Virus record (IMG/VR): IMGVR_UViG_3300011113_000642 | Span: 1-64,000 of that record | DNA: 64,000 bases | Reading direction: 5' to 3' (one strand) | Source of the DNA: a virus | In this document: in pieces, positions 1 through 64,000 of the stretch | How the letters are laid out: each line of letters opens with the position of its first letter | Numbering within the stretch: the first letter of the stretch is position 1 | Program-made: the position numbers and the translations under genes | Notes under the pieces: generated by a model | Told to the model about the DNA's origin: nothing | Seen by the model: the letters and a program-made list of their open reading frames with translations, nothing else | Database searches by the model: none

Positions 1-302
1 GGGATCTTGGTTATGAGAGAAATTATTAGAGGGGGGGGGGTCATGGGGTCCAAACAGTGATTTGGGTCCCATATAGGATTCCGGTTACCGGACGAGCTAG
101 CTCCCCCAGTCCCTCAAATTTTCTTAAATATTCTCAAAATACCTTTAAATTTCTTAAAATATTTGTAAAACACTATATGCCATAAAAAATTTCCGGGCAC
201 CCAAGCCCTTTAAAACCCCTCTAAATCGTTCTACGATTGGCTATACGGCGTTCTGTCCGGTGTTTTGGGTTCCGACCCCTTTGTGTAGAAAACACCACAT
301 AC

Positions 303-359
303 CATAAAAAAATTTTGGGCCCCCGAAGGAGCCCAAAACGTTTATTCAAAAAATTTTAA
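303..359. repeat. Repeat of about 57 bp, copy A (copy B at 995-1050)
   Basis: The terminator hairpin together with its flanks is repeated nearly base for base at 995-1050, including the downstream GTTTATTCAAAAA and ATTTTAA segments. Each copy sits at the 3' end of a tagged minus-strand gene. Such matched gene ends could serve as homology for cassette gain, loss or exchange; that use is inference. Confidence 0.75.
304..338 (-). terminator. Intrinsic terminator of the first tagged gene
   Basis: Read on the minus strand, an 11-bp stem with one G-T pair (TTTTGGGCTCC pairing with GGGGCCCAAAA) closes a TTCG tetraloop and is followed by a T tract. It lies about 30 bases past the stop codon at 367. 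An almost identical terminator follows the next minus-strand gene at 999-1030. Confidence 0.85.
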
Positions 360-366
360 GTTTTGT

Positions 367-969
367 TTAATCGTATGTTTTTATACCACGCTTTGCTCTG
401 CGTAGTCTTGCTTCGGCAGAAGCTACATCATATTCTTGCTGTGTTGCTGGAGCTGTTTTTTTAATTTTTGCCATCTGTTCTGCTTCTAATTCATCCAAAA
501 CGTAACCAACTGGGTCTCTTACAGCTGATGCGGCATCATAAGCAACATCAAGAGCTTTTATTGTTTTATCTTGCATGGATGGAGACATCCCCGACATTGT
601 ACGTTCGGTTCCTTTGCCTAGGGAATCCATTCTTCTTTCCCAAGCTGGGGTTGATGTTATAGCATCTGCTGCAATGTCTCCTGCCATCATTCCAACGGCA
701 GCTGCACCACCTCTGGCTAAGCCGCTTGCTAAACTTCCTGCCCTTGCTCCAATATTGTTTAATGGATTAATTGCTCCGATACCACCTTTTACTATTTGTG
801 TTTGTGCATTAAAGGGAATTGGCACTGCCCGGTCTTTAAGTATATAATCTGATCTTTTTTGCATTTTTTCGAACGTGGCAGCGGATGCTTCAAGCAATTT
901 AGTAAGATTATTTACTTTTTCTTGAAGTTGTTCTGATAAATTTTTGTAGTAATTTGTTAGGTAGTCCAT
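367..969 (-). CDS. Tagged putative internal head protein 1
   Basis: This is a 200-residue protein of unknown family. Its first 20 residues (MDYLTNYYKNLSEQ and onward) are nearly identical to the starts of the proteins at 1057-1650 and 2350-2739, while the remainder is unrelated to both. The shared tag contains LSE and LQE, which fit the L-x-E cleavage preference of T4-type prohead protease gp21. The body is rich in Gly and Ala (residues about 65-105) and ends in a basic segment. A late promoter box lies exactly 5 nt before the ATG and a terminator follows, so the gene is a self-contained late unit. My inference is a protein packaged in the capsid and injected; a scaffold-associated role is the alternative. 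Confidence 0.6.
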   Translation of the reverse strand: MDYLTNYYKNLSEQLQEKVNNLTKLLEASAATFEKMQKRSDYILKDRAVPIPFNAQTQIVKGGIGAINPLNNIGARAGSLASGLARGGAAAVGMMAGDIAADAITSTPAWERRMDSLGKGTERTMSGMSPSMQDKTIKALDVAYDAASAVRDPVGYVLDELEAEQMAKIKKTAPATQQEYDVASAEARLRRAKRGIKTYD

Positions 970-974
970 AAAAT

Positions 975-982
975 TATTTATA
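975..982 (-). promoter_or_regulatory. T4-type late promoter (TATAAATA), leaderless
   Basis: A perfect TATAAATA is read on the minus strand with 5 nt (ATTTT) between its last A and the ATG at 969. In T4 late promoters transcription starts at about that distance, so the mRNA should begin at the AUG. Confidence 0.8.
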
Positions 983-998
983 AAACACTATATGCTAT

Positions 999-1030
999 AA
1001 AAAATTTTGGGCCCCCGAAGGAGCCCAAAA
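999..1030 (-). terminator. Intrinsic terminator of the second tagged gene
   Basis: This is the same TTCG-loop hairpin and T tract as at 304-338, placed just past the stop codon at 1057. It forms part of repeat copy B (995-1050). Confidence 0.85.
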
Positions 1031-1056
1031 AGTTTATTCAAAAATTTTAAATTATT

Positions 1057-1650
1057 TTATTGGCCTAGTTGTCTTCTTTTTTGAGATGCTGCAACCTCAG
1101 CTGCACTTGCAGTAGTATCGGGATCTGCGCTATCATGTACATTTGGGTTTAGATCTCTGTACCCAGCCATTCTTTGAGCATAATTTCTTTGACGAAGCTT
1201 TTTGCCTGTTCCTGGAACAGATCCACCTTTTATTGGAATATGATAATCTCGTATCACTAAATCTCCTCTGTTAACTTCCAGTGGTGGTCCTTGGTTATGC
1301 ATTGAAGCATAGATTGGATTATTTTCTACAGTTGGACGACCATCATCACTTACTGTCTCCCAGGCAAGCATTTCAACGTCTGAGTCTGAGCCAATGCCTC
1401 TAATTGTTTCCTGACCAGGAAATACAGAGAATGTTTTTTCTTTTCTGGCTCCCTTACCAAGAGGGTTTCCTTTTTTGGTTGTTTCTCTTCCTGAAATAAG
1501 AGGAACACTTTCATTGGTGTAAGGATCTATATCGGTCGGTCTCATATAAAATGTGCGTCGTTCCCTGTACTCCAATAGTTGTTCTAAATGATTAACTTTT
1601 TCTTGAAGTTGCTCGGATAAATTTTTGTAGTAGTTTGTCAGGTAATTCAT
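1057..1650 (-). CDS. Tagged putative internal head protein 2
   Basis: This 197-residue protein begins with the same roughly 22-residue tag as its neighbours (MNYLTNYYKNLSEQLQEK) and then diverges completely into a charged, Gly/Pro-containing body with no family I recognise. Two possible gp21-type sites, LSE (residues 11-13) and LQE (residues 15-17), lie in the tag. Its own late box is 5 nt before the ATG and its own terminator follows. The HNH gene directly upstream on the same strand ends inside this promoter. A shared tag with unlike bodies suggests a targeting signal rather than a common fold. Confidence 0.6.
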   Translation of the reverse strand: MNYLTNYYKNLSEQLQEKVNHLEQLLEYRERRTFYMRPTDIDPYTNESVPLISGRETTKKGNPLGKGARKEKTFSVFPGQETIRGIGSDSDVEMLAWETVSDDGRPTVENNPIYASMHNQGPPLEVNRGDLVIRDYHIPIKGGSVPGTGKKLRQRNYAQRMAGYRDLNPNVHDSADPDTTASAAEVAASQKRRQLGQ

Positions 1651-1655
1651 GAAAT

Positions 1656-1663
1656 TATTTAGT
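1656..1663 (-). promoter_or_regulatory. Late promoter variant (ACTAAATA), leaderless
   Basis: ACTAAATA on the minus strand is followed by 5 nt (ATTTC) and then the ATG at 1650. The box directly abuts the stop codon of the HNH gene. CTAAATA recurs before many genes in this window and appears to be an accepted late-box variant. Confidence 0.7.
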
Positions 1664-2041
1664 TTAACGAAGATTTGGATTATGATATTCTAATTTTTTT
1701 GTTTCTTTATTATAATGTCTAATGTCATGACAAGTCGGACAAAGAAATACACCTTTTTTTAATTCTTCTTTTACTTCTTCGGGAGTAGCACATTCTGTTA
1801 GTTGCTTTGTTCTTCCGCGTCTTCCTGGTCTATTTTTTTCTGTTCCAATTTCAGTATGATGAAATTTTAAAAGTCTTGGATAAGCATTCCAACCACAATC
1901 TGTACAACAGGCCGAATCCCGAATAGAATTCACCAATTTTTTAATTGGTTTTTCTTTTTTAGGTTGTTTGCTTGGTTTAGACACTAAAATAATTACGGAG
2001 TTTTCTTTTATTTCTTCACCAAAAATATTATAGTTCACCAT
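1664..2041 (-). CDS. HNH endonuclease
   Basis: This 125-residue protein has the layout of a zinc-finger HNH nuclease: a Cys pair at residues 46 and 49 (CTDC), a His pair LKFHH at 61-62, and CPTCHDIRH at 101-109 giving the second Cys pair and the last His. The N-terminal third is basic and probably binds DNA. HNH genes in T4-like phages are commonly mobile homing endonucleases that nick or cut DNA and spread by repair. Here the gene lies between two tagged genes, so it could drive exchange in this array. No intron is visible around it. It has its own sigma70-type promoter. Confidence 0.8.
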   Translation of the reverse strand: MVNYNIFGEEIKENSVIILVSKPSKQPKKEKPIKKLVNSIRDSACCTDCGWNAYPRLLKFHHTEIGTEKNRPGRRGRTKQLTECATPEEVKEELKKGVFLCPTCHDIRHYNKETKKLEYHNPNLR

Positions 2042-2052
2042 ATTAGCTGTTT

Positions 2053-2080
2053 ATTATATTATCTATATTTTAAAAGTCAA
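2053..2080 (-). promoter_or_regulatory. Sigma70-type early promoter of the HNH gene
   Basis: On the minus strand TTGACT (2080-2075) and TATAAT (2058-2053) are separated by 16 nt. The ATG at 2041 is 11 nt after the -10 box, leaving a leader of only a few bases and no Shine-Dalgarno sequence. Confidence 0.75.
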
Positions 2081-2088
2081 CAGTATGG

Positions 2089-2096
2089 GCTAAATA
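2089..2096 (+). promoter_or_regulatory. Late promoter variant (GCTAAATA)
   Basis: GCTAAATA lies upstream of the small membrane protein gene at 2113. The predicted short leader contains AAAGGA at 2101-2106 as ribosome binding site. Confidence 0.6.
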
Positions 2097-2112
2097 TAAA
2101 AAAGGAAACAGT

Positions 2113-2277
2113 ATGCTAACAAAAATTAAAAATAGTTTGAAGAAGGTTACTAAGTTGGAATGGGTTGTTTTGGCTATTGCTGTCGTTGCTCTATGGGTTG
2201 GTTTAACTCATACCCACGGTCACAAAGGACAACACAAGGCTGAAAAGGCTTCAGAAGCCGTTGTTGAAACTAAGTAA
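2113..2277 (+). CDS. Small single-pass membrane protein
   Basis: This 54-residue protein has a basic N-terminus (MLTKIKNSLKKVTK), one hydrophobic helix (about residues 17-31, WVVLAIAVVALWVGL), and a His-rich, charged tail (THTHGHKGQHK). It is expected to sit in the host inner membrane with the basic end inside. AAAGGA is a good ribosome binding site and a strong terminator follows. No function can be assigned; roles in lysis timing or superinfection exclusion are possible but nothing in the sequence decides between them. Confidence 0.75.
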   Translation: MLTKIKNSLKKVTKLEWVVLAIAVVALWVGLTHTHGHKGQHKAEKASEAVVETK

Positions 2278-2300
2278 ATAACACTTTAGCGAAAAAAATT

Positions 2301-2331
2301 GGGAGCCCTGTTTGGGGCTCCCTTTTTATTT
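2301..2331. terminator. Bidirectional intrinsic terminator
   Basis: GGGAGCCC (2301-2308) pairs with GGGCTCCC (2315-2322) around a 6-nt loop, followed by T5 on the plus strand and preceded by A7. It can end both the small plus-strand gene (stop at 2277) and the convergent minus-strand gene (stop at 2350). Confidence 0.9.
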
Positions 2332-2349
2332 TAATACATAATAATTTTT

Positions 2350-2739
2350 TCAGTAAGTTGCGTTTGAGCTATGTGGTGCAATTTGGGACATTGCTTGTCT
2401 GGTAGCTTTATATACTTCTGGATTTTCTACACCAAGTTGCATTTCAATTTCTTCAATATTTGCTCCAAGTTCTCTAGCTGATTGTGCAGCTTCTTCACCT
2501 TTTGATGCAAATATTCCAGCTTTAGCCGGATTAGTTTTAAGCAATTGTTGGGATCTTAAATTTGCACGACCAGCCAATTCTTGTTTTAATTTTTGTCTTG
2601 CACCTTGGCGGATTGCTTCTTGTTTTAATTTAGTAGGATCTCCAGATTTCATTGCAGCCTTAAGGCCAGCTTCAAGTAAATTTACTTTTTCTTGAAGTTG
2701 CTCGCAGAGATTTTTGTAATAGTTTGTTAGATAATTCAT
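2350..2739 (-). CDS. Tagged putative internal head protein 3
   Basis: This is the third member of the tagged set: 129 residues starting MNYLTNYYKNLCEQLQEK, followed by a different, mostly helical body rich in Ala, Lys and Glu. I chose the ATG at 2739 rather than an upstream in-frame ATG because the shared tag begins there and a perfect late box lies exactly 5 nt before it. LCE and LQE are candidate gp21 sites. A bidirectional terminator follows. Function unknown; packaging in the head is inferred from the tag. Confidence 0.6.
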   Translation of the reverse strand: MNYLTNYYKNLCEQLQEKVNLLEAGLKAAMKSGDPTKLKQEAIRQGARQKLKQELAGRANLRSQQLLKTNPAKAGIFASKGEEAAQSARELGANIEEIEMQLGVENPEVYKATRQAMSQIAPHSSNATY

Positions 2740-2744
2740 AAAAT

Positions 2745-2756
2745 TATTTATAAATA
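2745..2756. promoter_or_regulatory. Overlapping divergent late promoters
   Basis: The 12-nt sequence TATTTATAAATA contains TATAAATA on both strands: minus at 2752-2745 and plus at 2749-2756. Each box is 5 nt from its start codon (ATG at 2739 on the minus strand, ATG at 2762 on the plus strand), so two leaderless messages would leave one shared site. Confidence 0.8.
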
Positions 2757-2761
2757 TTTGC

Positions 2762-2968
2762 ATGTTTAATAGAAATAATGGTATGTCTTTAGAAGACACT
2801 ATACGGGCTGTTCAAAAAAAATATAAAAATCGCCCAAGTCCCCTCGCCTATATGCAAGAAAATGTTGGATTTGCCCCAACGCAAGTTCCACAGTATATGA
2901 GGCAATCTACAAATTTAAGAGATAATCTTTTAAATGGCTTTATTCCATCTAAAGATACCTTTAGGTAA
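2762..2968 (+). CDS. Small hypothetical late protein
   Basis: A 68-residue basic protein with no recognised family. A helix-forming N-terminus (SLEDTIRAVQKKYKNR) is followed by a polar segment with Pro and Gln. The perfect late box 5 nt before the ATG supports real expression without a Shine-Dalgarno sequence. Being divergent from a tagged gene, it may belong to the same late, virion-related set, but it lacks the tag. Confidence 0.6.
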   Translation: MFNRNNGMSLEDTIRAVQKKYKNRPSPLAYMQENVGFAPTQVPQYMRQSTNLRDNLLNGFIPSKDTFR

Positions 2969-3050
2969 TTGGTTCTTAAAGGTTACTATAGATACTCTTT
3001 TAAGGTTTGTTTAAAGTTACTTTAGATAACCTTAAGTTACCTATAAGAAT
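2955..3050. repeat. Imperfect short repeats after the 68-residue gene
   Basis: TAAAGGTTACTATAGATAC (from about 2977) and TAAAGTTACTTTAGATAAC (from about 3012) are near copies, with related AAGTTACC and ACCTTTAGGTAA fragments around them. TTAAGGTT (3000-3007) can pair with AACCTTAA. No T tract follows, so this is not a standard terminator. It may be a protein-binding site or a decayed regulatory element. Confidence 0.4.
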
Positions 3051-3090
3051 TTAATTTTCTGTAAGTATATCACAGTACTTTTGTCGGTCA

Positions 3091-3098
3091 AATAAATA
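3091..3098 (+). promoter_or_regulatory. Late promoter (AATAAATA), leaderless
   Basis: AATAAATA followed by 5 nt (CTTAT) and the ATG at 3104. It should drive this gene and the one that follows 1 nt after it. Confidence 0.7.
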
Positions 3099-3103
3099 CT
3101 TAT

Positions 3104-3349
3104 ATGATTACTGAAAAGTCTACATTTCAAGAGACTCATTTTATTTTGATTCCTGATAAAAAATTAAACAAAAAAATTATTTCGGAGCTGATTGAAAAAA
3201 TTTTGCAAAAACAAAAAGAACCATTTGCAAAAATTTATGTAACAGTCCACCCAATGTTTTATCAGCCATTAATGGTGGCATTAAAAACTAAAAAAATTGA
3301 TGTAAAGGGATTATTTTCAGATAAAACTTCATTTGTAATTCATTTGTAA
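3104..3349 (+). CDS. Hypothetical 81-residue protein
   Basis: Unknown family. The sequence alternates short strands and helices (FILIPDKKLNKKIISELIEKILQK, then KIYVTVHPMFYQPLMVAL), consistent with a small alpha/beta domain. There is no signal peptide or membrane segment. It starts directly at a late promoter and is followed after 1 nt by the SH3-like gene, so the two are co-transcribed late. Confidence 0.65.
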   Translation: MITEKSTFQETHFILIPDKKLNKKIISELIEKILQKQKEPFAKIYVTVHPMFYQPLMVALKTKKIDVKGLFSDKTSFVIHL

Positions 3350-3350
3350 C

Positions 3351-3923
3351 ATGGCCAAAGAAAACGAAAAAACTTTCCAAGAACGATTATTCGGAGAACT
3401 TAATGCTCCTGGAAGTTTGTCAAATTCCAAAGAATATCGAGATTATAGAAGTTCGTTAATTCAAAAAGCAACATATGATACATTACAAAAAGAAGATTTA
3501 ATGTATCAAAAATTTATTGCACAAACATATGGTTCATATGATAATTTTTTACAACAAAATAACCTTTTACAAGATATAAATGTTTTTGATCCTACAGTTG
3601 ATTATAATATTGATGTTACAATAATTACCGAGGAAGCTTTTTTTAAAACTGATCATATATCTTCTCAAGAAGTAATTTTAGAAAATTTATCTGGTTTATG
3701 CACGGTTTGGTTTACTAAAAGAAATGGAACTGTAAGAAGATTAAGTTGTACACTAGAACGAAAATATTTACCAACCAAAGATTATAATACAAGATCAAAC
3801 TTTTTTTCACCAATGGCAGGAGACAGAGTTGGTGTTTGGGATGTTAATGAGGGTGGTTGGAAATCTTTTTATATGAGTTCTGTTATTAAATTTGTGCGTG
3901 ACGATACATCTGGTATTGAATAA
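3351..3923 (+). CDS. SH3/Sm-like (WYL_2-type) fold protein
   Basis: The 190-residue protein has a helical N-terminal half and a C-terminal half (about residues 100-185) resembling the small Sm-like SH3 barrel found in T4-like phages (Pfam WYL_2, formerly DUF2693): a strand with FTKRNGTVRRLSCTL, then a strand with VGVWDVNEGGWKSFYMSSVIKF. Members of this family have no firmly established role; nucleic-acid binding is often suggested. It is the second gene of a late pair. Its last codons contain the late box for the next gene. Confidence 0.55.
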   Translation: MAKENEKTFQERLFGELNAPGSLSNSKEYRDYRSSLIQKATYDTLQKEDLMYQKFIAQTYGSYDNFLQQNNLLQDINVFDPTVDYNIDVTIITEEAFFKTDHISSQEVILENLSGLCTVWFTKRNGTVRRLSCTLERKYLPTKDYNTRSNFFSPMAGDRVGVWDVNEGGWKSFYMSSVIKFVRDDTSGIE

Positions 3924-3926
3924 ATA
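3919..3926 (+). promoter_or_regulatory. Late promoter (AATAAATA)
   Basis: This box overlaps the end of the preceding gene and lies 8 nt before the ATG at 3935, predicting a leader of about 3 nt. Confidence 0.6.
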
Positions 3927-3934
3927 CTAATGAC

Positions 3935-4111
3935 ATGGAAGGTGATTCAAAAAAGATCAGTCACCTTTACGCCATACTCTTTAGAGAAGCGAAACTTATA
4001 CTTTCAAATTATGAAAAGTATTTACAAGACAAGTTAACATCAAAAGAACTTGCTCAAAAAATGTTAAGTTTGCGTGATGCAATACAACGCATCGAAGAAG
4101 CAAACAAATAA
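3935..4111 (+). CDS. Small helical hypothetical protein
   Basis: A 58-residue charged protein predicted almost wholly helical (GDSKKISHLYAILFREAKL, later LAQKMLSLRDAIQRIEEANK). No family recognised. The late box just upstream and the clean fit between the preceding gene and the promoter of the GMP reductase support it as a gene. A competing ATG at 3930 in another frame gives only 35 residues. Confidence 0.55.
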   Translation: MEGDSKKISHLYAILFREAKLILSNYEKYLQDKLTSKELAQKMLSLRDAIQRIEEANK

Positions 4112-4112
4112 C

Positions 4113-4140
4113 TTGACAATCAGGAATTAAACGCTAAAAT
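4113..4140 (+). promoter_or_regulatory. Sigma70-type promoter of the GMP reductase gene
   Basis: TTGACA (4113-4118), 16-nt spacer, TAAAAT (4135-4140). The ATG at 4149 is 8 nt after the -10 box, so the message should be leaderless or nearly so. This marks the gene as early or middle. Confidence 0.75.
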
Positions 4141-4148
4141 GTATATCC

Positions 4149-5183
4149 ATGATTGTCAATTACGAACCAAAATTTGATTATTGTGATGTTCTTATTGTTC
4201 CTAAAATAAGTGAAGTAAAATCAAGAAAAGATGTTTCATTAGAAGTATCTACCAAGTTTAAATGTGGTAGAGAATGGTCTGGCGTTCCTATTATGGCTGC
4301 AAATATGACCACCATCGGAACACACACCATGGCTTTGGCGCTATCTGAATATAAAATGGTAACTTGCCTCAAAAAGGGCGGAGATTATTATACGCATTTT
4401 GCAACTAGTTATCCTGATAAAGAAAAATACGTTTCTTTAAGTTTAGGATTGGATGCAGAAAGCAAATTGTTTGTTGATGCGGCATCTATAAATGATCCGA
4501 CATTTATATGTTTAGATGTGGCAAATGGTTATATGAAAGAGTTTCATCATTTTACAAAGAAAGTGAGAGATAAATGGCCAACTTCAATTTTGATTGCAGG
4601 GAATGTTGTAACCCCAGAGGGGGTAGAGGCGTTGTCACTAGCTGGCGCAGACCTCGTAAAAGTGGGAATAGGATCGGGATCGATGTGCCTGACGAGGCGA
4701 GTAGCCGGGGTGGGGTATCCCCAACTCTCCGCAGTACTAGAGTGTGCTCCAATAGCCGAAGCATTAGGTATTGGGATCGTCTCTGATGGAGGTATAATCC
4801 ATCCGGGTGATTTTGCAAAAGCATATATCGCAGGATCTGCATTTGTTATGGCAGGTGGAATGTTTTCTGGTCACGATGAATGTGGTGGAGAACTCAAACA
4901 TGGTGAGCATGGTGAAATGAAAATGATCCATTATGGAATGAGCAGCAAAACTGCAAATGAAAAATATAATGGTGGTCTTTCAGATTATCGTGCATCGGAA
5001 GGAAGAACAGTAGAAGTTTCTTACAAAGGACCGGTTAAAAATACAATTCAAGATATTTTTGGTGGATTGCGTTCTGCTTGTTCATATGTTGGTGCTTTTA
5101 ACTTGCCAGAACTCTATTCTCATGGTACACTAATTAAAGTCAATCGCACTATTAACAACATTTTTGAACACAACGAAATATGA
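4149..5183 (+). CDS. guaC: GMP reductase
   Basis: A full-length (344 residues; E. coli GuaC has 347) IMPDH/GMPR-family TIM barrel. It reduces GMP to IMP with NADPH and releases ammonia. Seen directly: the N-terminal FDYCDVLIVPK, GVPIMAANM, CLDVANGY, AGNVVT, the active-site loop GIGSGSMCLTRR with Cys180, GVGYPQLSAVLECA, SDGG, and the reductase-type C-terminus YGMSSKTA...YRASEGRTVEVSYKGPV...GGLRSACSYVGA. It lacks the CBS domains of IMPDH. The following gene overlaps its stop by 4 nt. A 190-bp patch near 4600-4790 is far more GC-rich than the rest. Likely role: feeding host GMP into adenine nucleotides for an AT-rich phage genome (inference). Confidence 0.93.
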   Translation: MIVNYEPKFDYCDVLIVPKISEVKSRKDVSLEVSTKFKCGREWSGVPIMAANMTTIGTHTMALALSEYKMVTCLKKGGDYYTHFATSYPDKEKYVSLSLGLDAESKLFVDAASINDPTFICLDVANGYMKEFHHFTKKVRDKWPTSILIAGNVVTPEGVEALSLAGADLVKVGIGSGSMCLTRRVAGVGYPQLSAVLECAPIAEALGIGIVSDGGIIHPGDFAKAYIAGSAFVMAGGMFSGHDECGGELKHGEHGEMKMIHYGMSSKTANEKYNGGLSDYRASEGRTVEVSYKGPVKNTIQDIFGGLRSACSYVGAFNLPELYSHGTLIKVNRTINNIFEHNEI

Positions 5184-5740
5184 ATATTTTTGTACTTGCC
5201 GAAGATGCCGTTGAGTCCGCTCGCATGATGTGTGATAAACACGTTATTAAAATGATATTGGAAAGTTGTCAGTTGCTTTCAACTGCGCACCACGTTCTTG
5301 ATGGTGACGAATTGCTAGTAAATTCTGGCAAACGTAAATATAAAACATATATTTGTACAAAGAAAAATATTTGCAAAGCAACTATGATTAATCATCCGTG
5401 TACAATTTGGACCCGGGAAACAAGAGAAAATTATATTTGGCTTTGGCGACACACCTATGCTTTGTGTGGACAATATACAGAACGTTATGGTAAAGTTCAT
5501 GCATTGCAATATATGCTTGAAAATGAACTATACGATCCTCCGGCTAATATTTCAAAAGGTAAGCTGACTCCATTTGCACAAGCAATGCCGGATCAATACA
5601 AAGATGCCAATGCCGTTGTTGCGTACCGTAAGTATTATATTAACGAGAAGGTGCGTTTTGCAAAATGGAAGAACTCACAGGTCCCAGAGTGGTTTGTGGC
5701 AAAAAACCCAGAGATTGTTGACGAGCCGCTTCCTTTTTAA
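5180..5740 (+). CDS. Conserved phage hypothetical protein (MNIFVL family)
   Basis: A 186-residue protein of a type I recall from T4-like marine phages and some bacteria, without known function. Landmarks are the N-terminus MNIFVLAEDAVESARMMCDK followed by HVIKMILESCQLLSTAHH, then NHPCTIWTRETRENYIWL, LTPFAQAMPDQYKD and YRKYY. Conserved Cys, His and Trp residues suggest an enzyme or metal-binding protein. Its ATG overlaps the stop of the GMP reductase gene (ATGA type), so both come from the same early message. Its 3' end overlaps the convergent lysozyme gene by about 100 bp. Confidence 0.7.
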   Translation: MNIFVLAEDAVESARMMCDKHVIKMILESCQLLSTAHHVLDGDELLVNSGKRKYKTYICTKKNICKATMINHPCTIWTRETRENYIWLWRHTYALCGQYTERYGKVHALQYMLENELYDPPANISKGKLTPFAQAMPDQYKDANAVVAYRKYYINEKVRFAKWKNSQVPEWFVAKNPEIVDEPLPF

Positions 5741-6317
5741 GGGCGTTTGCTAAAGCATCATATCTTTTATGTATTCCAGTTTTTTGTTTAACTGATTCGT
5801 TATATTCTTTAGACTTAACATATTCATTACCAGCTTCTTCATATTTTCCTTGATTTAATAAAGATATAGCTTTTGGTGATTGTGGTAACATTCCTCTAAA
5901 ATATTCTGAAACTAATTCTCCTTGTAGTTCTGAAGAATATGTTTCTAATTTTGGAACTATTTTTTTTACTTTTGGTACTCTAACACTTACATCACGTTTT
6001 AAAAGTTTGTCAGCCTGTTCTGGTGTAAGTTTTGCTTTACCAGTTAAAACATCCGGGCTAATATTTAATTCAGCAAATATTTTTGGCGATTCTTTTGTAA
6101 CTAGATGGCCGTGGCCTATAGTATCAAATCCTTTGCTGTCTTTATAAACACTTAATATTTTTTCTTCGTTGCCAGCAGACTCGTATTCTTTAATTATTTT
6201 GCAGATACCATTAATATCGCATTGGACTTGATTTTGTTCGTTTAAAAAAAATTTGAATGATTTCATAGTATTGATGCTTGCTATTATTAAAAAAGTGAGT
6301 ATAATGTATTTAACCAT
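5640..6317 (-). CDS. T4-type lysozyme (GH24) with N-terminal signal segment
   Basis: Endolysin of 225 residues cleaving peptidoglycan glycan strands. The catalytic region VYKDSKGFDTIGHGHLVTKESP aligns with T4 lysozyme; E51, D60 and T66 occupy the positions of its Glu11-Asp20-Thr26. Unlike T4 lysozyme it begins with a hydrophobic segment (MVKYIILTFLIIASINT), so it is probably exported by the host Sec system, as signal-anchor endolysins are. ATG 6317 was kept for this segment; Met18 would give a cytoplasmic form needing a holin. A TCTAAATA box at 6353-6346 on the minus strand could drive it late. The C-terminal tail past about residue 190 overlaps the convergent gene. Confidence 0.85.
   Translation of the reverse strand: MVKYIILTFLIIASINTMKSFKFFLNEQNQVQCDINGICKIIKEYESAGNEEKILSVYKDSKGFDTIGHGHLVTKESPKIFAELNISPDVLTGKAKLTPEQADKLLKRDVSVRVPKVKKIVPKLETYSSELQGELVSEYFRGMLPQSPKAISLLNQGKYEEAGNEYVKSKEYNESVKQKTGIHKRYDALANALKKEAARQQSLGFLPQTTLGPVSSSILQNAPSR
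6278..6305 (+). promoter_or_regulatory. Sigma70-type promoter
   Basis: TTGCTA (6278-6283), 16-nt spacer, TATAAT (6300-6305), followed by a leader with AAAGGA before the ATG at 6333. It lies inside the start of the divergent lysozyme gene. Confidence 0.65.
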
Positions 6318-6332
6318 TTAAAAGGAATCACA

Positions 6333-6638
6333 ATGAACGTAAAAGTATTTAGACTAAACTCGGGCGAAGAAGTTCTTTCACGATTTGAAGAGCAAACTGA
6401 TACTTGGCTACTAAAAGACCCCGCAATTTTGGTTCCCGTTGGTCAGGGACAGATTGGTTTGATGCCTTGGTTGATGTATACCAAAGCATCAAATGGCATT
6501 TCTATTCCTAAAACATTTGTTGCTTTTACTGTTGAGCCTCTTGATGAACTAAAGTCTCAGTATGATGCTAGCCTCAATAAGGGCCTTGTCACGCCCTCCA
6601 AGACGGTGGAAACGCCGAGACTGAAGCTGACGACGTAA
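6333..6638 (+). CDS. Sm-like phage protein, copy 1
   Basis: A 101-residue protein with a small beta-barrel pattern: VKVFRLNSGEEVLSRFEE, a central turn, then GLMPWLMYTKASNGISIPKTFVAFTVEPLDELKSQY. This layout (K-L/F-x-x-G-E-E-L/I-V, a later P-W-x-x-Y, then P-x-x-E-L-x-x-x-Y) recurs in the proteins at 16972 and 43848, so the phage has three diverged copies. T4-like phages often carry such Sm-like proteins; RNA or DNA binding is plausible but unproven. Strong ribosome binding site. The next gene starts 1 nt after its stop. Confidence 0.6.
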   Translation: MNVKVFRLNSGEEVLSRFEEQTDTWLLKDPAILVPVGQGQIGLMPWLMYTKASNGISIPKTFVAFTVEPLDELKSQYDASLNKGLVTPSKTVETPRLKLTT

Positions 6639-6639
6639 T

Positions 6640-7014
6640 ATGAATATAGACCATGTGATTGCAAATTATGTTCCTATTGCCAAGCCTCTTTCGATGGCAA
6701 TGGAAAGACAAAAAAAGCATATTTCATTGGTTTTGTATAAGCGTAAAATTGTAGCTGTTGGGCAGAATATATTTAAAACTCACCCACATACTTTTAAATT
6801 GGGTTATCGTTGTGCAGATATGCATTCTGAATTGGATGCTTATCGTAAAATACCCAAGTCTTTGCGTGGTGAAAAACTTATTTTGTTGAATTTTAGATTT
6901 AACAGATTTGGTCAATTTAGAAATTCTAAACCGTGCCCAGTTTGCGAAAAGTGGTGTGGTGAACTATTTCATAAAATATATTACACTAATGATGATGGGG
7001 TTCATATTCTATAA
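6640..7014 (+). CDS. Cytidine/dCMP-deaminase-like zinc protein
   Basis: A 124-residue protein with the zinc signature of the deaminase superfamily: HSELDA at residues 62-67 (H62 as ligand, E64 as proton shuttle) and PCPVC at 98-102 (C99 and C102 as ligands). The family hydrolyses the amino group of cytosine or related bases. It is shorter than T4 dCMP deaminase (about 190 residues) and the substrate cannot be told; free nucleotides, tRNA and DNA are all possible. It follows the Sm-like gene by 1 nt in an early operon. Confidence 0.7.
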   Translation: MNIDHVIANYVPIAKPLSMAMERQKKHISLVLYKRKIVAVGQNIFKTHPHTFKLGYRCADMHSELDAYRKIPKSLRGEKLILLNFRFNRFGQFRNSKPCPVCEKWCGELFHKIYYTNDDGVHIL

Positions 7015-7017
7015 ATA
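7010..7017 (+). promoter_or_regulatory. Late promoter (TATAAATA)
   Basis: A perfect TATAAATA overlapping the end of the deaminase-like gene. The ATG at 7025 is 7 nt downstream, predicting a 2-nt leader. Confidence 0.75.
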
Positions 7018-7024
7018 GTTTAAC

Positions 7025-7399
7025 ATGGATATAACTATGAACTGCATTCAAAAATTAATGAATTTTCAAAATGAACTTCGTCTTCACCATTGGGGTACAA
7101 ATTCATATGCTGCTCACAAAGCCATAGGAAAAGCATATGAAGGATTAGATGGTATTTTGGATACCTTTGTAGAAACATATATTGGTGTTTACGGAAAAAA
7201 CAATTTAAAAACTATTAATTCTTTAGAACTTAACGGGCCATTTAAAGTTGGTATTAATACCGTTTTAGATTCACTTGAAGATTATTTAAAAAATGAAATT
7301 ACAAAAGAAATTAAACCAGATCAAACAGCCTTGTTAAATATAAAGGATGAGATGCTTGGTTTGGTTCAACAAACAAAGTATCTCCTCACATTAACGTAA
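7025..7399 (+). CDS. Ferritin-like helical phage protein (DUF5856-type)
   Basis: A 124-residue all-helical protein. The pattern QNELRLHHWGTNSYAAHKAIGKAYEGLDGILDTFVETY resembles the first helices of Dps/ferritin-like proteins and the phage family annotated DUF5856. Metal-type residues (H, H, E, D, E) are present, but half of a four-helix bundle is hard to verify by eye. Ferritin-like storage or stress protection would be a guess. The start could also be Met5 (7037). It is driven by a late box, and a gene with a good ribosome site follows 10 nt later. Confidence 0.5.
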   Translation: MDITMNCIQKLMNFQNELRLHHWGTNSYAAHKAIGKAYEGLDGILDTFVETYIGVYGKNNLKTINSLELNGPFKVGINTVLDSLEDYLKNEITKEIKPDQTALLNIKDEMLGLVQQTKYLLTLT

Positions 7400-7409
7400 G
7401 GAGTTACAA

Positions 7410-7775
7410 ATGAAAATCCCTGAGCTAGTTTACGAAATTCGCAACTTGGCTCGCAAAGAAGAAGATCCCCTCAAAAAGGATCTTTTTTATCAATGCGCCA
7501 AGTCATTAGAAATTCTTGGAAATATTGCCAAAATTGCTGATCTTGCCGTTGCAGAACATAACTCGGCTGAAACACCGGCAATAAATGAAGATGAAACAAT
7601 TAAATGGAATATTGATGATGTAACTTTAAAAATGTTAGATGAGCACATTGATGCTCTTGTACATTATGGTTTTATGAATAAAGATGATAGATGGCCTTAT
7701 GGAGACCAACCATTTACCAAATTTGTTTCAAAATATTTAAAATCTCAAATTGTAAATGATTCAAGTATGGAATAA
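7410..7775 (+). CDS. Hypothetical 121-residue protein
   Basis: No family recognised. The N-terminal half is helical (ELVYEIRNLARKEEDPLKKDLFYQCAKSLEIL); the C-terminal half (about 70-115) looks like a small helical domain with aromatic residues. AAGGAG sits 6 nt before the ATG, and the gene follows the ferritin-like gene closely, so it is co-transcribed late. Its last 31 bp overlap the convergent metallopeptidase-like gene. Confidence 0.65.
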   Translation: MKIPELVYEIRNLARKEEDPLKKDLFYQCAKSLEILGNIAKIADLAVAEHNSAETPAINEDETIKWNIDDVTLKMLDEHIDALVHYGFMNKDDRWPYGDQPFTKFVSKYLKSQIVNDSSME

Positions 7776-8341
7776 ATTTTAGGAGGTATACTTTTATGAC
7801 TGCATACCTCCATACTTGATGGCATTACTTTAAGAACTATAGGACTTCTATATGGACTTTTTTTGTAGGAACAAAACTTTCTAGTTTTTTCCATCATAAA
7901 GTGACTATAGATGTAACAGTGAGCGCGTTTAGCGTAAAGTTTTTTATCTATTTTAAGATTAAACTTTTTAATAACTTTGACTGCTCGTTTTTCACAATCT
8001 CGCTCCATGGCACGAATAAGAAAAAATGCTCTTTTAATTTTTTCTGGTGAATAATTTTGACCACGAAACCAATCGTCTATAATATATCCAGCCAAGTCAG
8101 ATTTTTTATAAATTTTTGACTTGTTGATGCACTGTAAAAAATGACAATATTCGTGAACCAAAGTTTCTAAAAAATTATGACAATTTTTAGCAATTTTAAT
8201 AATTTTACGACTTTCGTCAAAAAAACCTTCGCATCGGTAACCGCCGACGTTTACCAATTTGCCACGGCCAATAATAAGTTTCATGCCGTATTGTGCCAGA
8301 TGATTTTTCACATGACTGACAAACTGACGATTCCTGCTCAT
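7745..8341 (-). CDS. Putative zinc metallopeptidase (HEYCH motif)
   Basis: A 198-residue basic protein with a classic HExxH motif, TLVHEYCHFLQC (H63, E64, H67), at the end of a helix, as in SprT-like and other small zincin proteases. The third metal ligand cannot be fixed; D89 or E113 are possible. Several Cys and His in the C-terminal third (CEKRAVKV, AHCYIYSHF, VCSHKS) could form a second zinc site. The substrate is unknown; prohead, tail or host targets are all possible. GGAGG lies 5 nt before the ATG and a CCTAAATA late box lies upstream. Confidence 0.65.
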   Translation of the reverse strand: MSRNRQFVSHVKNHLAQYGMKLIIGRGKLVNVGGYRCEGFFDESRKIIKIAKNCHNFLETLVHEYCHFLQCINKSKIYKKSDLAGYIIDDWFRGQNYSPEKIKRAFFLIRAMERDCEKRAVKVIKKFNLKIDKKLYAKRAHCYIYSHFMMEKTRKFCSYKKSPYRSPIVLKVMPSSMEVCSHKSIPPKIYSILESFTI

Positions 8342-8361
8342 GGGACCTCCTCAGTCGATAT

Positions 8362-8369
8362 TATTTAGG
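8362..8369 (-). promoter_or_regulatory. Late promoter variant (CCTAAATA) with leader
   Basis: The box is on the minus strand, 20 nt before the ATG at 8341. The predicted leader of about 15 nt includes GGAGG, in contrast to the leaderless late genes. Confidence 0.6.
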
Positions 8370-8376
8370 GAATTCC

Positions 8377-8404
8377 TTGACAGTCAAGTATTAGAGTGTA
8401 TAAT
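8377..8404 (+). promoter_or_regulatory. Strong sigma70-type early promoter
   Basis: Perfect TTGACA (8377-8382) and TATAAT (8399-8404) with a 16-nt spacer. Transcription should start near 8411, which excludes the upstream ATG at 8396 as a start of the following gene. Confidence 0.85.
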
Positions 8405-8434
8405 AAAATACTTCTTATAAGAAAGGAAATTTTT

Positions 8435-8665
8435 ATGGAAATTACTAATGTTGACCGTCCGACCAAGATTCAGAGAGTTTTTGATTACATGCGTTCTGGG
8501 GCACCAATGACTGCTGGAGAAGCACGTAAGCGTTTCCGCGTGCAAAATATGCGTGCAACTATGCATGATCTTCGCGAGGCATTTGATCGTTTTGATCTAA
8601 ATTACACAATTTCCCGAACCACCCGGAATGGTCGTTCATATTATAAAATTGTTCGTAGTCGTTAA
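8435..8665 (+). CDS. Small winged-helix-like DNA-binding protein
   Basis: A 76-residue basic protein starting after AAAGGA. It has a helix-turn-helix pattern (TKIQRVFDYMRSGAPMTAGEARKRFRVQNMRATMHDLREAF) followed by a wing-like hairpin (TISRTTRNGRSYYKIVRSR). It is probably a transcription regulator acting on phage or host promoters. A strong early promoter precedes it and a strong terminator follows, making a single-gene early unit placed just before the giant late gene. Confidence 0.7.
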   Translation: MEITNVDRPTKIQRVFDYMRSGAPMTAGEARKRFRVQNMRATMHDLREAFDRFDLNYTISRTTRNGRSYYKIVRSR

Positions 8666-8690
8666 ATTTAAGTAATAATTTAAGTAAAAT

Positions 8691-8720
8691 AAAAACCCAC
8701 CATTTTTGGTGGGTTTTTAT
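8691..8720 (+). terminator. Intrinsic terminator
   Basis: ACCCACC pairs with GGTGGGT around an ATTTTT loop, preceded by an A run and followed by TTTTATTT. It ends the early regulator transcript before the late promoter at 8728. Confidence 0.9.
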
Positions 8721-8727
8721 TTGCTAT

Positions 8728-8735
8728 TATAAATA
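8728..8735 (+). promoter_or_regulatory. Late promoter (TATAAATA) of the giant gene
   Basis: A perfect TATAAATA 47 nt before the ATG at 8783; the leader is predicted to be about 42 nt. Confidence 0.7.
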
Positions 8736-8782
8736 TATTGCGTTATATTGTAATGCAAATTTTTACTTTAGTGAGCTAATAC

Positions 8783-11700
8783 ATGTCTAAAAATAATTGC
8801 TGCTGTGGTGGTGGTCCTGGCCCCGGATTAACTTTTGACACATTTTGCTGTAATCCATTATTATTTACTGACTTTATTACTCTTTATGGTGATAGTATGG
8901 CACAACATGCCGAAGTTAGTCCAGGAGATTGGATTGCTTTAAAACAAACACGCGAAATTCCATCAACTACAGAAGCCAACTGTGCATTTAAAAGCACGGG
9001 TTCTTGCAACTGTTGTTGTGATTGTGCTACATCGGCAGCACTTGGAAAAAATGTTGATAAAGAAACAGGCAATAATACATCATTAAATGCAAATAATTTA
9101 TTTGATAAAAATAATAAAGATGGTGTAATTATTAAAAATGGTAAACCAAAACCACAAAATAAAAAAAGAGTTGATAATGGTTTCTTTTTTTCTGGAACTA
9201 AATTAAATTTAAGTCGTCAAAAAGAAACCAATCCATCAATAATTAAAAAAACAAATTTAAATGGAACTGTTTCATATAATTATAATTTTAGTTTTACAAA
9301 AAATATTGCAACCGATCCAACCAATAAAGCGCAAAATATTAGTTCAGGAGAAAATGTTACTTTAGTTTTTGGTGAAGAAAAGGTTGAAGGTAATTACGTT
9401 TTAGGTGATGAAGTAGATATTTCTAAGCCAATAGTATTTACAGATCAATTTCAAGAAAACACCACTCCTGCATTTTCCACAGATTCTGATCAGGGTGGAG
9501 TTCCACCATTTGGTGAGGTTGAAAGAAATGATTGGGAAAATGAAATTCCTTGCGTGTGGAAATGCAATACACTTTTTTGTTGTGAAGATGCAACAACTTG
9601 TCCGCGTACTCCTTGTGAAGATTGCTGTTGTAGGCACAGAGAAGTAATTGGAGTTAGAGGATATCAACCAGCATATTTTGCTTACAAATATAGTGGATGC
9701 CATTTTACTTGGTATCCCAGAGAAATGTTATTTGGAAAAGATCCATATGTACCACAATGTATGAATAATGAAGTTCAAACTTTGGGAATATATTGTCCGC
9801 CATATGATGCAAATGACTTTTCTATAAAAAAGGTAACAACTTCATGTGGTGTAATGAGCATGTCAGCTCCGTGGCAAGGAACAGTAAGTAGACGTGATGT
9901 AGATATTCCATTTTGGTGTTCCGAAGCCAATCCTCCTGCACTACAAACAAGAATAACAACGGTACCAGGAACAATAAATCACTGGGCATGTCACTGTGCA
10001 ACAGTTCCCCATATTCATGGAGGTATGGTAGATTCTCTTACAAATACAATTAATGTAAGCCAGAGACCAGGACAACTAGGATATGTTTCTCAATTTAGAC
10101 CATTTTATCCTCCAATGGAAGCATCAGATCTTGGATGTTGTTGGTGTTCTTCTGTAAATCCACCTTCTCCAGCTGGAATTCAATTTCCTGTTCCAGAATG
10201 GATGGGAACAAAAGCAGGATGTAATACTTATTATCCATTTACAAATGGAATAGGCAAAGTTCCTAATTTTACAAATCCATGTGCTCCAGGTTTTGCTTGT
10301 CATTATTTTCATGGAATAAATCCAAATTATTTAACAGGAAACCCTGGTTACACGACCGAATGTTTTAGAAATGGAATATCACCATATTTACAAAAAGTGG
10401 CAAAAACTAGATTTAAAGCAGCATATGAAATATTTTTGCATGGAGATGGAGCTTTTAATGATTTTGGGCCAAATTACGTATTAAGTGAAATAAAAGTAAA
10501 TATGTTGTTGAGAGATTATGAAATTGCATTTAGAGAAGTTCCAAATGCAAAAACTTCTCTCAGAGATCAGTGTTTAGGATTTGTACAATTAGAACATCAT
10601 TTTGAATGTTGTGCTTTTAGATCAGATGTTGGGATAGCAACAAAAAATCCAGGAATTTTAATAAATAATTGTAACATAAGAATACCTCCCTTTGAAAGTG
10701 AAGGATATGCTGGTCACTTTACACCAGCTTCTGGACCTACTTGTTTTACGGCTGCACCAACTTCCGGTAAAGTAAGAGCAAAATATACCCCATATCATTA
10801 TAGCGCTTGTATGTGGCAAATAAAAAGAGGAATTCCACGAAGAGTAATGTACGCTGGTTCAGGGATTCCAATTTTTAAATTTGATTTGGTAAACATGGAA
10901 AATTGGACTTTAAAAAATCCAAATAGAGTATTAGATTTACCAGCATTTACTGTAGAAAGATTTATAGAACATTATTATCGTTATTATTTTGGATTAATTA
11001 GTTTTAATGGTGGTGGGTGTGGTGCAAATGGCCAGCCCCCCGAACCGATTGAATGGTCTTATGGTCACTACATAAACTCATATGAGTATGTTACCGGCTG
11101 GTTAGAAAAAATGGTTGAAGCCGGAATTTTAAGAATTAAAGACCATGCAATTGATATTGCTAAAGAAGTAAATCAACTTGTTGGAAGTGCATATTATGAT
11201 TCAAGTGGAGTTTTAGTTATTAGTCCTGAAGCTGCTAAAGAATGTGGTGGTGTTAATGGATTTTTTGATCTTCTTAACTTTTTTGAAGTCAGTCCCGGAG
11301 ATATATCCGTAACACCTAAAAAAGTTAAAGAAAAGCTATTTAATACCGCCGGAGCATATAGTTATGATGGACCCGGAACAGAAACCGGATCTAACGCAAC
11401 TTTTATGCGTGCATTTTTACCAAGAAGAGCTCGTTTACCCATCGGTCCTTTAAATTCTAAAGTAGAAGCTTGGGGGTGCAATGGAAATAGCCCTACAACG
11501 CAAATTGAAGGCTGTACAACATGTTTTGGTTTATCTATAGATGGAGTTTCATGCTGCTTACCTGAAATAAACTGTCCTTCATATGTTATTGACAGCATTA
11601 ATGTCCCACCATTATTAAATACCACAGAAGGAAATTTTAGTGATATACAGCCAAATAAAGTTATTTGTGGTTTGGCTGGAACTTTTGTAATTGACAGAAT

Positions 11701-14700
11701 AGGAAAATTAGCTATTTTTGGTGGAATTCCTGTCGGAGGAGATATGACATCATGTCCATCAACAATAAGAACTGGTTATCCCGGCAATCCTTCGGCTGAA
11801 TTTGATTTAAATTGTAGTTATGATATGCATCCAAATTCTATTGTAAATATTCCATGGTATTTAAATATTTTTTCTGCTTTTGATTTAGATCCAACTAGCT
11901 CTAATTTTGGTCAAATGTTAAGTTATGGAGAAATACCAGATGGAAAGGTTTTAGATATAGTTTTTAATCCTAATTTTGCTGTAGCTCTTTGTGAATTTGA
12001 TAAAGATGGTATAGGAAATGTGTGTTTAGATACTGGACTGCCAGGAGAGGTATCTTCATCCTGGAAACCTACTTGGGAATGGAATGAATGGTCTGTAGCA
12101 TATCAAACAACAAATACAAATGGAAGTAATGTATCTTTAAGATATAATCCATCACAATCAAGTTGGGATTCTCTTTGTATAACAAATGAACCCTGGGGAA
12201 CAGCTCCTGGAGATATTATAGATGATGGTAATGGCAATGAGGGTGATCCAAATAATACTCAAGTTAGTGTATCAGCTGATAATCCTGGAGCAAGAAGTAG
12301 CTACAGCAATTCACCAAAATATACATCATATAGATTAAAATCATGGGGTAGCAAAGGAAAAGATTATGGTACTTTTAGTTTAAGTAAAGAAGATTCTGTT
12401 GTATTTAATTATGGTAGCAAATATAATCAACCATCTTGGGCATGTCCAGATGAAGGCGAAATTGAAACTCAGATTAATGTGACAAGACAGTGTTCTTGTG
12501 GTGAATTTAATTCTGAGAATGGATTTGAAAATGGGTATCGTGGATATGATCCAACAATTAATCCAGAAAATTTAAGATATCCTGGAACAAATACTTGGTT
12601 TATATGGAATAAAATTGCGGGTGGTTTAAAACACTTTGCCGCACTTGATGATTTTGGTGGAGTTTTTATTACAGCATTGAGTGATAATGAGGATGGTCAG
12701 TCTGCAAAAGGAAAGCCGCTTCCATATTTTGATATAGAACGACAAGAATCTTGGCCGCAACAAGGTTATTCTGATCCAAAAACATATGCTCCTGATTATA
12801 ATGGATTTGAATCTAGATTTAATTATTTTAATCACATTCCAAGACCTGGTTTTATAAACAAAGAAGATTGGACACAGGATTTATATAATTCTTTAACTTC
12901 TAGATTTTCTCCATGGTTAAATTGTAATGGCGCATGTGCTGTTTCTGTAACAACGGGGCCAGCTGCTGGGCCAAATAACACACAAATAAACCCGTGTAAT
13001 GTTTTTAATTTTGCTTCTAAAATAGATAACGTAGCAGCAGATAGCCCTAAAATAGACCAATGTTATGATAATACTGATTTGGTTGGCGGTAATGTTCAAT
13101 TTTCTCCATGTGTGCAACCCATCAAACTACGTGACGGCACTACTTGTACATTTCCAGATCCAGCAAGCGGTAATCCAAATATTCAAAATAGATTGTTTGA
13201 TTTAAGTACACATTTTATGGGATCTTTCTGCCAAAGAGGTGTACAAGATGACAATTTTAATGCAAATACAGAAAGCAGTTATAATTGCAAACCAGCATAT
13301 GTAATTTTACAACAAGATTTTAATAATTTTCAACCAAGGTATGTAGATTTGGCGGCAGGTGCATTTAATACTATGCTGCTGACAAATGAAAACAGAATTG
13401 AATTATATGGCAAGTATTATCAAATTGATGAAAATGGAAATAAAATTGGTCCAAAAATAAAAATTACAAATCAAGATGGATCTGTTTCTGAAGTTATAAA
13501 AGGAATAACTTGTTATGTACCCAATTCTGTTTTGCAAAAACAAGGAATTTGGGGTATTACTTATGGTTGTCCAACTTATTGCCGAGGAATTACGTTTGAT
13601 GTAAATGGCAGTGAATTTGCAAATACTAGAGGAATAACGCACAACCCAATTATTTCAGCATCTTATAAAGAACCATCTCAAAATGATATATTTCAAATAA
13701 TTAAAAGCTCAGCAGATTATAGCCTAGCTATAACTAAAGATAATAAAATATTTGTTTGGGGAGATGCTAGTATGGTTCCCGGTGCTTATTTTAAAGATAC
13801 TTACATCCCGGGTTTAACTGCTGAAGCAGAATTATCATTAGCAAATATAGATACGGCTTATGCCTCGGTATTAAATACCATTCCAAGTGAAAGAATAAAA
13901 ATAACTAATGTTGCTGTTGGAATTCATTCTTTTTATATTAGTTATCAAATTTTAACAACTAATATTGGTCTCCCACTTCATAGAAACTGTGTTTATAGCA
14001 GATATGGTAGAAGTGATTTTGGCGCAGAATTGCCTTCAAATTTACAAAATAAAAAATTAATTTCAATTTCTGCCGGCAATGGTTTTGCTGTGGCTATAAC
14101 TTCAGATGGTGAAGGACCAAAAACATGGAATTCTAGTCATTTTGCTCCAGAAACAATAAAATACCAATATAAAAATTTTGATAGTCTTCCTTTATACTTT
14201 AGAAGAGATGCATACTTTCACGCTATTCCAGGAAACTGGGATTATTCAAAATGGATATGGGGAGATACTTGTTGTTTTGCAATTCATGATCCCGATCACC
14301 CGTGTTTAAAAGAAGATCGGTGTTCAGCTTTAGCTTATAGTATTTATAGAGATTTTGCAGGCAATCCCTTAAGCAGTACTATTCCAGATAATGACCCGAG
14401 AAGATTTAATGTAAGGAAATCTTATAGTGGTCATCCAGAGCATCTTTTTGCAAGATCAGATATGAGAAGAATAAGTTCACAAACAATTGGTAATATAGGG
14501 CTGGCTTATGACGACAATAACACATTAGCAAATTGTAATGCTGAAAGTGTTGATGGGGCCCGACCAGCATTTGGAACTGGTGCTCTAATTGGAGAGCTTA
14601 ATGATGATTTTAATTTTTGTTTTCAAAGTACTGGTCCGGGATGGGGTAGTTTTGTACCAAATTCACCACTTTCAAAAATAAGAACAAAAAAACCATCAAG

Positions 14701-16255
14701 ATTTGGTAGCTGTATAAATGATGCTTGTTCCGATAGACCAAGTTCAAAAAATAGAGGAGTGTGTAGTGATTTTTGGGGTGCATATCTGTGTTCCACAACA
14801 CAACCATCAATACAAAGTTCATTTTCAGCAACTAAAGATATATTTCAACAAAAAGTTATTTCTTGGGGAGATAATCCAATTGGAAATAATGTATGCCGTT
14901 CCTTTTTAGGATATACTGTAGATTATTTTAAATATTCACAAAGAAATTTTTATTTAGGATATGATTCAGAAAAAGATACTTGGGAAATATACAATAATCC
15001 AGATATTTTTAAAAATACATTAATAAATAAACCAATCATGACGGATACTTGCTGTGAAGCAAATCCAGATCCAGATAACTGTCCATCTTCAAATCCAGCT
15101 GCCTGGTTATGTCCAGGAGCTACTACATTTACAGATCCAACAAATTGTGGTTGGGGTGGAGGAATTACACAAGGAACAGCCGGATGCACTTCGTGGCCTT
15201 CTTTAGCTGGATATCCTATGGTTGGTCCAAATTATACTAGATATGATACTAATGTAATTCCACCACATTATCCTAGAGATTCACAAATATTATATGCTTT
15301 GTTGATGAGTGATGGTGCTGTGAGTGGTGGCAATCCTTGTAGCATAAATCCATGTTATTCTCTCGCAAATAGAGAGTTAGTTGTTGGAAGATTTGCTGGA
15401 CCTGGTGGATTTGCATTTAATGTTGAACTTATAAATTGTAATAATACCATTAACACGGATAATTATACTTATAAACCGGTTGCACTAATATCAGAAACAC
15501 CATTTACTTTACTTAAAGGAGTTCAGTCAAGTATTAGTACAACTATACCACCAGAAAATGATCCAGATTATAAAAGCATAGGATTCAGAAAAGTATTAGA
15601 TGATCCAAATTATACAAATATTAATTTGGGAGATTTTATAAACAAACTACCACAAGAACACTTTTTTAGATTTGGAAATTATGGCCTTCCCGGAACTGCT
15701 GGTAAAGTTATAGCAGATAATCATGGTTTAGTTGCAGGAAATATGGTAATTTTTAAAAATTATAGAGATCGTGGTTATACTGGTGAGGGCGGTGTAATAC
15801 GAGAGGTTAGAATTAAATTAAATCCAGCTAATCAAAATAATAATGAAAATTTTCTTCAATTAGAAAAAGAATATTTTGTTTCTAATAGAAATTTATTTGA
15901 AAATTCTTTTTCAATAACGGAAACAATAGAAGATGCATTATCTGGAAATAACATAATTCCATTTTGGGTAGCAACTAATTATGGTGGTACTACTGCAGAC
16001 TCTTATGAAGTAAATACTAAATGGTATCCAATGTTTGATGAAATTCCTAGCAATTATCATGGAATTGCCGGAACAAGTTTGGCTGACACAGGCTGTTTTA
16101 TTGGTGGAACTGAAGATTGTTACGAATTAGATAGTAATGGAGTGGCACCAATAGATGGACAACATGTGATATTATTAACTAGTCCAATGGGAGTGGGTAC
16201 AATAGTTGGAATGCTTTGGTTATGTATACTTCAAGATTGCTGTGGTGCCGAATAA
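8783..16255 (+). CDS. Giant cysteine-rich protein with RCC1-like repeats
   Basis: One reading frame of 2,490 residues. The first 300 residues are very rich in Cys, with runs such as NCCCGGG, NCCCDC and CEDCCC, and Cys remain frequent to the end (CILQDCCGAE). From about residue 960 to 1790 there are RCC1-like propeller blades: GTFVIDRIGKLAIFGG, HFAALDDFGGVFITA, GAFNTMLLTNENRIELYG, DYSLAITKDNKIFVWGD, GNGFAVAITSDG. No signal peptide or membrane helix stands out. Late expression and size suggest a virion surface or receptor-binding component, possibly stabilised by metals or disulfides. Folding of so many Cys in the cytoplasm is puzzling. Exact function unknown. Confidence 0.85.
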   Translation: MSKNNCCCGGGPGPGLTFDTFCCNPLLFTDFITLYGDSMAQHAEVSPGDWIALKQTREIPSTTEANCAFKSTGSCNCCCDCATSAALGKNVDKETGNNTSLNANNLFDKNNKDGVIIKNGKPKPQNKKRVDNGFFFSGTKLNLSRQKETNPSIIKKTNLNGTVSYNYNFSFTKNIATDPTNKAQNISSGENVTLVFGEEKVEGNYVLGDEVDISKPIVFTDQFQENTTPAFSTDSDQGGVPPFGEVERNDWENEIPCVWKCNTLFCCEDATTCPRTPCEDCCCRHREVIGVRGYQPAYFAYKYSGCHFTWYPREMLFGKDPYVPQCMNNEVQTLGIYCPPYDANDFSIKKVTTSCGVMSMSAPWQGTVSRRDVDIPFWCSEANPPALQTRITTVPGTINHWACHCATVPHIHGGMVDSLTNTINVSQRPGQLGYVSQFRPFYPPMEASDLGCCWCSSVNPPSPAGIQFPVPEWMGTKAGCNTYYPFTNGIGKVPNFTNPCAPGFACHYFHGINPNYLTGNPGYTTECFRNGISPYLQKVAKTRFKAAYEIFLHGDGAFNDFGPNYVLSEIKVNMLLRDYEIAFREVPNAKTSLRDQCLGFVQLEHHFECCAFRSDVGIATKNPGILINNCNIRIPPFESEGYAGHFTPASGPTCFTAAPTSGKVRAKYTPYHYSACMWQIKRGIPRRVMYAGSGIPIFKFDLVNMENWTLKNPNRVLDLPAFTVERFIEHYYRYYFGLISFNGGGCGANGQPPEPIEWSYGHYINSYEYVTGWLEKMVEAGILRIKDHAIDIAKEVNQLVGSAYYDSSGVLVISPEAAKECGGVNGFFDLLNFFEVSPGDISVTPKKVKEKLFNTAGAYSYDGPGTETGSNATFMRAFLPRRARLPIGPLNSKVEAWGCNGNSPTTQIEGCTTCFGLSIDGVSCCLPEINCPSYVIDSINVPPLLNTTEGNFSDIQPNKVICGLAGTFVIDRIGKLAIFGGIPVGGDMTSCPSTIRTGYPGNPSAEFDLNCSYDMHPNSIVNIPWYLNIFSAFDLDPTSSNFGQMLSYGEIPDGKVLDIVFNPNFAVALCEFDKDGIGNVCLDTGLPGEVSSSWKPTWEWNEWSVAYQTTNTNGSNVSLRYNPSQSSWDSLCITNEPWGTAPGDIIDDGNGNEGDPNNTQVSVSADNPGARSSYSNSPKYTSYRLKSWGSKGKDYGTFSLSKEDSVVFNYGSKYNQPSWACPDEGEIETQINVTRQCSCGEFNSENGFENGYRGYDPTINPENLRYPGTNTWFIWNKIAGGLKHFAALDDFGGVFITALSDNEDGQSAKGKPLPYFDIERQESWPQQGYSDPKTYAPDYNGFESRFNYFNHIPRPGFINKEDWTQDLYNSLTSRFSPWLNCNGACAVSVTTGPAAGPNNTQINPCNVFNFASKIDNVAADSPKIDQCYDNTDLVGGNVQFSPCVQPIKLRDGTTCTFPDPASGNPNIQNRLFDLSTHFMGSFCQRGVQDDNFNANTESSYNCKPAYVILQQDFNNFQPRYVDLAAGAFNTMLLTNENRIELYGKYYQIDENGNKIGPKIKITNQDGSVSEVIKGITCYVPNSVLQKQGIWGITYGCPTYCRGITFDVNGSEFANTRGITHNPIISASYKEPSQNDIFQIIKSSADYSLAITKDNKIFVWGDASMVPGAYFKDTYIPGLTAEAELSLANIDTAYASVLNTIPSERIKITNVAVGIHSFYISYQILTTNIGLPLHRNCVYSRYGRSDFGAELPSNLQNKKLISISAGNGFAVAITSDGEGPKTWNSSHFAPETIKYQYKNFDSLPLYFRRDAYFHAIPGNWDYSKWIWGDTCCFAIHDPDHPCLKEDRCSALAYSIYRDFAGNPLSSTIPDNDPRRFNVRKSYSGHPEHLFARSDMRRISSQTIGNIGLAYDDNNTLANCNAESVDGARPAFGTGALIGELNDDFNFCFQSTGPGWGSFVPNSPLSKIRTKKPSRFGSCINDACSDRPSSKNRGVCSDFWGAYLCSTTQPSIQSSFSATKDIFQQKVISWGDNPIGNNVCRSFLGYTVDYFKYSQRNFYLGYDSEKDTWEIYNNPDIFKNTLINKPIMTDTCCEANPDPDNCPSSNPAAWLCPGATTFTDPTNCGWGGGITQGTAGCTSWPSLAGYPMVGPNYTRYDTNVIPPHYPRDSQILYALLMSDGAVSGGNPCSINPCYSLANRELVVGRFAGPGGFAFNVELINCNNTINTDNYTYKPVALISETPFTLLKGVQSSISTTIPPENDPDYKSIGFRKVLDDPNYTNINLGDFINKLPQEHFFRFGNYGLPGTAGKVIADNHGLVAGNMVIFKNYRDRGYTGEGGVIREVRIKLNPANQNNNENFLQLEKEYFVSNRNLFENSFSITETIEDALSGNNIIPFWVATNYGGTTADSYEVNTKWYPMFDEIPSNYHGIAGTSLADTGCFIGGTEDCYELDSNGVAPIDGQHVILLTSPMGVGTIVGMLWLCILQDCCGAE

Positions 16256-16277
16256 TCTCAATTAAAGGAAAATATAT

Positions 16278-16922
16278 ATGTCAAAAAATTTATTTAACAT
16301 TAGTAGCACACCCGTAATAACTTTTAATACTGCAAATGATAGTCAGGGGGGAATGCAAATTCCTTTAGATGATTATGGAAATATTCTTTCAAAAAATTAT
16401 AATTTAGAAAAAGGATTTTATAATAAACCAATACAAATAAATATATCTAAATTATTTTATATAAAAAAAATTAATATTGGTTTAGGAGATATAATTGATT
16501 TTTTTACTAGAAAACTTTATATTAAAGATTTAATTGTTTATTTAACAGACGGAAATTGTGGTTGTGAAGCAAGAAGAATAAAATTTAATAAATGGTTTAA
16601 AATTCCATTTATTAAATTTGGATTTAGAACTCTATATGCTAAAGATTTAATGGAAATTCAAAGTAAAAAAAATAAAAAAGGTAGTAAAGAAAATAAATTA
16701 AATTCATCTACTTTTATTGACAAAAATACAAATAAAATTATTTCTGAAAAAGATGTAATTATTGGTGATTCTAATGCTTCTTCTGATATTGCATATGTAA
16801 ATTATGTTAAAGAAAATAAAAAAAATATAGAGACAACAAATCCAACGCCCAACGTAACACGGAATCCTCCAGTAAATCCATCAAGAATTTCTGGTGGCTG
16901 TGGTTGTAGAAATAAAAAATAA
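16278..16922 (+). CDS. Hypothetical structural partner of the giant protein
   Basis: A 214-residue protein of unknown family. It is rich in Asn, Lys and Ile, has an internal CGCEARR and ends with a Cys motif (GGCGCRNKK) reminiscent of the Cys clusters of the preceding giant protein. AAAGGA lies before the ATG, 22 nt after the giant gene, and there is no promoter in between, so both are expressed together. A role in attaching or maturing the giant protein is inferred only from position. Confidence 0.6.
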   Translation: MSKNLFNISSTPVITFNTANDSQGGMQIPLDDYGNILSKNYNLEKGFYNKPIQINISKLFYIKKINIGLGDIIDFFTRKLYIKDLIVYLTDGNCGCEARRIKFNKWFKIPFIKFGFRTLYAKDLMEIQSKKNKKGSKENKLNSSTFIDKNTNKIISEKDVIIGDSNASSDIAYVNYVKENKKNIETTNPTPNVTRNPPVNPSRISGGCGCRNKK

Positions 16923-16925
16923 TAC

Positions 16926-16953
16926 TTGACTAATATGTTTTATAAATTATATT
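16926..16953 (+). promoter_or_regulatory. Sigma70-type promoter
   Basis: TTGACT (16926-16931), 16-nt spacer, TATATT (16948-16953). The leader carries TAGGAG before the ATG at 16972. Confidence 0.65.
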
Positions 16954-16971
16954 TATTTTATAGGAGATTAT

Positions 16972-17295
16972 ATGAAAACTGGTTTATTTAAGTTTAAATA
17001 TGGCGAAGAAATTGTAAGTGATTATGAAGATCGCGGTGAATATTATTATATTGCCAATTCCGGTGGAATTTTTCAAAATGAAGATGGTGGATTTCAATTA
17101 AGCATTTGGATCCCCTATTCTTCTATTAGAAAAGGATTTATGATTCCTAAAAGTGAAGTATGGTTTGTAGCACCACTCCATCCAGAAATGGAAGAGTATT
17201 ATTCTAAATGGAAAGCAGCATTTGAAAAAACTATTGAAGTTCCATTACCAGAAAAACAAAATAAACAAAATAAACAAAACTTACAACACAATTAA
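16972..17295 (+). CDS. Sm-like phage protein, copy 2
   Basis: A 107-residue paralogue of the protein at 6333: LFKFKYGEEIVSDYEDRGEYYY, then LSIWIPYSSIRKGFMIPKSEVWFVAPLHPEMEEYYSKW. The same strand pattern ends in P-x-x-x-E-x-Y. The tail (about 90-107) is a low-complexity Lys/Gln/Asn run with a KQN repeat. It has its own sigma70-type promoter, so it is expressed early although it sits among late structural genes. Nucleic-acid binding is plausible but unproven. Confidence 0.6.
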   Translation: MKTGLFKFKYGEEIVSDYEDRGEYYYIANSGGIFQNEDGGFQLSIWIPYSSIRKGFMIPKSEVWFVAPLHPEMEEYYSKWKAAFEKTIEVPLPEKQNKQNKQNLQHN

Positions 17296-17306
17296 AAAAT
17301 ATTATT

Positions 17307-17314
17307 CCTAAATA
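17307..17314 (+). promoter_or_regulatory. Late promoter variant (CCTAAATA)
   Basis: Box 7 nt before the ATG at 17322; predicted leader 2 nt, no Shine-Dalgarno sequence. Confidence 0.6.
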
Positions 17315-17321
17315 TTTTTAA

Positions 17322-17603
17322 ATGTTTAGGGGCAAATATCAAAAAATTGGAACAAATGGTGTCGCCGTTTATTATGGAAATGGCGACACTATTATTTTTG
17401 AAGGAAATTTATATAAAAATGTAACACCTACTATTAATTCTCCTTTTGCAGAACCAAGTAGTTGGGAATATTTGGGTGTTTATAATCTTTATAGCAGAGA
17501 AAAACCACCAATAAATCCTAAAATTGGACAGTTATGGGAATCTAATGGCAAAGTCTATACTTATTACTATGACGGTAATAATTTTAGTTGGATTCAATTT
17601 TAA
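17322..17603 (+). CDS. Small virion-type module (carbohydrate-binding-like)
   Basis: A 93-residue beta-rich protein with many aromatic residues. GDTIIFEGNLYKNVT followed by PSSWEYLG resembles the small modules seen in phage fibres and in CBM5/12-type chitin-binding domains, where F-x-G-x-x-Y-x and W-x-x-L-G form a sugar-binding strand pair. The second half (GQLWESNGKVYTYYYDGNNFSWIQF) repeats the style. Probably a fibre-associated or capsid-decorating piece; late promoter. It ends directly against the convergent fibre-like gene. Confidence 0.5.
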   Translation: MFRGKYQKIGTNGVAVYYGNGDTIIFEGNLYKNVTPTINSPFAEPSSWEYLGVYNLYSREKPPINPKIGQLWESNGKVYTYYYDGNNFSWIQF

Positions 17604-18911
17604 TTATATTTGAATTTGTAAAATTAAAGATGTATTTTGTGTAAATTTTAAATAAATTGTTGATGGTGAAGATGGCTCTTTAAGATATATAAACGATGCC
17701 CCATCAAATCCGGGTAATCCAGTTAAATAATAATAGTTATTTAAACGATTTGTACAGTTTGCATCTAAAAAGGGCTCTATTGTTGTATTAAACAAAGATG
17801 TATCTGATAAATCTAGTTTTAATACAGTTCCATATGGATTTGTGCCTGATACAGTATAATTTGCTGTATTTGTTGCAACACCATCCACAAATATTGATAA
17901 AACTTCTCGATAAACTTCTTCATTTGTAGCGGGATTTATAGTATTTGTAATAAAACTGACAGCCCATTTTATAAAAGAGTAATAATTATAAGAAAGCGAT
18001 AAACCATTATATGATAATGGGTTTAAAACATTTTCTAAACTACTAGTTTTTACTATACCATACCAATCATAAAAATAAGTATCGTCATTTACATTACGAC
18101 AATATTTTTGTCTTAAATTTTGATTTTGAAATACCGATAAAACTGTTCCATTTGAATCTATTTTTTTTGTAATACCATTTAAATTTGTTGGTGCAGATAA
18201 TGTATTTAAATCTGGAACACCACGCATATAAATGTTTACTGTTGTTGGAATAAAATATCTTTTTTCTGTTTGTATTGTGTTCGATGAGTTTATATAAATT
18301 ATTTCAGAGCCATCATTAAGTTTAATTGCAGTGTCTACTAAATAACGAGTATTATTTGTTAAACCTGGAGTTGTTTCCAAATATTCTTCATAACCATAAT
18401 TATTACCATATATTCCTAAAAAATTTATATTATTTGGATCATCTCTATTTACTTTTGATATAAAATATTGAGCAGTATTTCCCTTTATTGCTGAATAGTT
18501 TAAAGCACTAGTAAAATTTTTACTTTCATAAAGTCCATCTGTTAGTGATGGTGAATATGTAACTCCTCCTAAATTAATATAATGGTTGCTTATTCCAGTG
18601 GAACCATAATAAGTATAAATTCCACTAAAACTGTATTGTGCTCCAGTTTCTTCTACATAATATGTTCCACCAGATACGTTAAATGTATTTCCACTACTCA
18701 AAATACCAAAAAAACGTTTTATAAATTTTAAATCAGCACCATTTGTTGTAGAAGAATAATCAAAGTAAAAACTTGAACCACTTTTATATATCGCTGGCGC
18801 AGAACTCATTAAACCTTTTGTTAAACATGGATCTGCAGTCGATCCCACATATTCTGAAATATTTGTTATAGTAGATTTTACTAAACTTAAAAATTTATTT
18901 GTTGAAGACAT
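17604..18911 (-). CDS. Putative tail fibre or surface protein
   Basis: A 435-residue protein rich in Ser, Thr, Asn, Tyr and Gly with short alternating strands, typical of fibre or adhesin proteins, but with no family I can name. It lies 3 nt after the beta-structured protein at 18915-19916 on the same strand and shares its late promoter. Phage fibre genes diverge quickly, which would explain the lack of a recognisable match. Receptor binding is inferred from composition and neighbours. Confidence 0.5.
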   Translation of the reverse strand: MSSTNKFLSLVKSTITNISEYVGSTADPCLTKGLMSSAPAIYKSGSSFYFDYSSTTNGADLKFIKRFFGILSSGNTFNVSGGTYYVEETGAQYSFSGIYTYYGSTGISNHYINLGGVTYSPSLTDGLYESKNFTSALNYSAIKGNTAQYFISKVNRDDPNNINFLGIYGNNYGYEEYLETTPGLTNNTRYLVDTAIKLNDGSEIIYINSSNTIQTEKRYFIPTTVNIYMRGVPDLNTLSAPTNLNGITKKIDSNGTVLSVFQNQNLRQKYCRNVNDDTYFYDWYGIVKTSSLENVLNPLSYNGLSLSYNYYSFIKWAVSFITNTINPATNEEVYREVLSIFVDGVATNTANYTVSGTNPYGTVLKLDLSDTSLFNTTIEPFLDANCTNRLNNYYYLTGLPGFDGASFIYLKEPSSPSTIYLKFTQNTSLILQIQI

Positions 18912-18914
18912 ATA

Positions 18915-19916
18915 TTAAGATGCAAAATAACTTAGTGTTTGTGTTCCACTTCTAGCCATTGCGTAAACAATATTAATATTTCCTACATTAAAGAAAATAT
19001 TTTCTCCTGGTTCTAATTGATAACCATAGCTTGCTCCAATAGTAGAAGAACCAAGATAAATTATATCAGTATTAGTTCCCAAAGATTTAAAATTAATTCC
19101 ACCCGCACACGTAAATCCACTAGCACCACCTATTTGTGATGGTGAAGTTGTTATAGACGATAATCCTGAATAAGATGAAGTTGGACGAACTAAACCAAAT
19201 ACCGAAAGAGCTGTATAAATGGCTTGTAGAGTGACACCCAATGCATCAATGTCTGCCGAAATATTTGTCATACCATTTAAAATATTAGTATCATAAATGT
19301 ACACTGTATTTCCAACAGTTGTAGATACTGCTCTACCACCGCTCATACCCTGAATAATCAAACCATTGCCAGCCGAATCATTAGTTACACCAACGGTTGG
19401 ATTAATACTTACAGTAAAGGTGGCTCCAGCTATGTAAGTATAAAGTGGATTGCTAGAAATACCTATGGCAGAGCCACTTGAATTTACAAGATTTACAAAA
19501 GCCCACGTACTTCCACTGGGACCAAAAATTGAAACAGAATCTCTTGTTCTAGAAAGTGGAATACCTCCAGTAACTTCAACATAGCAGTTTGCAGGAGTTT
19601 GTACAAAGACTGGAGATGCGCTTATGCCGGTTACGCTTACGGTTCCAGATACTGGTACTGCTTGGCCACCAACCATACCCTGAACAGTAAATACACCAGT
19701 AAACCCAGAAATTGTTGCTGTGATGCCCCCAGCAAAGGATACTGGTAATGGGTTGCCAGAAGTTACTGGGCCAAATGCACCGGTAGCACCAAAGCCAACT
19801 TTATAGTATTGAATATAGGTGGTTAGGCCGCTGGAAGCAAGAACTGGATCTGCACCAATGGCAAATGTCGCACCGCTGTTAATTACTACATAATCGCTAC
19901 CGTAATCTGGATACAT
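18915..19916 (-). CDS. Beta-repeat structural protein, putative fibre
   Basis: A 333-residue Gly/Ser/Thr/Val-rich protein. It has internal repeats: VQGMVGGQAVPVSGTV (about 78-93) matches IQGMSGGRAVSTTVGNTV later, each at the end of a similar strand set. The C-terminus (YQLEPGENIFFNVGNINIVYAMA) looks like a capping beta domain. No enzyme motif is present. A TCTAAATA late box lies 31 nt upstream and AAGGAT precedes the ATG. It is probably a virion surface or fibre component working with the next gene. Confidence 0.55.
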   Translation of the reverse strand: MYPDYGSDYVVINSGATFAIGADPVLASSGLTTYIQYYKVGFGATGAFGPVTSGNPLPVSFAGGITATISGFTGVFTVQGMVGGQAVPVSGTVSVTGISASPVFVQTPANCYVEVTGGIPLSRTRDSVSIFGPSGSTWAFVNLVNSSGSAIGISSNPLYTYIAGATFTVSINPTVGVTNDSAGNGLIIQGMSGGRAVSTTVGNTVYIYDTNILNGMTNISADIDALGVTLQAIYTALSVFGLVRPTSSYSGLSSITTSPSQIGGASGFTCAGGINFKSLGTNTDIIYLGSSTIGASYGYQLEPGENIFFNVGNINIVYAMARSGTQTLSYFAS

Positions 19917-19947
19917 GTGGTTTTATCCTTAAATCGTTGATCATCAA

Positions 19948-19955
19948 TATTTAGA
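19948..19955 (-). promoter_or_regulatory. Late promoter variant (TCTAAATA)
   Basis: Minus-strand box upstream of the two fibre-like genes, with a leader of about 26 nt that contains AAGGAT. Confidence 0.6.
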
Positions 19956-19967
19956 CTCTTTTATTTA

Positions 19968-19995
19968 TTGAATTCTTAAAACTAGGTGGTATACT
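19968..19995 (+). promoter_or_regulatory. Sigma70-type promoter of gene 33, leaderless
   Basis: TTGAAT (19968-19973), 16-nt spacer, TATACT (19990-19995), then 7 nt to the ATG at 20003. Transcription should start at or next to the AUG. Confidence 0.7.
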
Positions 19996-20002
19996 TAAAA
20001 TC

Positions 20003-20236
20003 ATGTATATTGACGAAACCGCTAAACAACAATTTTCAAATAAAGTTTTAGAGCGGGTAAAGGCGACCAAATTATCCTTTATGGATTGTGTTTTAGAAAT
20101 TACTGAAGAAATGGGTTTAGACCCAAGTGCTTCTGGTAAACTTTTAACAAAACCTATTGTTGAAAAAATTCAGCAAGAGGCAAAAGATTTACATTTACTT
20201 AAAAAATCTAAAACTAAGCAATTACCTCTTGACTGA
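20003..20236 (+). CDS. 33: Late transcription co-activator gp33
   Basis: A 77-residue protein resembling the gp33 proteins of T4-like phages from marine hosts (T4 gp33 has 112). In T4, gp33 binds the RNA polymerase beta flap and links it to sliding clamp gp45 so that gp55-directed late promoters are used. Seen: a helical middle (LSFMDCVLEITEEMGLDPSASGKLLTKPIVEKIQQEAKDL) and a short C-terminal tail KKSKTKQLPLD that could serve as the clamp-binding peptide. The position just before gene 32 matches T4 gene order. It is expressed from an early promoter with its ATG at the expected +1. Confidence 0.75.
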   Translation: MYIDETAKQQFSNKVLERVKATKLSFMDCVLEITEEMGLDPSASGKLLTKPIVEKIQQEAKDLHLLKKSKTKQLPLD

Positions 20237-20256
20237 CTAAAACTATACTATATACT
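20229..20256 (+). promoter_or_regulatory. Sigma70-type promoter of gene 32
   Basis: TTGACT (20229-20234) overlaps the end of gene 33; 16-nt spacer; TATACT (20251-20256). The leader of about 40 nt carries the hairpin at 20273-20289. Confidence 0.75.
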
Positions 20257-20272
20257 GTAGATACAGTTTAGG

Positions 20273-20289
20273 CCAAGGTAGATCCTTGG
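20273..20289 (+). promoter_or_regulatory. Leader hairpin, candidate gene 32 translational operator
   Basis: A perfect 6-bp hairpin, CCAAGG-tagat-CCTTGG, lies in the leader and abuts the GGGGAAAG ribosome binding site. In T4, gp32 represses its own translation by binding a structured leader; this element sits in the matching place. Whether gp32 binds it here is inference. Confidence 0.5.
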
Positions 20290-20301
20290 GGAAAGAATAT
20301 T

Positions 20302-21159
20302 ATGCCAAATTTTTCAGATTTTAAAAAGAAGAGTAAAAACTCAGTCGCATCTCTAACCGAACGCCTTGATAAGCTTTCTTCTAAGGAAAGTTATAAGGAT
20401 GAAAGAATGTGGAAGCCTGGAATTGATAAAGCTGGTAACGGATATGCCGTTATTCGTTTTCTTCCAGAAATTGATGGTGAGGACAGCCCCTTTGTTTCCA
20501 TCTACAGCCACACATTCAAAGGCAAGGCTGGATATTTTTGGGAAAATTGCCCAACCACCATTGGAGAAAAGTGCCCCGTTTGTGCAGCTAATACAGAACT
20601 CTGGAACAGTGGAATTGAAGATGACAAAAATATTGCCCGCCAGCGTAAGCGCAAATTGAGTTATATTTCAAATATTTTGGTAATTGAAGATCCATCAAAT
20701 CCAGAAAATAAAGGAAAGGTTTTTCTTTATCAGTATGGCACCAAGATTTTTCAAAAAATTCAAGGACTTGCTCATCCAGAGTTTCAAGATGAAGTTGCAG
20801 TAGACCCATTTAACTTTTGGACTGGCGCAGATTTTAAGATTAAAATTCGCAATGTTGGCGGTTATGTAAACTATGATCGCAGCGAATTTGCTTCTCCGGC
20901 ACCACTATTTGGTGGTGATGATAAAAAGCTAGAGGAGCTTTGGAAAAAACAATATCCATTGAAGCCTTTTATTGATAAGAGTCAGTTTAAGAGTTTTGAT
21001 GAGCTAAACGCCAGATTTAAAAAGTCTGTTGGCGATGATATTCGTGCTCAGTTTACAGAAAACAAGAGCATTGAAGATGATGTAGAGGAGTCTGTGGTTA
21101 GTGAAGATGTAGAGGAAAAAGATCCTCTAAAATACTTCTCCGAAATGGAGAATGATTGA
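20302..21159 (+). CDS. 32: Single-stranded DNA-binding protein gp32
   Basis: A 285-residue protein (T4: 301). gp32 coats single-stranded DNA during replication and recombination and organises the replisome. Seen: a basic N-terminal region for cooperative binding (FKKKSKNSV), the core with its zinc ligands H70, C83, C91 and C94 (SHTFKGKAGYFWENC, KCPVC), aromatic and basic residues of the OB fold, and a strongly acidic C-terminal tail (about 250-285, DDVEESVVSEDVEEKD) used for partner contacts. Own promoter, leader hairpin and strong terminator. It neighbours gene 33 as in T4. Confidence 0.97.
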   Translation: MPNFSDFKKKSKNSVASLTERLDKLSSKESYKDERMWKPGIDKAGNGYAVIRFLPEIDGEDSPFVSIYSHTFKGKAGYFWENCPTTIGEKCPVCAANTELWNSGIEDDKNIARQRKRKLSYISNILVIEDPSNPENKGKVFLYQYGTKIFQKIQGLAHPEFQDEVAVDPFNFWTGADFKIKIRNVGGYVNYDRSEFASPAPLFGGDDKKLEELWKKQYPLKPFIDKSQFKSFDELNARFKKSVGDDIRAQFTENKSIEDDVEESVVSEDVEEKDPLKYFSEMEND

Positions 21160-21160
21160 A

Positions 21161-21186
21161 AAAAGCCCCGAAAGGGGCTTTTTTTA
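21161..21186. terminator. Bidirectional intrinsic terminator after gene 32
   Basis: AAAAGCCCC pairs with GGGGCTTTT around a GAAA tetraloop and is followed by a T run. It also lies at the 3' end of the convergent minus-strand baseplate operon. Confidence 0.92.
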
Positions 21187-21660
21187 TTGCCAAACGGGAA
21201 AATTAGAAAAACGATCCATGCGCTCTTCAAAAATTAAATTTGTTGGATCAGTCGTTGGCTTTTCTTCAAATTTATTTTGAGCTTTGGGATATGGAATCCA
21301 CCTATCCCCACTCAAATTCATATTAGAATTAAATCCTTGTTCTATTTCTTCCACTTTTTTGCTTAATTGGTTATAGCTAGATTCTGCATCAAATTTAACA
21401 GTTAATCCTGCAGCAACATTTGATGTTTCTGCCATGGGTGCAGAAGTATTTTCTAATTTTGTTGGTTCCAATAAAACTGATTTTGGAAGCTCAACAGTTG
21501 GTTGTAATTGTTCTGATAAAGAAAGAGACTCGGGAAGGGCAAAAAATGTTGCTATGGTTTCTGTTTCTTGAATGGCAATATCAGATGGCTTAGTCGTTAA
21601 ATTTGTTGAAAGTAATTGTTGTTCTGCTTCAATGTCGATTTGAAATTGATTTTCGTTCAT
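21184..21660 (-). CDS. Hypothetical protein at the end of the gp26 operon
   Basis: A 158-residue acidic protein, apparently largely disordered in its first 100 residues (many Glu, Thr, Pro, Ser), with a short Trp/Pro-containing C-terminus (GDRWIPYPKAQNKFEEKP). No family recognised. Its ATG overlaps the stop of the gp51-like gene (ATGA), so it is translationally coupled, and GGAG precedes it. In T4 the genes after 51 encode hub and tape-measure proteins; this one is too short to be a tape measure. A tail-assembly role is inferred from position. Confidence 0.6.
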   Translation of the reverse strand: MNENQFQIDIEAEQQLLSTNLTTKPSDIAIQETETIATFFALPESLSLSEQLQPTVELPKSVLLEPTKLENTSAPMAETSNVAAGLTVKFDAESSYNQLSKKVEEIEQGFNSNMNLSGDRWIPYPKAQNKFEEKPTTDPTNLIFEERMDRFSNFPVWQ

Positions 21661-21785
21661 AGTCCTAGCGCTCCTTTCATATTATATTGTGAGGCCATCG
21701 ATTCATTTTGTTTTTGTTCTTGGTAGTCGGCCAATATTTTAACATAAATTTCTCGTTCCCACCATATCATTTCTTCCAAATCCAT
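21657..21785 (-). CDS. 51: gp51-like tail/baseplate assembly protein (start uncertain)
   Basis: From the ATG at 21785, preceded by GGAG, this frame gives 42 residues: MDLEEMIWWEREIYVKILAD and onward. However, 30 codons upstream in the same frame (including FFDLRDYF and TTNFTLVNNFNWSL) read like the true N-terminus of gp51-type proteins, whose pattern is DYF-x-x-N-F, W-S-L, then W-E-R-E-I-Y. That stretch has no ATG, GTG or TTG and follows a slippery heptamer inside gp26. The functional product may therefore be a gp26-gp51 frameshift fusion of about 288 residues. In T4, gp51 catalyses baseplate hub assembly and gene 51 directly follows gene 26. Confidence 0.65.
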   Translation of the reverse strand: MDLEEMIWWEREIYVKILADYQEQKQNESMASQYNMKGALGL

Positions 21786-21853
21786 TAAACTCCAGTTAAA
21801 GTTATTTACTAAGGTAAAGTTTGTTGTAAAATAATCTCTTAAATCAAAAAACT

Positions 21854-22522
21854 TTACCGATAAGTAAAAAAACTTAAAAAACCAGATACCTCCTTATCAC
21901 CCGATTGGGTCTTTAATACTATATAAAGCTCGGGTTGATGTTTTAAAAATTCCTCCAACTTAGGAAGTATATTCATTGGCAAATTATCCAATAGAGTTTT
22001 TACCTCATCGGTTACAAATTTGTTAACATAAAATATTTCACCATTTGTGACAACCTTTTTAATACTAGATTTGATTAAATCAATAGATTCAAGGGTTTCT
22101 AATTTAAGTAAATCTTTAATTATTGGAGTTTCAACGACTATACTGATTTCTGGTGATATATAAATGCTTTCGGATTTTATGTTATTTCTATAACCAATAT
22201 CAGGAATAAAGACCGAAATGCGTTCATTATTAAAAATTAAGTTTAACTTTTCATCAACGCTTTTAGATCGTATTTGTAAAAATAAAAATTCAGCATCGGC
22301 CAAACAAAGATCCAAAACATTTATACCAATTGTGTTTGCTTTTAATAAGTCAACCATTGCACTTAAAGCTAATTTTTTATTATCTTCTTGTAAGATGATT
22401 GAAATATTTTTAGCATCTTTTACTTTAAAGGGTTGAAATTTTACAACCTTTTTAGCAAAAGGAAGTGTTGCTTCGTATGTTGGTAGTGCCTTCTGTAAAG
22501 ATTCAATCAAATTCATACTCAA
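21854..22522 (-). CDS. 26: Baseplate hub protein gp26
   Basis: A 222-residue protein (T4: 208) matching the T4 gp26 baseplate family: LPTYEATLPFAKKVVKFQPFKVKDAKNISIILQEDN, then LCLADAEFLFLQIRSKSVDEKL with strands expected for an Ig-like middle. In T4 gp26 takes part in hub assembly. The gene overlaps the preceding gp54/gp48-like gene by 4 nt (ATGA) and contains a slippery heptamer 7 codons before its stop leading into the gp51-like frame. This order resembles the two-frame tail assembly chaperones of other tailed phages. Confidence 0.85.
   Translation of the reverse strand: MSMNLIESLQKALPTYEATLPFAKKVVKFQPFKVKDAKNISIILQEDNKKLALSAMVDLLKANTIGINVLDLCLADAEFLFLQIRSKSVDEKLNLIFNNERISVFIPDIGYRNNIKSESIYISPEISIVVETPIIKDLLKLETLESIDLIKSSIKKVVTNGEIFYVNKFVTDEVKTLLDNLPMNILPKLEEFLKHQPELYIVLKTQSGDKEVSGFLSFFTYR
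21875..21895 (-). other. Candidate programmed -1 frameshift site
   Basis: Within codons 214-216 of gp26 the minus strand reads GGT TTT TTA, giving the heptamer T-TTT-TTA (21881-21875) in the correct phase for -1 slippage. AAGGAGGT lies at 21895-21888; its GGAGG core ends 7 nt before the heptamer, comparable to the Shine-Dalgarno-like stimulator of E. coli dnaX. The -1 frame is open for 72 codons and encodes the gp51-like protein. No downstream hairpin was worked out. Confidence 0.6.
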
Positions 22523-23088
22523 AATCCTCTATTAAAATTAAAATCTCTGAATAATATCAAAACAGAGTATATGTTATACTCATTATTTTTTAACATTGAC
22601 ATTTCAATTGGCAATGTTTCAACTGGATAAATTTCAAAAAATGTAAAAGTTGCATTTGGTTCGCCATTTAAATCAAGTAAAGAAAGTTTCATTTGAGTAT
22701 TGGATATAAGCTCATCATAAAAACCTACTTGAAATGCTTGTTGCAAATTTCCTCTTTGTCTTCCACCAGAATACAGTGCATTAAACCATCGATCAAAAAA
22801 TGTGGTAATAAAATGATCATTTGTTATAGGAAATGACATTAAAATACCTTGAGGAAACTTTTGAGACCTAGGAACGGTTCTACCGGCCCCATAGCCTGCC
22901 AAGCTATCAGCAATACCATCGATGGCCCTAGAACCGATTGTAACACTAATGGGGTGGATCTCAGTGTTCTCGGGTGCTTGAATTACAGCTGGTAGGTTTG
23001 TAAAAGATAATGAAAATCTATTGGATCGTTGTAATCCATTGTGACGATCAAAAAAGTCTTTTATAAATGTTATTGAATTGTTAGCCAT
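22519..23088 (-). CDS. Baseplate/tail-tube junction protein (gp54/gp48-like)
   Basis: A 189-residue protein with the tail-tube fold style of T4-like baseplate-tube proteins: an N-terminus ITFIKDFFDRHNGLQRSNRFSLSFTNLP, a long loop, PISVTIGSRAIDG, FPQGILMSFPITNDHFITTFFDRWFNAL, and a C-terminal strand pair ending VLILFRDFNFNRGF. It is probably one of the two proteins (gp48, gp54) that start the tail tube on the baseplate. I used ATG 23088 because the only upstream alternative is a TTG inside the end of gene 4. It is the second gene of the minus-strand operon 4-54/48-26-51. Confidence 0.55.
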   Translation of the reverse strand: MANNSITFIKDFFDRHNGLQRSNRFSLSFTNLPAVIQAPENTEIHPISVTIGSRAIDGIADSLAGYGAGRTVPRSQKFPQGILMSFPITNDHFITTFFDRWFNALYSGGRQRGNLQQAFQVGFYDELISNTQMKLSLLDLNGEPNATFTFFEIYPVETLPIEMSMLKNNEYNIYSVLILFRDFNFNRGF

Positions 23089-23500
23089 TTGCAAATAACT
23101 CTTTTTCTGTCAAAATTTGAAAAGTAATTTTGTGTTTGTCACAATATTGTTTTGCGGCATTCCATTTTGCGTTATTAATAATCCAAGTTACTTTTTCTTT
23201 TTTTGAAGCGTTTTCTTTTAGCAAAGTTTGTTTTTTTGGTTTAACTTCAACCATCCAAGTTTGCTCTCCATTTGTTCCGTTAAATTGAATTAAAAAATCT
23301 GGATAATAATTGTGAACTTTTTTATCAATTGGATTTGTGTAAGGGATAGCAATTTCTTCGGAAGACCACTTAAGTACATTTGGATGGTCATCGCAAAATT
23401 TACAAACATTTCTTTCCCACAAAGATCTGCATACAATTTTTGATGCATCTCCTGCATACTTTTTAGGATTTTTGGGGTTAAATATAGTGCGATAGGCCAT
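23081..23500 (-). CDS. 4: Head completion protein gp4
   Basis: A 139-residue protein closely following T4 gp4 (50/65): RTIFNPKNPKKYAGDASKIVCRSLWERNVCKFCDDHPNVLKWSSEEIAIPYTNPIDKKVHNYYPDF. The family has a TnsA-like nuclease fold; residues W-E-R, S-E-E, D-F and the later E-V-K-P-K make up the putative catalytic set. gp4 acts after DNA packaging to make heads competent for tail joining. The late box TCTAAATA is 5 nt from the ATG, so this operon should start with a leaderless message. Its 3' end overlaps the next start by 8 nt. Confidence 0.92.
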   Translation of the reverse strand: MAYRTIFNPKNPKKYAGDASKIVCRSLWERNVCKFCDDHPNVLKWSSEEIAIPYTNPIDKKVHNYYPDFLIQFNGTNGEQTWMVEVKPKKQTLLKENASKKEKVTWIINNAKWNAAKQYCDKHKITFQILTEKELFANG

Positions 23501-23505
23501 CCCAA

Positions 23506-23513
23506 TATTTAGA
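23506..23513 (-). promoter_or_regulatory. Late promoter variant (TCTAAATA), leaderless
   Basis: Minus-strand box followed by 5 nt (TTGGG) and the ATG of gene 4 at 23500. It lies back to back with the plus-strand late box at 23521-23528. Confidence 0.75.
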
Positions 23514-23520
23514 TAAATTC

Positions 23521-23528
23521 TCTAAATA
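23521..23528 (+). promoter_or_regulatory. Late promoter variant (TCTAAATA)
   Basis: Plus-strand box 7 nt before the ATG at 23536, giving a predicted 2-nt leader. With the box at 23506 it makes a divergent late promoter pair. Confidence 0.7.
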
Positions 23529-23535
23529 TTCATAT

Positions 23536-24342
23536 ATGGCAACAGTTTTCTATTATCCTTCAGGAATACGGGCCGCAGAACAGCCACTTTGGTTGTCTTT
23601 TTATTCTGCTCCCTATTCATTAATAAATGATGAAAGAGGTAGAGCTGGTGTAATCAATCGCCATCAACTCCGCATTGATTTACCAATGCCAAGAGAACCG
23701 GGTTACTTGGTCTCTCACGAATTTGGTGAAAGCAATAACAATCCAGTTGGTCCAATGTTAACCGCAGCTGGAATTGCTAATGCCGGTGGTGGTGCTGGCG
23801 GAGCTATCAATGTTTTAAAACGTAAACTCCAACCTGCCACATATTATTGGGAACGTATGTTTGCTACCACCACTTACCGTCGATTCAGCAATATTGCAGA
23901 AGCTACGATGGTTTCAGAAGGAAGAAAAAAATACTTTTTTCAATACTTGTTTGTTCCTAAAAATAACGAAGAATCGGTTCAAGTTGAACAAATTGTTGGG
24001 TCGTTTAGAAAAGCATCTTATCCAGCGGTTGCAAGTGGTTTACCAGAAAGATCTTATCCACAAAATTTGTGGGCAATGGTTGTTTGGCCAGGAAACGCAA
24101 CGGCCTTCGGTGGAGCACAAAACTTAACTGCCAATTGGTTGGGCGAACCTTTGGTGTGTGTTTTAGAAACAGTTAAAGTTCAAAAAAATGATGAAACCGA
24201 TCCTGTAATTCGTCTTTTGCCAAATGGTGCACCATCACTAACTATGTTAGGTTTAGTATTCTCTGAATTTGAAACCGGAACATACGACCCACCATCCAAT
24301 CAAATATTGTCCAAATCAGAGATTTCATCCAAATACTTTTAA
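23536..24342 (+). CDS. Baseplate tail-tube cap-like protein (gp48-like)
   Basis: A 268-residue structural protein. Features: an N-terminal strand region (VFYYPSG, DERGRAGVINRHQLRIDLPMPREPGYLVSHEFGESNNNPVG), a small Gly/Ala-rich segment (about 75-95), then TFRRFSN-like and FFQYLFVPKN segments and a C-terminal strand set. The pattern of a tube-like fold with an internal Gly/Ala-rich loop resembles the gp48 proteins of T4-like phages from aquatic hosts. It is late, first in the plus-strand baseplate series. The assignment rests on layout and context and is tentative. Confidence 0.45.
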   Translation: MATVFYYPSGIRAAEQPLWLSFYSAPYSLINDERGRAGVINRHQLRIDLPMPREPGYLVSHEFGESNNNPVGPMLTAAGIANAGGGAGGAINVLKRKLQPATYYWERMFATTTYRRFSNIAEATMVSEGRKKYFFQYLFVPKNNEESVQVEQIVGSFRKASYPAVASGLPERSYPQNLWAMVVWPGNATAFGGAQNLTANWLGEPLVCVLETVKVQKNDETDPVIRLLPNGAPSLTMLGLVFSEFETGTYDPPSNQILSKSEISSKYF

Positions 24343-24356
24343 CAGCAGCTTAACCA

Positions 24357-25199
24357 ATGAAATTTTTTAGTAATTTACCAAAAATAACATTTTCTTCAAG
24401 TATAGGTAATTTTACTATATCTAATTTTTTTACTTATTTAAATGTTGAAAATATTTTTTTAGATGTATCAGATATTGTTATTGACAATAAAAATACTTTA
24501 GTGGAAGCTGGTTATAATACATACACCGATCCAAATACAATTTGGTCTTTTTTAGCTGCTAATGATACTATAAATCCTTTTGATTTATTAGCTGAAAATA
24601 CTGTTTTATTTGAAGAAGAAAATCAACAAAAAATTAACTTTCTTTTGTTCCCAACACAGGGTGCCACAACAGGGGGCACCGCATTTCCTATTGGAAGTAT
24701 TGTCGTTCCCTATGTTGGAAACACTGGAGGAACGGCTGCATATGGATCTACTGGCAATTTTGATTTAAATGGTCCATTTACCAGAATACAAAATACTTTG
24801 TTTTATGATGGTAATATGACCTCTGGAAAACAGTTTGGTGGAACCGGGGCATTTATTACTACGGGAACAACATATGACCAAGTTGTTGTTTTTAATCAAA
24901 ACTCTGATGGTTCTTATTCTTGGGGTGGAGTATTTTATACATCAAATAAAAAGGCTGCACCAGATGTAGTAGTTTATATTGAAGACGTTGAAGAAGGAAA
25001 AACTATTGTAAAGCAACAAAATTCTTCTAATATTACCGTTGATGAATTATTGGATACCGGCCCCACTTTGCTTTTTCAAAGTGCAGAAACTGTTACTGCA
25101 AAACAATTTGTTGATAATACTTCAAAGACTATTAAAGCCTATCCTACGAATACCTTGGGAACTCTGCGTTCCTCATTTATAACAGCTAAGTATAATTGA
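24357..25199 (+). CDS. Baseplate wedge protein, gp53-like
   Basis: A 280-residue protein. Residues about 10-85 (NFFTYLNVENIFLDVSDIVI, then YNTYTDPNTIWSFLAANDTINPFDLLAENTVLF) resemble T4 gp53, in which a short LysM-like region has the pattern W-x-x-L-x-x-x-N-x-x-x-x-P. The remainder is Gly/Thr-rich beta structure with no match. In T4, gp53 binds wedge units and triggers the star-shaped baseplate. It is followed after 1 nt by the hub-like gene. The assignment is moderate to low; it could be another wedge or hub adaptor. Confidence 0.4.
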   Translation: MKFFSNLPKITFSSSIGNFTISNFFTYLNVENIFLDVSDIVIDNKNTLVEAGYNTYTDPNTIWSFLAANDTINPFDLLAENTVLFEEENQQKINFLLFPTQGATTGGTAFPIGSIVVPYVGNTGGTAAYGSTGNFDLNGPFTRIQNTLFYDGNMTSGKQFGGTGAFITTGTTYDQVVVFNQNSDGSYSWGGVFYTSNKKAAPDVVVYIEDVEEGKTIVKQQNSSNITVDELLDTGPTLLFQSAETVTAKQFVDNTSKTIKAYPTNTLGTLRSSFITAKYN

Positions 25200-25200
25200 T

Positions 25201-27198
25201 ATGCCGAATATTGATAATAGATTTAATCCAGCTTATTCCACCATTCAAAAAATTCGTTTAAAGTCTTCAGTACTGGGTGAAGATACGGTATTGATTATAA
25301 ATGAATTAAATACGGAAAATAATAAAGTTTGTAGATTTGAACGTATTGAAATGGTAGAAAATATCAATGATTTGTGCCCAAGCGGTGTAATTTTGGTTTC
25401 CGATTTAGCTGATGTTGTTTCTTATATTGCAAATAATAAACTTGACACGATAGAAATTGATTTGTTTGATGGTGGAGCAAATAAAACTTGGTTATTTGAT
25501 ATAACAAGCATATCATATTCTAACAACGCAGTTAGTGTTGGCGATGATACGTTGGTATCTATTCATTTTACAAATAAATGGTATAAAAAATTATCAACAG
25601 AATCTTTAAATAATCTTCTTGGCTTTTATTCTCCTCAAGTTTTTAAGGTTAATGAATTTATAGATGAAGTAAAAACAAACGTTTTTGGTGTTACTAATTT
25701 GGATGATTATACTGGTTATAGCGACACGGCCTCAAATTATTTTTTGTATAAACCATTCAATCCTTATGAGGAAGGTGAAGAGCACGTTTCTGATGATACA
25801 TTTCAAATTCTTAATTATGTTGCGGCAAATGCAGTTGATGGAGATGGAGATCCTAATTTTTTCTTTTGGACGGGATTGGATGGAATTGTAAACTTCAAAT
25901 CATTTAAACGTTACTTTGATAAAGAGCCTTCATTTGATACAATAGATGATGATTTTAGACGAATTGGTGTATTTGAAGGAGATTCGGTCATTCAAGCATT
26001 GTCTGATGGAAAATTTTATAGAAAAGCATATTTTTTAGCAACCAATCCGGGTTTGCAATGGATTTCAAAAAATTATTACTATATTCGTAAAACTCCAAAA
26101 TATTTGGATGAACTTATCGGTTATTCTGGTGGTTCTGTTGTTAAACTAACTGGAACAATTGCCGAAAATCAAGCTATTAAAAATTTAGGTTTTCATTTTC
26201 AAGATGAAGGACAAAAATATAATATTGATGTAATTTCAATTAATGGAAGAGATGGTTTGACTGGCGCACCCAAAGGCGGTCAAGCCTTGGTACCACAAAA
26301 TTGGGGCTACTATGAAAGATACCATCCAGCCAACCACAAATCTCAAACAACTTTATTAAGTAATCAGATTGGCGTGGACGCAAATTATAAACAAATGGTG
26401 TTGATGGGTTTAAGTGGTTTTATGCCATTTTCCGATAGTCCCGATATGTGGAAAAACATGTTTGATTTAACACCCATACACCCAAACTATCCAAATGAAA
26501 GTGAAGCAGAGGGTCAAATAGTTGGTAATAATACAAATCTTCAAAAAGTAATACGAGTTAGACGCAAAACATTTGATAATGTTGGAACTGTGGGTGCTTC
26601 TGCCGATAATTTAGAGTTGATTAGAAATATAGAACTTCAAAACTTTGTTTTATACTCTTTATGCTGTATGGGTAAAAAAGAAGATTGTTTCTTTGCAGCC
26701 TTGACTAGATATGAAGAAGATAATTCTATAACCCAAGATCAAACAACAGCCAACATTCCAAAAAAATATCGATATAAATGGAATAAACTACAATTTGGGG
26801 GAGCTACCGGAGCATCTGGTTATTGTGCGTGTGGCAATAGTGGTGCTTCTGGTACTACTGGTGCACACATTGTAGAAAATTGGTGTCTCGATCCGTATAT
26901 CAGATCTGGTGAAACGCAAGACAGCAGTTGGGCCATTAATCTAAATGAACGTGGTTTAACTGCTTCACAATCATTACAGTATTTACCTCCCGGGTGGCTT
27001 CCAGTATCGACAACTTCAAGTTTTTATTATAGACCAATTGGTGCAAAGCAAAGTCCACCCGCAAAAGGATTGTCTGGAGAAAACATTTATCATATTGTAA
27101 GAATGTGCCGTGAACGAGTAGATGCAAATAATCTTGTAACATATTTTTGGGCAGAAAATGTCCTTGATGGAACTTGCTCTCAGGTGCAGGGGGGTTAA
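25201..27198 (+). CDS. Baseplate hub-like structural protein (gp27-like, enlarged)
   Basis: A 665-residue protein, much longer than T4 gp27 (391). The N-terminal 170 residues give two strand-rich barrels (TVLIINELNT..., TWLFDITSISYSNNAVSVGDDTLVSIHFTNKWYKKL). Then FKVNEFIDEVKTNVFG, NYFLYKPFNPYEEGEEH and FQILNYVAANAV...PNFFFWTGLDGIVNFKSF match the hub type I recall from aquatic T4-like phages. Late insertions include a Gly/Ser and Cys segment (GASGYCACGNSGASGTTGA, about 540-558). The hub joins tube, spike and wedges. The next gene begins 3 nt later and looks like a partner hub domain. Confidence 0.6.
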   Translation: MPNIDNRFNPAYSTIQKIRLKSSVLGEDTVLIINELNTENNKVCRFERIEMVENINDLCPSGVILVSDLADVVSYIANNKLDTIEIDLFDGGANKTWLFDITSISYSNNAVSVGDDTLVSIHFTNKWYKKLSTESLNNLLGFYSPQVFKVNEFIDEVKTNVFGVTNLDDYTGYSDTASNYFLYKPFNPYEEGEEHVSDDTFQILNYVAANAVDGDGDPNFFFWTGLDGIVNFKSFKRYFDKEPSFDTIDDDFRRIGVFEGDSVIQALSDGKFYRKAYFLATNPGLQWISKNYYYIRKTPKYLDELIGYSGGSVVKLTGTIAENQAIKNLGFHFQDEGQKYNIDVISINGRDGLTGAPKGGQALVPQNWGYYERYHPANHKSQTTLLSNQIGVDANYKQMVLMGLSGFMPFSDSPDMWKNMFDLTPIHPNYPNESEAEGQIVGNNTNLQKVIRVRRKTFDNVGTVGASADNLELIRNIELQNFVLYSLCCMGKKEDCFFAALTRYEEDNSITQDQTTANIPKKYRYKWNKLQFGGATGASGYCACGNSGASGTTGAHIVENWCLDPYIRSGETQDSSWAINLNERGLTASQSLQYLPPGWLPVSTTSSFYYRPIGAKQSPPAKGLSGENIYHIVRMCRERVDANNLVTYFWAENVLDGTCSQVQGG

Positions 27199-27201
27199 TA
27201 T

Positions 27202-27966
27202 ATGGCTAGTAAAACAAATCAAATTGTTATTCACGGGTCAAATGACTCATATGACGCAATAACTCCCATAAGCAGTCGCCCAATATATGAATGTGCAAAT
27301 GCCAAAATTACTAGAGGAGTAACATCAGCGCCGGCTAGCATAGAAGCATGTTTAGCGTCTTTTCCAGAAGTTAAAAAAATAGCTGATGCAATCGGATTTA
27401 CAGCCTCCAATATTTGGTATGGTAATACAGCTTGCCCCGAAGGTATTTCGGGTGGAACTGGCCCATTTAATTTATTATTGGATACCAATTCTTTAGAATG
27501 TCAAAATATTGTAAAAGATCTTGGAACAGAATGGATGGGGTGTCTTTGGGGAACACCAAATGCAACTTATAGTTGTATTTGCCCAGAAGTAAAAAGCAAA
27601 TATGAAGCCTATATTAAACTTCGCTTAAATGTGGCTTCCTTTTGGGCGACTCCCGTAGAAACTCCTGTAAAACGAGCAGAGTTTTTAGATGCGTTAAAAT
27701 ATTCTTCTAAAATTACAGCAACAATTGCTGGTGATTTTTCTCTAAAATTGGGGCAGTTAATCTATATTAAATTGACTGCAATGAATAAAACGGGCGTAGC
27801 AGAAACCGAATCATATATGACTGGTTATTATTATATTGTTGGTTTAAAACATGTAATAACCAATTCTGGAACACATGAAACTGCAGTGGCTTTATCAAAT
27901 ATTGCTCTGGTAGATTCGACACCAATAAATCCTACAGATCCAGAATCTAGATATCCATATTATTAA
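27202..27966 (+). CDS. Second baseplate hub component
   Basis: A 254-residue protein. The C-terminal third (about 165-240: ITATIAGDFSLKLGQLIYIKL, then YMTGYYYIVGLKHVITNSGTHETAVALS) shows the strand pattern of contractile-tail hub proteins such as gpD of P2 and gp27, where G-x-Y-x-I-x-x-I-x-H precedes T-x-x-x-L. The N-terminal part has several Cys (CANAK, EACLASF, TACPEG, CICPE), perhaps for metal. It is co-transcribed with the 665-residue hub protein and probably forms one structure with it. Confidence 0.5.
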   Translation: MASKTNQIVIHGSNDSYDAITPISSRPIYECANAKITRGVTSAPASIEACLASFPEVKKIADAIGFTASNIWYGNTACPEGISGGTGPFNLLLDTNSLECQNIVKDLGTEWMGCLWGTPNATYSCICPEVKSKYEAYIKLRLNVASFWATPVETPVKRAEFLDALKYSSKITATIAGDFSLKLGQLIYIKLTAMNKTGVAETESYMTGYYYIVGLKHVITNSGTHETAVALSNIALVDSTPINPTDPESRYPYY

Positions 27967-27974
27967 TCTAAATA
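27967..27974 (+). promoter_or_regulatory. Late promoter variant (TCTAAATA), leaderless
   Basis: Box followed by five T and the ATG of gene 25 at 27980. Confidence 0.75.
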
Positions 27975-27979
27975 TTTTT

Positions 27980-28360
27980 ATGAGTAAAAAAGACTTTTCA
28001 ATATTATTTGAAAAAGTTGCCACCACATCTGGTACAAAAGATATAGCCTTGGTCAAAGGTTATAATGCGTATGCCCAATATATTGAAAATATTCTTAAAA
28101 CTCAAAAAGGTGAAATTATTTCAAATATGAGTCTCGGGTCTGATTACTATAATTACATTTTTGAAGGAACCGCCAACCGAGGAGCAATTGAAAGCTCTCT
28201 GGCGGCTTATATTTCTTCTGCAATCAAAAATATTTTTAATGTCCGCGTAACATTAAAAGTAGCTACCGAATCTTATTTTGAATTTTTAATCAACTATGAT
28301 ATTTCTGATGGGATTAATAAAATTTCAAATGCCAGCACTTTTATTGAAGTAGAGCTATAA
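27980..28360 (+). CDS. 25: Baseplate wedge protein gp25
   Basis: A 126-residue protein (T4: 132) of the gp25 family, found in the baseplates of all contractile injection systems. Seen: KDIALVKGYNAYAQYIENILKTQKGEIISNMSLGSDYYNYIFEG followed by a strand-helix-strand core (AAYISSAIKNIFNVRVTLKVAT). The E-x-x-S-N-M-x-x-G-S segment is the usual family landmark. gp25 forms the core bundle with gp6 and gp53 and touches the first sheath ring. Its stop overlaps the start of gene 6 by 1 nt. Late leaderless promoter. Confidence 0.93.
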   Translation: MSKKDFSILFEKVATTSGTKDIALVKGYNAYAQYIENILKTQKGEIISNMSLGSDYYNYIFEGTANRGAIESSLAAYISSAIKNIFNVRVTLKVATESYFEFLINYDISDGINKISNASTFIEVEL

Positions 28361-29439
28361 TGACATATCAACTTTCTAATTTAAACGTGGCCTCTTTAGA
28401 TTTTGATGATATTAAAACATCATTGATTTCTTTTTTACGTTCACAACCAGATTTAGCAGATATTGATTTTGACAACGATGCTAGCGCAGCAAACTTGCTT
28501 ATTAATATTTTAGCTACAGCAACGGCGTATAATGGGGTTTATGCACAATTTGGTTTTGTAAATTCTTTTGCAACAACAACCACACTTTTAAATAGCCTTT
28601 TGGGCATAGCTGCAAACAATTCTATTTTACTAGCACCTGTTCAGAGTGCCACTTCAACACGAACAATTACAGCTAGTGGGGCCACATTAGAGCCCTATAC
28701 AACGTTTAGAGCCATCAACCCATCGGGGGCTCAAACTTACTTTTATAATGTTGAACAAGTTCCAAATAATACAAGTAAGTCTATTACATTATATGCTGGT
28801 TCAAATGCTGTTAGCTACACAAATTATGATTACACAACCCAGTCTTGCCAGCTTCCATATAATGTTGATCCGAGAACAATTACTTTTTATGAAAATGTGT
28901 CTGGTACAACATTGGTAAATCAGTGGACAAGAGTAGATAAAGGTACCACTTCGACCACTAATAATAATAAAACATTTACTGTAATTAACGGGCCGCAGGG
29001 TTACATTGTAACAAACAACTTTTTAACCTCACAGACTATTGCGACCTCCAGCACAGTTCTTATTCAAGCTGTGACTTCCAATGGCACTCTTGGAAATGAG
29101 GCTACAATAAGCCCAGCAACAAATACAATTTTTGCAACAAGCGAATCTCCGTTTGGTGGATATAATTTGATTTCGGTAACACAAGCCCGATATAAACTTT
29201 TATTTAATGCAACTGGTCAAGATCGTTGTGTAACAATAAACGATTATGTAAATGCAATTTTAAGTTCTGGTATTAGTGGAACCAGTGATATAACAAAAAT
29301 TATAGTGCAAGCAGACTGCTGTATTCCAGGAAAAGTAAAAATATATGTTGATGGTTTGTCCAGCGCGGGACAAGCGCAATTGTTACTATACTTACAACCA
29401 AAAATTATAGTTGGCACTAATTTATCTTACGAACAATGA
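28360..29439 (+). CDS. 6: Baseplate wedge protein gp6 (short form)
   Basis: A 359-residue baseplate J/gp6-family protein; T4 gp6 has 660. The N-terminus SLDFDDIKTSLISFLRSQPDLADIDFDNDASAANLLINILATATAYNGVYAQF is typical, with helices joining gp25 and gp53. A strand-rich middle follows, and a C-terminal YKLLFNATGQDRCVTINDYVNAIL...GKVKIYVDGL as in J-type proteins, which then ends early. gp6 dimers form the inner baseplate ring. The short length suggests a simpler baseplate than in T4. It overlaps both neighbours by 1-4 nt. Confidence 0.88.
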   Translation: MTYQLSNLNVASLDFDDIKTSLISFLRSQPDLADIDFDNDASAANLLINILATATAYNGVYAQFGFVNSFATTTTLLNSLLGIAANNSILLAPVQSATSTRTITASGATLEPYTTFRAINPSGAQTYFYNVEQVPNNTSKSITLYAGSNAVSYTNYDYTTQSCQLPYNVDPRTITFYENVSGTTLVNQWTRVDKGTTSTTNNNKTFTVINGPQGYIVTNNFLTSQTIATSSTVLIQAVTSNGTLGNEATISPATNTIFATSESPFGGYNLISVTQARYKLLFNATGQDRCVTINDYVNAILSSGISGTSDITKIIVQADCCIPGKVKIYVDGLSSAGQAQLLLYLQPKIIVGTNLSYEQ

Positions 29440-30071
29440 TCACAGTATTCAACAATCAAAAAATTTCACTAGAAACCAAGATTAATTTATTGGTTGCGCG
29501 TGCTGCGGAATTAGCTGGCAGCGAATTTGAAAATCTTAATACAACCAAGTGGTTGGGTGATAATTTAACAGTTGAGTCTTTGTTTCAAGAATGGATAATT
29601 AAAGAATATAAAGCCAACACATCTAATGTAACTATTGTTCCAATTATTAAAAACTATTTAAGATGGCTTTTTAGTTTAGAATATGGCTATGGTGCCCAAT
29701 TAAATTGGGAAAATATTCGTGTTCCTTTGTTTATGAACTCTTTGTTTTTGGAAGCTTTAGCCGATTTTTATTTTCCAAATGCAAACTTTTCTCAAGAACC
29801 ATTAAAGTCTAAACTTCCAAATATTAGAAAGTTTGCCACCAAAGTAGATGATAATTATTTTAATGTAAAAGGGACCCCACAAGCCATTAAATACGTTATA
29901 TGTGCCTTATTGGGATTTAATGTGACGGATGTATATGTTATTACAACTACATATGCAAATTTTCAAATTAGTGTTGCAAGCGCCCAGTTAAATAATTTAA
30001 AAACTTTTGATTCTTTCTTAAAAACTTATGTATATCCTGCCGGGTCTGTTGTAAATTATACAACTTTTTAA
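29436..30071 (+). CDS. Baseplate wedge protein (tail protein I/gp7-like)
   Basis: A 211-residue protein in the place where gpI of P2-like phages, or the gp7 arm of T4, follows the J/gp6 protein. Seen: a helical N-terminus, IKNYLRWLFSLEYGYGAQLNWE, and FFDNYFNVKGTPQAIKYVICALLGFNVTDVYV-like text (about residues 137-168), matching the K-G-T-P-x-A-I-x-x-x-L motif of tail protein I. Its start overlaps the stop of gene 6 (ATGA). It probably forms the wedge arm linking fibres to the baseplate. T4 gp7 is far longer (1,032), so this is a minimal version. Confidence 0.55.
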   Translation: MITVFNNQKISLETKINLLVARAAELAGSEFENLNTTKWLGDNLTVESLFQEWIIKEYKANTSNVTIVPIIKNYLRWLFSLEYGYGAQLNWENIRVPLFMNSLFLEALADFYFPNANFSQEPLKSKLPNIRKFATKVDDNYFNVKGTPQAIKYVICALLGFNVTDVYVITTTYANFQISVASAQLNNLKTFDSFLKTYVYPAGSVVNYTTF

Positions 30072-30073
30072 TT

Positions 30074-30526
30074 ATGATTAGTAAAATGATTATGTATGCT
30101 GCCTCCCTCGCATCCCGGGGGATTGGTAACAAGAAAACAGATATACCAACAAAGCAACTTAGAGTTTTATCTTGTTTTGGTGGTGTCTCAATTGAAAGTG
30201 CTTGTCCATTTTTAGCAAAATCTCAGCAGGATTCTACCAGACATTTTTGTACTAAATGTGGTTGTGGAGATAAACAAAGTACTTGGCTTATCCAAGAAGG
30301 AGACGAATATTCCAAGCTGGATTATCCCGTATTAAATTGTCCAATGAAAATGCCGGGATTTAGCAATTATGACCCAAATTTTTATACACAAGAAACTAAA
30401 GCAAGAAAACAGCAAATTGAAAATTTGAATCCAGAACAACTTTCAGTGATCCAAGTCACCATAGGTGCCAGTGAAACTAAAGAAAAGTTGATGGAAGAAA
30501 TAAATAAGGTTATTGAAAATACATAA
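30074..30526 (+). CDS. Cys-rich conserved phage protein
   Basis: A 150-residue protein with Cys at LSCFGG, ESACPF, HFCTKCGCGD and LNCPMKM, a spacing fit for a zinc site or an iron-sulfur cluster. I recall similar proteins (SRGLxNKKxDxxTKQLRVLSCFG) next to baseplate or neck genes in aquatic T4-like phages, without known function. The C-terminal 40 residues are helical and charged. Its location between wedge and neck genes suggests a virion part or assembly factor with a bound metal. Confidence 0.6.
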   Translation: MISKMIMYAASLASRGIGNKKTDIPTKQLRVLSCFGGVSIESACPFLAKSQQDSTRHFCTKCGCGDKQSTWLIQEGDEYSKLDYPVLNCPMKMPGFSNYDPNFYTQETKARKQQIENLNPEQLSVIQVTIGASETKEKLMEEINKVIENT

Positions 30527-30529
30527 ATA
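30522..30529 (+). promoter_or_regulatory. Late promoter (CATAAATA), leaderless
   Basis: Box overlapping the end of the Cys-rich gene, followed by 5 nt (TTTTC) and the ATG of gene 13 at 30535. Confidence 0.8.
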
Positions 30530-30534
30530 TTTTC

Positions 30535-31368
30535 ATGGCCACACTAACCTCACGCCAACAATTTATAGATTATACGTTTAGAAAACTGGGAGCCCCGGTT
30601 GTCCAAATTAACGTAGACCCCGAACAAGCCGAAGATCGTTTAGACGAGTCTTTGGAATATATGCATGAACGTCACTTTGATTTTAATGAAAGAGCACAAT
30701 TTGTTGTTCCAATTACTCAAAACATATTAAACAACAAATATTTTGATGTGTCCACTTTTGGATATGCCGTTGGAGCGCAAGGCGTTACTTCAGCTTCTAC
30801 TGGTTTAACTGCATACTGGCCAGCTGCCGCTGACATACGCACAATTACAAAAGTGTATCGTCCCAGCGATCAGGCTGGAGATTATATGTTTGATTTGCGT
30901 TATCAAATGACCTTATTTGATTTCTTTGGTCTGTATTTTAATCAAGGTGGCTTGTCTCAAGGACCCATGGCATCTTATATGGAAGCCATGCAATACATTT
31001 CGTTGATTAACGATGTATTTAATTATCCTTGCTCTTATACCTATACTAAATCTACAAATCGCTTATTTTTAGAACTTGAAACAAGTAAACTACAACTGGG
31101 AAATTATTTAATGGTTGAAGCTTATGTTCAAGTTAATCCGGATTATTATACAAGAGTTTGGGGAGACCGTATTTTTCAAAGACATTATGCAGCAGTATTA
31201 AAGAAGCAATGGGCACAAAATCTTCTTAAATTTTCTGGAATGCCTTTACCCGGTGGAGCACAGCTAAACGCCCCAGCAATGATGCAAGAGGCGGCACGGG
31301 AATTAGAAGCCATAGAAATATTATTAACCAAGACACAAGAACTTCCACCAGATCCGCTAATAGGCTAA
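30535..31368 (+). CDS. 13: Neck protein gp13
   Basis: A 277-residue neck protein (T4: 309). The N-terminus TLTSRQQFIDYTFRKLGAPVVQINVDPEQAEDRLDESLEYMHERHFD is the family signature. In T4 gp13 and gp14 close the filled head at the portal and give the tail its docking site. The C-terminal part includes ...FFGLYFNQGGLSQGPMASYMEAMQYI and a helix-rich end. The gene is read from a leaderless late promoter, and gene 14 begins right after its stop. Confidence 0.92.
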   Translation: MATLTSRQQFIDYTFRKLGAPVVQINVDPEQAEDRLDESLEYMHERHFDFNERAQFVVPITQNILNNKYFDVSTFGYAVGAQGVTSASTGLTAYWPAAADIRTITKVYRPSDQAGDYMFDLRYQMTLFDFFGLYFNQGGLSQGPMASYMEAMQYISLINDVFNYPCSYTYTKSTNRLFLELETSKLQLGNYLMVEAYVQVNPDYYTRVWGDRIFQRHYAAVLKKQWAQNLLKFSGMPLPGGAQLNAPAMMQEAARELEAIEILLTKTQELPPDPLIG

Positions 31369-31369
31369 A

Positions 31370-32047
31370 ATGGCTACAAACCCTTATATTAACTTAACTT
31401 CTTATGGTCCAGAACAAAAACTGATCGAAGATATTACAGTTGAATTGATTCAAGGAGTTGGCCAAGATTGTTATTATGTTCCAAGAAAGTATTTTAATAT
31501 AGACAAAATATTTGGAGAAGATCCAGCATCTTCTTTTGAAAAAGCCTATCAGGTTGAAATGTATATTCAATCATATAAAGGATTTGAAGGTACTGATGTA
31601 ATTACACAATTTGGTTTAGAAATTAAAGACAAAATATCTTTGCTTCTTGCACGAAGAAGATTTAAGGAAGAAGTTACCGATTTAGATAGCACAATAATAA
31701 GACCCAGAGAAGGTGATTTAATTTACTTTCCCCTTTCAAAGTCTTTATTTGAGATTAACTTTGTTGAACACGAAAATCCAATGTATCCACTTGGAAAATT
31801 GTATTCGTATCAAATAACTGCAGAACTTTTCACCTACAGTTACGAAACAATTGCAACAAACAATACGGCAATCAATTCTCCTTACACAAGCACAACAGCA
31901 GGTCTTTCTGGGTCTACTATCATTCCATTGGCCAACAATCTTGGTACTACTTATGGAATTAATGATGTGTTACATACTGAAGGTAATTCTTATGGCTTTG
32001 ATCCCAATGACCCCTTTAATGAAGGAGGATGCTCTGGGGGAGCATAA
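31370..32047 (+). CDS. 14: Neck protein gp14
   Basis: A 225-residue protein (T4: 256) matching gp14: NPYINLTSYGPEQKLIEDITVELIQGVGQDCYYVPRKYFNIDKIFGEDPASSFEKAYQVEMYI and FGLEIKDKISLLLARRRF. It forms the neck with gp13. The C-terminus (about 185-225) is Gly/Thr-rich and probably flexible. It lies 1 nt after gene 13 and 5 nt before gene 15 in the expected T4 order. Confidence 0.92.
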   Translation: MATNPYINLTSYGPEQKLIEDITVELIQGVGQDCYYVPRKYFNIDKIFGEDPASSFEKAYQVEMYIQSYKGFEGTDVITQFGLEIKDKISLLLARRRFKEEVTDLDSTIIRPREGDLIYFPLSKSLFEINFVEHENPMYPLGKLYSYQITAELFTYSYETIATNNTAINSPYTSTTAGLSGSTIIPLANNLGTTYGINDVLHTEGNSYGFDPNDPFNEGGCSGGA

Positions 32048-32052
32048 CAATT

Positions 32053-32712
32053 ATGTTTGGTTATTTTTACAATCAAAATTTACGTAAATTGGTGGTAGCC
32101 TTTGGTTCTCTATTTTCTAATATAGAGATTGCTCACAAAGATCCCAATACTGGAACAAATAAAAATATTCGGGTTCCAATTCACTATTCTCCCCAAGAAA
32201 AGTTTATTCAAAGACTTTTGCAGCCTTCTTCTATTACTACAGGAACTAGAGTTGAAATACAAGTTCCAATTATTAGCTTCAATATAAACAATATTATTGT
32301 TGATAATGGGAGAAAGTTTAATCGATTTGCAAGAAACGATAGCGTAGGTGCCGGCTGTCCAGATGGTTCTGCAATAGAATCACAAATTCCGGTAAACGTT
32401 TCATTTAATTTATTTGTCTATACAAGGCACACAGACGATATGTTACAAATTGTGGAACAAATTATGCCATACTTTGTTCCAGATCACACCATCACAATGG
32501 ATTTAAACTCTGTACAGCAAAATGTAAATATTCCAATTATATTGGTTAATAATAATTTATCTGAAAGATATGATGGAGACTTTTCAAGTCGTAGATTAAA
32601 TATTGCGTCGTTTCAATTTTTGGCTAAGTCTTGGATTTTTGGAAAAGTACAAAGCGCAACAGGAATTACAGGCTTTGTAAGTGGAGCAACAACAGGCATT
32701 GTTTTTGACTAA
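32053..32712 (+). CDS. 15: Tail completion/sheath terminator gp15
   Basis: A 219-residue protein (T4: 272). The N-terminus MFGYFYNQNLRKLVVAFGSLFSNIEI and IRVPIHYSPQEKFIQRLLQ are the gp15 signature; a strand-rich core with TRHTDDMLQIVEQIMPYF follows. In T4 gp15 hexamers cap the finished tail and bind the neck. I used ATG 32053 rather than 32029 because MFGYFYN is the conserved start. The C-terminus (GITGFVSGATTGIVFD) is Gly-rich. Confidence 0.92.
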   Translation: MFGYFYNQNLRKLVVAFGSLFSNIEIAHKDPNTGTNKNIRVPIHYSPQEKFIQRLLQPSSITTGTRVEIQVPIISFNINNIIVDNGRKFNRFARNDSVGAGCPDGSAIESQIPVNVSFNLFVYTRHTDDMLQIVEQIMPYFVPDHTITMDLNSVQQNVNIPIILVNNNLSERYDGDFSSRRLNIASFQFLAKSWIFGKVQSATGITGFVSGATTGIVFD

Positions 32713-32714
32713 TT

Positions 32715-33164
32715 ATGAGTATTAATAAAAATTTAAGCAAACTCTTTAATGTTGGTGAGTTAAAAAACGAACCAACAAATAAAAATCTTGTTGGTGGTAC
32801 TTTTGATTCAGAATCCTTTCAAAAAGATTATGAATTAGTAAGATCCAATTTAAAAGACTTAATAGGAAATGGAAACACAGCATTAGAATCTGCTTTAAAA
32901 GTAGCTACTGAATCCGATAGCCCAAGGGCTTATGAAGTTGTGGCTATTCTTTTAAAGACAATGGCCGATTTAAACAATAATGTTCTGGATGTTCATAAAA
33001 AAGCAAAAGATACAACGGCGGCACCAGCTACAAAAATCACACAAACAAACAATTCAGTATTTGTGGGATCAACCAAAGATTTACAAAATCTTTTAAATAA
33101 AGAAAGAAGCACCGAAAAAATTATCGATGCAGAGGTTGTGAATGATGAACCAAAACAAAAATAA
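32715..33164 (+). CDS. 16: Small terminase gp16
   Basis: A 149-residue protein (T4: 164). Seen: KLFNVGELKN, then a long helical core (FQKDYELVRSNLKDLIGNGNTALESALKVATESDSPRAYEVVAILLKTMADLNNNVLDVHKKAKD) that forms the ring of small terminase subunits, and a polar C-terminus. It recognises concatemeric DNA and regulates gp17. Its end overlaps the gene 17 start by 23 nt, in T4 order 15-16-17. Confidence 0.9.
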   Translation: MSINKNLSKLFNVGELKNEPTNKNLVGGTFDSESFQKDYELVRSNLKDLIGNGNTALESALKVATESDSPRAYEVVAILLKTMADLNNNVLDVHKKAKDTTAAPATKITQTNNSVFVGSTKDLQNLLNKERSTEKIIDAEVVNDEPKQK

Positions 33165-34800
33165 TCAGGGTTATCGGAATAATCCTAAACTTAAGCCCCC
33201 CGGCGTAGAGTTACAATATTCAAAAGAAGAGTTGAACGAGTACATTAAGTGTGCCAAGGATCCTGTTTATTTTTGTAGTAAATATGTAAAGGTAAAAACT
33301 CTTGATAAAGGTGTTATGCCATTTAAATTGTATGATTATCAAGAAACATTTGTTCGTAAAATTCATGAAAATAGATTTGTAATTTCTAAATGGCCCAGGC
33401 AATCGGGTAAATCTACCTCCGTAATTGGTTATATTTGTCATTATGTTACATTTAATCAAAGCGTAAATGTCGCCATTCTCGCAAATAAATTAAAAACCGC
33501 AAAGGATGAGTTGTTTGCAAAATTACAATTAGCTTATGAAAACTTACCACAATTTTTACAGCAGGGTGTTGTAGAGTGGAATAAAACAAGTTTTAAGCTA
33601 GAAAATGGTTCAAGAGTTGTCTGCGATGCAACATCTTCGTCTGCTATTCGTGGTGGTTCTTATAACCTTTTGCTATTGGATGAATATGCCTTCTTGCCAT
33701 CTCATATAGCAGAAGAATTTTATTCGTCAACTTATCCCACCATTTCTGCTGGTACTACGACAAAACTTATTATTGTATCTACGCCAAATGGCATGAATCA
33801 CTTTCATAAACTTTGGGTGGACGCAAATCGTCCTGCGGGCCACAAACTTAAAAATAAATTCGTCCCCGTGGAAGTAAGTTGGCGTGACGTACCAATTACA
33901 CCAGGCGGTCCAAAACGAAATGATGAATGGGCAGCAGAACAAATCGCCAATACTAGCCCCGAACAATTTGAACAGGAATATGGTTGTAGTTTTTTGGGAT
34001 CTTCAAATACATTAATTTCATCAACTAAATTAAATGTTTTGGCCCCAGAAGAACCAATTAGCGAAAATTCTGATGGTTACAGAGTTTATGAAACTCCACA
34101 AAAAGAAAAAACTTACTTTTTGCAGGCAGATGTATCTCGGGGGCAAGGGTCAGATTATTCGGCATTTACTATTATAGAAGCAAATAGTACTCCGTATAAA
34201 GTAGTAGCCACTTACAGAAATAATACAATTAGCCCTTTTAATTTTCCAACAGTAATATTAAATGCTGCCAAATCTTATAATAATGCCTATGTATTAATTG
34301 AAACAAATGATTTGGGTGGTCAAGTGTCAAACATTTTGCATGCAGACTTGGAATATGAAAATGTTCTTATGACAAAAGTTTTGGGTAGAAAGGGTCAAAT
34401 TTTATCTCAAGGGTTTGGTGGTATAGGAAAAAATGAAATGGGTATACGCACTACTGCCCAAACTAAAAAAATTGGTTGTGCCATTTTAAAAAGACTAATA
34501 GAAGAAGACAAAATTCTTTTAAATGATGAGCGTATAATTGCCGAGTTAATGGCTTTCGTTTCTAGATCTAATACATATAAGGCAGAAGAAGGACAAACAG
34601 ACGATTTGGTTATGAGTTTGGTGTTTTTTGCATGGTTAACGAGACAAGATTATTTTGCAGATCTTTTAGAGCAAGCAAAGTTTAATTATGAGGAAGCAAT
34701 GAAGCCGGAAGATGATAATATTTTGTTTATTCCTAACCAAAAAAATGATGATGATGAAAATGAATTTGTTCAGGGTGGTGTTGTTTGGTATCCCACATAA
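33142..34800 (+). CDS. 17: Large terminase gp17 (packaging ATPase/nuclease)
   Basis: A 552-residue protein (T4: 610). It powers DNA packaging and cuts concatemers. Seen: the Walker A PRQSGKST (85-92), Walker B LLLLDEYAF (176-184, D180 and E181), the coupling motif IVSTPNG (211-217), and the RNase H-type nuclease with FLQADVSRGQGSDYSAF (D330, D338), IETNDLGGQ (second acid) and GQTDDLVMSL (third acid). No intein or intron is visible. Two tandem ATGs make the exact start uncertain by one codon. Confidence 0.97.
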   Translation: MMNQNKNNQGYRNNPKLKPPGVELQYSKEELNEYIKCAKDPVYFCSKYVKVKTLDKGVMPFKLYDYQETFVRKIHENRFVISKWPRQSGKSTSVIGYICHYVTFNQSVNVAILANKLKTAKDELFAKLQLAYENLPQFLQQGVVEWNKTSFKLENGSRVVCDATSSSAIRGGSYNLLLLDEYAFLPSHIAEEFYSSTYPTISAGTTTKLIIVSTPNGMNHFHKLWVDANRPAGHKLKNKFVPVEVSWRDVPITPGGPKRNDEWAAEQIANTSPEQFEQEYGCSFLGSSNTLISSTKLNVLAPEEPISENSDGYRVYETPQKEKTYFLQADVSRGQGSDYSAFTIIEANSTPYKVVATYRNNTISPFNFPTVILNAAKSYNNAYVLIETNDLGGQVSNILHADLEYENVLMTKVLGRKGQILSQGFGGIGKNEMGIRTTAQTKKIGCAILKRLIEEDKILLNDERIIAELMAFVSRSNTYKAEEGQTDDLVMSLVFFAWLTRQDYFADLLEQAKFNYEEAMKPEDDNILFIPNQKNDDDENEFVQGGVVWYPT

Positions 34801-34803
34801 ATT

Positions 34804-34811
34804 ACTAAATA
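34804..34811 (+). promoter_or_regulatory. Late promoter variant (ACTAAATA) of gene 18
   Basis: Box 24 nt before the ATG at 34836. The leader contains AGAGG, so sheath mRNA has a normal ribosome site. Confidence 0.65.
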
Positions 34812-34835
34812 TTTAAACGGTAGAGGAATACTTAA

Positions 34836-36146
34836 ATGGCCAACGACAAACTTAGCTCTTTTAATAGTAGCAATCAATTTTTTGTAGAAACCGCAATCAA
34901 TCCTTTAATCTGCGGTGTTCTAATGGGCAACACCTACAATGCAGGTTTTACTTTTAATGGAGTTTGTGGTCCCACTATGGATCCGGGTGGTATTTTTGGT
35001 TGGCTAATTTATAGCAGAACATCCAGAACCAATCCAGTTGGAACTACCGCAGATTCTTACATTACATATACAAATTCCCAAGATTTGGTTTATGATTTAA
35101 ATCAGTTGAGTGGGATAACAAATGCTCTATTGACCGGTTCTTCTGGTGGAAATACTCACGCATTTTTTACAAATAGAGGGACAGATCCGGCAAATTCAAT
35201 TACAAATATCGGAACATTGAATAACGGTATTGATTTCTTATTTGCTCTTAATTATTTGGCATACGGTGGTAATTTAGTTATTGCACCAAAAACACAAGGG
35301 CTGGATCAATATATTGCCGACAGTGATACTTATTTTGATGCAGTTGTTGCAAGAGAAGCTGGTGCCTCATTATGCCAATGGTTGGAAACACAACCCTATA
35401 CAATGGGAATTTTTCCAAGTATAGCAGTGGACGGTGTCACCGGACTTGGTATTACGATGGCAAATTACGCTTCGCTGTTCAGCAGTTCATCTTTGGTAAC
35501 AGGAACAACCGTTGCAAATAGAATTTTTAATGTTCGTGGCATAAAAACTGTTGCAGATCTAGACACAACAACCCTATATCCAAACAGCCGTTTGACTTAT
35601 GACTTGCCCGCATCAGTAGATGTAGCCGGTTTCTTTAACAGATCAAAAAATCAAAATAAGTTATATTTAACCGTGGCTGGTTTAGATTTATCTACCATTT
35701 TAAATGGAAAAATTTCAAACGGCTCTATTGATTGGTCCAACGCCATTAAAACAACACTAAGAACCAATAGGGTAAATTTCTTTGTAAATTATACTCAAAA
35801 CAATTTCTTAGGATCTGATTTAACTGGTGCAACTGCAAATGCAACAATTTTATCAGAAAATAGAATCGGCCCGGCAAATCTTAAAGTTGCTTTAAATAAA
35901 CTCTTAAATGATATTGGTTTGAAGTATTTGTACAAAATTAATAATGCTCAAACAAGAGCACAAATTACCGCAGAAATTCAAACTGGTTTAGATCCATTTG
36001 CTCCATTCATCGATACTACCAAGACACAAATTGTTTGCAACAATTCCAACAATACTGATAATGGTAGCTCTTTGACTATGCAAGTAGTAATTCAACCAAT
36101 CCTTTCAATTGAATCCTTCGGAGTCACTGTAACACTCACACAATAA
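34836..36146 (+). CDS. 18: Tail sheath protein gp18 (short form)
   Basis: A 436-residue sheath protein; T4 gp18 has 659, so outer domains are missing. Seen: TFNGVCGPTMDPGGIFGWLIYSRTS..., a segment ALNYLAYGGNLVIAPKTQ, and a C-terminal sheath core (DLTGATANATILSENRIGPANLKVALNKLLNDIG and later QTGLDPFAPFIDTTKTQIVCNN with VQPILSIESFGVTVTLTQ) that donates the strand to neighbouring subunits. It contracts to drive the tube through the envelope. Own late promoter; gene 19 begins at its last base. Confidence 0.9.
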   Translation: MANDKLSSFNSSNQFFVETAINPLICGVLMGNTYNAGFTFNGVCGPTMDPGGIFGWLIYSRTSRTNPVGTTADSYITYTNSQDLVYDLNQLSGITNALLTGSSGGNTHAFFTNRGTDPANSITNIGTLNNGIDFLFALNYLAYGGNLVIAPKTQGLDQYIADSDTYFDAVVAREAGASLCQWLETQPYTMGIFPSIAVDGVTGLGITMANYASLFSSSSLVTGTTVANRIFNVRGIKTVADLDTTTLYPNSRLTYDLPASVDVAGFFNRSKNQNKLYLTVAGLDLSTILNGKISNGSIDWSNAIKTTLRTNRVNFFVNYTQNNFLGSDLTGATANATILSENRIGPANLKVALNKLLNDIGLKYLYKINNAQTRAQITAEIQTGLDPFAPFIDTTKTQIVCNNSNNTDNGSSLTMQVVIQPILSIESFGVTVTLTQ

Positions 36147-36694
36147 TGGCAAGCAACAATTCCATAATCAATTTTAAAACTGGTTTTAATGGCGGTACTC
36201 GCGCCAATAGATTTCGCGTTTATCCAACATGGCCAAATTTAGGTTCATTGGTCCCAGAACAAGAAGAGGCATCTTTTAAAATTGTTTCAGCTTCATTGCC
36301 GGCAACTCAGATTAATACCATAGTCGTGCCATACCGAGGTCGCCAAATTACATTTCCCGGTGACAGAATGTATAGTACCTGGGCAATTGGAATATATGAC
36401 GATGGAAACACCAAAACTCTTTGGAAAGGACTACATAAGTGGGCCGAAGAGATGGATGGTCACCTTACACACACCGTGGCTAATAATGATTATAGCTATA
36501 AAACATGGCAGACAACTTGGAGAGTCGAACAATTGAATCCAAACGGCGGTGTTTTAAAAACAATTTTTCTTGAAAAGTGTTGGCCATCTGTTATTGGTGA
36601 AATTAATCTAAACATGGCCGAAGTTGGATTTGTTGGCTTTAGTGCTACTTTAACCTTTGATTTTCTTAGAATTAAAGACAATTATAATTCATAA
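36146..36694 (+). CDS. 19: Tail tube protein gp19, copy 1
   Basis: A 182-residue tube protein (T4: 163). Seen: INFKTGFNGGTRANRFRVYPTWP, VSASLPATQINTIVVPYRGRQITFPGDRMYSTWAIGIYDD, and C-terminal GEINLNMAEVGFVGFSATLTFDFLRI. These form the beta barrel that lines the tube. A second tube-type gene follows 11 nt later with the same landmarks, so the phage encodes two tube-like proteins in tandem. It follows gene 18 directly (1-nt overlap). Confidence 0.92.
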   Translation: MASNNSIINFKTGFNGGTRANRFRVYPTWPNLGSLVPEQEEASFKIVSASLPATQINTIVVPYRGRQITFPGDRMYSTWAIGIYDDGNTKTLWKGLHKWAEEMDGHLTHTVANNDYSYKTWQTTWRVEQLNPNGGVLKTIFLEKCWPSVIGEINLNMAEVGFVGFSATLTFDFLRIKDNYNS

Positions 36695-36705
36695 TAAGGA
36701 AAATT

Positions 36706-37230
36706 ATGCTTATAAATTTTAAAGAAAACTTCAATGGTGGTACAAGATCAAATAGATTTCGTATAACTGGTAATTTTCCTTTTGGTGGCCAATTTACAGA
36801 TTATCATGTTAGGGCTACAACAATTCCCACAGTTTCTACTAAAAATTTAAGTTACGATTATTTTGGAAGAAAGTATTATTATCCGGGTGAAAAAGAATAC
36901 GGAACTTGGTCTTTTCAATCATGGGATGATATTGATGATAATAATATGTGGGGAAAATTGCAGCGCTGGCAGGATAGAATAAACAATCACGATACAAATA
37001 AAACAACAGATCTAAAAACTCAAAATGTTTATAAAGCCTACGATTGGTTTGTTGATCATCTAGATTTAAATGATAGAAGAGAGCCATTAAAAAGATTTAT
37101 TCTTCATGGTTGCTGGCCAGCAGCAATTCAGCCAGTTACTTTAAATATGGGCAGTCCAAACGTGTTAAATAGTTTTAACGTTATTATTGTTTTTGATTAT
37201 CTTGAAATTTTAGGTGTGACCAGAAGGTGA
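36706..37230 (+). CDS. Tail tube protein gp19, copy 2
   Basis: A 174-residue paralogue of the preceding gene: INFKENFNGGTRSNRFRITGNFP, TIPTVSTKNLSYDYFGRKYYYPGEKEYGTWSFQSWDD, ending LNMGSPNVLNSFNVIIVFDYLEIL. The shared F-N-G-G-T-R-x-N-R-F-R start and barrel strands indicate gene duplication with marked divergence. It could build part of the tube, cap it, or contribute to the baseplate or terminator ring. AAGGA precedes the ATG and the end overlaps the portal start region. Confidence 0.85.
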   Translation: MLINFKENFNGGTRSNRFRITGNFPFGGQFTDYHVRATTIPTVSTKNLSYDYFGRKYYYPGEKEYGTWSFQSWDDIDDNNMWGKLQRWQDRINNHDTNKTTDLKTQNVYKAYDWFVDHLDLNDRREPLKRFILHGCWPAAIQPVTLNMGSPNVLNSFNVIIVFDYLEILGVTRR

Positions 37231-37235
37231 AAAAA

Positions 37236-38795
37236 ATGGAAGTAGATATTTTTGGATTTCAATTTGGAAAAAAACCTGCTACAAAAGTAGAAAAAGAATC
37301 GCAGTCAATTCAATCATTTACCGCTCCAGAAGTATATGACGGAACTGTAACTGTTGAAGCTGGTGGGTTTTTTGGTACGGTATTAGATTATGCAACAACA
37401 ATGCGCGATGAACAGCAATCGGTCATCCAATACCGAAATATGTCTGTTTATCCAGAATTGGATAATGCCATTGATGAAATTGTAAACGCCGCTATTGTTC
37501 CCGGAACAGACGGAAAGCCAGTAAAACTTGATCTTTCAAATTGTCCAGTTTCAGACAATATAAAAAATAAAATTTATAAAGAATTTGAAACAGTTTTACA
37601 TTTATTAGATTTTAATCATAAATCGTATGAAGTTTTTCGTAGATGGTACATAGATTCAAAAATTTATTATAACATCATAATAGACAAAGAACTTCCTATG
37701 GAAGGTATTCAGGAAATTATTCCAATTGATCCTTTAAAGATTAAAAAAGTTCGTAAACTTAAAAAAGAAATGGATAAAGGTACAAATGGTACCCCAGTCC
37801 AATTAGTTAAAGATATTGAAGAATTTTACGTTTATACAAATACCGATAAAGAATCATATATTATGACCGGTCCACAAGGATTGCATTTATCCTTGGACAG
37901 CGTAGTATACGTTCCTTCCGGTTTAATTGATTTGAATACCAAGAGAGTATTGGGTTACTTACACAAAGCAATTCGCCCATTGAATATGTTACGACAAATG
38001 GAAGATGCTTTGTTGGTTTACCGTATTGCCCGTGCTCCAGAGCGCCGTGTATTTTATGTCGATGTTGGACAACTTCCAAAACAAAAAGCAGAACAATACA
38101 TGAGAGACATGATGAGTCGTTTCCGCACAAGACTCATCTATAATCAAGATACCGGTGAAATCAGAGATGAACGGAAGTTTATGTCTGTATTGGAAGATTA
38201 CTGGTTGCCTCGCCGCGAAGGATCTCGGGGCACCGAAATCAGCACGCTTCCTGGTGCACAATCACTTTCACAAATTGAAGATGCCGAATACTTTAAGAAG
38301 AAACTATACGGTTCACTTAACGTTCCACTTAGCCGCCTAACACCGGAAAGCACCGGATTTAATATGGGTCGCTCAAGTGAAATTACTAGAGAAGAAATTA
38401 AGTTTTACAAATTTATTGAGCGTTTAAGATTCCAGTTTTCAAAACTTTTTATGGATACTTTAAGAGTTCAACTTCTTTTAAAGGGAGTTATGACAGATGA
38501 AGACTGGAGACAATTAAAGTCTGATATTAAGTTTGTCTTTAATACCGACAATTATTTTTGGGATTTAAAGGAAGCAGAAATTTTAGCAGAACGGTTAAAA
38601 ATGCTTTCGTTTGTTGAACCTTATATTGGTAAATACTTCTCTACCGAATATGTAAAGAAAAATATTTTGAAATATTTACCAGAAGAATTGGTTGAACTTG
38701 AAAAACAAATGGCAACCGACAGACAACGAATTGCACAGGAACAAGCAGCAATGGCAGCACAACAAGCTGCGCAGGCAGGAACTGTAGAGGGATAA
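37236..38795 (+). CDS. 20: Portal protein gp20
   Basis: A 519-residue portal protein (T4: 524). Seen: FFGTVLDYATTMRDEQQSVIQYRNMSVYPELDNAIDEIVNAAIV, RWYIDSKIYYNIIID, EIIPIDPLKIKKVRKL, MLRQMEDALLVYRIARAPERRVFYVDVGQLPKQKAEQYMRDMM and DYWLPRREGSRGTEISTLPGAQ, all hallmarks used for gp20 phylogeny. It forms the dodecameric DNA gate and nucleates head assembly. I used ATG 37236, with AGAAGG upstream, rather than GTG 37227. The C-terminus is a Gln/Ala-rich helix. Confidence 0.97.
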   Translation: MEVDIFGFQFGKKPATKVEKESQSIQSFTAPEVYDGTVTVEAGGFFGTVLDYATTMRDEQQSVIQYRNMSVYPELDNAIDEIVNAAIVPGTDGKPVKLDLSNCPVSDNIKNKIYKEFETVLHLLDFNHKSYEVFRRWYIDSKIYYNIIIDKELPMEGIQEIIPIDPLKIKKVRKLKKEMDKGTNGTPVQLVKDIEEFYVYTNTDKESYIMTGPQGLHLSLDSVVYVPSGLIDLNTKRVLGYLHKAIRPLNMLRQMEDALLVYRIARAPERRVFYVDVGQLPKQKAEQYMRDMMSRFRTRLIYNQDTGEIRDERKFMSVLEDYWLPRREGSRGTEISTLPGAQSLSQIEDAEYFKKKLYGSLNVPLSRLTPESTGFNMGRSSEITREEIKFYKFIERLRFQFSKLFMDTLRVQLLLKGVMTDEDWRQLKSDIKFVFNTDNYFWDLKEAEILAERLKMLSFVEPYIGKYFSTEYVKKNILKYLPEELVELEKQMATDRQRIAQEQAAMAAQQAAQAGTVEG

Positions 38796-38796
38796 A

Positions 38797-39210
38797 ATGC
38801 AAAATACCACACATTTATTGCTAAAGCATGGATTAAAATACTTGGTTTTAGAAAACCAAGATTTATTTAAGCAAAATATTACACAAGCCTTAGCAATAAA
38901 ATTGCATGAAAGTTTTGGTGAAATTAAAAAAGATGTTTGCCAAAATTTGCTTCTTTCTACGGAAAATACCGAAGCTTCTGAAGATTTAAATGAATTTGTA
39001 AGTTTTATTGAAAAATTTACTCCAGGAACTTATAAATTTAAAAATGGTTCTAGTATAAATATTTCTGAATCTGATGTGAAATACTTAAAGTGTCTTTTTG
39101 AAAATCTAAGCCCCAAAAATAGAAGTAAAATGGTTTCAGAAATTTTAAATGATGGAGCAGCATTCAAACAACACGTAATGTTTTCACAGAAAGTAAAAAA
39201 CCTATTATGA
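38797..39210 (+). CDS. Putative prohead core protein (gp67/gp68 position)
   Basis: A 137-residue charged, helical protein with no clear sequence match. It lies between portal and protease exactly where T4 has genes 67 and 68, minor prohead core proteins. Seen: a helical N-terminus (HLLLKHGLKYLVLENQDLFKQNITQALAIKLHESF) and a C-terminal helix pair. It starts 1 nt after gene 20 and its stop overlaps the next start (ATGA). Function inferred from position only. Confidence 0.6.
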   Translation: MQNTTHLLLKHGLKYLVLENQDLFKQNITQALAIKLHESFGEIKKDVCQNLLLSTENTEASEDLNEFVSFIEKFTPGTYKFKNGSSINISESDVKYLKCLFENLSPKNRSKMVSEILNDGAAFKQHVMFSQKVKNLL

Positions 39211-39371
39211 AAAATAACATCCGCCAAATGATCAAAAATGTAATTGAAGAAAATGCCGTAACCTTTAAGGAGCAAACTGGCAAAGTTCTTTATACTAAAG
39301 TTGGTCAAAAACTACAAGAACAATATAAGGCCGTAGCCAAACAAGTTTTTTCTAAGAAAGAACAAGAATGA
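39207..39371 (+). CDS. Small prohead core-like protein
   Basis: A 54-residue helical, basic protein (MKNNIRQMIKNVIEENAVTF and onward) ending VFSKKEQE. It is coupled to both neighbours by ATGA overlaps: start over the end of the 137-residue gene, stop over the start of gene 21. In T4 the small, highly charged gp67 occupies the same block. LQE near residues 36-38 is a possible gp21 cleavage site. A core or scaffold role is inferred from place and composition. Confidence 0.65.
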   Translation: MKNNIRQMIKNVIEENAVTFKEQTGKVLYTKVGQKLQEQYKAVAKQVFSKKEQE

Positions 39372-40015
39372 AACTAATCACTGAACTTACTGAAGATATT
39401 AAGTACGTTAAAGAAAATGTTGGTAACGGTGAAAAGACCTACTTCATTGAGGGTGTTTTTATGCAATCAGGTGTAAAAAACCGCAATGGTCGTGTTTATC
39501 CACAAGGTACTCTTTTAAAAGAATGCAACAGATACATTAATGAATATGTTAACAAAGGTCGTGCTCTCGGTGAATTGAATCACCCAACTGGGCCAACCGT
39601 AAATCTGGATCGTGTATCTCACATTGTAAAAGAACTTCATGAAGATGGCCATAATGTTTATGGTAAAGCCAAAGTTCTTGACACCCCAATGGGTAGAATT
39701 GTTAAAAATCTTATTGAAGAGGGTGCTCAACTAGGCGTATCAACCCGTGGTATGGGTTCATTAAAATCGAAGGGTGGATATCAAGAAGTTCAAGAAGATT
39801 TTATGTTGGCTGCAATTGATATTGTTGCCGATCCTTCTGCACCAAATGCATTTGTAAATGGTATTATGGAAGGTCGTGAATGGATGTTTATCGATGGTAT
39901 TTGGCAAGAAAGACAAGCAGCCGAAGCCAAAAAATTAATCCGCGAATCTTCCAAAAAAGACTTAAATAAAAATATTGTAAAGGTTTTCCAAGATTACTTT
40001 AAGAAACTAGGATGA
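39368..40015 (+). CDS. 21: Prohead core protease gp21
   Basis: A 215-residue protein (T4: 212), peptidase family S80. Seen: KTYFIEGVFMQSGVKNRNGRVYP, the catalytic His in LGELNHP (H72), the Ser in LGVSTRGMG (S125) and the Asp in DIVADPSAP (D155). In T4 it cleaves scaffold, capsid and internal proteins after L/I-x-E when the prohead matures. The capsid here has such a site (LIE, after residue 55), which sets the expected specificity for other candidates in this window. Overlaps the preceding and following genes by 4 nt. Confidence 0.95.
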   Translation: MKLITELTEDIKYVKENVGNGEKTYFIEGVFMQSGVKNRNGRVYPQGTLLKECNRYINEYVNKGRALGELNHPTGPTVNLDRVSHIVKELHEDGHNVYGKAKVLDTPMGRIVKNLIEEGAQLGVSTRGMGSLKSKGGYQEVQEDFMLAAIDIVADPSAPNAFVNGIMEGREWMFIDGIWQERQAAEAKKLIRESSKKDLNKNIVKVFQDYFKKLG

Positions 40016-40722
40016 GTAATATTCTTCCACAACATGCCACCAAATATTTGGTAGAGTCTTTAAATAAAAGAACTACTCAAAATATTAAATTGGAACTAGC
40101 TGAGGCGTTGGGTGCAACTAAAACCCCCAAAGCAGCAACAGGCAATAGAAGTTCTGAAAGTTCTAGTGGTGGGTATGGCGTAGGTGTTGGAGAACAAGAA
40201 ACCGATACTTCTAAAAATTTTACAAACGTTTTATTTGGTTCTAAGGAAAAAGCAGTAGATCCATTAGTTGGTGCTGGATTGGCTTATGGTATTGGAAAAA
40301 CAGCAACAATTGGAGCCGATATTTTAGATAAATTCGGAGTACAGTGGTTGGGTGACGTAGCACTTAAGGGGGCTGGTGTAAAACTTCCTAGCGGAAAGGG
40401 GCCTATTGGCGATATTGGTAGGGCTTTAGCCGGCAAAGCTTTGGTGGGTATTCCGGGTGCTGTTTCAAGTTTATTGCGGCAAGTTGGTGATATTAGTGGT
40501 GCTGGTTGGGCAGAAGCTCAATTGGGAAATATTGGCCGAAGTGAAATGCAATTAGCCGCACAGGGGGCCGGATCACCGTGGACTCCCTTTGTTTTACCTG
40601 GTCAAGCTAAAGGTAAACAGCAGGGGTATGACCCAAATAAAGAAGCTGACGAAGCGATGGCAGCTGCCGAAAGAGCAGAAAAAATTAAACGATATAGAAG
40701 GCGCGGATATAATATTCCATAA
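40012..40722 (+). CDS. Putative internal head protein in the scaffold operon
   Basis: A 236-residue protein with no known family. The first 35 residues (YLVESLNKRTTQNIKLELAEALG) look like a scaffold-type helix and contain LAE, a good gp21-type cleavage site after residue 31. The rest is Gly/Ala-rich (about 85-190) with a strongly basic end (RAEKIKRYRRRGYNIP), similar in style to the tagged protein at 367-969. It is coupled to gene 21 and precedes gene 22. I infer that it enters the prohead with the core and is trimmed by gp21. Confidence 0.55.
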   Translation: MSNILPQHATKYLVESLNKRTTQNIKLELAEALGATKTPKAATGNRSSESSSGGYGVGVGEQETDTSKNFTNVLFGSKEKAVDPLVGAGLAYGIGKTATIGADILDKFGVQWLGDVALKGAGVKLPSGKGPIGDIGRALAGKALVGIPGAVSSLLRQVGDISGAGWAEAQLGNIGRSEMQLAAQGAGSPWTPFVLPGQAKGKQQGYDPNKEADEAMAAAERAEKIKRYRRRGYNIP

Positions 40723-40733
40723 TTTTGTAAACT

Positions 40734-40741
40734 TATAAATA
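40734..40741 (+). promoter_or_regulatory. Late promoter (TATAAATA) of gene 22
   Basis: Perfect box 21 nt before the ATG at 40763, with AAGGA in the leader. Confidence 0.75.
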
Positions 40742-40762
40742 ATTAACAAGGATTCCTTTCAC

Positions 40763-41794
40763 ATGAAAAATAGAAAAAATACCCAAATTAACGAAGAACA
40801 AGTTGCCATGACCGGATACCCAATGTCCGCTGGCGGCTCTGATAGAGATATGTCTGGTCGTGGCTCAATGATTCCACAACCAGTAGTTACTGGCACTCCA
40901 GTCACAATGACTCCTCAAATTCCAACCACCATGGCCAAAAAAACAATGGCTCCAGTTGCAGCACCAGTTGCAACTTCAAAGGAATCAGAGGAAAATGAGG
41001 AGGCCGAGGAAATAGAAAACGAGTCTGAGTCCGAAGAAACCGAAGAGGCCATCGAAACTAACGAAGAGTTGAACGCCCAATTCCGCGATTCTTTGATTTC
41101 TCTTCTTGGTGAAGACGTTGATCCATCCGTTGTCACCAAACTTGAAGCTGTTTTTGAAGCTGCTGTAACAGATCGTGTTGAGCGCACTGTTGCTCAAATT
41201 GTTGAAAGTGTAGATGGCAACGTTAAAACTTATCTTGATGAAGTCACCGAATCTCTAGTAGAAAAGGTTGATGATTATCTTGATTATGTTGTTGAAGAAT
41301 GGATGACCGAAAATGCAGTAGCTGTTGAGCAAGGTATCAAGACTCAAATTGCTGAAAACTTTATCAGTGGTCTAAAAAATCTCTTTGAAAATCACTACAT
41401 TGATGTTCCAGCAGAGAAGTACAATGTTCTTGATGAACTCTATGCACAAAATCGTGAACTAGAGACCAAACTAAATGAATCCGTCAAGAATAACATGAAT
41501 CTTAAGAAGGAAATTTCACTAACTGAATGCGCAGGCATATTTGTTGCTGAAACCCGCGATCTCGCTGATACTCAAGTAGCTAAACTTCAAGGTTTAATGG
41601 AAAACGTTTCCTTTGAAACCCCCGAAGAATATCGCGAAAAGCTCGTTGCTATTCGTGAAAATTACTTAACTCGCCCACGCCCAGCTGCCAAGGTAGCTGA
41701 GCCAGAACAAACTTTTGCTCCAGTAAAGCAAGTCCCCTCAACTCTTGTTGAGAGCTATGTTGGTGCACTAGGTAGACTTAATAAAAAAGTCTAA
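40763..41794 (+). CDS. 22: Prohead core scaffold protein gp22
   Basis: A 343-residue scaffold (T4: 269). It is strongly acidic (EESEENEEAEEIENESESEE at about 74-93) followed by long helices (VDDYLDYVVEEWMTENAVAVEQGIKTQIAENFISGLKNLFENHYIDVP) typical of gp22. It fills the prohead and is digested by gp21 during maturation. The N-terminal 70 residues are Thr/Pro/Met-rich and flexible, an addition compared with T4. Its codon use is shifted toward that of highly expressed genes, as in gene 23. Confidence 0.92.
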   Translation: MKNRKNTQINEEQVAMTGYPMSAGGSDRDMSGRGSMIPQPVVTGTPVTMTPQIPTTMAKKTMAPVAAPVATSKESEENEEAEEIENESESEETEEAIETNEELNAQFRDSLISLLGEDVDPSVVTKLEAVFEAAVTDRVERTVAQIVESVDGNVKTYLDEVTESLVEKVDDYLDYVVEEWMTENAVAVEQGIKTQIAENFISGLKNLFENHYIDVPAEKYNVLDELYAQNRELETKLNESVKNNMNLKKEISLTECAGIFVAETRDLADTQVAKLQGLMENVSFETPEEYREKLVAIRENYLTRPRPAAKVAEPEQTFAPVKQVPSTLVESYVGALGRLNKKV

Positions 41795-41805
41795 TTTTAA
41801 ATTTT

Positions 41806-41813
41806 ACTAAATA
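41806..41813 (+). promoter_or_regulatory. Late promoter variant (ACTAAATA) of gene 23
   Basis: Box 30 nt before the ATG at 41844; the leader has AGGAG. The most expressed gene of the phage thus uses a leadered message. Confidence 0.7.
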
Positions 41814-41843
41814 ATTTCAACTCACTAGGAGATAATAACTACA

Positions 41844-43253
41844 ATGCAATTTCAAGAAAACACACCATATGATATTCTCACCGAGAAGTGGGACCCTGTC
41901 ATTAATCACGAAGCTCTTCCCAAGATTCAAGACGATTACCGCAAGAAGGTAACCGCCGTTCTCTTGGAGAACCAAGAACAAGCTCTTCGCCAACAACACC
42001 TCATTGAGGATATGGGTGGCAATGCTAATCTTGGTGGTCCAGCAACTTCTACTGGATACAATAACGGTCAAGTTTCTGGTTACGACCCAGTTCTAATCAG
42101 CTTGATTCGTCGTTCTATGCCAAACCTAATGGCATATGATATCTGCGGCGTTCAACCAATGACCGCCCCAACCGGCCTTATCTTTGCTATGCGTGCCAAC
42201 TACCAATACGGTGGTACAGGCTACACCTATGGCAATGCTGGTTATGTCGAAGCCATGTTCCAAGAGCCACAACCATCTTACGGTGGTTCTGGTTGGACTC
42301 TAAACGCAACCTTTGCTGCTTCTAAAGGTCTTTCCGCTGGTTGGAACTATGCTTCCGGTGTAACTTCAACCGCTGCACAACTTGCTGCTCTTCGTGGTAT
42401 TCTAACCGCTGATGGTGAAGGTATCGGTAAGAGTGGTAATTATGCTAACTGGAATCAAATGGCCTTCTCAATCGACCGTGTTGCTGTCCAAGCTCGTACA
42501 CGCGCTCTAAGCAGCAACTATACTGTCGAATTGGCTCAAGACCTCAAGGCTGTTCACGGTCTCGATGCTGAAGCCGAACTCGCAAATCTTCTCAGCACCG
42601 AAATTCTTGCTGAAATTAATCGCGAGATCGTCAAGACCATCTACTACGTTGCTAAGACAGGTACTCAACAACCTGATATTCAACAAAGGGGTGTTTACGA
42701 TCTTGATATTGATTCTGATGGTCGTTGGTCTGCTGAACGCTTCCGTGGTCTCAGTTTCCAAATTGAGCGCGAATGCAATCAAATTGCCAAGGAAACCCGT
42801 CGTGGTAAGGGTAACTTCATTATCTGCGATAGCGATACCGCAGCTGCCCTCGCCATGTCTGGCTTCATGAGCCTCAGCCCAGCAATTGCTCCTCAACTAA
42901 ACGTTGATGATACTCAAAGCACATTTGCTGGTATTTTGAGTGGTAAGATCCGCGTCTACATCGATCCATATAGCCCAGCAGGATTTAACTTCTTCGTTAC
43001 TGGCTATAAGGGCGAATCGCCATATGACGCTGGTCTCTTCTACTGCCCATACGTTCCTCTCCAAATGGTTCGTGCAGTAGATCCAAATACTTTCCAACCA
43101 CGTATTGCCTTCAAGACCCGTTATGGTGTAGTTGCTAACCCATTCGTTATCAACACCACCACCGGCCAACCAGATGGTGAAACTCTCACCGCCGGCTTGA
43201 ACCACTATTACCGCTTAACTAGCGTTACCAACCTCCACGGTAACACTATCTAA
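41844..43253 (+). CDS. 23: Major capsid protein gp23
   Basis: A 469-residue HK97-fold capsid protein (T4: 521). Seen: DPVLISLIRRSMPNLMAYDICGVQPMTAPTGLIFAMRANY, FSIDRVAVQARTRALSSNYTVELAQDLKAVHGLDAEAELANLLSTEILAEINREIV, RRGKGNFIICDSD, and ISLSPAI-type core regions. The N-terminal peptide probably ends at QQHLIE (residue 55), a gp21 site, leaving DMGGNA as mature start. Codons are visibly more GC-rich than in neighbours, as expected for very high expression. No separate vertex protein gene 24 is seen in the window. A strong terminator follows. Confidence 0.97.
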   Translation: MQFQENTPYDILTEKWDPVINHEALPKIQDDYRKKVTAVLLENQEQALRQQHLIEDMGGNANLGGPATSTGYNNGQVSGYDPVLISLIRRSMPNLMAYDICGVQPMTAPTGLIFAMRANYQYGGTGYTYGNAGYVEAMFQEPQPSYGGSGWTLNATFAASKGLSAGWNYASGVTSTAAQLAALRGILTADGEGIGKSGNYANWNQMAFSIDRVAVQARTRALSSNYTVELAQDLKAVHGLDAEAELANLLSTEILAEINREIVKTIYYVAKTGTQQPDIQQRGVYDLDIDSDGRWSAERFRGLSFQIERECNQIAKETRRGKGNFIICDSDTAAALAMSGFMSLSPAIAPQLNVDDTQSTFAGILSGKIRVYIDPYSPAGFNFFVTGYKGESPYDAGLFYCPYVPLQMVRAVDPNTFQPRIAFKTRYGVVANPFVINTTTGQPDGETLTAGLNHYYRLTSVTNLHGNTI

Positions 43254-43284
43254 TAGGTAACTAGAAGAAAGTAAGTAATAACGA

Positions 43285-43318
43285 AGACCTCCCCAGAAAT
43301 GGGGAGGTCTTTCTTTTT
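43285..43318 (+). terminator. Strong intrinsic terminator after gene 23
   Basis: A perfect 10-bp stem AGACCTCCCC/GGGGAGGTCT with a 6-nt loop (43295-43300), followed by TTCTTTTT. Confidence 0.95.
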
Positions 43319-43319
43319 G

Positions 43320-43327
43320 GATAAATA
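43320..43327 (+). promoter_or_regulatory. Late promoter (GATAAATA), leaderless
   Basis: Directly after the gene 23 terminator; 5 nt (ATAGT) separate it from the ATG at 43333. Confidence 0.78.
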
Positions 43328-43332
43328 ATAGT

Positions 43333-43851
43333 ATGAGTTGTATTCAAAACATCAACCCACTTTATAACAGTTATTTTACATTAATTTTTGGAAGAGGTAC
43401 AGATCAATTTGAACTGACTTGCCAAAAAGCAAACTTACCTGGATGCACTGTACCAGATACAGCACAACCAACAATTTTTGGTACAACTGTACCAATTCCA
43501 ACAATGCAGTTTAACTATGAAACTTTAAATGTAGAATTTATTGTTGATTCGGAATTAGAAAATTGGAAAAGTTTATATTCTTGGATGAGAAATATGGCAA
43601 ATATTGAAACAGATGAAGAATATAATTTAACTTATCAAAGCTGGCACCACGAAGCAACTTTAACAATTTTTGATCCGGCCACCAAATGTTCAAATTTAGT
43701 AGTTACCTTTAAATACATTATTCCAACAAATTTGAGTGGTTTAATTTTTCAAAGTGATAGCGCAGATGCAATTTTACAAAAAGCTACCTGCCGTTTTAAA
43801 TTTTCCTATTATACACTTTCTCCAGACGCTCCCAATAAATTAAAATCTTAA
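43333..43851 (+). CDS. Tail-tube-like structural protein
   Basis: A 172-residue protein with the tube/terminator barrel pattern: YNSYFTLIFGRGTDQFELTCQKANLPGCTVPDTAQPT, then MQFNYETLNVEFIVDSELENWKSLYSWMRNMAN, and a C-terminal strand pair FKYIIPTNLSGLIFQSDSADAILQKATCRFKFSYYTL. The Y-E-x-L-x-V-x-F-x-V-D-x-x-x-x-N-W motif is one I recall from aquatic T4-like phages, usually near the capsid gene. Possible roles are tube initiator or terminator; it could be equivalent to gp3. It is a leaderless late gene ending against the convergent Sm-like gene. Confidence 0.5.
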   Translation: MSCIQNINPLYNSYFTLIFGRGTDQFELTCQKANLPGCTVPDTAQPTIFGTTVPIPTMQFNYETLNVEFIVDSELENWKSLYSWMRNMANIETDEEYNLTYQSWHHEATLTIFDPATKCSNLVVTFKYIIPTNLSGLIFQSDSADAILQKATCRFKFSYYTLSPDAPNKLKS

Positions 43852-44525
43852 ATATAATCTTCTGGGTTATCTGACCAGCTTTCAGCTGAATTGGGGTTTC
43901 CCTCTGGATTAAATGGTATTTCATTCGTTGTAGGTTTAACTCTGCTGCGTTTTTTCTTCTTGGGTGGGGTCTTGGGCTGTTCTTGAAGTGGTTCGCTTAT
44001 AGAGGATTCTGGCAATAATGGAGGTAATTCTTCAGAATTTTCCTCCTCTAACATTTCTTCAAATGCCCCCTCTGCCTCAAAAGTTTCAATTAAATCATTT
44101 ACAAAATTTACAAAATCTTCATTATTAAAAAGTTCATTTAATAATTGCAAGCCATGTTCTGGATTTAAAAATTCATCCCCATTTCCATTTGTTATTATGG
44201 AAGAAGGATCAGTTTTCATAGTAATAAAAAACATATCATACATTTTTTTTAGTTCCCCTATGGGGGAAGCAATGTACATAATACTATTTCTGTTTATTGT
44301 AATTTCAAAATTTTCAACATTAACAGCGTAATTAGTCAGTTTTACAAGTTCAACAATATTTCCATTTTCATCTTTACTGTAACCATTTTCAATTTTTGCT
44401 GGTAAGGTTAAAACTATTTTATCAACGGTTGCATCACGAATTATTCCTAATAACTCGTCACCATTAATAAGCTTTACGACTCTTACAATCCCATCGAAAT
44501 GAGATGCGGGTACTAGGTCAGACAT
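43848..44525 (-). CDS. Sm-like phage protein with long acidic tail, copy 3
   Basis: A 225-residue protein. Its first 110 residues repeat the Sm-like pattern of the proteins at 6333 and 16972: GIVRVVKLINGDELLGIIRDATVDKIVLTLPAKIE, then NSIMYIASPIGELKKMYDMFF. A longer C-terminal part follows: an acidic helical region (about 130-165), a Pro/Glu-rich linker and a basic KKKKRSRVKP patch (about 190-199). The tail could contact partners or nucleic acid. GGAGG precedes the ATG and a GATAAATA late box lies upstream. Its role is unknown. Confidence 0.6.
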   Translation of the reverse strand: MSDLVPASHFDGIVRVVKLINGDELLGIIRDATVDKIVLTLPAKIENGYSKDENGNIVELVKLTNYAVNVENFEITINRNSIMYIASPIGELKKMYDMFFITMKTDPSSIITNGNGDEFLNPEHGLQLLNELFNNEDFVNFVNDLIETFEAEGAFEEMLEEENSEELPPLLPESSISEPLQEQPKTPPKKKKRSRVKPTTNEIPFNPEGNPNSAESWSDNPEDYI

Positions 44526-44540
44526 AGCAGCCCTCCTAAT

Positions 44541-46049
44541 TTATTTATCTTTAGGGTGATCTGCAATACCTATAGAAATAATTTTATGATCAAACTTTTC
44601 TCTTGTGTATATTTTTACACGCTCTTCAAAATGTTTGAGTACATGATTTTTATGCGACTTCCAAGATAAGTCGTCAACAATATCATATACTTTGAGAGAT
44701 TTTTTTCTATCAGATACTCTTAAACCTCTACCGATGCTCTGTAGCAATCTAATTACAGATTTAGTAGGAGAGGCAAAGATGATATTATCAAGATTAACAA
44801 TGTTGATACCAGCACTAGTAGTGCCATAGCTAGCCACAAGGATGGCGTCTTTTTCTTTATCAATGACTCTGCGGATATATTCTCTTGCTTCTGCGTCTGT
44901 TTTGCCTGATATGAAATAAACTTTTCTATCGCCTGCAGCTGCTTCAATGAGAGACGCGAGGGGTCTTCCATGGATCTCGACATAGTTGAAGAGAATAAGG
45001 GTGTTACCTTTGGTTCGGAGGGCAAGTTCTTTGATAAATTGGTTTCTTTGCTCATGGGTTACCACCCATTTTATTTCATCTGCATAACGCTGTTTTTTGA
45101 CTAGTTGTTTTTCTTCGTCCTTATATTTAAGGATTATACAATCTACATCAAGCTTTGCAAGCAATCCCTTATTCATTAAGTTTTTGGTTTGAATAAACTG
45201 AATTGCTGGACCAAGAATACCTTCAATACTAAGTCTGTGCGCTTGAGTTTGTTGAAGGGTTCCAGTTGTTCCTATTCTAAACCAAGCTTTAGAAAGTTTT
45301 TGACCAATAAAGTTTATAGATTCTGCTTTTGCTTGGTGGCATTCGTCAAAAAATATCGCATCAAATTGATCAAACCAAACTTTCGGTAATTTATAAATTG
45401 ATTGCCAAGTAGATATTACTATCTGTTTATTTGTATCTTTTTCTTGGCCAGCCGATATTTTGTGAATGTATTTTTTACATGACCAGGATTTGTCTTGACT
45501 GGAATAATCAAAAAAATCGGCCTCCATCTGATTGACGAGGCCAACGGTCGGAACTAGAATTAAAATTTTGCGGTCTGTATTTAAAACCTTTTGCAGATAT
45601 CGAACCAATACGTATATAATAAGACTTTTGCCTGAGCCAGTCGGTGATATTATTACTGATCGATGATTGTTCAATGCATGCAAGATAGCCTGTTGCTGGT
45701 GAGCATGCATACGTACAGCCTGCTTGCGGACGGAGACCTTCAGTGATTCGTAAAAATGAGCAAGTTGTTCCTCGGTAGCACATAGAGGATTTTTACTCTC
45801 TTTAATATTTAGTGAGTATCCACGATCTTTGGAAAACTTTTCAAGGTAAGTTTTTAAACCTCTTGGTAGGGTGGAAGACAAAATATCATATAACCGTATT
45901 TTACCATCCCATAACCTACGTTTAAACATAGGCATATACTGAGCCCCCGGAACCATAAATGAAAAATAGTCCCGCAGTTCTTGTTTTAGTCCTTTTTCTG
46001 TCTTTACATAATAACGGACTTCATCAATAGATTCAACATCAATATCCAC
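44541..46049 (-). CDS. uvsW: Recombination helicase UvsW
   Basis: A 502-residue SF2 helicase (T4: 503 including UvsW.1). It unwinds R-loops and migrates branched DNA, switching replication from origin- to recombination-dependent mode. Seen: an N-terminal DNA-binding domain, the Q-x-x-A segment HAHQQQAI, Walker A SPTGSGKS (135-142), DECH box (235-238), TGT motif GTTGTLQQT (motif III), and the C-terminal helicase half with ILVASYGTTSAGINI and motif VI QSIGRGLR. The start codon is GTG at 46049, 4 nt after a CTAAATA box. T4 uvsW is also a late gene. Confidence 0.96.
   Translation of the reverse strand: MDIDVESIDEVRYYVKTEKGLKQELRDYFSFMVPGAQYMPMFKRRLWDGKIRLYDILSSTLPRGLKTYLEKFSKDRGYSLNIKESKNPLCATEEQLAHFYESLKVSVRKQAVRMHAHQQQAILHALNNHRSVIISPTGSGKSLIIYVLVRYLQKVLNTDRKILILVPTVGLVNQMEADFFDYSSQDKSWSCKKYIHKISAGQEKDTNKQIVISTWQSIYKLPKVWFDQFDAIFFDECHQAKAESINFIGQKLSKAWFRIGTTGTLQQTQAHRLSIEGILGPAIQFIQTKNLMNKGLLAKLDVDCIILKYKDEEKQLVKKQRYADEIKWVVTHEQRNQFIKELALRTKGNTLILFNYVEIHGRPLASLIEAAAGDRKVYFISGKTDAEAREYIRRVIDKEKDAILVASYGTTSAGINIVNLDNIIFASPTKSVIRLLQSIGRGLRVSDRKKSLKVYDIVDDLSWKSHKNHVLKHFEERVKIYTREKFDHKIISIGIADHPKDK
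44542..44549 (-). promoter_or_regulatory. Late promoter (GATAAATA)
   Basis: Minus-strand box overlapping the end of uvsW; the leader to the ATG at 44525 has GGAGG. Confidence 0.65.
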
Positions 46050-46053
46050 ATAA

Positions 46054-46060
46054 TATTTAG
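46054..46060 (-). promoter_or_regulatory. Late promoter variant (CTAAATA) of uvsW
   Basis: Minus-strand box overlapping the end of uvsY; 4 nt before the GTG start at 46049. Confidence 0.6.
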
Positions 46061-46494
46061 ACGATACCGTTCATCATTTTTTGCCAGTCAATTGCTGACT
46101 TGATGGTAAAATTCCTATTATTCAAAGCTTTTAAAAATTCTTCAACCATTTTAACTTTAACTTCTAGTACAGCAATTTTAGATTTCATCTTGATAAGTTT
46201 TTCATCACCTTCGATAAACTTTTCAACATCTGTTTTTAAAATATCAAGATCAAATGGCTCTTCGTTCCACGCCTCAAGTTCTTCTTTGGATGCCTTACCA
46301 GTTAAAATTTTCCATTTACGTAATTTTTGAATTGCATAATCATTTTGATTTTTAGTCAAAAGCAATTTAAAATCTGACAATAAATTGAGGTACTTTCCAT
46401 GAATCTGTGGTATCTTTAAAGCTTCGTTTCCAAGTTCTGTAGAATCCACTTGAGAGTCTTTAGTTATATTGTTTTTTAGATCTTCTAAATCCAT
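46057..46494 (-). CDS. uvsY: Recombination mediator UvsY
   Basis: A 145-residue protein (T4: 137). UvsY loads the recombinase UvsX onto gp32-coated single-stranded DNA. Seen: MDLEDLKNNITKDSQVDSTELGNEALKIPQIHGKYLNLLSDFKLLLTKNQNDYAIQKLRKWKILTGKAS and a long C-terminal helix (LIKMKSKIAVLEVKVKMVEEFLKALNNRNFTIKSAIDWQKMMNGI) as in the family. It has its own early promoter with the ATG at the expected transcription start. uvsW follows on the same strand. Confidence 0.95.
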   Translation of the reverse strand: MDLEDLKNNITKDSQVDSTELGNEALKIPQIHGKYLNLLSDFKLLLTKNQNDYAIQKLRKWKILTGKASKEELEAWNEEPFDLDILKTDVEKFIEGDEKLIKMKSKIAVLEVKVKMVEEFLKALNNRNFTIKSAIDWQKMMNGIV

Positions 46495-46500
46495 ATTACC

Positions 46501-46528
46501 AGTGTACTTTGAAGGTAAATAAAGTCAA
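46501..46528 (-). promoter_or_regulatory. Sigma70-type promoter of uvsY, leaderless
   Basis: Minus strand: TTGACT (46528-46523), 16-nt spacer, TACACT (46506-46501), then 6 nt (GGTAAT) to the ATG at 46494. Confidence 0.7.
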
Positions 46529-46565
46529 CTAAATATCTTGACTATCTTATTCAATGTATTATATT
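46528..46565 (+). promoter_or_regulatory. Early and late promoters of the sugar operon
   Basis: TTGACT (46538-46543), 16-nt spacer and TATATT (46560-46565) form a sigma70-type promoter. An ACTAAATA late box (46528-46535) overlaps it from upstream. The leader has TGAGG before the ATG at 46580. The region is divergent with the uvsY promoter. Confidence 0.65.
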
Positions 46566-46579
46566 ATTTGTGAGGTTAT

Positions 46580-47215
46580 ATGATTATAGATCTTCGCGAA
46601 ATACCAGTAGTCTGGATTAATTTAGATTCTGCAACAGAAAATGCTAAAGTTATGCAGGATCGTTTAAATCAACGTGGATTTAAAAATACTTACAGAAAAT
46701 CTGCTAGAATTATTGTTGCTCCACCCGGAACAATTCCAAGCAATGCTCATTATGTTGGTTGTGCACAATCACATATTGATATTTTAGATGATTCAAATTA
46801 TGGTACGCCTCTTTTAATTTTAGAAGATGATGCTGAATTTTCTGAAGCATTTAATCCTATAATTAATATTCCAGATAATGCAGATGGTATTTATTTAGGA
46901 GTTTCTACTGGAAATAGAGGATACAAAACAAAAAGATATAATCAAGATTACTTAAGAATTGGTGGTATTTTGGCCACACACGCAATTTTATATGTAAAAC
47001 CAGATTTTAAAACTATAATGTCACAGGCCGCTAAACATTGCATATACGATTTACAACAACCATGGGATGTAGGTGCAGCTTCTGTGCAGTTTCATACTAA
47101 AGTTTATACTCCAAATAAGCCTTATTTTTATCAAGCAGATTCTCGACAATCTGCAAATAAATGGCAATTTTTTACTGATCAAGAATTGGAAGATAGAAAT
47201 TCGGAATATTTATGA
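46580..47215 (+). CDS. Glycosyltransferase, family 25-like
   Basis: A 211-residue enzyme resembling GT25 (LPS-type galactosyl/glucosyl transferases): VVWINLDSATENAKVMQDRLNQRGF, GCAQSHIDILDDSNYGTPLLILEDDAEF (residues about 60-90; EDDAEF is the family acidic motif), and a C-terminal region with SVQFHTKVYTPNKPYFYQADSRQS. It transfers a sugar to a glycan or protein acceptor. First gene of a 12-kb operon in which most genes overlap by a few bases; its TGA overlaps the next ATG. Confidence 0.75.
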   Translation: MIIDLREIPVVWINLDSATENAKVMQDRLNQRGFKNTYRKSARIIVAPPGTIPSNAHYVGCAQSHIDILDDSNYGTPLLILEDDAEFSEAFNPIINIPDNADGIYLGVSTGNRGYKTKRYNQDYLRIGGILATHAILYVKPDFKTIMSQAAKHCIYDLQQPWDVGAASVQFHTKVYTPNKPYFYQADSRQSANKWQFFTDQELEDRNSEYL

Positions 47216-48000
47216 TTACATTTAAATCTTTAGGCAATTATGGTAGATTTGGAAATCAAATGTTTCAATACGCTACGCTTTTTGCAATAGCCAAAAAAAG
47301 AAAATATCAATTTGGTGTACCGTATAAAAATCGCCACCAAAACGATTACACGGATTTTTGTTTACCAGATTGTTTTCCAAATTTAACAGCAAAAAATTCA
47401 TCTGACGCAAATATTAAATTTGTAGCACAACAATTTATTTTTGAATACAATCCGGGTATTTTTGGTATTCTAGACGACACCGATATACGTGGTTATTTTC
47501 AAAGTGAAAAATATTTTGTTGATTACCGTGAACAACTTTTAAAAGAATATGAATTTAGTAAGCAAATAAAAGATAAAGCTTTAGATATAAGGTCACTGAC
47601 ACAAAAACAAGCTATATCGATTCACATTCGTTTGGGTGATTATGTCAACCAACAACAAAATCATCCTGTTTGTTCGATTGATTATTACGCTGAAGCATTG
47701 GAACAACTTCCAGATGACTTGCTGATTTATGTTTTTAGTGATGAAAATAAAAAAGCCGAACAAATTTTTAAATCATTGAATAAAAAAATAGTGTTCACAG
47801 AATCATCGGACAAATATGTTGATATGTGTACTATGGCATTATGTGATTATCATATCATAGCTAATAGTTCTTTTAGCTGGTGGGGGGCATGGTTGTCTAA
47901 TTCCAAGAAAGTAATAGCCCCATCTAAATGGTTTGGTAATGCTGAACACATGCCAAAGAATTGGTCAGATGTTTATTGTGAAGGATGGGTTGTAATATGA
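47212..48000 (+). CDS. Fucosyltransferase, GT11 family
   Basis: A 262-residue GT11-type alpha-1,2-fucosyltransferase. Seen: the N-terminal GRFGNQMFQYATLFAIAKK (typical G-x-G-N-Q-M-F-Q-Y), the donor-binding motif IHIRLGDYV (about 134-142) and the C-terminal ANSSFSWWGAWLSNSKKVIAPSKWF. It uses GDP-fucose, which could be made from the product of the GDP-mannose dehydratase encoded downstream, given a reductase/epimerase. GT11 enzymes decorate O-antigens and other surface sugars. Coupled to both neighbours by ATGA overlaps. Confidence 0.88.
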   Translation: MITFKSLGNYGRFGNQMFQYATLFAIAKKRKYQFGVPYKNRHQNDYTDFCLPDCFPNLTAKNSSDANIKFVAQQFIFEYNPGIFGILDDTDIRGYFQSEKYFVDYREQLLKEYEFSKQIKDKALDIRSLTQKQAISIHIRLGDYVNQQQNHPVCSIDYYAEALEQLPDDLLIYVFSDENKKAEQIFKSLNKKIVFTESSDKYVDMCTMALCDYHIIANSSFSWWGAWLSNSKKVIAPSKWFGNAEHMPKNWSDVYCEGWVVI

Positions 48001-48836
48001 ATACAGAAAATGTTACAGCCATAATTCCAATAAGAATTGATTCACCAGAACGATTAAAAAATATTAATACAACAATTTCCTTTTTATTAAAATTTTATAA
48101 CTGTAAAATTATAGTAAAAGAAGTTGATGCAAATCAAAAAGTTTTTTTAAAAAATAATCCAAGACTTACTTACATTTTTGAACAAACAAATGATTTATCT
48201 TATTTTCACAGAACCAAAATATTAAATGATATGTTATTTCTTGTTGAAACAAAATACACAATCAATTATGATTGTGATATATTGATTCCACAAGAAAATA
48301 TGTACAAAACATTAAAAATGTTAGAAGAGGGATATGATTTTGTTTTTCCTTATGCAAAAGGAACTTTTTTAACATATTGGAATTTTAATGATCAGCAAAT
48401 AGAAAAAATTTTATCTGACACCGATACATCTTGGTTGTCTTATTTGTTAAAAAAATACCCCATATCAACGATTCATCCAGGCTTAGAAGTATTTAAAAAA
48501 TTAAATTTAGGCAAAATAATTACAGCTGGGGGAATTCAATTTATTAAAACAGATTCATATAAAAAAGCATTTGGAGAAAACGAATCTTTTATAGATTGGG
48601 GTCCAGAAGATCAGGAAAGGTTATATAGATTTTTTATTTTAGGATATAAGATAGGCTGGATTGATTTTAACTGTGTAATTCATATGAATCACCCAAAATC
48701 AGCAGCGACTGACGCCAATAATATGTACAATCAAAAAAACCACGAATTGTGGGATTACATTACAAGTACATTTAAAACTAAAGAACAGTTAACAGATTAT
48801 TTAAAATTGTTACCTTATACAAATAGGTTTTTATGA
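47997..48836 (+). CDS. Glycosyltransferase, GT2/GT7 (galactosyltransferase)-like
   Basis: About 279 residues from the ATG at 47997, which overlaps the preceding stop. The GT-A fold is evident: TAIIPIRIDSPERLKNINTTISFLL, the D-x-D-like NYDCDILI, and the C-terminal GT7-type segment GGIQFIKTDSYKKAFGENESFIDWGPEDQERLYRFFILGYKIGWI with W-G-x-E-D. The family transfers sugars such as Gal or GalNAc using Mn2+. An upstream in-frame ATG (47985) is less likely because operon starts are coupled by overlap. Confidence 0.78.
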   Translation: MNTENVTAIIPIRIDSPERLKNINTTISFLLKFYNCKIIVKEVDANQKVFLKNNPRLTYIFEQTNDLSYFHRTKILNDMLFLVETKYTINYDCDILIPQENMYKTLKMLEEGYDFVFPYAKGTFLTYWNFNDQQIEKILSDTDTSWLSYLLKKYPISTIHPGLEVFKKLNLGKIITAGGIQFIKTDSYKKAFGENESFIDWGPEDQERLYRFFILGYKIGWIDFNCVIHMNHPKSAATDANNMYNQKNHELWDYITSTFKTKEQLTDYLKLLPYTNRFL

Positions 48837-49765
48837 AAAACACAAAGTATAAAATTATTTTTTGGGGTTATCCACTACACACCGACACATTAAGTTATGT
48901 GTGGCATGCTCTGAAGAGAGCATTTGAATATCTTGGTTATGAATGTTATTGGTTTGATGACAATACATGTCCAGATAACTTTAATTATGAAAACTGTGTG
49001 TTTGTTACTGAAGGTAAGGCATGCAATAAGATGCCTATCCTAAAGGACAATACTTATATTGTGCATTATCTACATCAACCAGAACGGTTTCTCGGTAATG
49101 TCAATAGATTGATAGACATGAGGTATATGATAGATCGCCATTTTGGTGATCCGTTGTATACATGGGAATTTGATAAAAACAATTGCATTAAATTAGATGA
49201 CGGGATTTATTATGATAATAATGCAGTACCTTATGAAAAAATTTACATAGCTTGGGCTACAAATTTATTACCACATGAAATAAATTTTGAAAATCGTTTT
49301 ATCGAAAGAAAACCAGTTTTTAATTTTATAGGATCCATAAGCCCGAGCCATCAATGGGGGCAGCATGATCAAATTCAAGAATTTATGGATGAATGTAGTA
49401 AAAACAACATTGTTTGTAACCATTACAATCCTTGGGTCAACCCACAAACGGAAGAAAATTTAATAAAATTAACACAGGAGTCTATTATTGCTCCAGACTT
49501 TCGTGGTCCAAAACATTTAGAAATAGGTCTTATGCCTTGTAGGTTATTTAAAAACATATCCTATGGCCAATTAGGATTAACAAATTCGCCAAGAGCACAT
49601 TATTATTTAGAAGAGACCACCGTTTTTTCTAACTCACCGTCTGAAATATTTTATTTAGGGATGAATAATAAGACCAACTATGATTTGATAAAAAAACAAA
49701 TGGAGTTAGTCAAAGCAAAACATACTTACATAAATAGAATACGTGGGCTGATTAAATTATTATAA
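48833..49765 (+). CDS. Putative glycosyltransferase (GT-B-like)
   Basis: A 310-residue protein. The layout fits a GT-B transferase: an N-terminal Rossmann half starting KIIFWGYPLHTDTLSYVWHALKRAFEYLGYECYWFDD and a C-terminal half with FNFIGSISPSHQWGQHD and the donor-site-like PKHLEIGLMPCRLFKNISYGQLGLTNSPRAHYYL, where R-x-F-E or R-x-F-K leads into the G-x-x-x-I-x-N segment. I cannot name its family. Its position in the operon supports sugar transfer. Confidence 0.6.
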   Translation: MKNTKYKIIFWGYPLHTDTLSYVWHALKRAFEYLGYECYWFDDNTCPDNFNYENCVFVTEGKACNKMPILKDNTYIVHYLHQPERFLGNVNRLIDMRYMIDRHFGDPLYTWEFDKNNCIKLDDGIYYDNNAVPYEKIYIAWATNLLPHEINFENRFIERKPVFNFIGSISPSHQWGQHDQIQEFMDECSKNNIVCNHYNPWVNPQTEENLIKLTQESIIAPDFRGPKHLEIGLMPCRLFKNISYGQLGLTNSPRAHYYLEETTVFSNSPSEIFYLGMNNKTNYDLIKKQMELVKAKHTYINRIRGLIKLL

Positions 49766-49781
49766 CAAAGTGAGTATTTAA

Positions 49782-50390
49782 ATGTTTTATAGTGATGCAA
49801 AACAAGATGAATTTATAGCTAGATTATTAAATTTTTCTAAAAAAGGTTTTTATGTTGATATTGGAAGCTGTGGTGCGATAGAATCGAACAATACTTATTT
49901 TTTTGAAAGTTTAATGTGGAATGGAATATGCATAGAACTTGAAGCTAGGTATAACCATACTTATTCCGCTCGTAATTGCAAATATCTAAATGCAGACGCA
50001 TTGAAGATAAATTATAAAAAATTATTTGAAGAAGTATCTGCTCCAGACAATATTGATTATTTGTCTTTAGACATTGACACACAGAGTGTTAATGTTTTAA
50101 AATTGTTACCCTTTGACACTTACATTTTTAAAATTATAACAATCGAACACGATGCATATCTATATGGTGACATCTATAAGTCAGAACAAACTAATATTTT
50201 GGCTTCTTTTGGATATATAAAACTGTTTGAAAATGTTTTTGTCCAACAAGTTGGTTTTAATAAATTAAATTGCCCCTTTGAAGACTGGTGGGTTCATCCT
50301 AGTTTTTTTGATTTAAACAAGTTAACTAATTTAAAATCCTGCAACGTATATCCATCCGAAATAATAGAAAAGTTAAAAAACTATGATTAA
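49782..50390 (+). CDS. FkbM-family methyltransferase 1
   Basis: A 202-residue SAM-dependent methyltransferase. Seen: GFYVDIGSCGAIESNNTYFFESLMWNGICIELEARYN (motif I V-D-I-G-x, motif II I-E-L/E), YLSLDIDTQSVNVLKLLPFD (the FkbM L-D-I-D-x-x-x-x-x-L pattern) and IITIEHDAYLYGD. FkbM enzymes methylate hydroxyls of sugars or polyketides. It ends overlapping a second FkbM gene by 8 nt, so the operon can methylate two positions or two substrates. Confidence 0.8.
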   Translation: MFYSDAKQDEFIARLLNFSKKGFYVDIGSCGAIESNNTYFFESLMWNGICIELEARYNHTYSARNCKYLNADALKINYKKLFEEVSAPDNIDYLSLDIDTQSVNVLKLLPFDTYIFKIITIEHDAYLYGDIYKSEQTNILASFGYIKLFENVFVQQVGFNKLNCPFEDWWVHPSFFDLNKLTNLKSCNVYPSEIIEKLKNYD

Positions 50391-51012
50391 AAAATTTTTT
50401 GCTGAACACAATTTTGACGAATATATCAGAAATAAATTTTTTTCAGATTATTCAAAACCCGGGACAATAGTTGAAGTTGGCGCAGCTACTCCGGATTTTA
50501 TTTCAATGTCCAGACATTTTAAATTAAATAACTGGCGGACAATCGTTGTGGAACCAAATCCCCATTTTGTTGAACTACACAAGCAATTAAATAATGAAAT
50601 ATATCCTTATGCTTGTTCATTTGAAAATAAAGATGATGTAGATTTTACATTAGTTCACGTCAATAATGGTCAAATTACAAATCATTCATTTTCTTCTTTT
50701 TATATAAAAGAAGAATATATTGCAAAAAATCACAACTGGCCCACTACATTACCAAAAACTACAATCAAAGTTAAACAGCGAACTTTAGATTTTATTTTAC
50801 AAGAAGCAAACGTTAATGAAATTGACTTGCTTGTGGTTGATGTAGAGGGTTGGGAAATTGAAGTAATAAAAGGATTAACAAGAATAAAACCAAAACTTAT
50901 AATATTGGAAAATATATTTAATAATATGGATTATAGAAGATATATGGTCTCCATTGGTTATAGTTTTTTAGAACATCGTTACAACGATGATGTATACACC
51001 TTAGTATCTTAA
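50383..51012 (+). CDS. FkbM-family methyltransferase 2
   Basis: A 209-residue relative of the preceding enzyme: TIVEVGAATPDFISMSRHFKLNNWRTIVVEPNPHFVELHKQL (SAM motifs I and II, V-E-P-N-P), TLDFILQEANVNEIDLLVVDVEGWEIEVIKGL (FkbM signature D-x-E-G-x-E) and a closing YSFLEHRYNDDVYTLV. Sequence similarity to copy 1 is low, suggesting different substrates rather than a recent duplication. Confidence 0.85.
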   Translation: MIKKFFAEHNFDEYIRNKFFSDYSKPGTIVEVGAATPDFISMSRHFKLNNWRTIVVEPNPHFVELHKQLNNEIYPYACSFENKDDVDFTLVHVNNGQITNHSFSSFYIKEEYIAKNHNWPTTLPKTTIKVKQRTLDFILQEANVNEIDLLVVDVEGWEIEVIKGLTRIKPKLIILENIFNNMDYRRYMVSIGYSFLEHRYNDDVYTLVS

Positions 51013-51014
51013 AT

Positions 51015-51929
51015 ATGAATAATTCATTAGTTATTGTGACGGGAATTTTAGGTCAAGATGGTCATTACTTAAATCATATTCTTTTAGAAAAAGGATTTGA
51101 CATTATTGGTATTGACAAAGTTAAAAATCAAACACATAAAAATAAAAATTATAATTTATTATTTGAGAATCTTACAAATTTAAATGTAGTAAACAATATT
51201 GTAAAAAAGTATAAACCTTATGCGGTTTTTAATTTAGCAGGATTTTCAAATGTTTTTGACCCGTGGGCAGACCATGATACTGTAGTAGAATCAACGAGCA
51301 GAATTCCAGAAAATTTTATTAGTGCAATACGCCATCACTCCCCAGAAACAAGATTTTGTCAGGCATCATCTTGTTTAGTATTCGGAAATACTGACACGAT
51401 AGTTCAAACAGAAAAAACCGCAAGAGCCCCATCATATCTTTATGGTGTATGTAAAAATTACATAGATACCCTAATACAAGAATCTAGAAAAGATTTAGGA
51501 CTTCATTTTACTTCGGCTATATTTTATAATCACGAATCACCGTATAGAGGTGATCAATTTTTTACAAAAAAAATAATAAATTTTGCAAAAACTTACAATA
51601 AACAAAATATATTACAATTAAAAAATTTAAATGTTCAAAAAGATATTGGTTTTGCGGGCGAGTATATGGAAGCTATGTTTAAAATAGCAACATCGTCAAA
51701 ACCTGATGACTATATTGTTTCCACAAATAAACTTGTAGATTTAAATTTTATTATTGATAAAATTTGTCAGCTATCTGGTCACAATCTTTGGGACAATATT
51801 ACCGTAGATGATCGACATGGTAATAACAAAATATTATGTGGCGACAATTCTAAAATTAAAACAGAACTAAACTGGTCACCGAAATATGACTGGGAATCGA
51901 CAATAGAATTAATTTGGAACAATATATAA
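51015..51929 (+). CDS. NAD-dependent sugar epimerase/dehydratase (GMD-like)
   Basis: A 304-residue short-chain dehydrogenase related to GDP-mannose 4,6-dehydratase. Seen: VTGILGQDGHYLNHILLEKGF (NAD(P) site G-x-x-G-x-D-G), the catalytic pair YGVCK (Y-x-x-x-K, about residue 147-151), IFYNHESPYRGDQFFTKKI (GMD-type N-H-E-S-P-x-R-G) and a substrate-binding C-terminus. It is more diverged than the GMD at 53209 and may use a different nucleotide sugar or act as a reductase/epimerase of the same pathway. Confidence 0.75.
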   Translation: MNNSLVIVTGILGQDGHYLNHILLEKGFDIIGIDKVKNQTHKNKNYNLLFENLTNLNVVNNIVKKYKPYAVFNLAGFSNVFDPWADHDTVVESTSRIPENFISAIRHHSPETRFCQASSCLVFGNTDTIVQTEKTARAPSYLYGVCKNYIDTLIQESRKDLGLHFTSAIFYNHESPYRGDQFFTKKIINFAKTYNKQNILQLKNLNVQKDIGFAGEYMEAMFKIATSSKPDDYIVSTNKLVDLNFIIDKICQLSGHNLWDNITVDDRHGNNKILCGDNSKIKTELNWSPKYDWESTIELIWNNI

Positions 51930-51930
51930 T

Positions 51931-51958
51931 TTGTTTTTGATAAAATACGTGGTATAAT
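51931..51958 (+). promoter_or_regulatory. Internal sigma70-type promoter of the sugar operon
   Basis: TTGTTT (51931-51936), 16-nt spacer, TATAAT (51953-51958), with AAGGA before the ATG at 51977. It allows separate expression of the second half of the cluster. Confidence 0.6.
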
Positions 51959-51976
51959 TTAAACTTAAGGAAAAAT

Positions 51977-53206
51977 ATGAATAAAGAATTTAATTTACTC
52001 AGTCTTGATAGTCTTTATGTATCTGATTTTTTAAATGACAACGAAAAGCCGAGAGGTGGAAAATACTCATTAGACATTGTGCTAGATACCACAATTAATG
52101 CACCACGTTTAAAAACAGTGGCACCATCGGGTGTAATGTATGGCAAGTATTGGTATCGTTCTGGTATCAATTCATCAATGAAAACCGAACTACAAAATAT
52201 CGTAGAAACGATTAAATCACGATTTAAACTTGTAGAAAATGACATTTGGTTGGATATTGCGTGCAATGACGGCACGCTTCTTTCTTTTGTCCCAAAGACT
52301 TGCATTCGTGTTGGTATCGATCCAGCTGACAATTCTTATGTCCAAGAATCAAAGCAATTTGCCAATGCAATTGTTCAAGATTATTTTTCTTTAAATGCTT
52401 GGCAAAAAACTCCTTTTGCAAAGCAAAAGGCAAAAGTCATCACTTCTATCGCGGTTTTTTATGATTTAGATGACCCAATGTCATTTGTAAATGACATAAA
52501 AAACGTCTTAGCAAAAGATGGTTTGTGGGTGTTACAACTAAGTTATACCCCACTTATGTTAAAGCAACTTGCTTTTGACAATATTTGCCATGAACACGTT
52601 TACTATTATTCAGTAGAAAATTTAAAAATTTTGTTTGAAAAATGTGGAATGAAAATAGTAGACGTTGAATTAAATGATGTCAACGGAGGTTCATTTCGTG
52701 TCTTTGTTATGAACAAGGAAGGAAATAAATCAAAGTACGGGACAGCTCCTCTAAGAGACGTTGCTTCATATAGAATTGATTCACTTCTTCAATACGAAAA
52801 AACTTTAAATCTTTCTTCTATTAAAACATGGAATGATTTTAAACAAAAAATCGATAATTTAAAAGATGAAGTAGTATCCTTTATCAAGGAAGCCAAAAAA
52901 AATGGCAAAACTGTTTGGGGATATGGCGCTTCTACCAAAGGAAACACATTATTGCAGTATTTTGGTTTAGATCATACTATGATTGATGCCATAGCCGAAA
53001 GAAGTCCCTATAAGTGGGGATTGAAGACCGTAGGAACAGGAATTCCAATCAAATCTGAGGCAGATATGCGTCAAGCACACCCAGATTATCTACTTGTACT
53101 ACCGTGGCACTTTATATCTGAATTTATTGAAAGAGAAAAAGACTACTTGGGCAAAGGTGGAAAGTTTATTGTTCCATGCCCTTCATTTAAAGTTATTGGA
53201 CTATAA
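51977..53206 (+). CDS. Sugar C-methyltransferase-type enzyme
   Basis: A 409-residue two-domain SAM methyltransferase. Residues about 85-200 hold the SAM fold (DIWLDIACNDGTLLSFVPKTCIRVGIDPADN); ICHEHVYYYSVENLKILFEKCGMKIVDVELNDVNGGSFRVFV is the catalytic H-E-H-V segment; the C-terminal VWGYGASTKGNTLLQYFGLD...DYLLVLPWHFISEFIEREKDYLGKGGKFIVPCP is the second Rossmann-like domain. This architecture is that of C-methyltransferases acting on keto-deoxy sugars. The usual N-terminal zinc domain (C-x-x-C) is not seen. It may act on the 4-keto sugar made by the next gene. Confidence 0.85.
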   Translation: MNKEFNLLSLDSLYVSDFLNDNEKPRGGKYSLDIVLDTTINAPRLKTVAPSGVMYGKYWYRSGINSSMKTELQNIVETIKSRFKLVENDIWLDIACNDGTLLSFVPKTCIRVGIDPADNSYVQESKQFANAIVQDYFSLNAWQKTPFAKQKAKVITSIAVFYDLDDPMSFVNDIKNVLAKDGLWVLQLSYTPLMLKQLAFDNICHEHVYYYSVENLKILFEKCGMKIVDVELNDVNGGSFRVFVMNKEGNKSKYGTAPLRDVASYRIDSLLQYEKTLNLSSIKTWNDFKQKIDNLKDEVVSFIKEAKKNGKTVWGYGASTKGNTLLQYFGLDHTMIDAIAERSPYKWGLKTVGTGIPIKSEADMRQAHPDYLLVLPWHFISEFIEREKDYLGKGGKFIVPCPSFKVIGL

Positions 53207-53208
53207 TT

Positions 53209-54198
53209 ATGACACAAAAAATTGCTTTAATTGCTGGTGTAAACGGACAAGACGGTTCCTATTTGAGCAAATTGCTTCTTGATAAGGGATATAGGGTTAT
53301 CGGTTTGAAGAGAAGAACAAGCTCAATAACAACAGATCGCATAGATGATATTATTTCTAATCCAAATTTTGTATTAAGATACTATGATCTTTTGGATGCG
53401 GCTTCTGCTTATAGTTTAATCTCTGAGTACAAACCAGATGAAGTATATAATCTAGCAGCACAGTCTCACGTAAAAGTATCTTATGAGTTACCTCACTATA
53501 CAGTGGATACTATTGTGACTGGTACTTTAAACCTTTTAGAGGCTATCAAATTACTAAAACCAAATACAAAATTTTATCAGGCATCTTCCTCCGAAATGTT
53601 TGGAGACAACCCAGTTATTCCTGACAAGGGATATAATGAAGATTCACAGTTGATACCAGTATCGCCTTATGCAGCAGCTAAGGTGTGTGCCCATCATCTT
53701 GTTCAAATTTATAGAAAATCATATAATTTACATGCATCATGTGGAATTCTTTTTAATCATGAATCACCTTATAGGGGTGAAACATTTGTAACTAAAAAAA
53801 TTACCATGGCTGCCGCCAAGATAAAGCTAGGAATGCAAAAAAAACTTTATCTAGGAAATCTCTATAGCAAAAGAGATTGGGGGTTTACTGGTGACTACGT
53901 AAAAGCAATGTGGCTAATGCTACAGCAAGAAATTCCAGACGATTATGTTATAGCCTCTGGGACAACCCACACGATTGAAGAATTTTTAGTTCAAGTTTTT
54001 GATTATGCCGAGTTGGGCGATTATAAACAGTTTGTAGAAATTGATTTAAAATTATTTAGACCTTCGGAAGTGCCCTACCTATTGGGCGATTCAACAAAGG
54101 CTAAAACCAAATTAAACTGGAACACCGATACGAATATGATTAAACTTGCACATATGATGTATGACTTTGATTATAAAAGTTTTAGTCTTAAACAATGA
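53209..54198 (+). CDS. gmd: GDP-mannose 4,6-dehydratase
   Basis: A 329-residue full-length GMD. It converts GDP-mannose to GDP-4-keto-6-deoxymannose. Seen: GVNGQDGSYLSKLLLDKGYRVIGLKRRTSS (NADP site), NLAAQSHVKVSYELPHYTVD, YQASSSEMFGD, the Y-x-x-x-K pair SPYAAAKVCAH, FNHESPYRGETFVTKKIT and LYLGNLYSKRDWGFTGDYVKAMWLMLQQ, all GMD hallmarks. The product leads to GDP-fucose, GDP-rhamnose, GDP-perosamine or C-methylated sugars. The neighbouring C-methyltransferase and GT11 are likely users. Confidence 0.95.
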   Translation: MTQKIALIAGVNGQDGSYLSKLLLDKGYRVIGLKRRTSSITTDRIDDIISNPNFVLRYYDLLDAASAYSLISEYKPDEVYNLAAQSHVKVSYELPHYTVDTIVTGTLNLLEAIKLLKPNTKFYQASSSEMFGDNPVIPDKGYNEDSQLIPVSPYAAAKVCAHHLVQIYRKSYNLHASCGILFNHESPYRGETFVTKKITMAAAKIKLGMQKKLYLGNLYSKRDWGFTGDYVKAMWLMLQQEIPDDYVIASGTTHTIEEFLVQVFDYAELGDYKQFVEIDLKLFRPSEVPYLLGDSTKAKTKLNWNTDTNMIKLAHMMYDFDYKSFSLKQ

Positions 54199-55157
54199 AA
54201 ATTGCACTTATTGGCCCCGGAATAATGGAAATACCTCCCCCTAAATGGGGAGCTGTAGAAATGGTTATATGGGATAACTACAATATTTTAATGGAAGCTG
54301 GGTATCAAGTAGACATTATAAATACACCAAACCATCAAGCCATTGTAGATACGGTAAATAGAAATAACTATGATGTAATTCATTTACATTATGATGTTTT
54401 TTCTTATTTGATACCGTATTTTAAAGCTAAAGTAAAAATTTTGTCAAGCCATTATCCTTTTATAGAAAAAAAGGAGCAATACCCCGCAGATGGTTATGAT
54501 AAAATCGTAAATCATATTATCAACAATAAAGATTTTTATATTTTTGCTTCGTCACAAAAAGACATAAACACATTTGTTTCGTATGGTGCAAATGAAGAAA
54601 AAACTTTTTTGTGTCGTTTAGGTGTAAAGCATGATTCTTATGATTACAATTTTAATGCTTTATATGATAAAACTCTTTGTTTTTCTCAGATTGTAGATAG
54701 AAAAAGACAGTTTAAAATTCAAGATATAAATGGTATTGATTTTGTTGGGCGATTAGATGATTCAAAATTTGTAAATAAAAAAACTTATTTGGGTGAATTC
54801 GACAGAACCATTTTAAACAAAGAAATAACCAAATATACAAATTTTATTTTGTTAAGTAAAACAGAAAATACAACGCCTTTAGTTGTGAAAGAAGCGCTAA
54901 TATGTGGACTTGGTTTAGTAGTTACTGAACCAGTTGCATACGAGCTCGATTTATCCAAACCATTTATCTCAATAATACCAGAAGATAAAATTGATGATAA
55001 ACAATATATTGCAAATACTGTAAATCAAAATAAAAACATCTCTATGAACATGAGAGATGAGATAAGAAATTATGGTATTACAAAGTTTGACATAAAAAAT
55101 ATTTTATTAAATGAATATATTCCAAAAATAAAAAAGTTAATGGAGACAGCTAAATGA
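54195..55157 (+). CDS. Glycosyltransferase, GT4-like, copy 1
   Basis: A 320-residue GT-B transferase: the N-terminus MKIALIGPGIMEIPPPKWGA with VEMVIWDNYNILMEAGYQVDIINTPN, an H-x-H-Y segment (VIHLHYDVFSYLIP), VGRLDDSKF in the linker and the C-terminal TENTTPLVVKEALICGLGLVVTEPVAYEL (E-x-x-x-x-x-x-x-E donor site). A clear paralogue lies at 55956. It is coupled to gmd and the following gene by ATGA overlaps. The sugar donor is not predictable. Confidence 0.8.
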   Translation: MKIALIGPGIMEIPPPKWGAVEMVIWDNYNILMEAGYQVDIINTPNHQAIVDTVNRNNYDVIHLHYDVFSYLIPYFKAKVKILSSHYPFIEKKEQYPADGYDKIVNHIINNKDFYIFASSQKDINTFVSYGANEEKTFLCRLGVKHDSYDYNFNALYDKTLCFSQIVDRKRQFKIQDINGIDFVGRLDDSKFVNKKTYLGEFDRTILNKEITKYTNFILLSKTENTTPLVVKEALICGLGLVVTEPVAYELDLSKPFISIIPEDKIDDKQYIANTVNQNKNISMNMRDEIRNYGITKFDIKNILLNEYIPKIKKLMETAK

Positions 55158-55954
55158 AATGCAAATATACATTTTTTTATGTAGTTGGGGGAAAAGATTT
55201 ATATTATGAACAACTTCAAACATCAATAAAAAGTTTGCAAAGAATTAATTCACCATTTAAAATTAAAATTTTAGATATTGGTAAAAAACTCAAGTCAGAA
55301 AACAACATGGAAGTTATACACACCGATGTCGATATAAAAGATAAACACGTGTTTTGGCAATACAAATATAACATATGCCAAACATTAGATACTGACCATG
55401 GTATCTATCTTGATTGTGATACTGTTGTGTGTTATAATATGTTGGAAAATTTATTCAACAAAATAGGTTCTTCTTTTGGAGCAATTCCACATTTTTATGT
55501 TAAAAATTTTGAAAACTATTTAAATATTTTTAATACAACAAAAACAAAAGAGTATTGCGAGCAACACAACCTATCTAAGGAACATGTCTTTAATACTGCT
55601 GGTGTTTTTTTATTTTCAAATAATAAAGCCTGCAAAAATATTTTAAAAGAAACGTTTGATTTGCACAACACAGTTTATTCTGAAAAAACATCATACCAAG
55701 AAGGTTTATATGATGAAACCTTTTTGTCTACAGTTTTAAAAAATTACCACTATACCAAATTGAATGGATCTGCAAACCATTGTTCTGCCAATCTGATGCC
55801 TATTGAAATTCAAAATAATATATTGGTTGGAAAAAATCCATTTGATGATAATTACGAGCCAATTTTTGTTTTACACGGTTCTTCTAAAAGACAAAAAGAG
55901 GCTCAAGATTTTACTGGAAATATAAAAGAAAAAATTATAGAGTTTTGGAGTTAA
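55154..55954 (+). CDS. Glycosyltransferase, GT8-like
   Basis: A 266-residue GT-A enzyme. Seen: TFFYVVGGKDLYYEQLQTSIKSLQRI (nucleotide-binding start), the D-x-D motif in GIYLDCDTVVCYNM (about residue 92-97), HVFNTAGVFLFSNNKAC and a C-terminal H-G-S (VLHGSSKRQ), the usual GT8 metal-ligand His. GT8 members add Glc or Gal to LPS cores or make glycogenin-like primers. It lies between the two GT4 paralogues in the operon. Confidence 0.75.
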   Translation: MKCKYTFFYVVGGKDLYYEQLQTSIKSLQRINSPFKIKILDIGKKLKSENNMEVIHTDVDIKDKHVFWQYKYNICQTLDTDHGIYLDCDTVVCYNMLENLFNKIGSSFGAIPHFYVKNFENYLNIFNTTKTKEYCEQHNLSKEHVFNTAGVFLFSNNKACKNILKETFDLHNTVYSEKTSYQEGLYDETFLSTVLKNYHYTKLNGSANHCSANLMPIEIQNNILVGKNPFDDNYEPIFVLHGSSKRQKEAQDFTGNIKEKIIEFWS

Positions 55955-55955
55955 T

Positions 55956-56924
55956 ATGAAAATTGCAATTGTTGGTCCTGGCTTAATGGAAATACCCCCT
56001 AAAAATTGGGGGGCGGTAGAATCATTAATATGGGATTATTATGAATATTTAAAACAAAAAAATGTTTTGGTAGATATCATAAATCATCCAAACATGAATG
56101 AAGTCGCCAATCATCTCAATAATACAGAATATGATTTCATTCATGTTCAATATGACGATCATGCTGGACCTTTAAGCCATCTATTAAAAAAGCCTTTTTG
56201 TACAACAATGCATTATGGTTATATAAAAGAACACTATCCAACCTATGGAGGTTGGAAACCAATTTTTGATGGTATTTTAAAAAGTCCGGGAATTTTTTCT
56301 TTATCACCAGAAATTACTAAATTAGTAAAAAGCTCTGGCTATTCTAGTTTTATTAGAACGTTGCGTAATGGAGCTAGAACTAAAGATTTTGCGTTTAAAC
56401 ACGAAGGAACAAAGAGCGCAGTCTGCCTTGGAAAAATTGAAAACAGAAAACAACAAAGTTTTTTAGCAAGTAGATGTAAAAATAAATGTAACATAGATTT
56501 TGTGGGACCGATTGTAGACTCTTCCTTTAAAGAAAACAATACCTGCAAATATGGTGGTGTATGGAGCAAGCCAGATCTGTATCAAAAGATGACAGATTAT
56601 AAATGTTTGGTTTTACTCAGTGATGGTGAAGCTGCACCTCTGGTTGTACCCGAAGCCCTTTCAGCTGGTTTAAGCATAGTTGTTTCGAAAACAGCAGCAG
56701 CTAATTTAGACACCTCCCTCCCCTTTATACATGTTATCGATAACCCGAAGCAAGAAAACATTGAACATATTATAAATGAAACTATAGAAAACAACTCTAA
56801 ATATAGAAAACAAATAAGGCAGTATGCACTTGATGTTTTTGATTGGAATGTAGTGTGTAACGATTATATCAAATATGTGAAAGAATTTATAAATGAAACT
56901 AGCCTTTGCCACAATAGCAACTAA
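55956..56924 (+). CDS. Glycosyltransferase, GT4-like, copy 2
   Basis: A 322-residue paralogue of the protein at 54195: MKIAIVGPGLMEIPPKNWGA with VESLIWDYYEYLKQKNVLVDIINHPN, TMHYGYIKEHYPTYGGWKPIF, CLGKIENRKQQ and SDGEAAPLVVPEALSAGLSIVVSKTA (donor-site E). The two genes flank the GT8-like gene, implying duplication and then specialisation. Its 3' end overlaps the GT6 gene by 32 nt. Confidence 0.8.
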   Translation: MKIAIVGPGLMEIPPKNWGAVESLIWDYYEYLKQKNVLVDIINHPNMNEVANHLNNTEYDFIHVQYDDHAGPLSHLLKKPFCTTMHYGYIKEHYPTYGGWKPIFDGILKSPGIFSLSPEITKLVKSSGYSSFIRTLRNGARTKDFAFKHEGTKSAVCLGKIENRKQQSFLASRCKNKCNIDFVGPIVDSSFKENNTCKYGGVWSKPDLYQKMTDYKCLVLLSDGEAAPLVVPEALSAGLSIVVSKTAAANLDTSLPFIHVIDNPKQENIEHIINETIENNSKYRKQIRQYALDVFDWNVVCNDYIKYVKEFINETSLCHNSN

Positions 56925-57603
56925 CAAGTACGCAGCGTATGCAAAAAATTTAATTGAAACAATAGATCGGTATGCGTTTACAGGATCTAATGTTGAAGTT
57001 TGTGTAGTTATTTATACAAACAATGAAAAAAATTTTTTAAATTATACGCCAACAAACATAAAAATAAAAACGGTAAATATAACACATGTTCCGTTTCCTT
57101 TGATTTCTTTATTAAGGTATCACTACTACACCTCCGATGATTCTTTAAAAAATTATGATTATGTTTATCACATTGATTGTGATATGTTGTTGCAAGACAA
57201 TGTTGGTGAAGAAATTGTTGGAGATCGAGTTTGTGTGGAACACCCGGGTTTTTTCCAACAATTTAATAATTTAAATTTTCCATATGATAGAAATCCTGTT
57301 GCAAATGCCTATGTTAAAATGGGTTTAGGTACAAAGTATTATCAAAATTGTTTGCAGGGTGGTTCTGTTAATGAATTTTTTAACATGAGCGTAGAACTGC
57401 GAAATCGAATAGAAGAAGATTTAAGAAAAAACTATATTGCGCTGTGGCACGATGAGAGTTATATGAATAAGTATATGGTGGACAATCCTCCAACCTTAAT
57501 TTTGCCAACAACATATGCTCAACCACAAGGCTGGCCATCATACGGGCCAACTAAAATTTTACATGTAGACAAAAATCATTTAGAGGTTAGAAAAACAAAA
57601 TGA
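56893..57603 (+). CDS. GT6 family (ABO blood group-type) glycosyltransferase
   Basis: A 236-residue GT6 enzyme. It lines up with the catalytic domain of human ABO transferases without their membrane anchor: LLRYHYYTSDD, the metal-binding D-x-D as HIDCDML (D95, D97), EHPGFF, the acceptor-site LQGGSVNEFF, and WHDESYMNKY with PPTLILPTTY, where ABO enzymes read W-H-D-E-S-H-x-N-K-Y. GT6 enzymes add Gal or GalNAc alpha-1,3 to an acceptor that is often fucosylated alpha-1,2. That fits the GT11 fucosyltransferase in the same operon. The final 30 residues hold HVDKNHLEVR. Confidence 0.9.
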   Translation: MKLAFATIATNKYAAYAKNLIETIDRYAFTGSNVEVCVVIYTNNEKNFLNYTPTNIKIKTVNITHVPFPLISLLRYHYYTSDDSLKNYDYVYHIDCDMLLQDNVGEEIVGDRVCVEHPGFFQQFNNLNFPYDRNPVANAYVKMGLGTKYYQNCLQGGSVNEFFNMSVELRNRIEEDLRKNYIALWHDESYMNKYMVDNPPTLILPTTYAQPQGWPSYGPTKILHVDKNHLEVRKTK

Positions 57604-58496
57604 ATTATTTAATAACAGGTGGTGCCGGATTTATTGGATCAAATTTGGTCAATAAGTTGGTTGATGATGGACACATCGTGTCTGTCATAGACAATCTTTC
57701 TTCTGACGCACACGACTCATTTTATTTCAATAACAGTGCATCATATTATCTTTACGATGTAAATGATCATGTAATGTGTTCTGATGTCTTTAACAGACAT
57801 AATCCCGATTACGTCCTTCATCTCGCAGCTGAAGCAAGAATACAAAACTGTGTTGAAGACCCCACAAAGGCATACGAAACAAATCTAATTGGAACATTAA
57901 ATATTTTGTCTTTGTGTAAAAAATATAATGTTAAAAGACTTGTTTTGTCTACAACATCGGCAATATATGGATTAAAAAATACGGGCCCTTTAAACGAGGA
58001 TATGCCCCCAGATTGTTTAAATGCATACTCACTGAGTAAGTACAATGCCGAACAAGCATGTAAACTTTATAGTTCTATGTATGGAGTAGATACTGTTGGA
58101 TTGCGATATTTTAATGTCTATGGTCCAAACCAACCAAAAAAAGGACCTTATGCTCCAGTAATAGGGGTATTTACCAGACAAAAAAAAGCGAATCAAAACC
58201 TAACGGTTGTAGGTGATGGTGAACAAACTAGAGATTATGTCCACGTGTCTGATGTAGTCAAAGCTAATTTGTTGGCCGCAACACATAAAAAAAATTTATT
58301 TGGTGAAATTTTTAACGTTGGAACTGGTAAAAATTATTCTGTAAATTGGATTGCATCAAAAATAGAGCCAAATTCAACCAAAATTACTCGCATACCACCA
58401 AGACAGGGCGAAGCGCGGGATACAATAGCAAATACCTCCAAGATTGAAAATATTTTAGGCTGGAAAGCAGATATCTCATTAGAAAACTGCATTTAA
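57600..58496 (+). CDS. NAD-dependent UDP-sugar epimerase
   Basis: A 298-residue extended SDR of the UDP-glucose 4-epimerase (GalE)-like group: MNYLITGGAGFIGSNLVNKLVDDGHIVSVIDNLSS, LHLAAEARIQNCVEDPTKAYETNLIGTLN, STTSAIYG, the catalytic YSLSKYNAEQ, RYFNVYGPNQP, VGDGEQTRDYVHVSDVV and FNVGTGK. It probably interconverts UDP-Glc/Gal or UDP-GlcNAc/GalNAc, which would supply the donor for the GT6 enzyme just upstream. Slightly short at the C-terminus (typical 310-330). Last gene of the operon. Confidence 0.88.
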   Translation: MNYLITGGAGFIGSNLVNKLVDDGHIVSVIDNLSSDAHDSFYFNNSASYYLYDVNDHVMCSDVFNRHNPDYVLHLAAEARIQNCVEDPTKAYETNLIGTLNILSLCKKYNVKRLVLSTTSAIYGLKNTGPLNEDMPPDCLNAYSLSKYNAEQACKLYSSMYGVDTVGLRYFNVYGPNQPKKGPYAPVIGVFTRQKKANQNLTVVGDGEQTRDYVHVSDVVKANLLAATHKKNLFGEIFNVGTGKNYSVNWIASKIEPNSTKITRIPPRQGEARDTIANTSKIENILGWKADISLENCI

Positions 58497-58501
58497 GCTA
58501 C

Positions 58502-58530
58502 TTGACAATATCTTTTTATTAGATTATAAT
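58502..58530 (+). promoter_or_regulatory. Sigma70-type promoter of gene 55, leaderless
   Basis: Perfect TTGACA (58502-58507), 17-nt spacer, TATAAT (58525-58530), then 6 nt (AGCATT) to the GTG start at 58537. Confidence 0.85.
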
Positions 58531-58536
58531 AGCATT

Positions 58537-59112
58537 GTGAAAAAACCAAAGAAAAAGAAAAAGCCATCTGATGCAGATTATGTAAGTAATCAAGAGCTTT
58601 ATGATGCTTTAGTAGAATATCGTAAAAAATGTGACGAAGCTGAAAATGCTGGGCGCAAACAACCAAAGTTACCAGATTTTATAGGCGAATGCATTTTAAA
58701 AATAGCAAGCAGGCTTTCATATAGACCCAACTTTGCCAATTATCCCTATAGAGAAGAAATGGTGTCAGATGCCGTTTTAAATTGCATAACATATATTGAT
58801 AACTTTGATCCCAGCAAGTCTACAAGCCCATTTGGGTACTTAACGCAGATTTGCTGGTTTTCTTTTGTACGTATAATAAACAGAGAAAAGAAAGAAAAGT
58901 ATACACAATATAGATTTGCAGAACAGCAAAATGATAAAGACTTTCATAATTGGTTTAATGAAACATATGCGGGCATTGATACAGGTAGACGAGATTTTTT
59001 TGGTTTAACAGATTCAGATATGGAAAGATTTGATACTCTGTTTAGCCCAAAGCCTAAAATTAAAGGCAAAAAGAAAAAGAAGAAAACTCGCAAAGACGTA
59101 TTAGATATATGA
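58537..59112 (+). CDS. 55: Late sigma factor gp55
   Basis: A 191-residue protein (T4: 185). gp55 is the divergent sigma factor that recognises TATAAATA late promoters. Seen: a sigma region 2-like core (YREEMVSDAVLNCITYIDNFDPSKSTSPFGYLTQICWFSFVRIINREKKEKYTQYR), where F-D-x-x-K-S-x-x-P-F-x-Y-L-T is the family landmark, and a basic C-terminus (KPKIKGKKKKKKTRKDVLDI) that in T4 carries the clamp-binding end. Starts with GTG at the expected +1 of a perfect early promoter. Overlaps gene 47 by 4 nt. Confidence 0.95.
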   Translation: MKKPKKKKKPSDADYVSNQELYDALVEYRKKCDEAENAGRKQPKLPDFIGECILKIASRLSYRPNFANYPYREEMVSDAVLNCITYIDNFDPSKSTSPFGYLTQICWFSFVRIINREKKEKYTQYRFAEQQNDKDFHNWFNETYAGIDTGRRDFFGLTDSDMERFDTLFSPKPKIKGKKKKKKTRKDVLDI

Positions 59113-60155
59113 AAGCAGTAATTTTAAACGATACCCACTTTGGGTATAAAGCCGATTCTCCAATTGTATTGGAATATTTTTTATCGTTTTTTGAAGATCA
59201 GTTATTTCCATACTTACAAAAAAACGATATCAAAACTATATTTCATTTAGGAGATATTTTTGATCGTAGAAAATACATAAACTTTAAAACTCTTTCCCAA
59301 GTACGTAAGAGATTTTTTGAGCCATTGCGAGATATGAATATTAAGTGTATTGCTATTTGTGGAAATCACGATACATATTACAAAAACAATAATAAGGTAA
59401 ACTCATTAGATGAATTGGTCTCACAATACTCTAATTGGGAAATTTATTCAGAACCCACAGAAATCAAATTAAAAGACTGCTGTGTTGCTCTCGTTCCTTG
59501 GATTAATCCAGAAAATGAAGAAACCACGGCAAAATTTATATCAGAAACAACTTGCTCTTTACTTTTGGGGCATTTAGAATTATACGGCTTTCAAAGTATT
59601 AGAGGAATATTTGTGGAGCAGGGATATGAACCAAAACACTTTGATAAATTTGAATATGTTCTTACTGGGCATTATCACATCAAGTCTAGTCGCGATAATA
59701 TACATTACCTGGGAACGCAGTATGAGATGGCTTTCTCGGATGTCGAGGAAGAGAAGGGATTTCATGTATTCGACTTCAGTGAACGTACATTATCGTTTGT
59801 TACAAATACAAAAAAGCTTTTCTACACGTTTGATTATAACGAAGACGACCCGCAATCCTTGGATTATACAGCATTTAAAGACTGTTATGTTAAAATATTT
59901 GTCAAGAAGCGTACTAAGGCTGCAGCTTTTGAAAAGTACCTTGACAAATTTTATGAAGCGGGAGTGGCAGAGTTGGCAGTAACAGAAGAAGTAAATACAA
60001 ATCCAGAACTAATCGCAGTCGATGTGCATAAAGATACACTTCAACTTTTACATGAAGAGTTGAGTCTAATTGAGGACAAGTCAATTAACAAAAATAAACT
60101 TGCCAAGATAGTGGATGAAGCGTATAATATGGCATTATCCAAGGATGAAGAGTGA
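59109..60155 (+). CDS. 47: Recombination nuclease subunit gp47 (Mre11-like)
   Basis: A 348-residue protein (T4: 339). With gp46 it resects DNA ends for recombination-dependent replication. Seen: the metallophosphoesterase motifs LNDTHFG (motif I), HLGDIFDRRK (II), AICGNHDTYY (III), LLGHLE (IV) and TGHYHIKSS (V). C-terminal capping domain from about residue 235. In T4-like order 55-47-46-45-44-62. Start and stop both overlap neighbours by 4 nt. Confidence 0.97.
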   Translation: MKAVILNDTHFGYKADSPIVLEYFLSFFEDQLFPYLQKNDIKTIFHLGDIFDRRKYINFKTLSQVRKRFFEPLRDMNIKCIAICGNHDTYYKNNNKVNSLDELVSQYSNWEIYSEPTEIKLKDCCVALVPWINPENEETTAKFISETTCSLLLGHLELYGFQSIRGIFVEQGYEPKHFDKFEYVLTGHYHIKSSRDNIHYLGTQYEMAFSDVEEEKGFHVFDFSERTLSFVTNTKKLFYTFDYNEDDPQSLDYTAFKDCYVKIFVKKRTKAAAFEKYLDKFYEAGVAELAVTEEVNTNPELIAVDVHKDTLQLLHEELSLIEDKSINKNKLAKIVDEAYNMALSKDEE

Positions 60156-61873
60156 TTGAATTTTTATCTGTTCGTTTTAAAAACTTTGGTTCATTCGGGG
60201 CTAACTTTTCTGAAATTAATTTAAATAGCCGTAATACCACATTAGTGACTGGTACAAATGGCCACGGAAAGTCCTTTGCTTTATTGGACTCTTTGTGCTT
60301 TGGATTGTTTGGAAAGCCCTTTAGGCCCATTAACATACCTCAATTAGTAAATACTGTAAATGGTAAGAACTGTGTCGTTGAAATAGAGTTTAATAAGGGT
60401 AATAGTCATTATTTAATTCGTCGTGGTTTATCCCCAAAAATTTTTGAAATTTATAAGGATAAAGAACTTATAGATCAAAATGCCAAATCCAAAGATTATC
60501 AAGAAATGTTTGAAGAACAAATTCTTGGATTTGATTATTCTGCATTCAAACAAGTAGTCATTCTTGGTAAGTCTAACTTTATACCTTTCATGCAGCTAAC
60601 GCCTGCAGAGCGCAGAAAGATTATTGAAGGTTTACTGGAATTAGATATTCTTGCTGATATGAATGTCTATGTTAGAGGACAACTAGGTTCTTTAAAAGTT
60701 TCTATTGCAGAGCATGACAGTTTACTTAAAATTGCACATGAAAAAATAAAGTCTCAAAAAGAATTTATTGATCAGGTAAAAACAAGTAATGCTGATGATA
60801 TTAAACTTTTAGAAGATAGAATTAAAGAATATCGCGACCAAATAAAAGAAGACACCAAACAAAAAACCATTTTACTAAGTAAGCATACCGCTTTACAAGA
60901 TACTGCAAAAAGTATTAAGAAAAAAATTGACGCTTTAAAAGATGTTCCTGGTATGTTATTAAAAGCAGAAACACTTAAAGAAACAATCTTAGATGAGATT
61001 AAAACTTTAGAGCAAAATGCTATATGCAAGTGCTGTGGCCAATCTTTACCAGAAGAACAAAGAAAAAAACATATAGCAGAAAAAAGAGAAAAAGCAGAAA
61101 ACTGCTTTGAGGCTTTAAAGGTTGCTACAAGAAAAACTAAAGAACTGGATGAATTAAACAAATCTTATAATGAACTTTTGCCAGAAATAGAAACTTTGGC
61201 AAATGATATAAATGGTTACAGTTATAGAATTGGCAATAGTGAATCCAATATAAAAGTTTTGGAAAAAGATAAAAAGGATAAAGAAGCAGCAAACAACCTG
61301 ACTAATTTACTAGTCAGTTTGAAAGATTCCGAGGATAAAAAGAATGAACTTGCACAAAAATTGGAAGGCTATATTCAAGAACAAATTCATCATGATGTTG
61401 TATATGATATTCTCAAAGATAGTGGACTTAAGAGCAGGATTATTAAACACTATGTTCCCATCATCAATGGACTCGTCAACAAGTTCCTCGGAAAACTTAA
61501 TCTCTATGTTGACTTCACCATCGATGAGGAGTTCAAGGAAACAATCAAGTCACGATACAGAGATGCATTCTCATATTCCTCTTTCTCTGAGGGAGAGAAA
61601 CAACGCATCGACCTTGCCATACTGTTAACTTGGCGAGAAATTGCAAAGATGAAAAACAGTTTAAACTGCAATCTTTTAATTTTTGATGAAATTTTAGATT
61701 CATCTTTGGATGCTGCTGGTACAGAGGCTTTCTTAAAAATTCTTAATAAAATGAAAAATAAGTGTTCTATTTTCATCATTAGCCACAAAGCAGATCAACT
61801 TATTGATAAATTTGATCAATCATTGCAGTTTGAAAAGAAAAATAATTTTTCTAAGATTAAAACACAGATATAA
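60152..61873 (+). CDS. 46: Recombination ATPase subunit gp46 (Rad50-like)
   Basis: A 573-residue SMC-type ATPase (T4: 560). Seen: Walker A GTNGHGKS (about 35-42), the Q-loop in FKQVVILGKSNFIPF, coiled coils with the zinc hook CKCCG (about 291-295), the ABC signature FSEGEKQRIDLAI and Walker B LLIFDEILDSSLD followed by the H-loop FIISHK. The C-terminal catalytic region near 61430-61640 uses more GC-rich codons than the coiled coil, which may reflect recombination. Confidence 0.97.
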   Translation: MIEFLSVRFKNFGSFGANFSEINLNSRNTTLVTGTNGHGKSFALLDSLCFGLFGKPFRPINIPQLVNTVNGKNCVVEIEFNKGNSHYLIRRGLSPKIFEIYKDKELIDQNAKSKDYQEMFEEQILGFDYSAFKQVVILGKSNFIPFMQLTPAERRKIIEGLLELDILADMNVYVRGQLGSLKVSIAEHDSLLKIAHEKIKSQKEFIDQVKTSNADDIKLLEDRIKEYRDQIKEDTKQKTILLSKHTALQDTAKSIKKKIDALKDVPGMLLKAETLKETILDEIKTLEQNAICKCCGQSLPEEQRKKHIAEKREKAENCFEALKVATRKTKELDELNKSYNELLPEIETLANDINGYSYRIGNSESNIKVLEKDKKDKEAANNLTNLLVSLKDSEDKKNELAQKLEGYIQEQIHHDVVYDILKDSGLKSRIIKHYVPIINGLVNKFLGKLNLYVDFTIDEEFKETIKSRYRDAFSYSSFSEGEKQRIDLAILLTWREIAKMKNSLNCNLLIFDEILDSSLDAAGTEAFLKILNKMKNKCSIFIISHKADQLIDKFDQSLQFEKKNNFSKIKTQI

Positions 61874-61876
61874 ATA
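61869..61876 (+). promoter_or_regulatory. Late promoter (TATAAATA)
   Basis: A perfect box at the end of gene 46, upstream of the early promoter for the small basic gene; it could give late expression of the gene 45 region. Confidence 0.55.
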
Positions 61877-61878
61877 TA

Positions 61879-61907
61879 TTGGACAAACAGTTTTTTGGAG
61901 ATATAAT
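61879..61907 (+). promoter_or_regulatory. Sigma70-type promoter of the small basic gene, leaderless
   Basis: TTGGAC (61879-61884), 17-nt spacer, TATAAT (61902-61907), then 6 nt (AGCAAC) to the ATG at 61914. The -10 to start segment closely matches that of gene 55 (TATAATAGCATTGTG). Confidence 0.65.
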
Positions 61908-61913
61908 AGCAAC

Positions 61914-62066
61914 ATGAATAATGAGAGTTTTGAGAAGTTTACCAATCGCCGTAAGAACAAGCAATCTAACTTCGGAAAAAAGCAACAGAATAGAAATAAG
62001 CGTGGTAACAGACACGCACAAAAGCAGCAACTAAACGACTCTGTATATCGTAAAGATTTTGATTAA
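61914..62066 (+). CDS. Small basic, RNA-binding-like protein
   Basis: A 50-residue, very basic, Asn/Gln/Lys/Arg-rich protein (NRRKNKQSNFGKKQQNRNKR) with an acidic end (YRKDFD). It is probably disordered and could bind nucleic acid. The ATG at 61914 is placed by the sigma70-type promoter 6 nt upstream; a longer in-frame version starting at 61803 would lie inside gene 46. It lies between genes 46 and 45, where T4 has small genes such as rpbA; no similarity to RpbA was seen by eye. Confidence 0.6.
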   Translation: MNNESFEKFTNRRKNKQSNFGKKQQNRNKRGNRHAQKQQLNDSVYRKDFD

Positions 62067-62083
62067 TTTATATAAGGATTTAT

Positions 62084-62755
62084 ATGACAACTGTGACTAA
62101 AATGCGTTTATCTAAAGAAACCTATACCATTCTTAAAAATTTTGCTTCTATTAATTCGAATATTTATATTCGTCCGGGAAATACTCTCAAGACAATGTCT
62201 TTGGGAAAGAATATGTTTGTTCAAGCCAAAGTTGCAGAAGAATTTGATGTTGATGTGCTTATTTGGGATCTAAATCAGTTTCTAGGAATTGTAAGCATGT
62301 TTGGCAACCCGGACCTAGAGTTCCATGATAAGTATGTAATTATATCTAATGGCCGTTCTAGTGTTACATACTATTACGCAGAGGAGTCAACACTTACTTA
62401 TCCATCAAAAGATGTAAAACTTCCTCCAGTAACTACAAGTTTTGATCTTGATGAACACGATTTAGCAGAAATACTAAAAGCCTCTAGTATTCTTCAGGTT
62501 AACAAGCTTAGGATTGTTTGCGGTGATGGTGTAATTAAGGTAGTTGTTGATGATGATTCAAAGGCTATTAAAAATAATTTTGAAATTGTTATCTCTGAAA
62601 ACTACAGTGGTGGAGAGTTTGATGGAGTTATTGATGTTTCTGAGATCAAGTTTATTCCAGGATCATATGCGGTTCATCTAACAGACTCATATATCTCTAA
62701 GTTTACACACAAGTCTCTAGATCTTTCATATTATTTGGCTATTAAAAAGGACTGA
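62084..62755 (+). CDS. 45: Sliding clamp gp45
   Basis: A 223-residue protein (T4: 228). A trimeric ring that holds the polymerase on DNA and, with gp33 and gp55, activates late transcription. Seen: MRLSKETYTILKNFASINSNIYIRPGNTLKTMS, FDVDVLIWDLNQFLGIVSMFGNPDLEF, ILKASSILQVNKLRI and VIDVSEIKFIPGSYAVHLTDSYISKFTHKSLDLSYYLAI (matching the T4 clamp's second domain). TAAGGA lies before the ATG. Confidence 0.95.
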   Translation: MTTVTKMRLSKETYTILKNFASINSNIYIRPGNTLKTMSLGKNMFVQAKVAEEFDVDVLIWDLNQFLGIVSMFGNPDLEFHDKYVIISNGRSSVTYYYAEESTLTYPSKDVKLPPVTTSFDLDEHDLAEILKASSILQVNKLRIVCGDGVIKVVVDDDSKAIKNNFEIVISENYSGGEFDGVIDVSEIKFIPGSYAVHLTDSYISKFTHKSLDLSYYLAIKKD

Positions 62756-62757
62756 TT

Positions 62758-63702
62758 GTGTCTGATATAAATAACCTTCTTTGGGTAGAAAAATATCGCC
62801 CAAAGACTCTATCTGATTGCATTCTACCTATTGACCTTAATACTGTTTTGAATGGTATGGTTAAAGAAGGTAGTATACCAAATATGATGCTTTATGGTAA
62901 AGCTGGTACGGGCAAAACTACAGTTGCACGTGCAATTGCGCATGATATTGATGCAGATAGCATTATAATTAACTGCTCAGAAGAAAACGGAATTGACACA
63001 CTAAGAACAAAAATTCGTAGTTATTGTTCTACCGTTTCTCTTAATGGTGGTCTTAAGGTTGTAATACTTGATGAGTTTGATTATGCTAATGCGCAGTCAA
63101 TACAGCCAGCATTGCGCGGAGCAATAGAAGAGTTTGCTAAAAATTGCAGATTTATCATGACCTGCAATTATAAAAGTCGTATTATTGACCCCCTGCACTC
63201 TCGGTGTACGGGTCTTGATTTTACAATTCCTAGTTCAGAAAAAGCTCAAATTGCTACAAATATTCTTAAGCGTATTGAGCATATCTTAACTGCAGAAAAC
63301 ATTCCTTATGAAAAGCCTGTACTCGTAAACCTTATTAAAAAACACTTTCCTGATATTCGTAGAATTATCAATGAACTTCAGAGATATGCTGCCTCTGGTA
63401 GGATTGATGTTGGAATTCTTGCGCAAGGAAGCACAGAGTCTTATAAAGAACTTATTGGCTACATGAAGCAAAAAGACTTTGCTGCTTGCAGAAAATGGGT
63501 TGTTCAAAATTTAGATTTAAACACGGCTGACTTTTTTAAGAGGCTTTATAATGAGCTCTACACGGCTTTAAAGCACAATTCTATTCCGCAGGCAATTCTC
63601 ATCATTGCAAACTACCAATATAAGTCAGCATTTGCAGCAGACCAAGAAATTAATACTATGGCATTAATTGTTGAAATTATGATGGAATGTGAGTTTAACT
63701 AA
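62758..63702 (+). CDS. 44: Clamp loader large subunit gp44
   Basis: A 314-residue AAA+ ATPase (T4: 319). With gp62 it opens gp45 and loads it at primer ends. Seen: LWVEKYRPKTLSDCILP, Walker A GKAGTGKTT (47-55), Walker B VVILDEFD (101-108), sensor 1 FIMTCNYKSRI and the SRC motif HSRC (147-150). GTG start at 62758, 2 nt after the gene 45 stop. Gene 62 starts at its last base. Confidence 0.97.
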   Translation: MSDINNLLWVEKYRPKTLSDCILPIDLNTVLNGMVKEGSIPNMMLYGKAGTGKTTVARAIAHDIDADSIIINCSEENGIDTLRTKIRSYCSTVSLNGGLKVVILDEFDYANAQSIQPALRGAIEEFAKNCRFIMTCNYKSRIIDPLHSRCTGLDFTIPSSEKAQIATNILKRIEHILTAENIPYEKPVLVNLIKKHFPDIRRIINELQRYAASGRIDVGILAQGSTESYKELIGYMKQKDFAACRKWVVQNLDLNTADFFKRLYNELYTALKHNSIPQAILIIANYQYKSAFAADQEINTMALIVEIMMECEFN

Positions 63703-64000
63703 TGGAATTGAAGGACTATTTATCCAGCATAAACCACACCAAAACACCTATTATGGATACCGACGAACTTGCTATAAAGTCTTATCCATCGTATGTTGTA
63801 AATAAATGCATGTCTTATTTTTCGGATACTATTTTTTATGCAAATGAAATGAACTGTGCTCCATGGTTAAATTCCAAAAGCCAGTTTGATTTTTATCGAC
63901 TTGGAATCCGCAAAAAGAAGCGATTTTCTCCTTGGCTTCGTAAAGAAACTGAAGAAAATATAAACTTAATAAAACAAGCTTTTGGCTATACAGATCAGAA
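63702..64000 (+). CDS. 62: Clamp loader small subunit gp62 (partial)
   Basis: The first 99 residues are in the window; the 3' end lies beyond it (T4 gp62: 187). Seen: MELKDYLSSINHTKTPIMD, SYPSYVVNKCMSYFSDTIFYANEMN and DFYRLGIRKKKRFSPWLRK, closely following T4 gp62. It completes the gp44/gp62 loader. Its ATG overlaps the stop of gene 44 by 1 nt. Confidence 0.95.
   Translation, partial: MELKDYLSSINHTKTPIMDTDELAIKSYPSYVVNKCMSYFSDTIFYANEMNCAPWLNSKSQFDFYRLGIRKKKRFSPWLRKETEENINLIKQAFGYTDQ

Follow-up and report, generated by a model that had tools for sequence, protein, structure and literature searches.

This locus raises the question of whether a T4-like virus can place its promoters so close to its start codons that the messages begin on the AUG itself. 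Leaderless mRNAs are translated from a 5′-terminal AUG, a phage example being that of lambda cI. The virus record is 94,854 bases long, and the window analysed here covers its first 64,000. The phage encodes the late sigma factor gp55 (PHROG 234, E = 2e-51), and a T4-type box ([AC]TAAATA/TATAAATA) is found upstream of the late structural genes for gp4, gp13, gp22, gp23, gp25 and the tail tube. A sequence-only reading had placed nine late starts exactly 5 nt after such a box and several early starts just past a -10 box, and had proposed two classes of message, one leaderless, and possibly delayed or under different regulation, and one with Shine-Dalgarno (SD) leaders. The names 'gp18', 'gene 33' and 'guaC' used below are taken from that reading; the open reading frame (ORF) in the gp18 position has no PHROGs match.

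In order to measure spacing, late boxes were searched as [AC]TAAATA and the nucleotides between box and ATG were counted. All nine late starts read as claimed (Table 1). Over the whole record an ATG stood at offset 5 after 9 of 70 late boxes, with 1.52 expected from the mean of the other offsets (binomial p = 2e-5), while 300 Markov shuffles of the record gave a mean of 1.54 such ATGs and a maximum of 6. Five more late starts lie at 7 nt, three in the window (7025, 17322 and 23536) and two in the record outside it (71635 and 74385); these would have 2-nt leaders. The gp22 and gp23 genes and the gp18-position gene begin 21-30 nt after their boxes and have leaders with an SD sequence, as had also been read. 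Our own gene caller picks starts by coding score and misses some leaderless ones, and its counts were kept out of the main result.

Table 1. Promoter elements and bidirectional promoter regions in the window, with the start codon that each precedes and the spacing between box (late or -10) and start.
Feature	Position	Strand	Start	Spacing (nt)	Remarks
Late box ATAAATA	975..981	-	ATG 969	5	
Late box CTAAATA	1656..1662	-	ATG 1650	5	
Late box	2745..2751	-	ATG 2739	5	Overlaps opposite-strand box
Intergenic region, 22 bp	2740..2761		2739(-)/2762(+)		Two overlapping, outward-facing putative leaderless late promoters
Late box	2750..2756	+	ATG 2762	5	
Late box	3092..3098	+	ATG 3104	5	
guaC-like gene, early promoter	4113..4140	+	ATG 4149	8	TTGACA-16-TAAAAT
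Late box	7011..7017	+	ATG 7025	7	Predicted 2-nt leader
Late box	17308..17314	+	ATG 17322	7	Predicted 2-nt leader
Gene-33-position ORF, early-type promoter	19968..19995	+	ATG 20003	7	TTGAAT-16-TATACT; read by eye
gp4 late box	23506..23512	-	ATG 23500	5	gp4 = PHROG 218
gp4/gp53 region, 35 bp	23501..23535				Putative bidirectional leaderless promoter region; 31-35 bp in relatives
gp53 late box	23522..23528	+	ATG 23536	7	
gp25 late box	27968..27974	+	ATG 27980	5	Baseplate wedge PHROG matches
gp13 late box	30523..30529	+	ATG 30535	5	PHROG 211
gp18-position gene, leadered late box	34805..34811	+		24	SD
gp22, leadered late box	40735..40741	+		21	SD AAGGA; PHROG 237
gp23, leadered late box	41807..41813	+		30	SD AGGAG; PHROG 138
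Second tail-tube-like gene, late box	43321..43327	+	ATG 43333	5	Directly past terminator-like hairpin; PHROG 45
uvsY, early promoter	46501..46528	-	ATG 46494	6	TTGACT-16-TACACT; PHROG 231; read by eye
Gene 55, early sigma70 promoter	58502..58530	+	GTG 58537	6	TTGACA-17-TATAAT; gp55 = PHROG 234
Early promoter	61880..61907	+	ATG 61914	6	TGGACA-16-TATAAT

The scan of the whole genome and its relatives, which had been proposed beforehand, gave a sharp peak at 5 nt. Portal, gp55 and gp53 proteins, together with the portals of Mosig and Melnitz, served to retrieve related viral contigs. These contigs and stretches of the pelagiphage and Melnitz isolates together yielded 826 box-gene pairs in 143 protein families, almost all of the pairs coming from uncultured viral contigs. 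Since the loci are related, sequence counts are not independent and the family-level count is the safer figure. Among the 143 families the median spacing was 5 nt in 36, 4 nt in two, 6 nt in one, 7 nt in eight and 8 nt in four; no family had a median of 9 or 12 nt, six had 10, one had 11 and four had 13. The leadered class, which carries the SD sequence, formed a broad spread of medians from 14 to 39 nt.

The class goes with the gene. The second tail tube gene has 5-nt spacing in 41 of 50 orthologues and gp4 in 27 of 32; for gp25 the spacing is 5 nt in 15 and 6 nt in 11 of 27 (26/27 at 5-6 nt), and for gp13 it is 5 nt in 20 and 8 nt in 9 of 45, with 33 at 5-8 nt. The gp53 start lies at 5-7 nt in 29/32. 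Leaderless orthologues hold the 5 nt despite changes in the letters of the spacer. The genes for gp22, gp23, portal and protease and the gp18-position gene almost always begin 14-40 nt from the box, with freely variable spacing. Early, late and regulatory genes are all represented in the leaderless class. In a group of distant gp53 relatives (L321-L334), 21 of 22 box-linked starts have a spacing of 5-7 nt, leaving a single leadered one; this may be a lineage whose late genes are exclusively leaderless.

In T4 the late box occupies -13 to -6 (PMC1524935), which makes the sixth base past the box +1; with a 5-nt spacing, that base is the A of the AUG. The position used here is transferred from T4. 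Initiator-like base preferences at and next to this position agree with a T4-like +1. At the sixth base, 340/450 leadered promoters have a purine and 30/43 promoters of the 7-nt class have an A. In the 5-nt class a pyrimidine directly precedes the AUG in 150/168 (89%), compared with 177/450 at the same position of leadered promoters (Fisher p = 3e-31). By sequence, then, the predicted +1 falls on the start codon, the position that defines a leaderless mRNA. SD-like words were found in 364/450 leadered (81%) and 3/168 leaderless (2%) promoters, a comparison biased toward the leaderless class in that its search space is only 12 nt, 7 of them the box. The spacing peak and these counts back the proposed two-class layout, in which leaders of a predicted 0-3 nt lack an SD sequence and longer ones carry it. 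Phage-encoded ribosomal protein S21 was considered as a reason for the leaderless mode and rejected, the gene being absent from the 94.9-kb record (itself a fragment); one of the 15 records examined has S21.

The early starts of gene 55, uvsY, the gene-33-position ORF, the guaC-like gene and the gene at 61914 lie 6-8 nt past their -10 boxes, in agreement with the sequence-only reading (Table 1). Four -35/-10 promoters in the record have a start codon 6 nt past the end of the match (58537, 61914, 79676 and 84338). Raw TATAAT-to-start counts were too noisy on their own, and requiring a -35 element resolved the early class. For gp55, a leaderless-spaced -35/-10 pair is present in 28 of 31 distinct relatives, the -35 TTG 33-35 nt (mostly 34) and the -10 box 5-6 nt (mostly 6) before a start codon that is nearly always GTG; the same arrangement precedes 1.7% of random ATG/GTG codons in these loci. 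That some early promoters share the design is thus borne out, with gp55 conserved in it. Only the window's clade shows a clear early-promoter peak; HTVC008M and Mosig do not, and inspection by eye did not reveal the arrangement at gp55 in cyanophages or pelagiphages. SAR11 bacteria were checked for leaderless genes of their own by the distance from TATAAT to ATG, which gave no clear peak in SAR11 loci, in 12 genomes and in 800 kb of sequence.

We also examined the intergenic regions that hold two such promoters. Of 26 compact bidirectional regions found, 24 are of the gp4/gp53 type and 31-35 bp long; HTVC008M has one such region of 26 bp. Terminator-like hairpins with T-runs lie just before two of the leaderless late boxes, at about 980-1030 (-) and about 43280-43320 (+), and hairpin, box and start together resemble a terminator-promoter-start fusion.

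Several other features of the window were noted. Three paralogues on the minus strand (367-969, 1057-1650 and 2350-2739) have the common N-terminus M[ND]YLTNYYKNL[SC]EQLQEKV, each behind a 5-nt late box; they have no PHROG match, and one relative (L303) has two further copies, likewise at 5 nt. A single ORF of 2,490 aa with a Cys/Gly-rich N-terminus, at 8783-16255 (+), probably encodes a large virion or fibre protein. The gene run between uvsY and gene 55 (47212-58496, +) reads like sugar-nucleotide/glycan enzymes. No relative of the guaC-like protein was found in bacterial genomes, and the only tRNA found is Asn-GTT.

Isolated phages and control genomes were compared in the same way. An ATG is present at offset 5 after 13 of 63 boxes in Pelagibacter phage HTVC008M (p = 4e-10) and after 8 of 52 in Mosig (p = 9e-6). 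The counts were not significant in T4 (1/42), in four cyanophages (1/85) and in 800 kb of SAR11 bacterial DNA (19/1160). When only frames of 35 or more codons are counted, 12 starts in HTVC008M fall at 5 nt, and all 12 coincide with RefSeq annotated starts; Mosig has 7, and Melnitz has one in the 50 kb covered. None was found in 50-kb stretches of T4, Syn9, S-PM2, P-SSM2, S-SM2, phiM12, Cr30 and DLP6. Megablast returned no near-identical phage isolate, the closest isolates being ∼50% identical in portal protein, and a gp20 tree places the window's clade with DLP6/phiM12, on a long branch. The best reading of these comparisons is that two or more T4-superfamily lineages have the leaderless layout; the trait may have arisen once or twice. 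A leaderless design in T4-like phages, as the sequence-only reading had it, is not general: T4, cyanophages, phiM12, Cr30 and DLP6 are without it in the stretches tested, and it is in the window's clade and among pelagiphage-type T4-likes that it is common.

We consider it very probable, from the placement of boxes and starts, that gp55-type late promoters occur here in two arrangements, one leaderless by design beside the SD-led one. In the SD-led arrangement, 14-31 nt separate the box from the start codon, and the SD sequence lies in the leader between them. The second arrangement has only 5 nt (sometimes 6-8) from box to start, and RNA polymerase would initiate on the A of the AUG or at most 3 nt before it; the ribosome would then have to bind a 5′-terminal AUG with no SD sequence to pair with. 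Host-type early promoters, that of gene 55 among them, are in some cases placed alike, 6 nt from the -10 box to the start. Many late genes and the late sigma factor gene should thus have an mRNA that begins at, or within about 3 nt of, the start codon. Promoters further upstream could also transcribe most of these genes, as leadered or polycistronic messages. The advantage may lie in compact, overlapping or back-to-back promoters without leaders, and possibly in distinct translational control. Only tentatively would we go further and propose leaderless initiation as a standing second mode of translation in this T4-superfamily clade, serving many late virion genes and the GUG-started late sigma gene, with bidirectional promoters down to 22 bp and with phage messages favoured, or timed apart from those led by an SD sequence, as the ribosomes or the initiation factors change in infection.

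The reading that competes most closely grants that leaderless transcripts are made but holds that they give little protein, translation proceeding by coupling on polycistronic read-through while the adjacent promoter adds template or is a relic of compaction. The gp25 and gp13 genes do start 8-13 nt past a same-strand gene, and many operon-internal starts in this phage are also without an SD sequence. However, gp4/gp53 and 2739/2762 are divergent and 43333 follows a terminator-like hairpin, so these starts either have no same-strand upstream gene to feed them or are probably cut off from it. Read-through would also not require exact spacing, yet the spacing is conserved, and we regard this reading as unlikely. 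Less probable still is a start point upstream or downstream of that in T4, which would leave short leaders or truncated starts and a 5-nt spacing with some other cause. The start point is indeed borrowed from T4, and some genes of the same families lie at 6, 7 or 8 nt, but two features put +1 at the sixth base: the purine preference there in leadered promoters and the pyrimidine ahead of the AUG in the 5-nt class. Initiation past the AUG would moreover destroy conserved N-termini; gp4 MAY..PKN aligns with T4 gp4 MAY..PKN.

Bacteria poor in SD sequences are known to have AT-rich signals close to their starts (PMC3160421), and the box might by analogy be an element of translation, for instance one that binds S1, and not a promoter. 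This is improbable in view of the same motif standing 14-31 nt from the SD-led gp22 and gp23 starts and of the early version being a two-part -35/-10 promoter instead of a single AT-rich patch. Chance or base composition has next to nothing left to explain: these genomes are AT-rich and ATAAATA is frequent in them, but the shuffles stayed below the nine starts observed, SAR11 DNA, which is AT-rich too, T4 and cyanophages have no peak, and the offsets beside 5 nt are nearly empty. A chance effect of AT-rich DNA was ruled out on these controls. The two-arrangement reading is the one that we retain.

Pelagiphage-type T4-like viruses are abundant, yet a pelagimyophage survey reported late-promoter prediction to be unsuccessful in these genomes, their late promoters being undetectable by the usual method (PMC7029224). 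A promoter abutting the start codon offers an explanation for this, and makes it possible to call late genes and true start codons. For phages that are already cultured, the layout gives nucleotide-exact predictions of transcript starts. Moreover, some T4-like phages appear to have SD-led and others leaderless versions of the orthologous genes gp4, gp13, gp25 and gp55, which can serve as a natural comparison for the switching of translation initiation.

Among known systems, leaderless middle and late phage mRNAs have been described for phiYS40 of Thermus, where IF2 is raised and IF3 lowered (PMC3594737). The likeness lies in the large number of leaderless messages; phage and host lineage are unrelated to those of the window phage, and leaderless genes make up more than one third in the phylum of the phiYS40 host (PMC3160421). 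Leaderless genes with a -10 box adjoining the ORF occur in Deinococcus-Thermus and Actinobacteria (PMC12340547, PMC3160421), the same geometry of promoter and start as in our early class, to which the window phage adds promoters of a phage late sigma factor. The Pelagibacter myophages HTVC008M and Mosig have the 5-nt class in common with it (12 and 7 starts), a class that their survey (PMC7029224) does not describe, but their gp55 looks leadered, unlike that of the window's clade. We found no description of a leaderless design in T4-like phages in the open literature, most subscription journals lying outside the search. The T4 late promoters, which depend on gp55/gp33/gp45 and have the box at -13 to -6, share the box sequence, and the leadered class of the window phage is T4-like. 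In the T4 stretch, however, none of 42 boxes has an ATG frame of at least 35 aa at 5 nt and 18 have one at 14-40 nt, whereas the window phage has the 5-nt class. Likewise, the T4 gp4/gp53 gap is 47 bp, with crossed boxes and SD leaders, while that of the window phage is 35 bp with outward boxes, each abutting its start. Leaderless phage mRNAs are already known from lambda cI and phiYS40; what is new here is a variant within the T4 superfamily.

Follow-up and report, generated by a model that had tools for sequence, protein, structure and literature searches.

A common N-terminal sequence, with the consensus M[DN]YLTNYYKNL[SC]EQLQEKVN, opens three minus-strand genes (A, B and C; Table 1) of the window, the whole 64,000-nucleotide stretch analysed here (positions 1 to 64,000 of IMG/VR record IMGVR_UViG_3300011113_000642). 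Judged from the sequence, it is very probably a capsid-targeting leader, which would be cut by a gp21-type protease so that the cargo is kept in the head and delivered to the next host. The comparison of A, B and C found no mutual similarity among their bodies. The shared start, the unrelated bodies and the presence of an HNH nuclease gene within the array had been described in a sequence-only reading and were confirmed. Scans of the window and of the remainder of the 94,854-bp record revealed no fourth copy of the tag. The leaders run beyond the 20 shared residues, to residue 23-27, where they close on another LxE. Pairwise comparison of the window tags over 22 codons showed 5-6 synonymous versus 2-3 nonsynonymous differences, indicating that the tag is conserved as protein.

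Table 1. Coordinates of features in the window. A slash marks the end of a leader; leader residues are numbered from the start codon.
Feature	Position	Strand	Evidence or remark
Tag protein A, 200 aa	367..969	-	ORF; predicted mature part residues 28-200, pI 9.3
Leader of A, codons 1-27, end LLE27/A	889..969	-	sequence
Late-type promoter element of A, TATAAATA, 5 nt before ATG	975..982	-	sequence
Terminator-like hairpin after A, within repeat block 307-364	312..339	-	hairpin and repeat scan
Tag protein B, 197 aa	1057..1650	-	ORF; belongs to a body family, 7 or more relatives below E=1e-20
Leader of B, codons 1-27, end LLE27/Y	1570..1650	-	helix 2-30 predicted
Promoter element of B, TAAATA (CTAAATA), 5 nt before ATG	1656..1661	-	sequence
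Terminator-like hairpin after B, within repeat block 999-1056	1005..1030	-	hairpin and repeat scan
HNH endonuclease gene, no leader, between B and C	1664..2041	-	phrog_2255 E=9.1e-15
Tag protein C, 129 aa	2350..2739	-	ORF; all-helical predicted model
Leader of C, codons 1-23, end LLE23/A	2671..2739	-	sequence
Late-type promoter element of C, TATAAATA, 5 nt before ATG	2745..2752	-	sequence
Terminator-like hairpin downstream of C	2301..2322	-	scored on both strands
Lysozyme-like protein, T4-type leader MKSFKFFLNE/Q	5640..6266	-	internal ATG of ORF 5640-6317
gp21-type prohead protease	39368..40015	+	phrog_207 E=8.9e-79; PF03420 E=4.3e-39
gp22-type scaffold	40763..41794	+	phrog_237; LxE 13 vs 5.5 expected
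gp23-type major capsid protein, LIE55/DMGG	41844..43253	+	phrog_138

IMG/VR was scanned twice by pattern and once by alignment, which yielded about 180 loci (L numbers below). A profile of the first 23 leader residues picked out 166 distinct tag proteins in these loci from uncultured viral contigs, and their bodies fall into about 60 groups; the search for the tag on other proteins of related viruses, suggested by the sequence-only reading, thus found it. One leader on so many unrelated bodies is the arrangement of T4-type internal proteins. All counts come from contig fragments, and the number of body groups is approximate because groups made by single linkage partly merge via short repeats. 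Every one of the 32 long contigs tested carries one to nine copies of the leader. A degenerate tag pattern matches 58 stretches in IMG/VR. In the viral loci, 69 of 70 distinct matches sit exactly five codons past the start codon, whereas cellular genomes (257 Gb) gave four matches, all bacterial and none of them N-terminal. It is therefore not a chance pattern, and the idea that it is an ordinary domain of cellular proteins was rejected. Neither the region nor the tag, nor any window body or other tag protein used as query, had a relative among isolated phages (INPHARED) by blastn or tblastn. One of the swapped bodies described below has a partial, weak match to Serratia phage PCH45.

The leader closes on [LI]xE in 164 of the 166 proteins and lacks this motif in two. 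The Glu falls at residues 21-36, mostly 23, 27, 28 or 31, and the stretch between the conserved 22 residues and the motif is variable. Ala follows directly in 61 of 147 cases (41%; first 149 proteins), compared with a background of 8%. The same pattern is seen in leaders with only 43-77% protein identity. In T4, ipII and ipIII begin MKTYQEFIAE/A and the ipI leader closes on ITE19/A, and in each of the three proteins the only LxE is the one that closes the leader. With Asp in place of the P1 Glu, a T4 leader still targets its protein but is no longer processed. The T4 leaders are removed by gp21 (PMC9026906). T4 internal proteins and tag proteins thus both close their leaders with a gp21-type motif, preferably followed by Ala. 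The proposal that LxE sites of the tag are gp21 sites is supported, with the likely main site shifted to the leader end. The inner LSE13 and LQE17 were set aside as the main cut, since body joins, the Ala preference and the leader swaps all fall at the distal LxE. The boundary between leader and cargo in A, B and C is most likely at LLE27, LLE27 and LLE23, respectively, so that the mature forms would start ASAATFEK..., YRER... and AGLK...; LSE13 and LQE17 may be additional gp21 cuts.

The record is T4-like, with a gp20 portal, a gp21 protease, a gp22 scaffold and a gp23 capsid protein, the last 53% identical to cyanophage capsids and bearing LIE at its expected site, as had been read from the sequence. 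As with T4 internal proteins, the gp21 and gp22 core genes are present in the same genome as the tags; gp21 was detected in the window and in 18 of the 32 long contigs, which are fragments. ORFs 38797-39210 and 40012-40722, between gp20, gp21 and gp22, occupy the place of T4 gp67/gp68, and the latter carries LxE at residues 15 and 31, close to its start, but hardly any further on. Elsewhere in the window, a 2490-aa ORF (8783-16255) has a strikingly cysteine-rich N-terminus (MSKNNCCCGGGPGPG...).

Cargo exposed to active gp21 is expected to avoid [LI]xE. Past residue 45, the bodies hold 85 [LI]xE, versus 157-233 when the same residues are counted at other spacings. Averaged within body groups, with groups resampled, the ratio is 0.48 (0.36-0.63), a procedure that addresses kinship among the tag sequences only in part. 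Neither [LI]xD nor [LI]xQ is depleted in the bodies, and [LI]xE is not depleted in 194 long untagged ORFs of the same loci, used as controls. The T4 scaffold is digested by gp21. LxE is enriched in scaffolds, with 16 against 5.8 expected in T4 and a similar excess in the window gp22. The body of T4 Alt shows no [LI]xE depletion though Alt is packaged, so depletion is not obligatory for packaged cargo. Two extra LxE lie inside the window bodies, at residue 160 of A and residue 97 of C.

The cargo is mostly basic. Its median pI is 8.7, versus 6.0 for the controls; the window cargoes range from 9.2 to 9.7 and T4 internal proteins from 9.0 to 9.7. No body matched a known effector family when 148 tag proteins were searched with Pfam, PHROGs and PADLOC; the family matches among them were to cytidyltransferase (six members), peptidase (one) and endolysin (one). 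The body of A has a single weak relative, in L091, which matches the C-terminal 42 aa. The AlphaFold prediction for B was poor past the leader helix, and fold searches gave no match below E=0.001. One group of tag proteins (L071, L096, L113, L128, L133, L153, L180) has repeated D-x-N-x-D-G loops, and the Dockerin_1 profile matches eight of its members. A similar short C-terminal motif (SSNATY, HVTPSHY, TGSQQY, HVGSAQY) is shared by C, by proteins of L005, L126, L127, L142 and others, and by two proteins with T4-type leaders (L090, L121).

T4-type leaders (MKSFKQFLxE and similar) occur on proteins in the same loci as the YYKNL tags, and several bodies are found behind either leader. The proteins of L076 (MKKFKEFLRE/AVENWDEQ, T4-type) and L092 (..QYLTE/VENWDEQ, tag) are 80% identical over 129 aa. 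The body family of C also occurs behind a T4-type leader, in L033 (MKSFIQYLQE/SGLKKALDTGD), which is 56% identical to L054 (..NLLE/AGLKKALSTGN) over 151 aa, starting from the L of LxE. Among the short proteins with LDPEFLE, those of L123 and L036 likewise differ in leader class from those of L116 and L117. In the clearest swaps, similarity begins at LxE or a few residues away. The body shared by L104 and L172 is also found behind either leader, but its similarity begins further inside. One body is combined with four leader classes, YYKNL (L164), T4-type (L094), FNDHL (L168) and FFxxxF (L058), and these versions are 49-74% identical across 250-317 aa. Some genes (L026, L037, L144) have tandem double leaders. 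This natural exchange on the same bodies suggests that the YYKNL leader and the T4 capsid-targeting sequence (CTS) are interchangeable. Along with the terminal [LI]xE and its Ala and the depletion in bodies, it agrees with the capsid targeting proposed earlier, as do all sequence tests that were run. Another late-gene N-terminus, KINxYSWIHxLNxAA..., followed by several LxE, was observed in L015, L024, L047, L063, L064, L071, L109, L143, L153 and L180. It is linked to tag proteins only through large multi-part bodies, and is possibly a fifth leader class.

Bodies are also exchanged behind a constant leader. Over 4.9 kb, L088 and L136 match at 94% identity; this stretch holds genes for a lysozyme-like, an IMPDH/GMP-reductase-like and an 81-aa protein and a single tag gene. 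At the next tag gene the two still agree in some 20 nt ahead of the start and in the first 28 codons, as far as EKMLKE (LKE28), after which the bodies are wholly unrelated. The same neighbour genes flank the window array and most other arrays inspected, indicating a stable site with changing content. The sequence part of the proposed cassette system is supported by the leader exchange on the same bodies and by this body swap at LKE28.

It is possible, but not probable, that the leader targets the core and is cut by gp21 while the cargo is structural, serving as core, DNA-condensing or head-filling proteins instead of injected effectors. The pI exceeds 8 in 98 of the 166 mature bodies, C is predicted to be all-helical, many bodies are repetitive or dockerin/EF-hand-like, and effector families are absent from the matches. 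However, T4 internal proteins are basic too, yet are anti-restriction proteins (PMC12373910). Nearly identical phages differ in body content, and the diversity of about 60 body groups is extreme; both are features of accessory genes.

The sequence-only reading gave each window gene its own leaderless late promoter, and TAAATA-N5-ATG elements are present at A, B and C. The repeated terminator block attributed to two of them was recovered as well (58 nt, 91% identical between A and B), and C likewise has a terminator-like hairpin, an addition to the earlier reading. TAAATA stands exactly 5 nt before ATG in 94 of 165 tag genes, which suggests late expression, as for T4-type internal proteins. At least 100 untagged ORFs of the window and related loci also have TAAATA at exactly this spacing, which suggests that late mRNAs of these phages are leaderless.

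The promoter is conserved jointly with the leader, as 75-nt repeats with the fixed 5-nt spacing, and this homology might promote the exchange of bodies between L088 and L136. It is nevertheless very unlikely that the start is conserved mainly as DNA, a cassette of leaderless late promoter, translation start and recombination arm in which the encoded peptide has no targeting function. The codon differences among window tags are mostly synonymous, the pattern is kept in the diverged leaders, and the [LI]xE motif with its avoidance in bodies requires a protein-level cause. A role as recombination arm can be compatible with targeting. Tail fibres commonly share N-terminal docking segments on variable bodies. 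Despite this precedent and the predicted helicity of the leader, an uncleaved helix for docking to the virion exterior (tail, baseplate or capsid decoration) is the least probable reading, since the terminal [LI]xE, its avoidance in bodies and the swap with T4-type leaders would be unexpected if the leader stayed uncut.

Under capsid targeting, each tag gene would be transcribed late from its own TATAAATA-type element. The leader helix, of about 23-28 residues with its [LI]xE end, would bind the prohead core and carry the cargo into the assembling head, where a gp21-type protease would cut past the terminal motif and possibly at the inner sites. The mostly basic cargo would stay with the DNA in the mature head and enter the next host alongside it. 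With the cut placed at the leader's end, an exchange of bodies would leave the mature protein unaltered by the leader, and the locus would work as an array of cassettes similar to the internal-protein loci of T-even phages. From this analysis we infer core binding, cleavage, presence in the virion, injection and an anti-defence role for the tag proteins. It is rather doubtful, though conceivable, that the unrelated leader families (YYKNL, T4-type MKSFKQFLxE, FFPNDFxNLPNLQD, FNDHLxFSNN and perhaps YSWIHxLN) form an addressing code, in which each leader has its own core partner and thereby sets dose, position or ejection order and a change of leader re-addresses the cargo.

The closest known system is that of T4 IpI, IpII and IpIII, in which a short N-terminal CTS precedes otherwise unrelated, basic, late proteins, with a gp21 [LI]xE site at the leader end and a variable accessory locus (PMC9026906, PMC12373910). 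T4 Ip1-3 share only a CTS-type leader; once injected, they inhibit different GmrSD enzymes (PMC12373910; see also PMC9391042), for which reason anti-defence cargo would be the likeliest use of the tag as well. Shared leaders on variable internal proteins of T-even phages are already described in PMC12373910 and the 1994 work cited there. The leader here, MDYLTNYYKNLCEQLQEKINxLE.., has 23-28 residues, whereas the T4 CTS, MKTYQEFIAE, has 10-19. The YYKNL leader does not have the T4 form MK[ST][FY]xx[FY][IL]xE, which is seen in the window lysozyme-like protein. It would thus work like a CTS while lying outside the T4 CTS sequence family. The lysozyme call was made by the motif GHGHL and resemblance, not by profile search. 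Its ORF (5640-6317, minus strand) has a conserved in-frame hydrophobic extension (..LIIASINT) ahead of the MKSFKFFLNE leader, with relatives in L011, L020, L088, L094 and L136; the two starts could give a membrane or secreted form and a packaged form.

T4 Alt, a packaged and injected ADP-ribosyltransferase, also has a short leader at its N-terminus, which gp21 cuts at ITE6 (PMC5694885), but the leader is a different one, Alt is also cut at the C-terminus, and its body shows no LxE avoidance. In the giant phages phiKZ and SPN3US, propeptides are cut after Glu by a gp21-related protease, several cuts each, and SPN3US gp53 and gp54 are diverged proteins with identical N-termini (PMC5694885). However, most of those propeptides exceed 100 residues, compared with 23-28 here, and the cleavage motif is another, while the present phages have T4-type head genes. 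A literature search, with most subscription papers outside its scope, found neither this leader family, nor a second class of leader that swaps with the T4 type, nor protease-motif avoidance as a mark of packaged cargo. The system probably works like T4 internal proteins, but with new leaders, many more putative cargoes and several exchanged leader classes.

Phage proteins injected ahead of the phage's own gene expression are the first answer to host defence. To our knowledge, few such proteins are known outside T4, because their bodies lack recognisable families. The leader with its terminal [LI]xE provides a sequence signature for likely packaged proteins, with a predicted first mature residue. 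The tag is thereby a way to list proteins probably delivered into bacteria by uncultured T4 relatives. The natural leader swaps make the contacts of the capsid-targeting sequence testable, and the roughly 60 body groups from uncultured T4-like phages are candidates for anti-defence screens.
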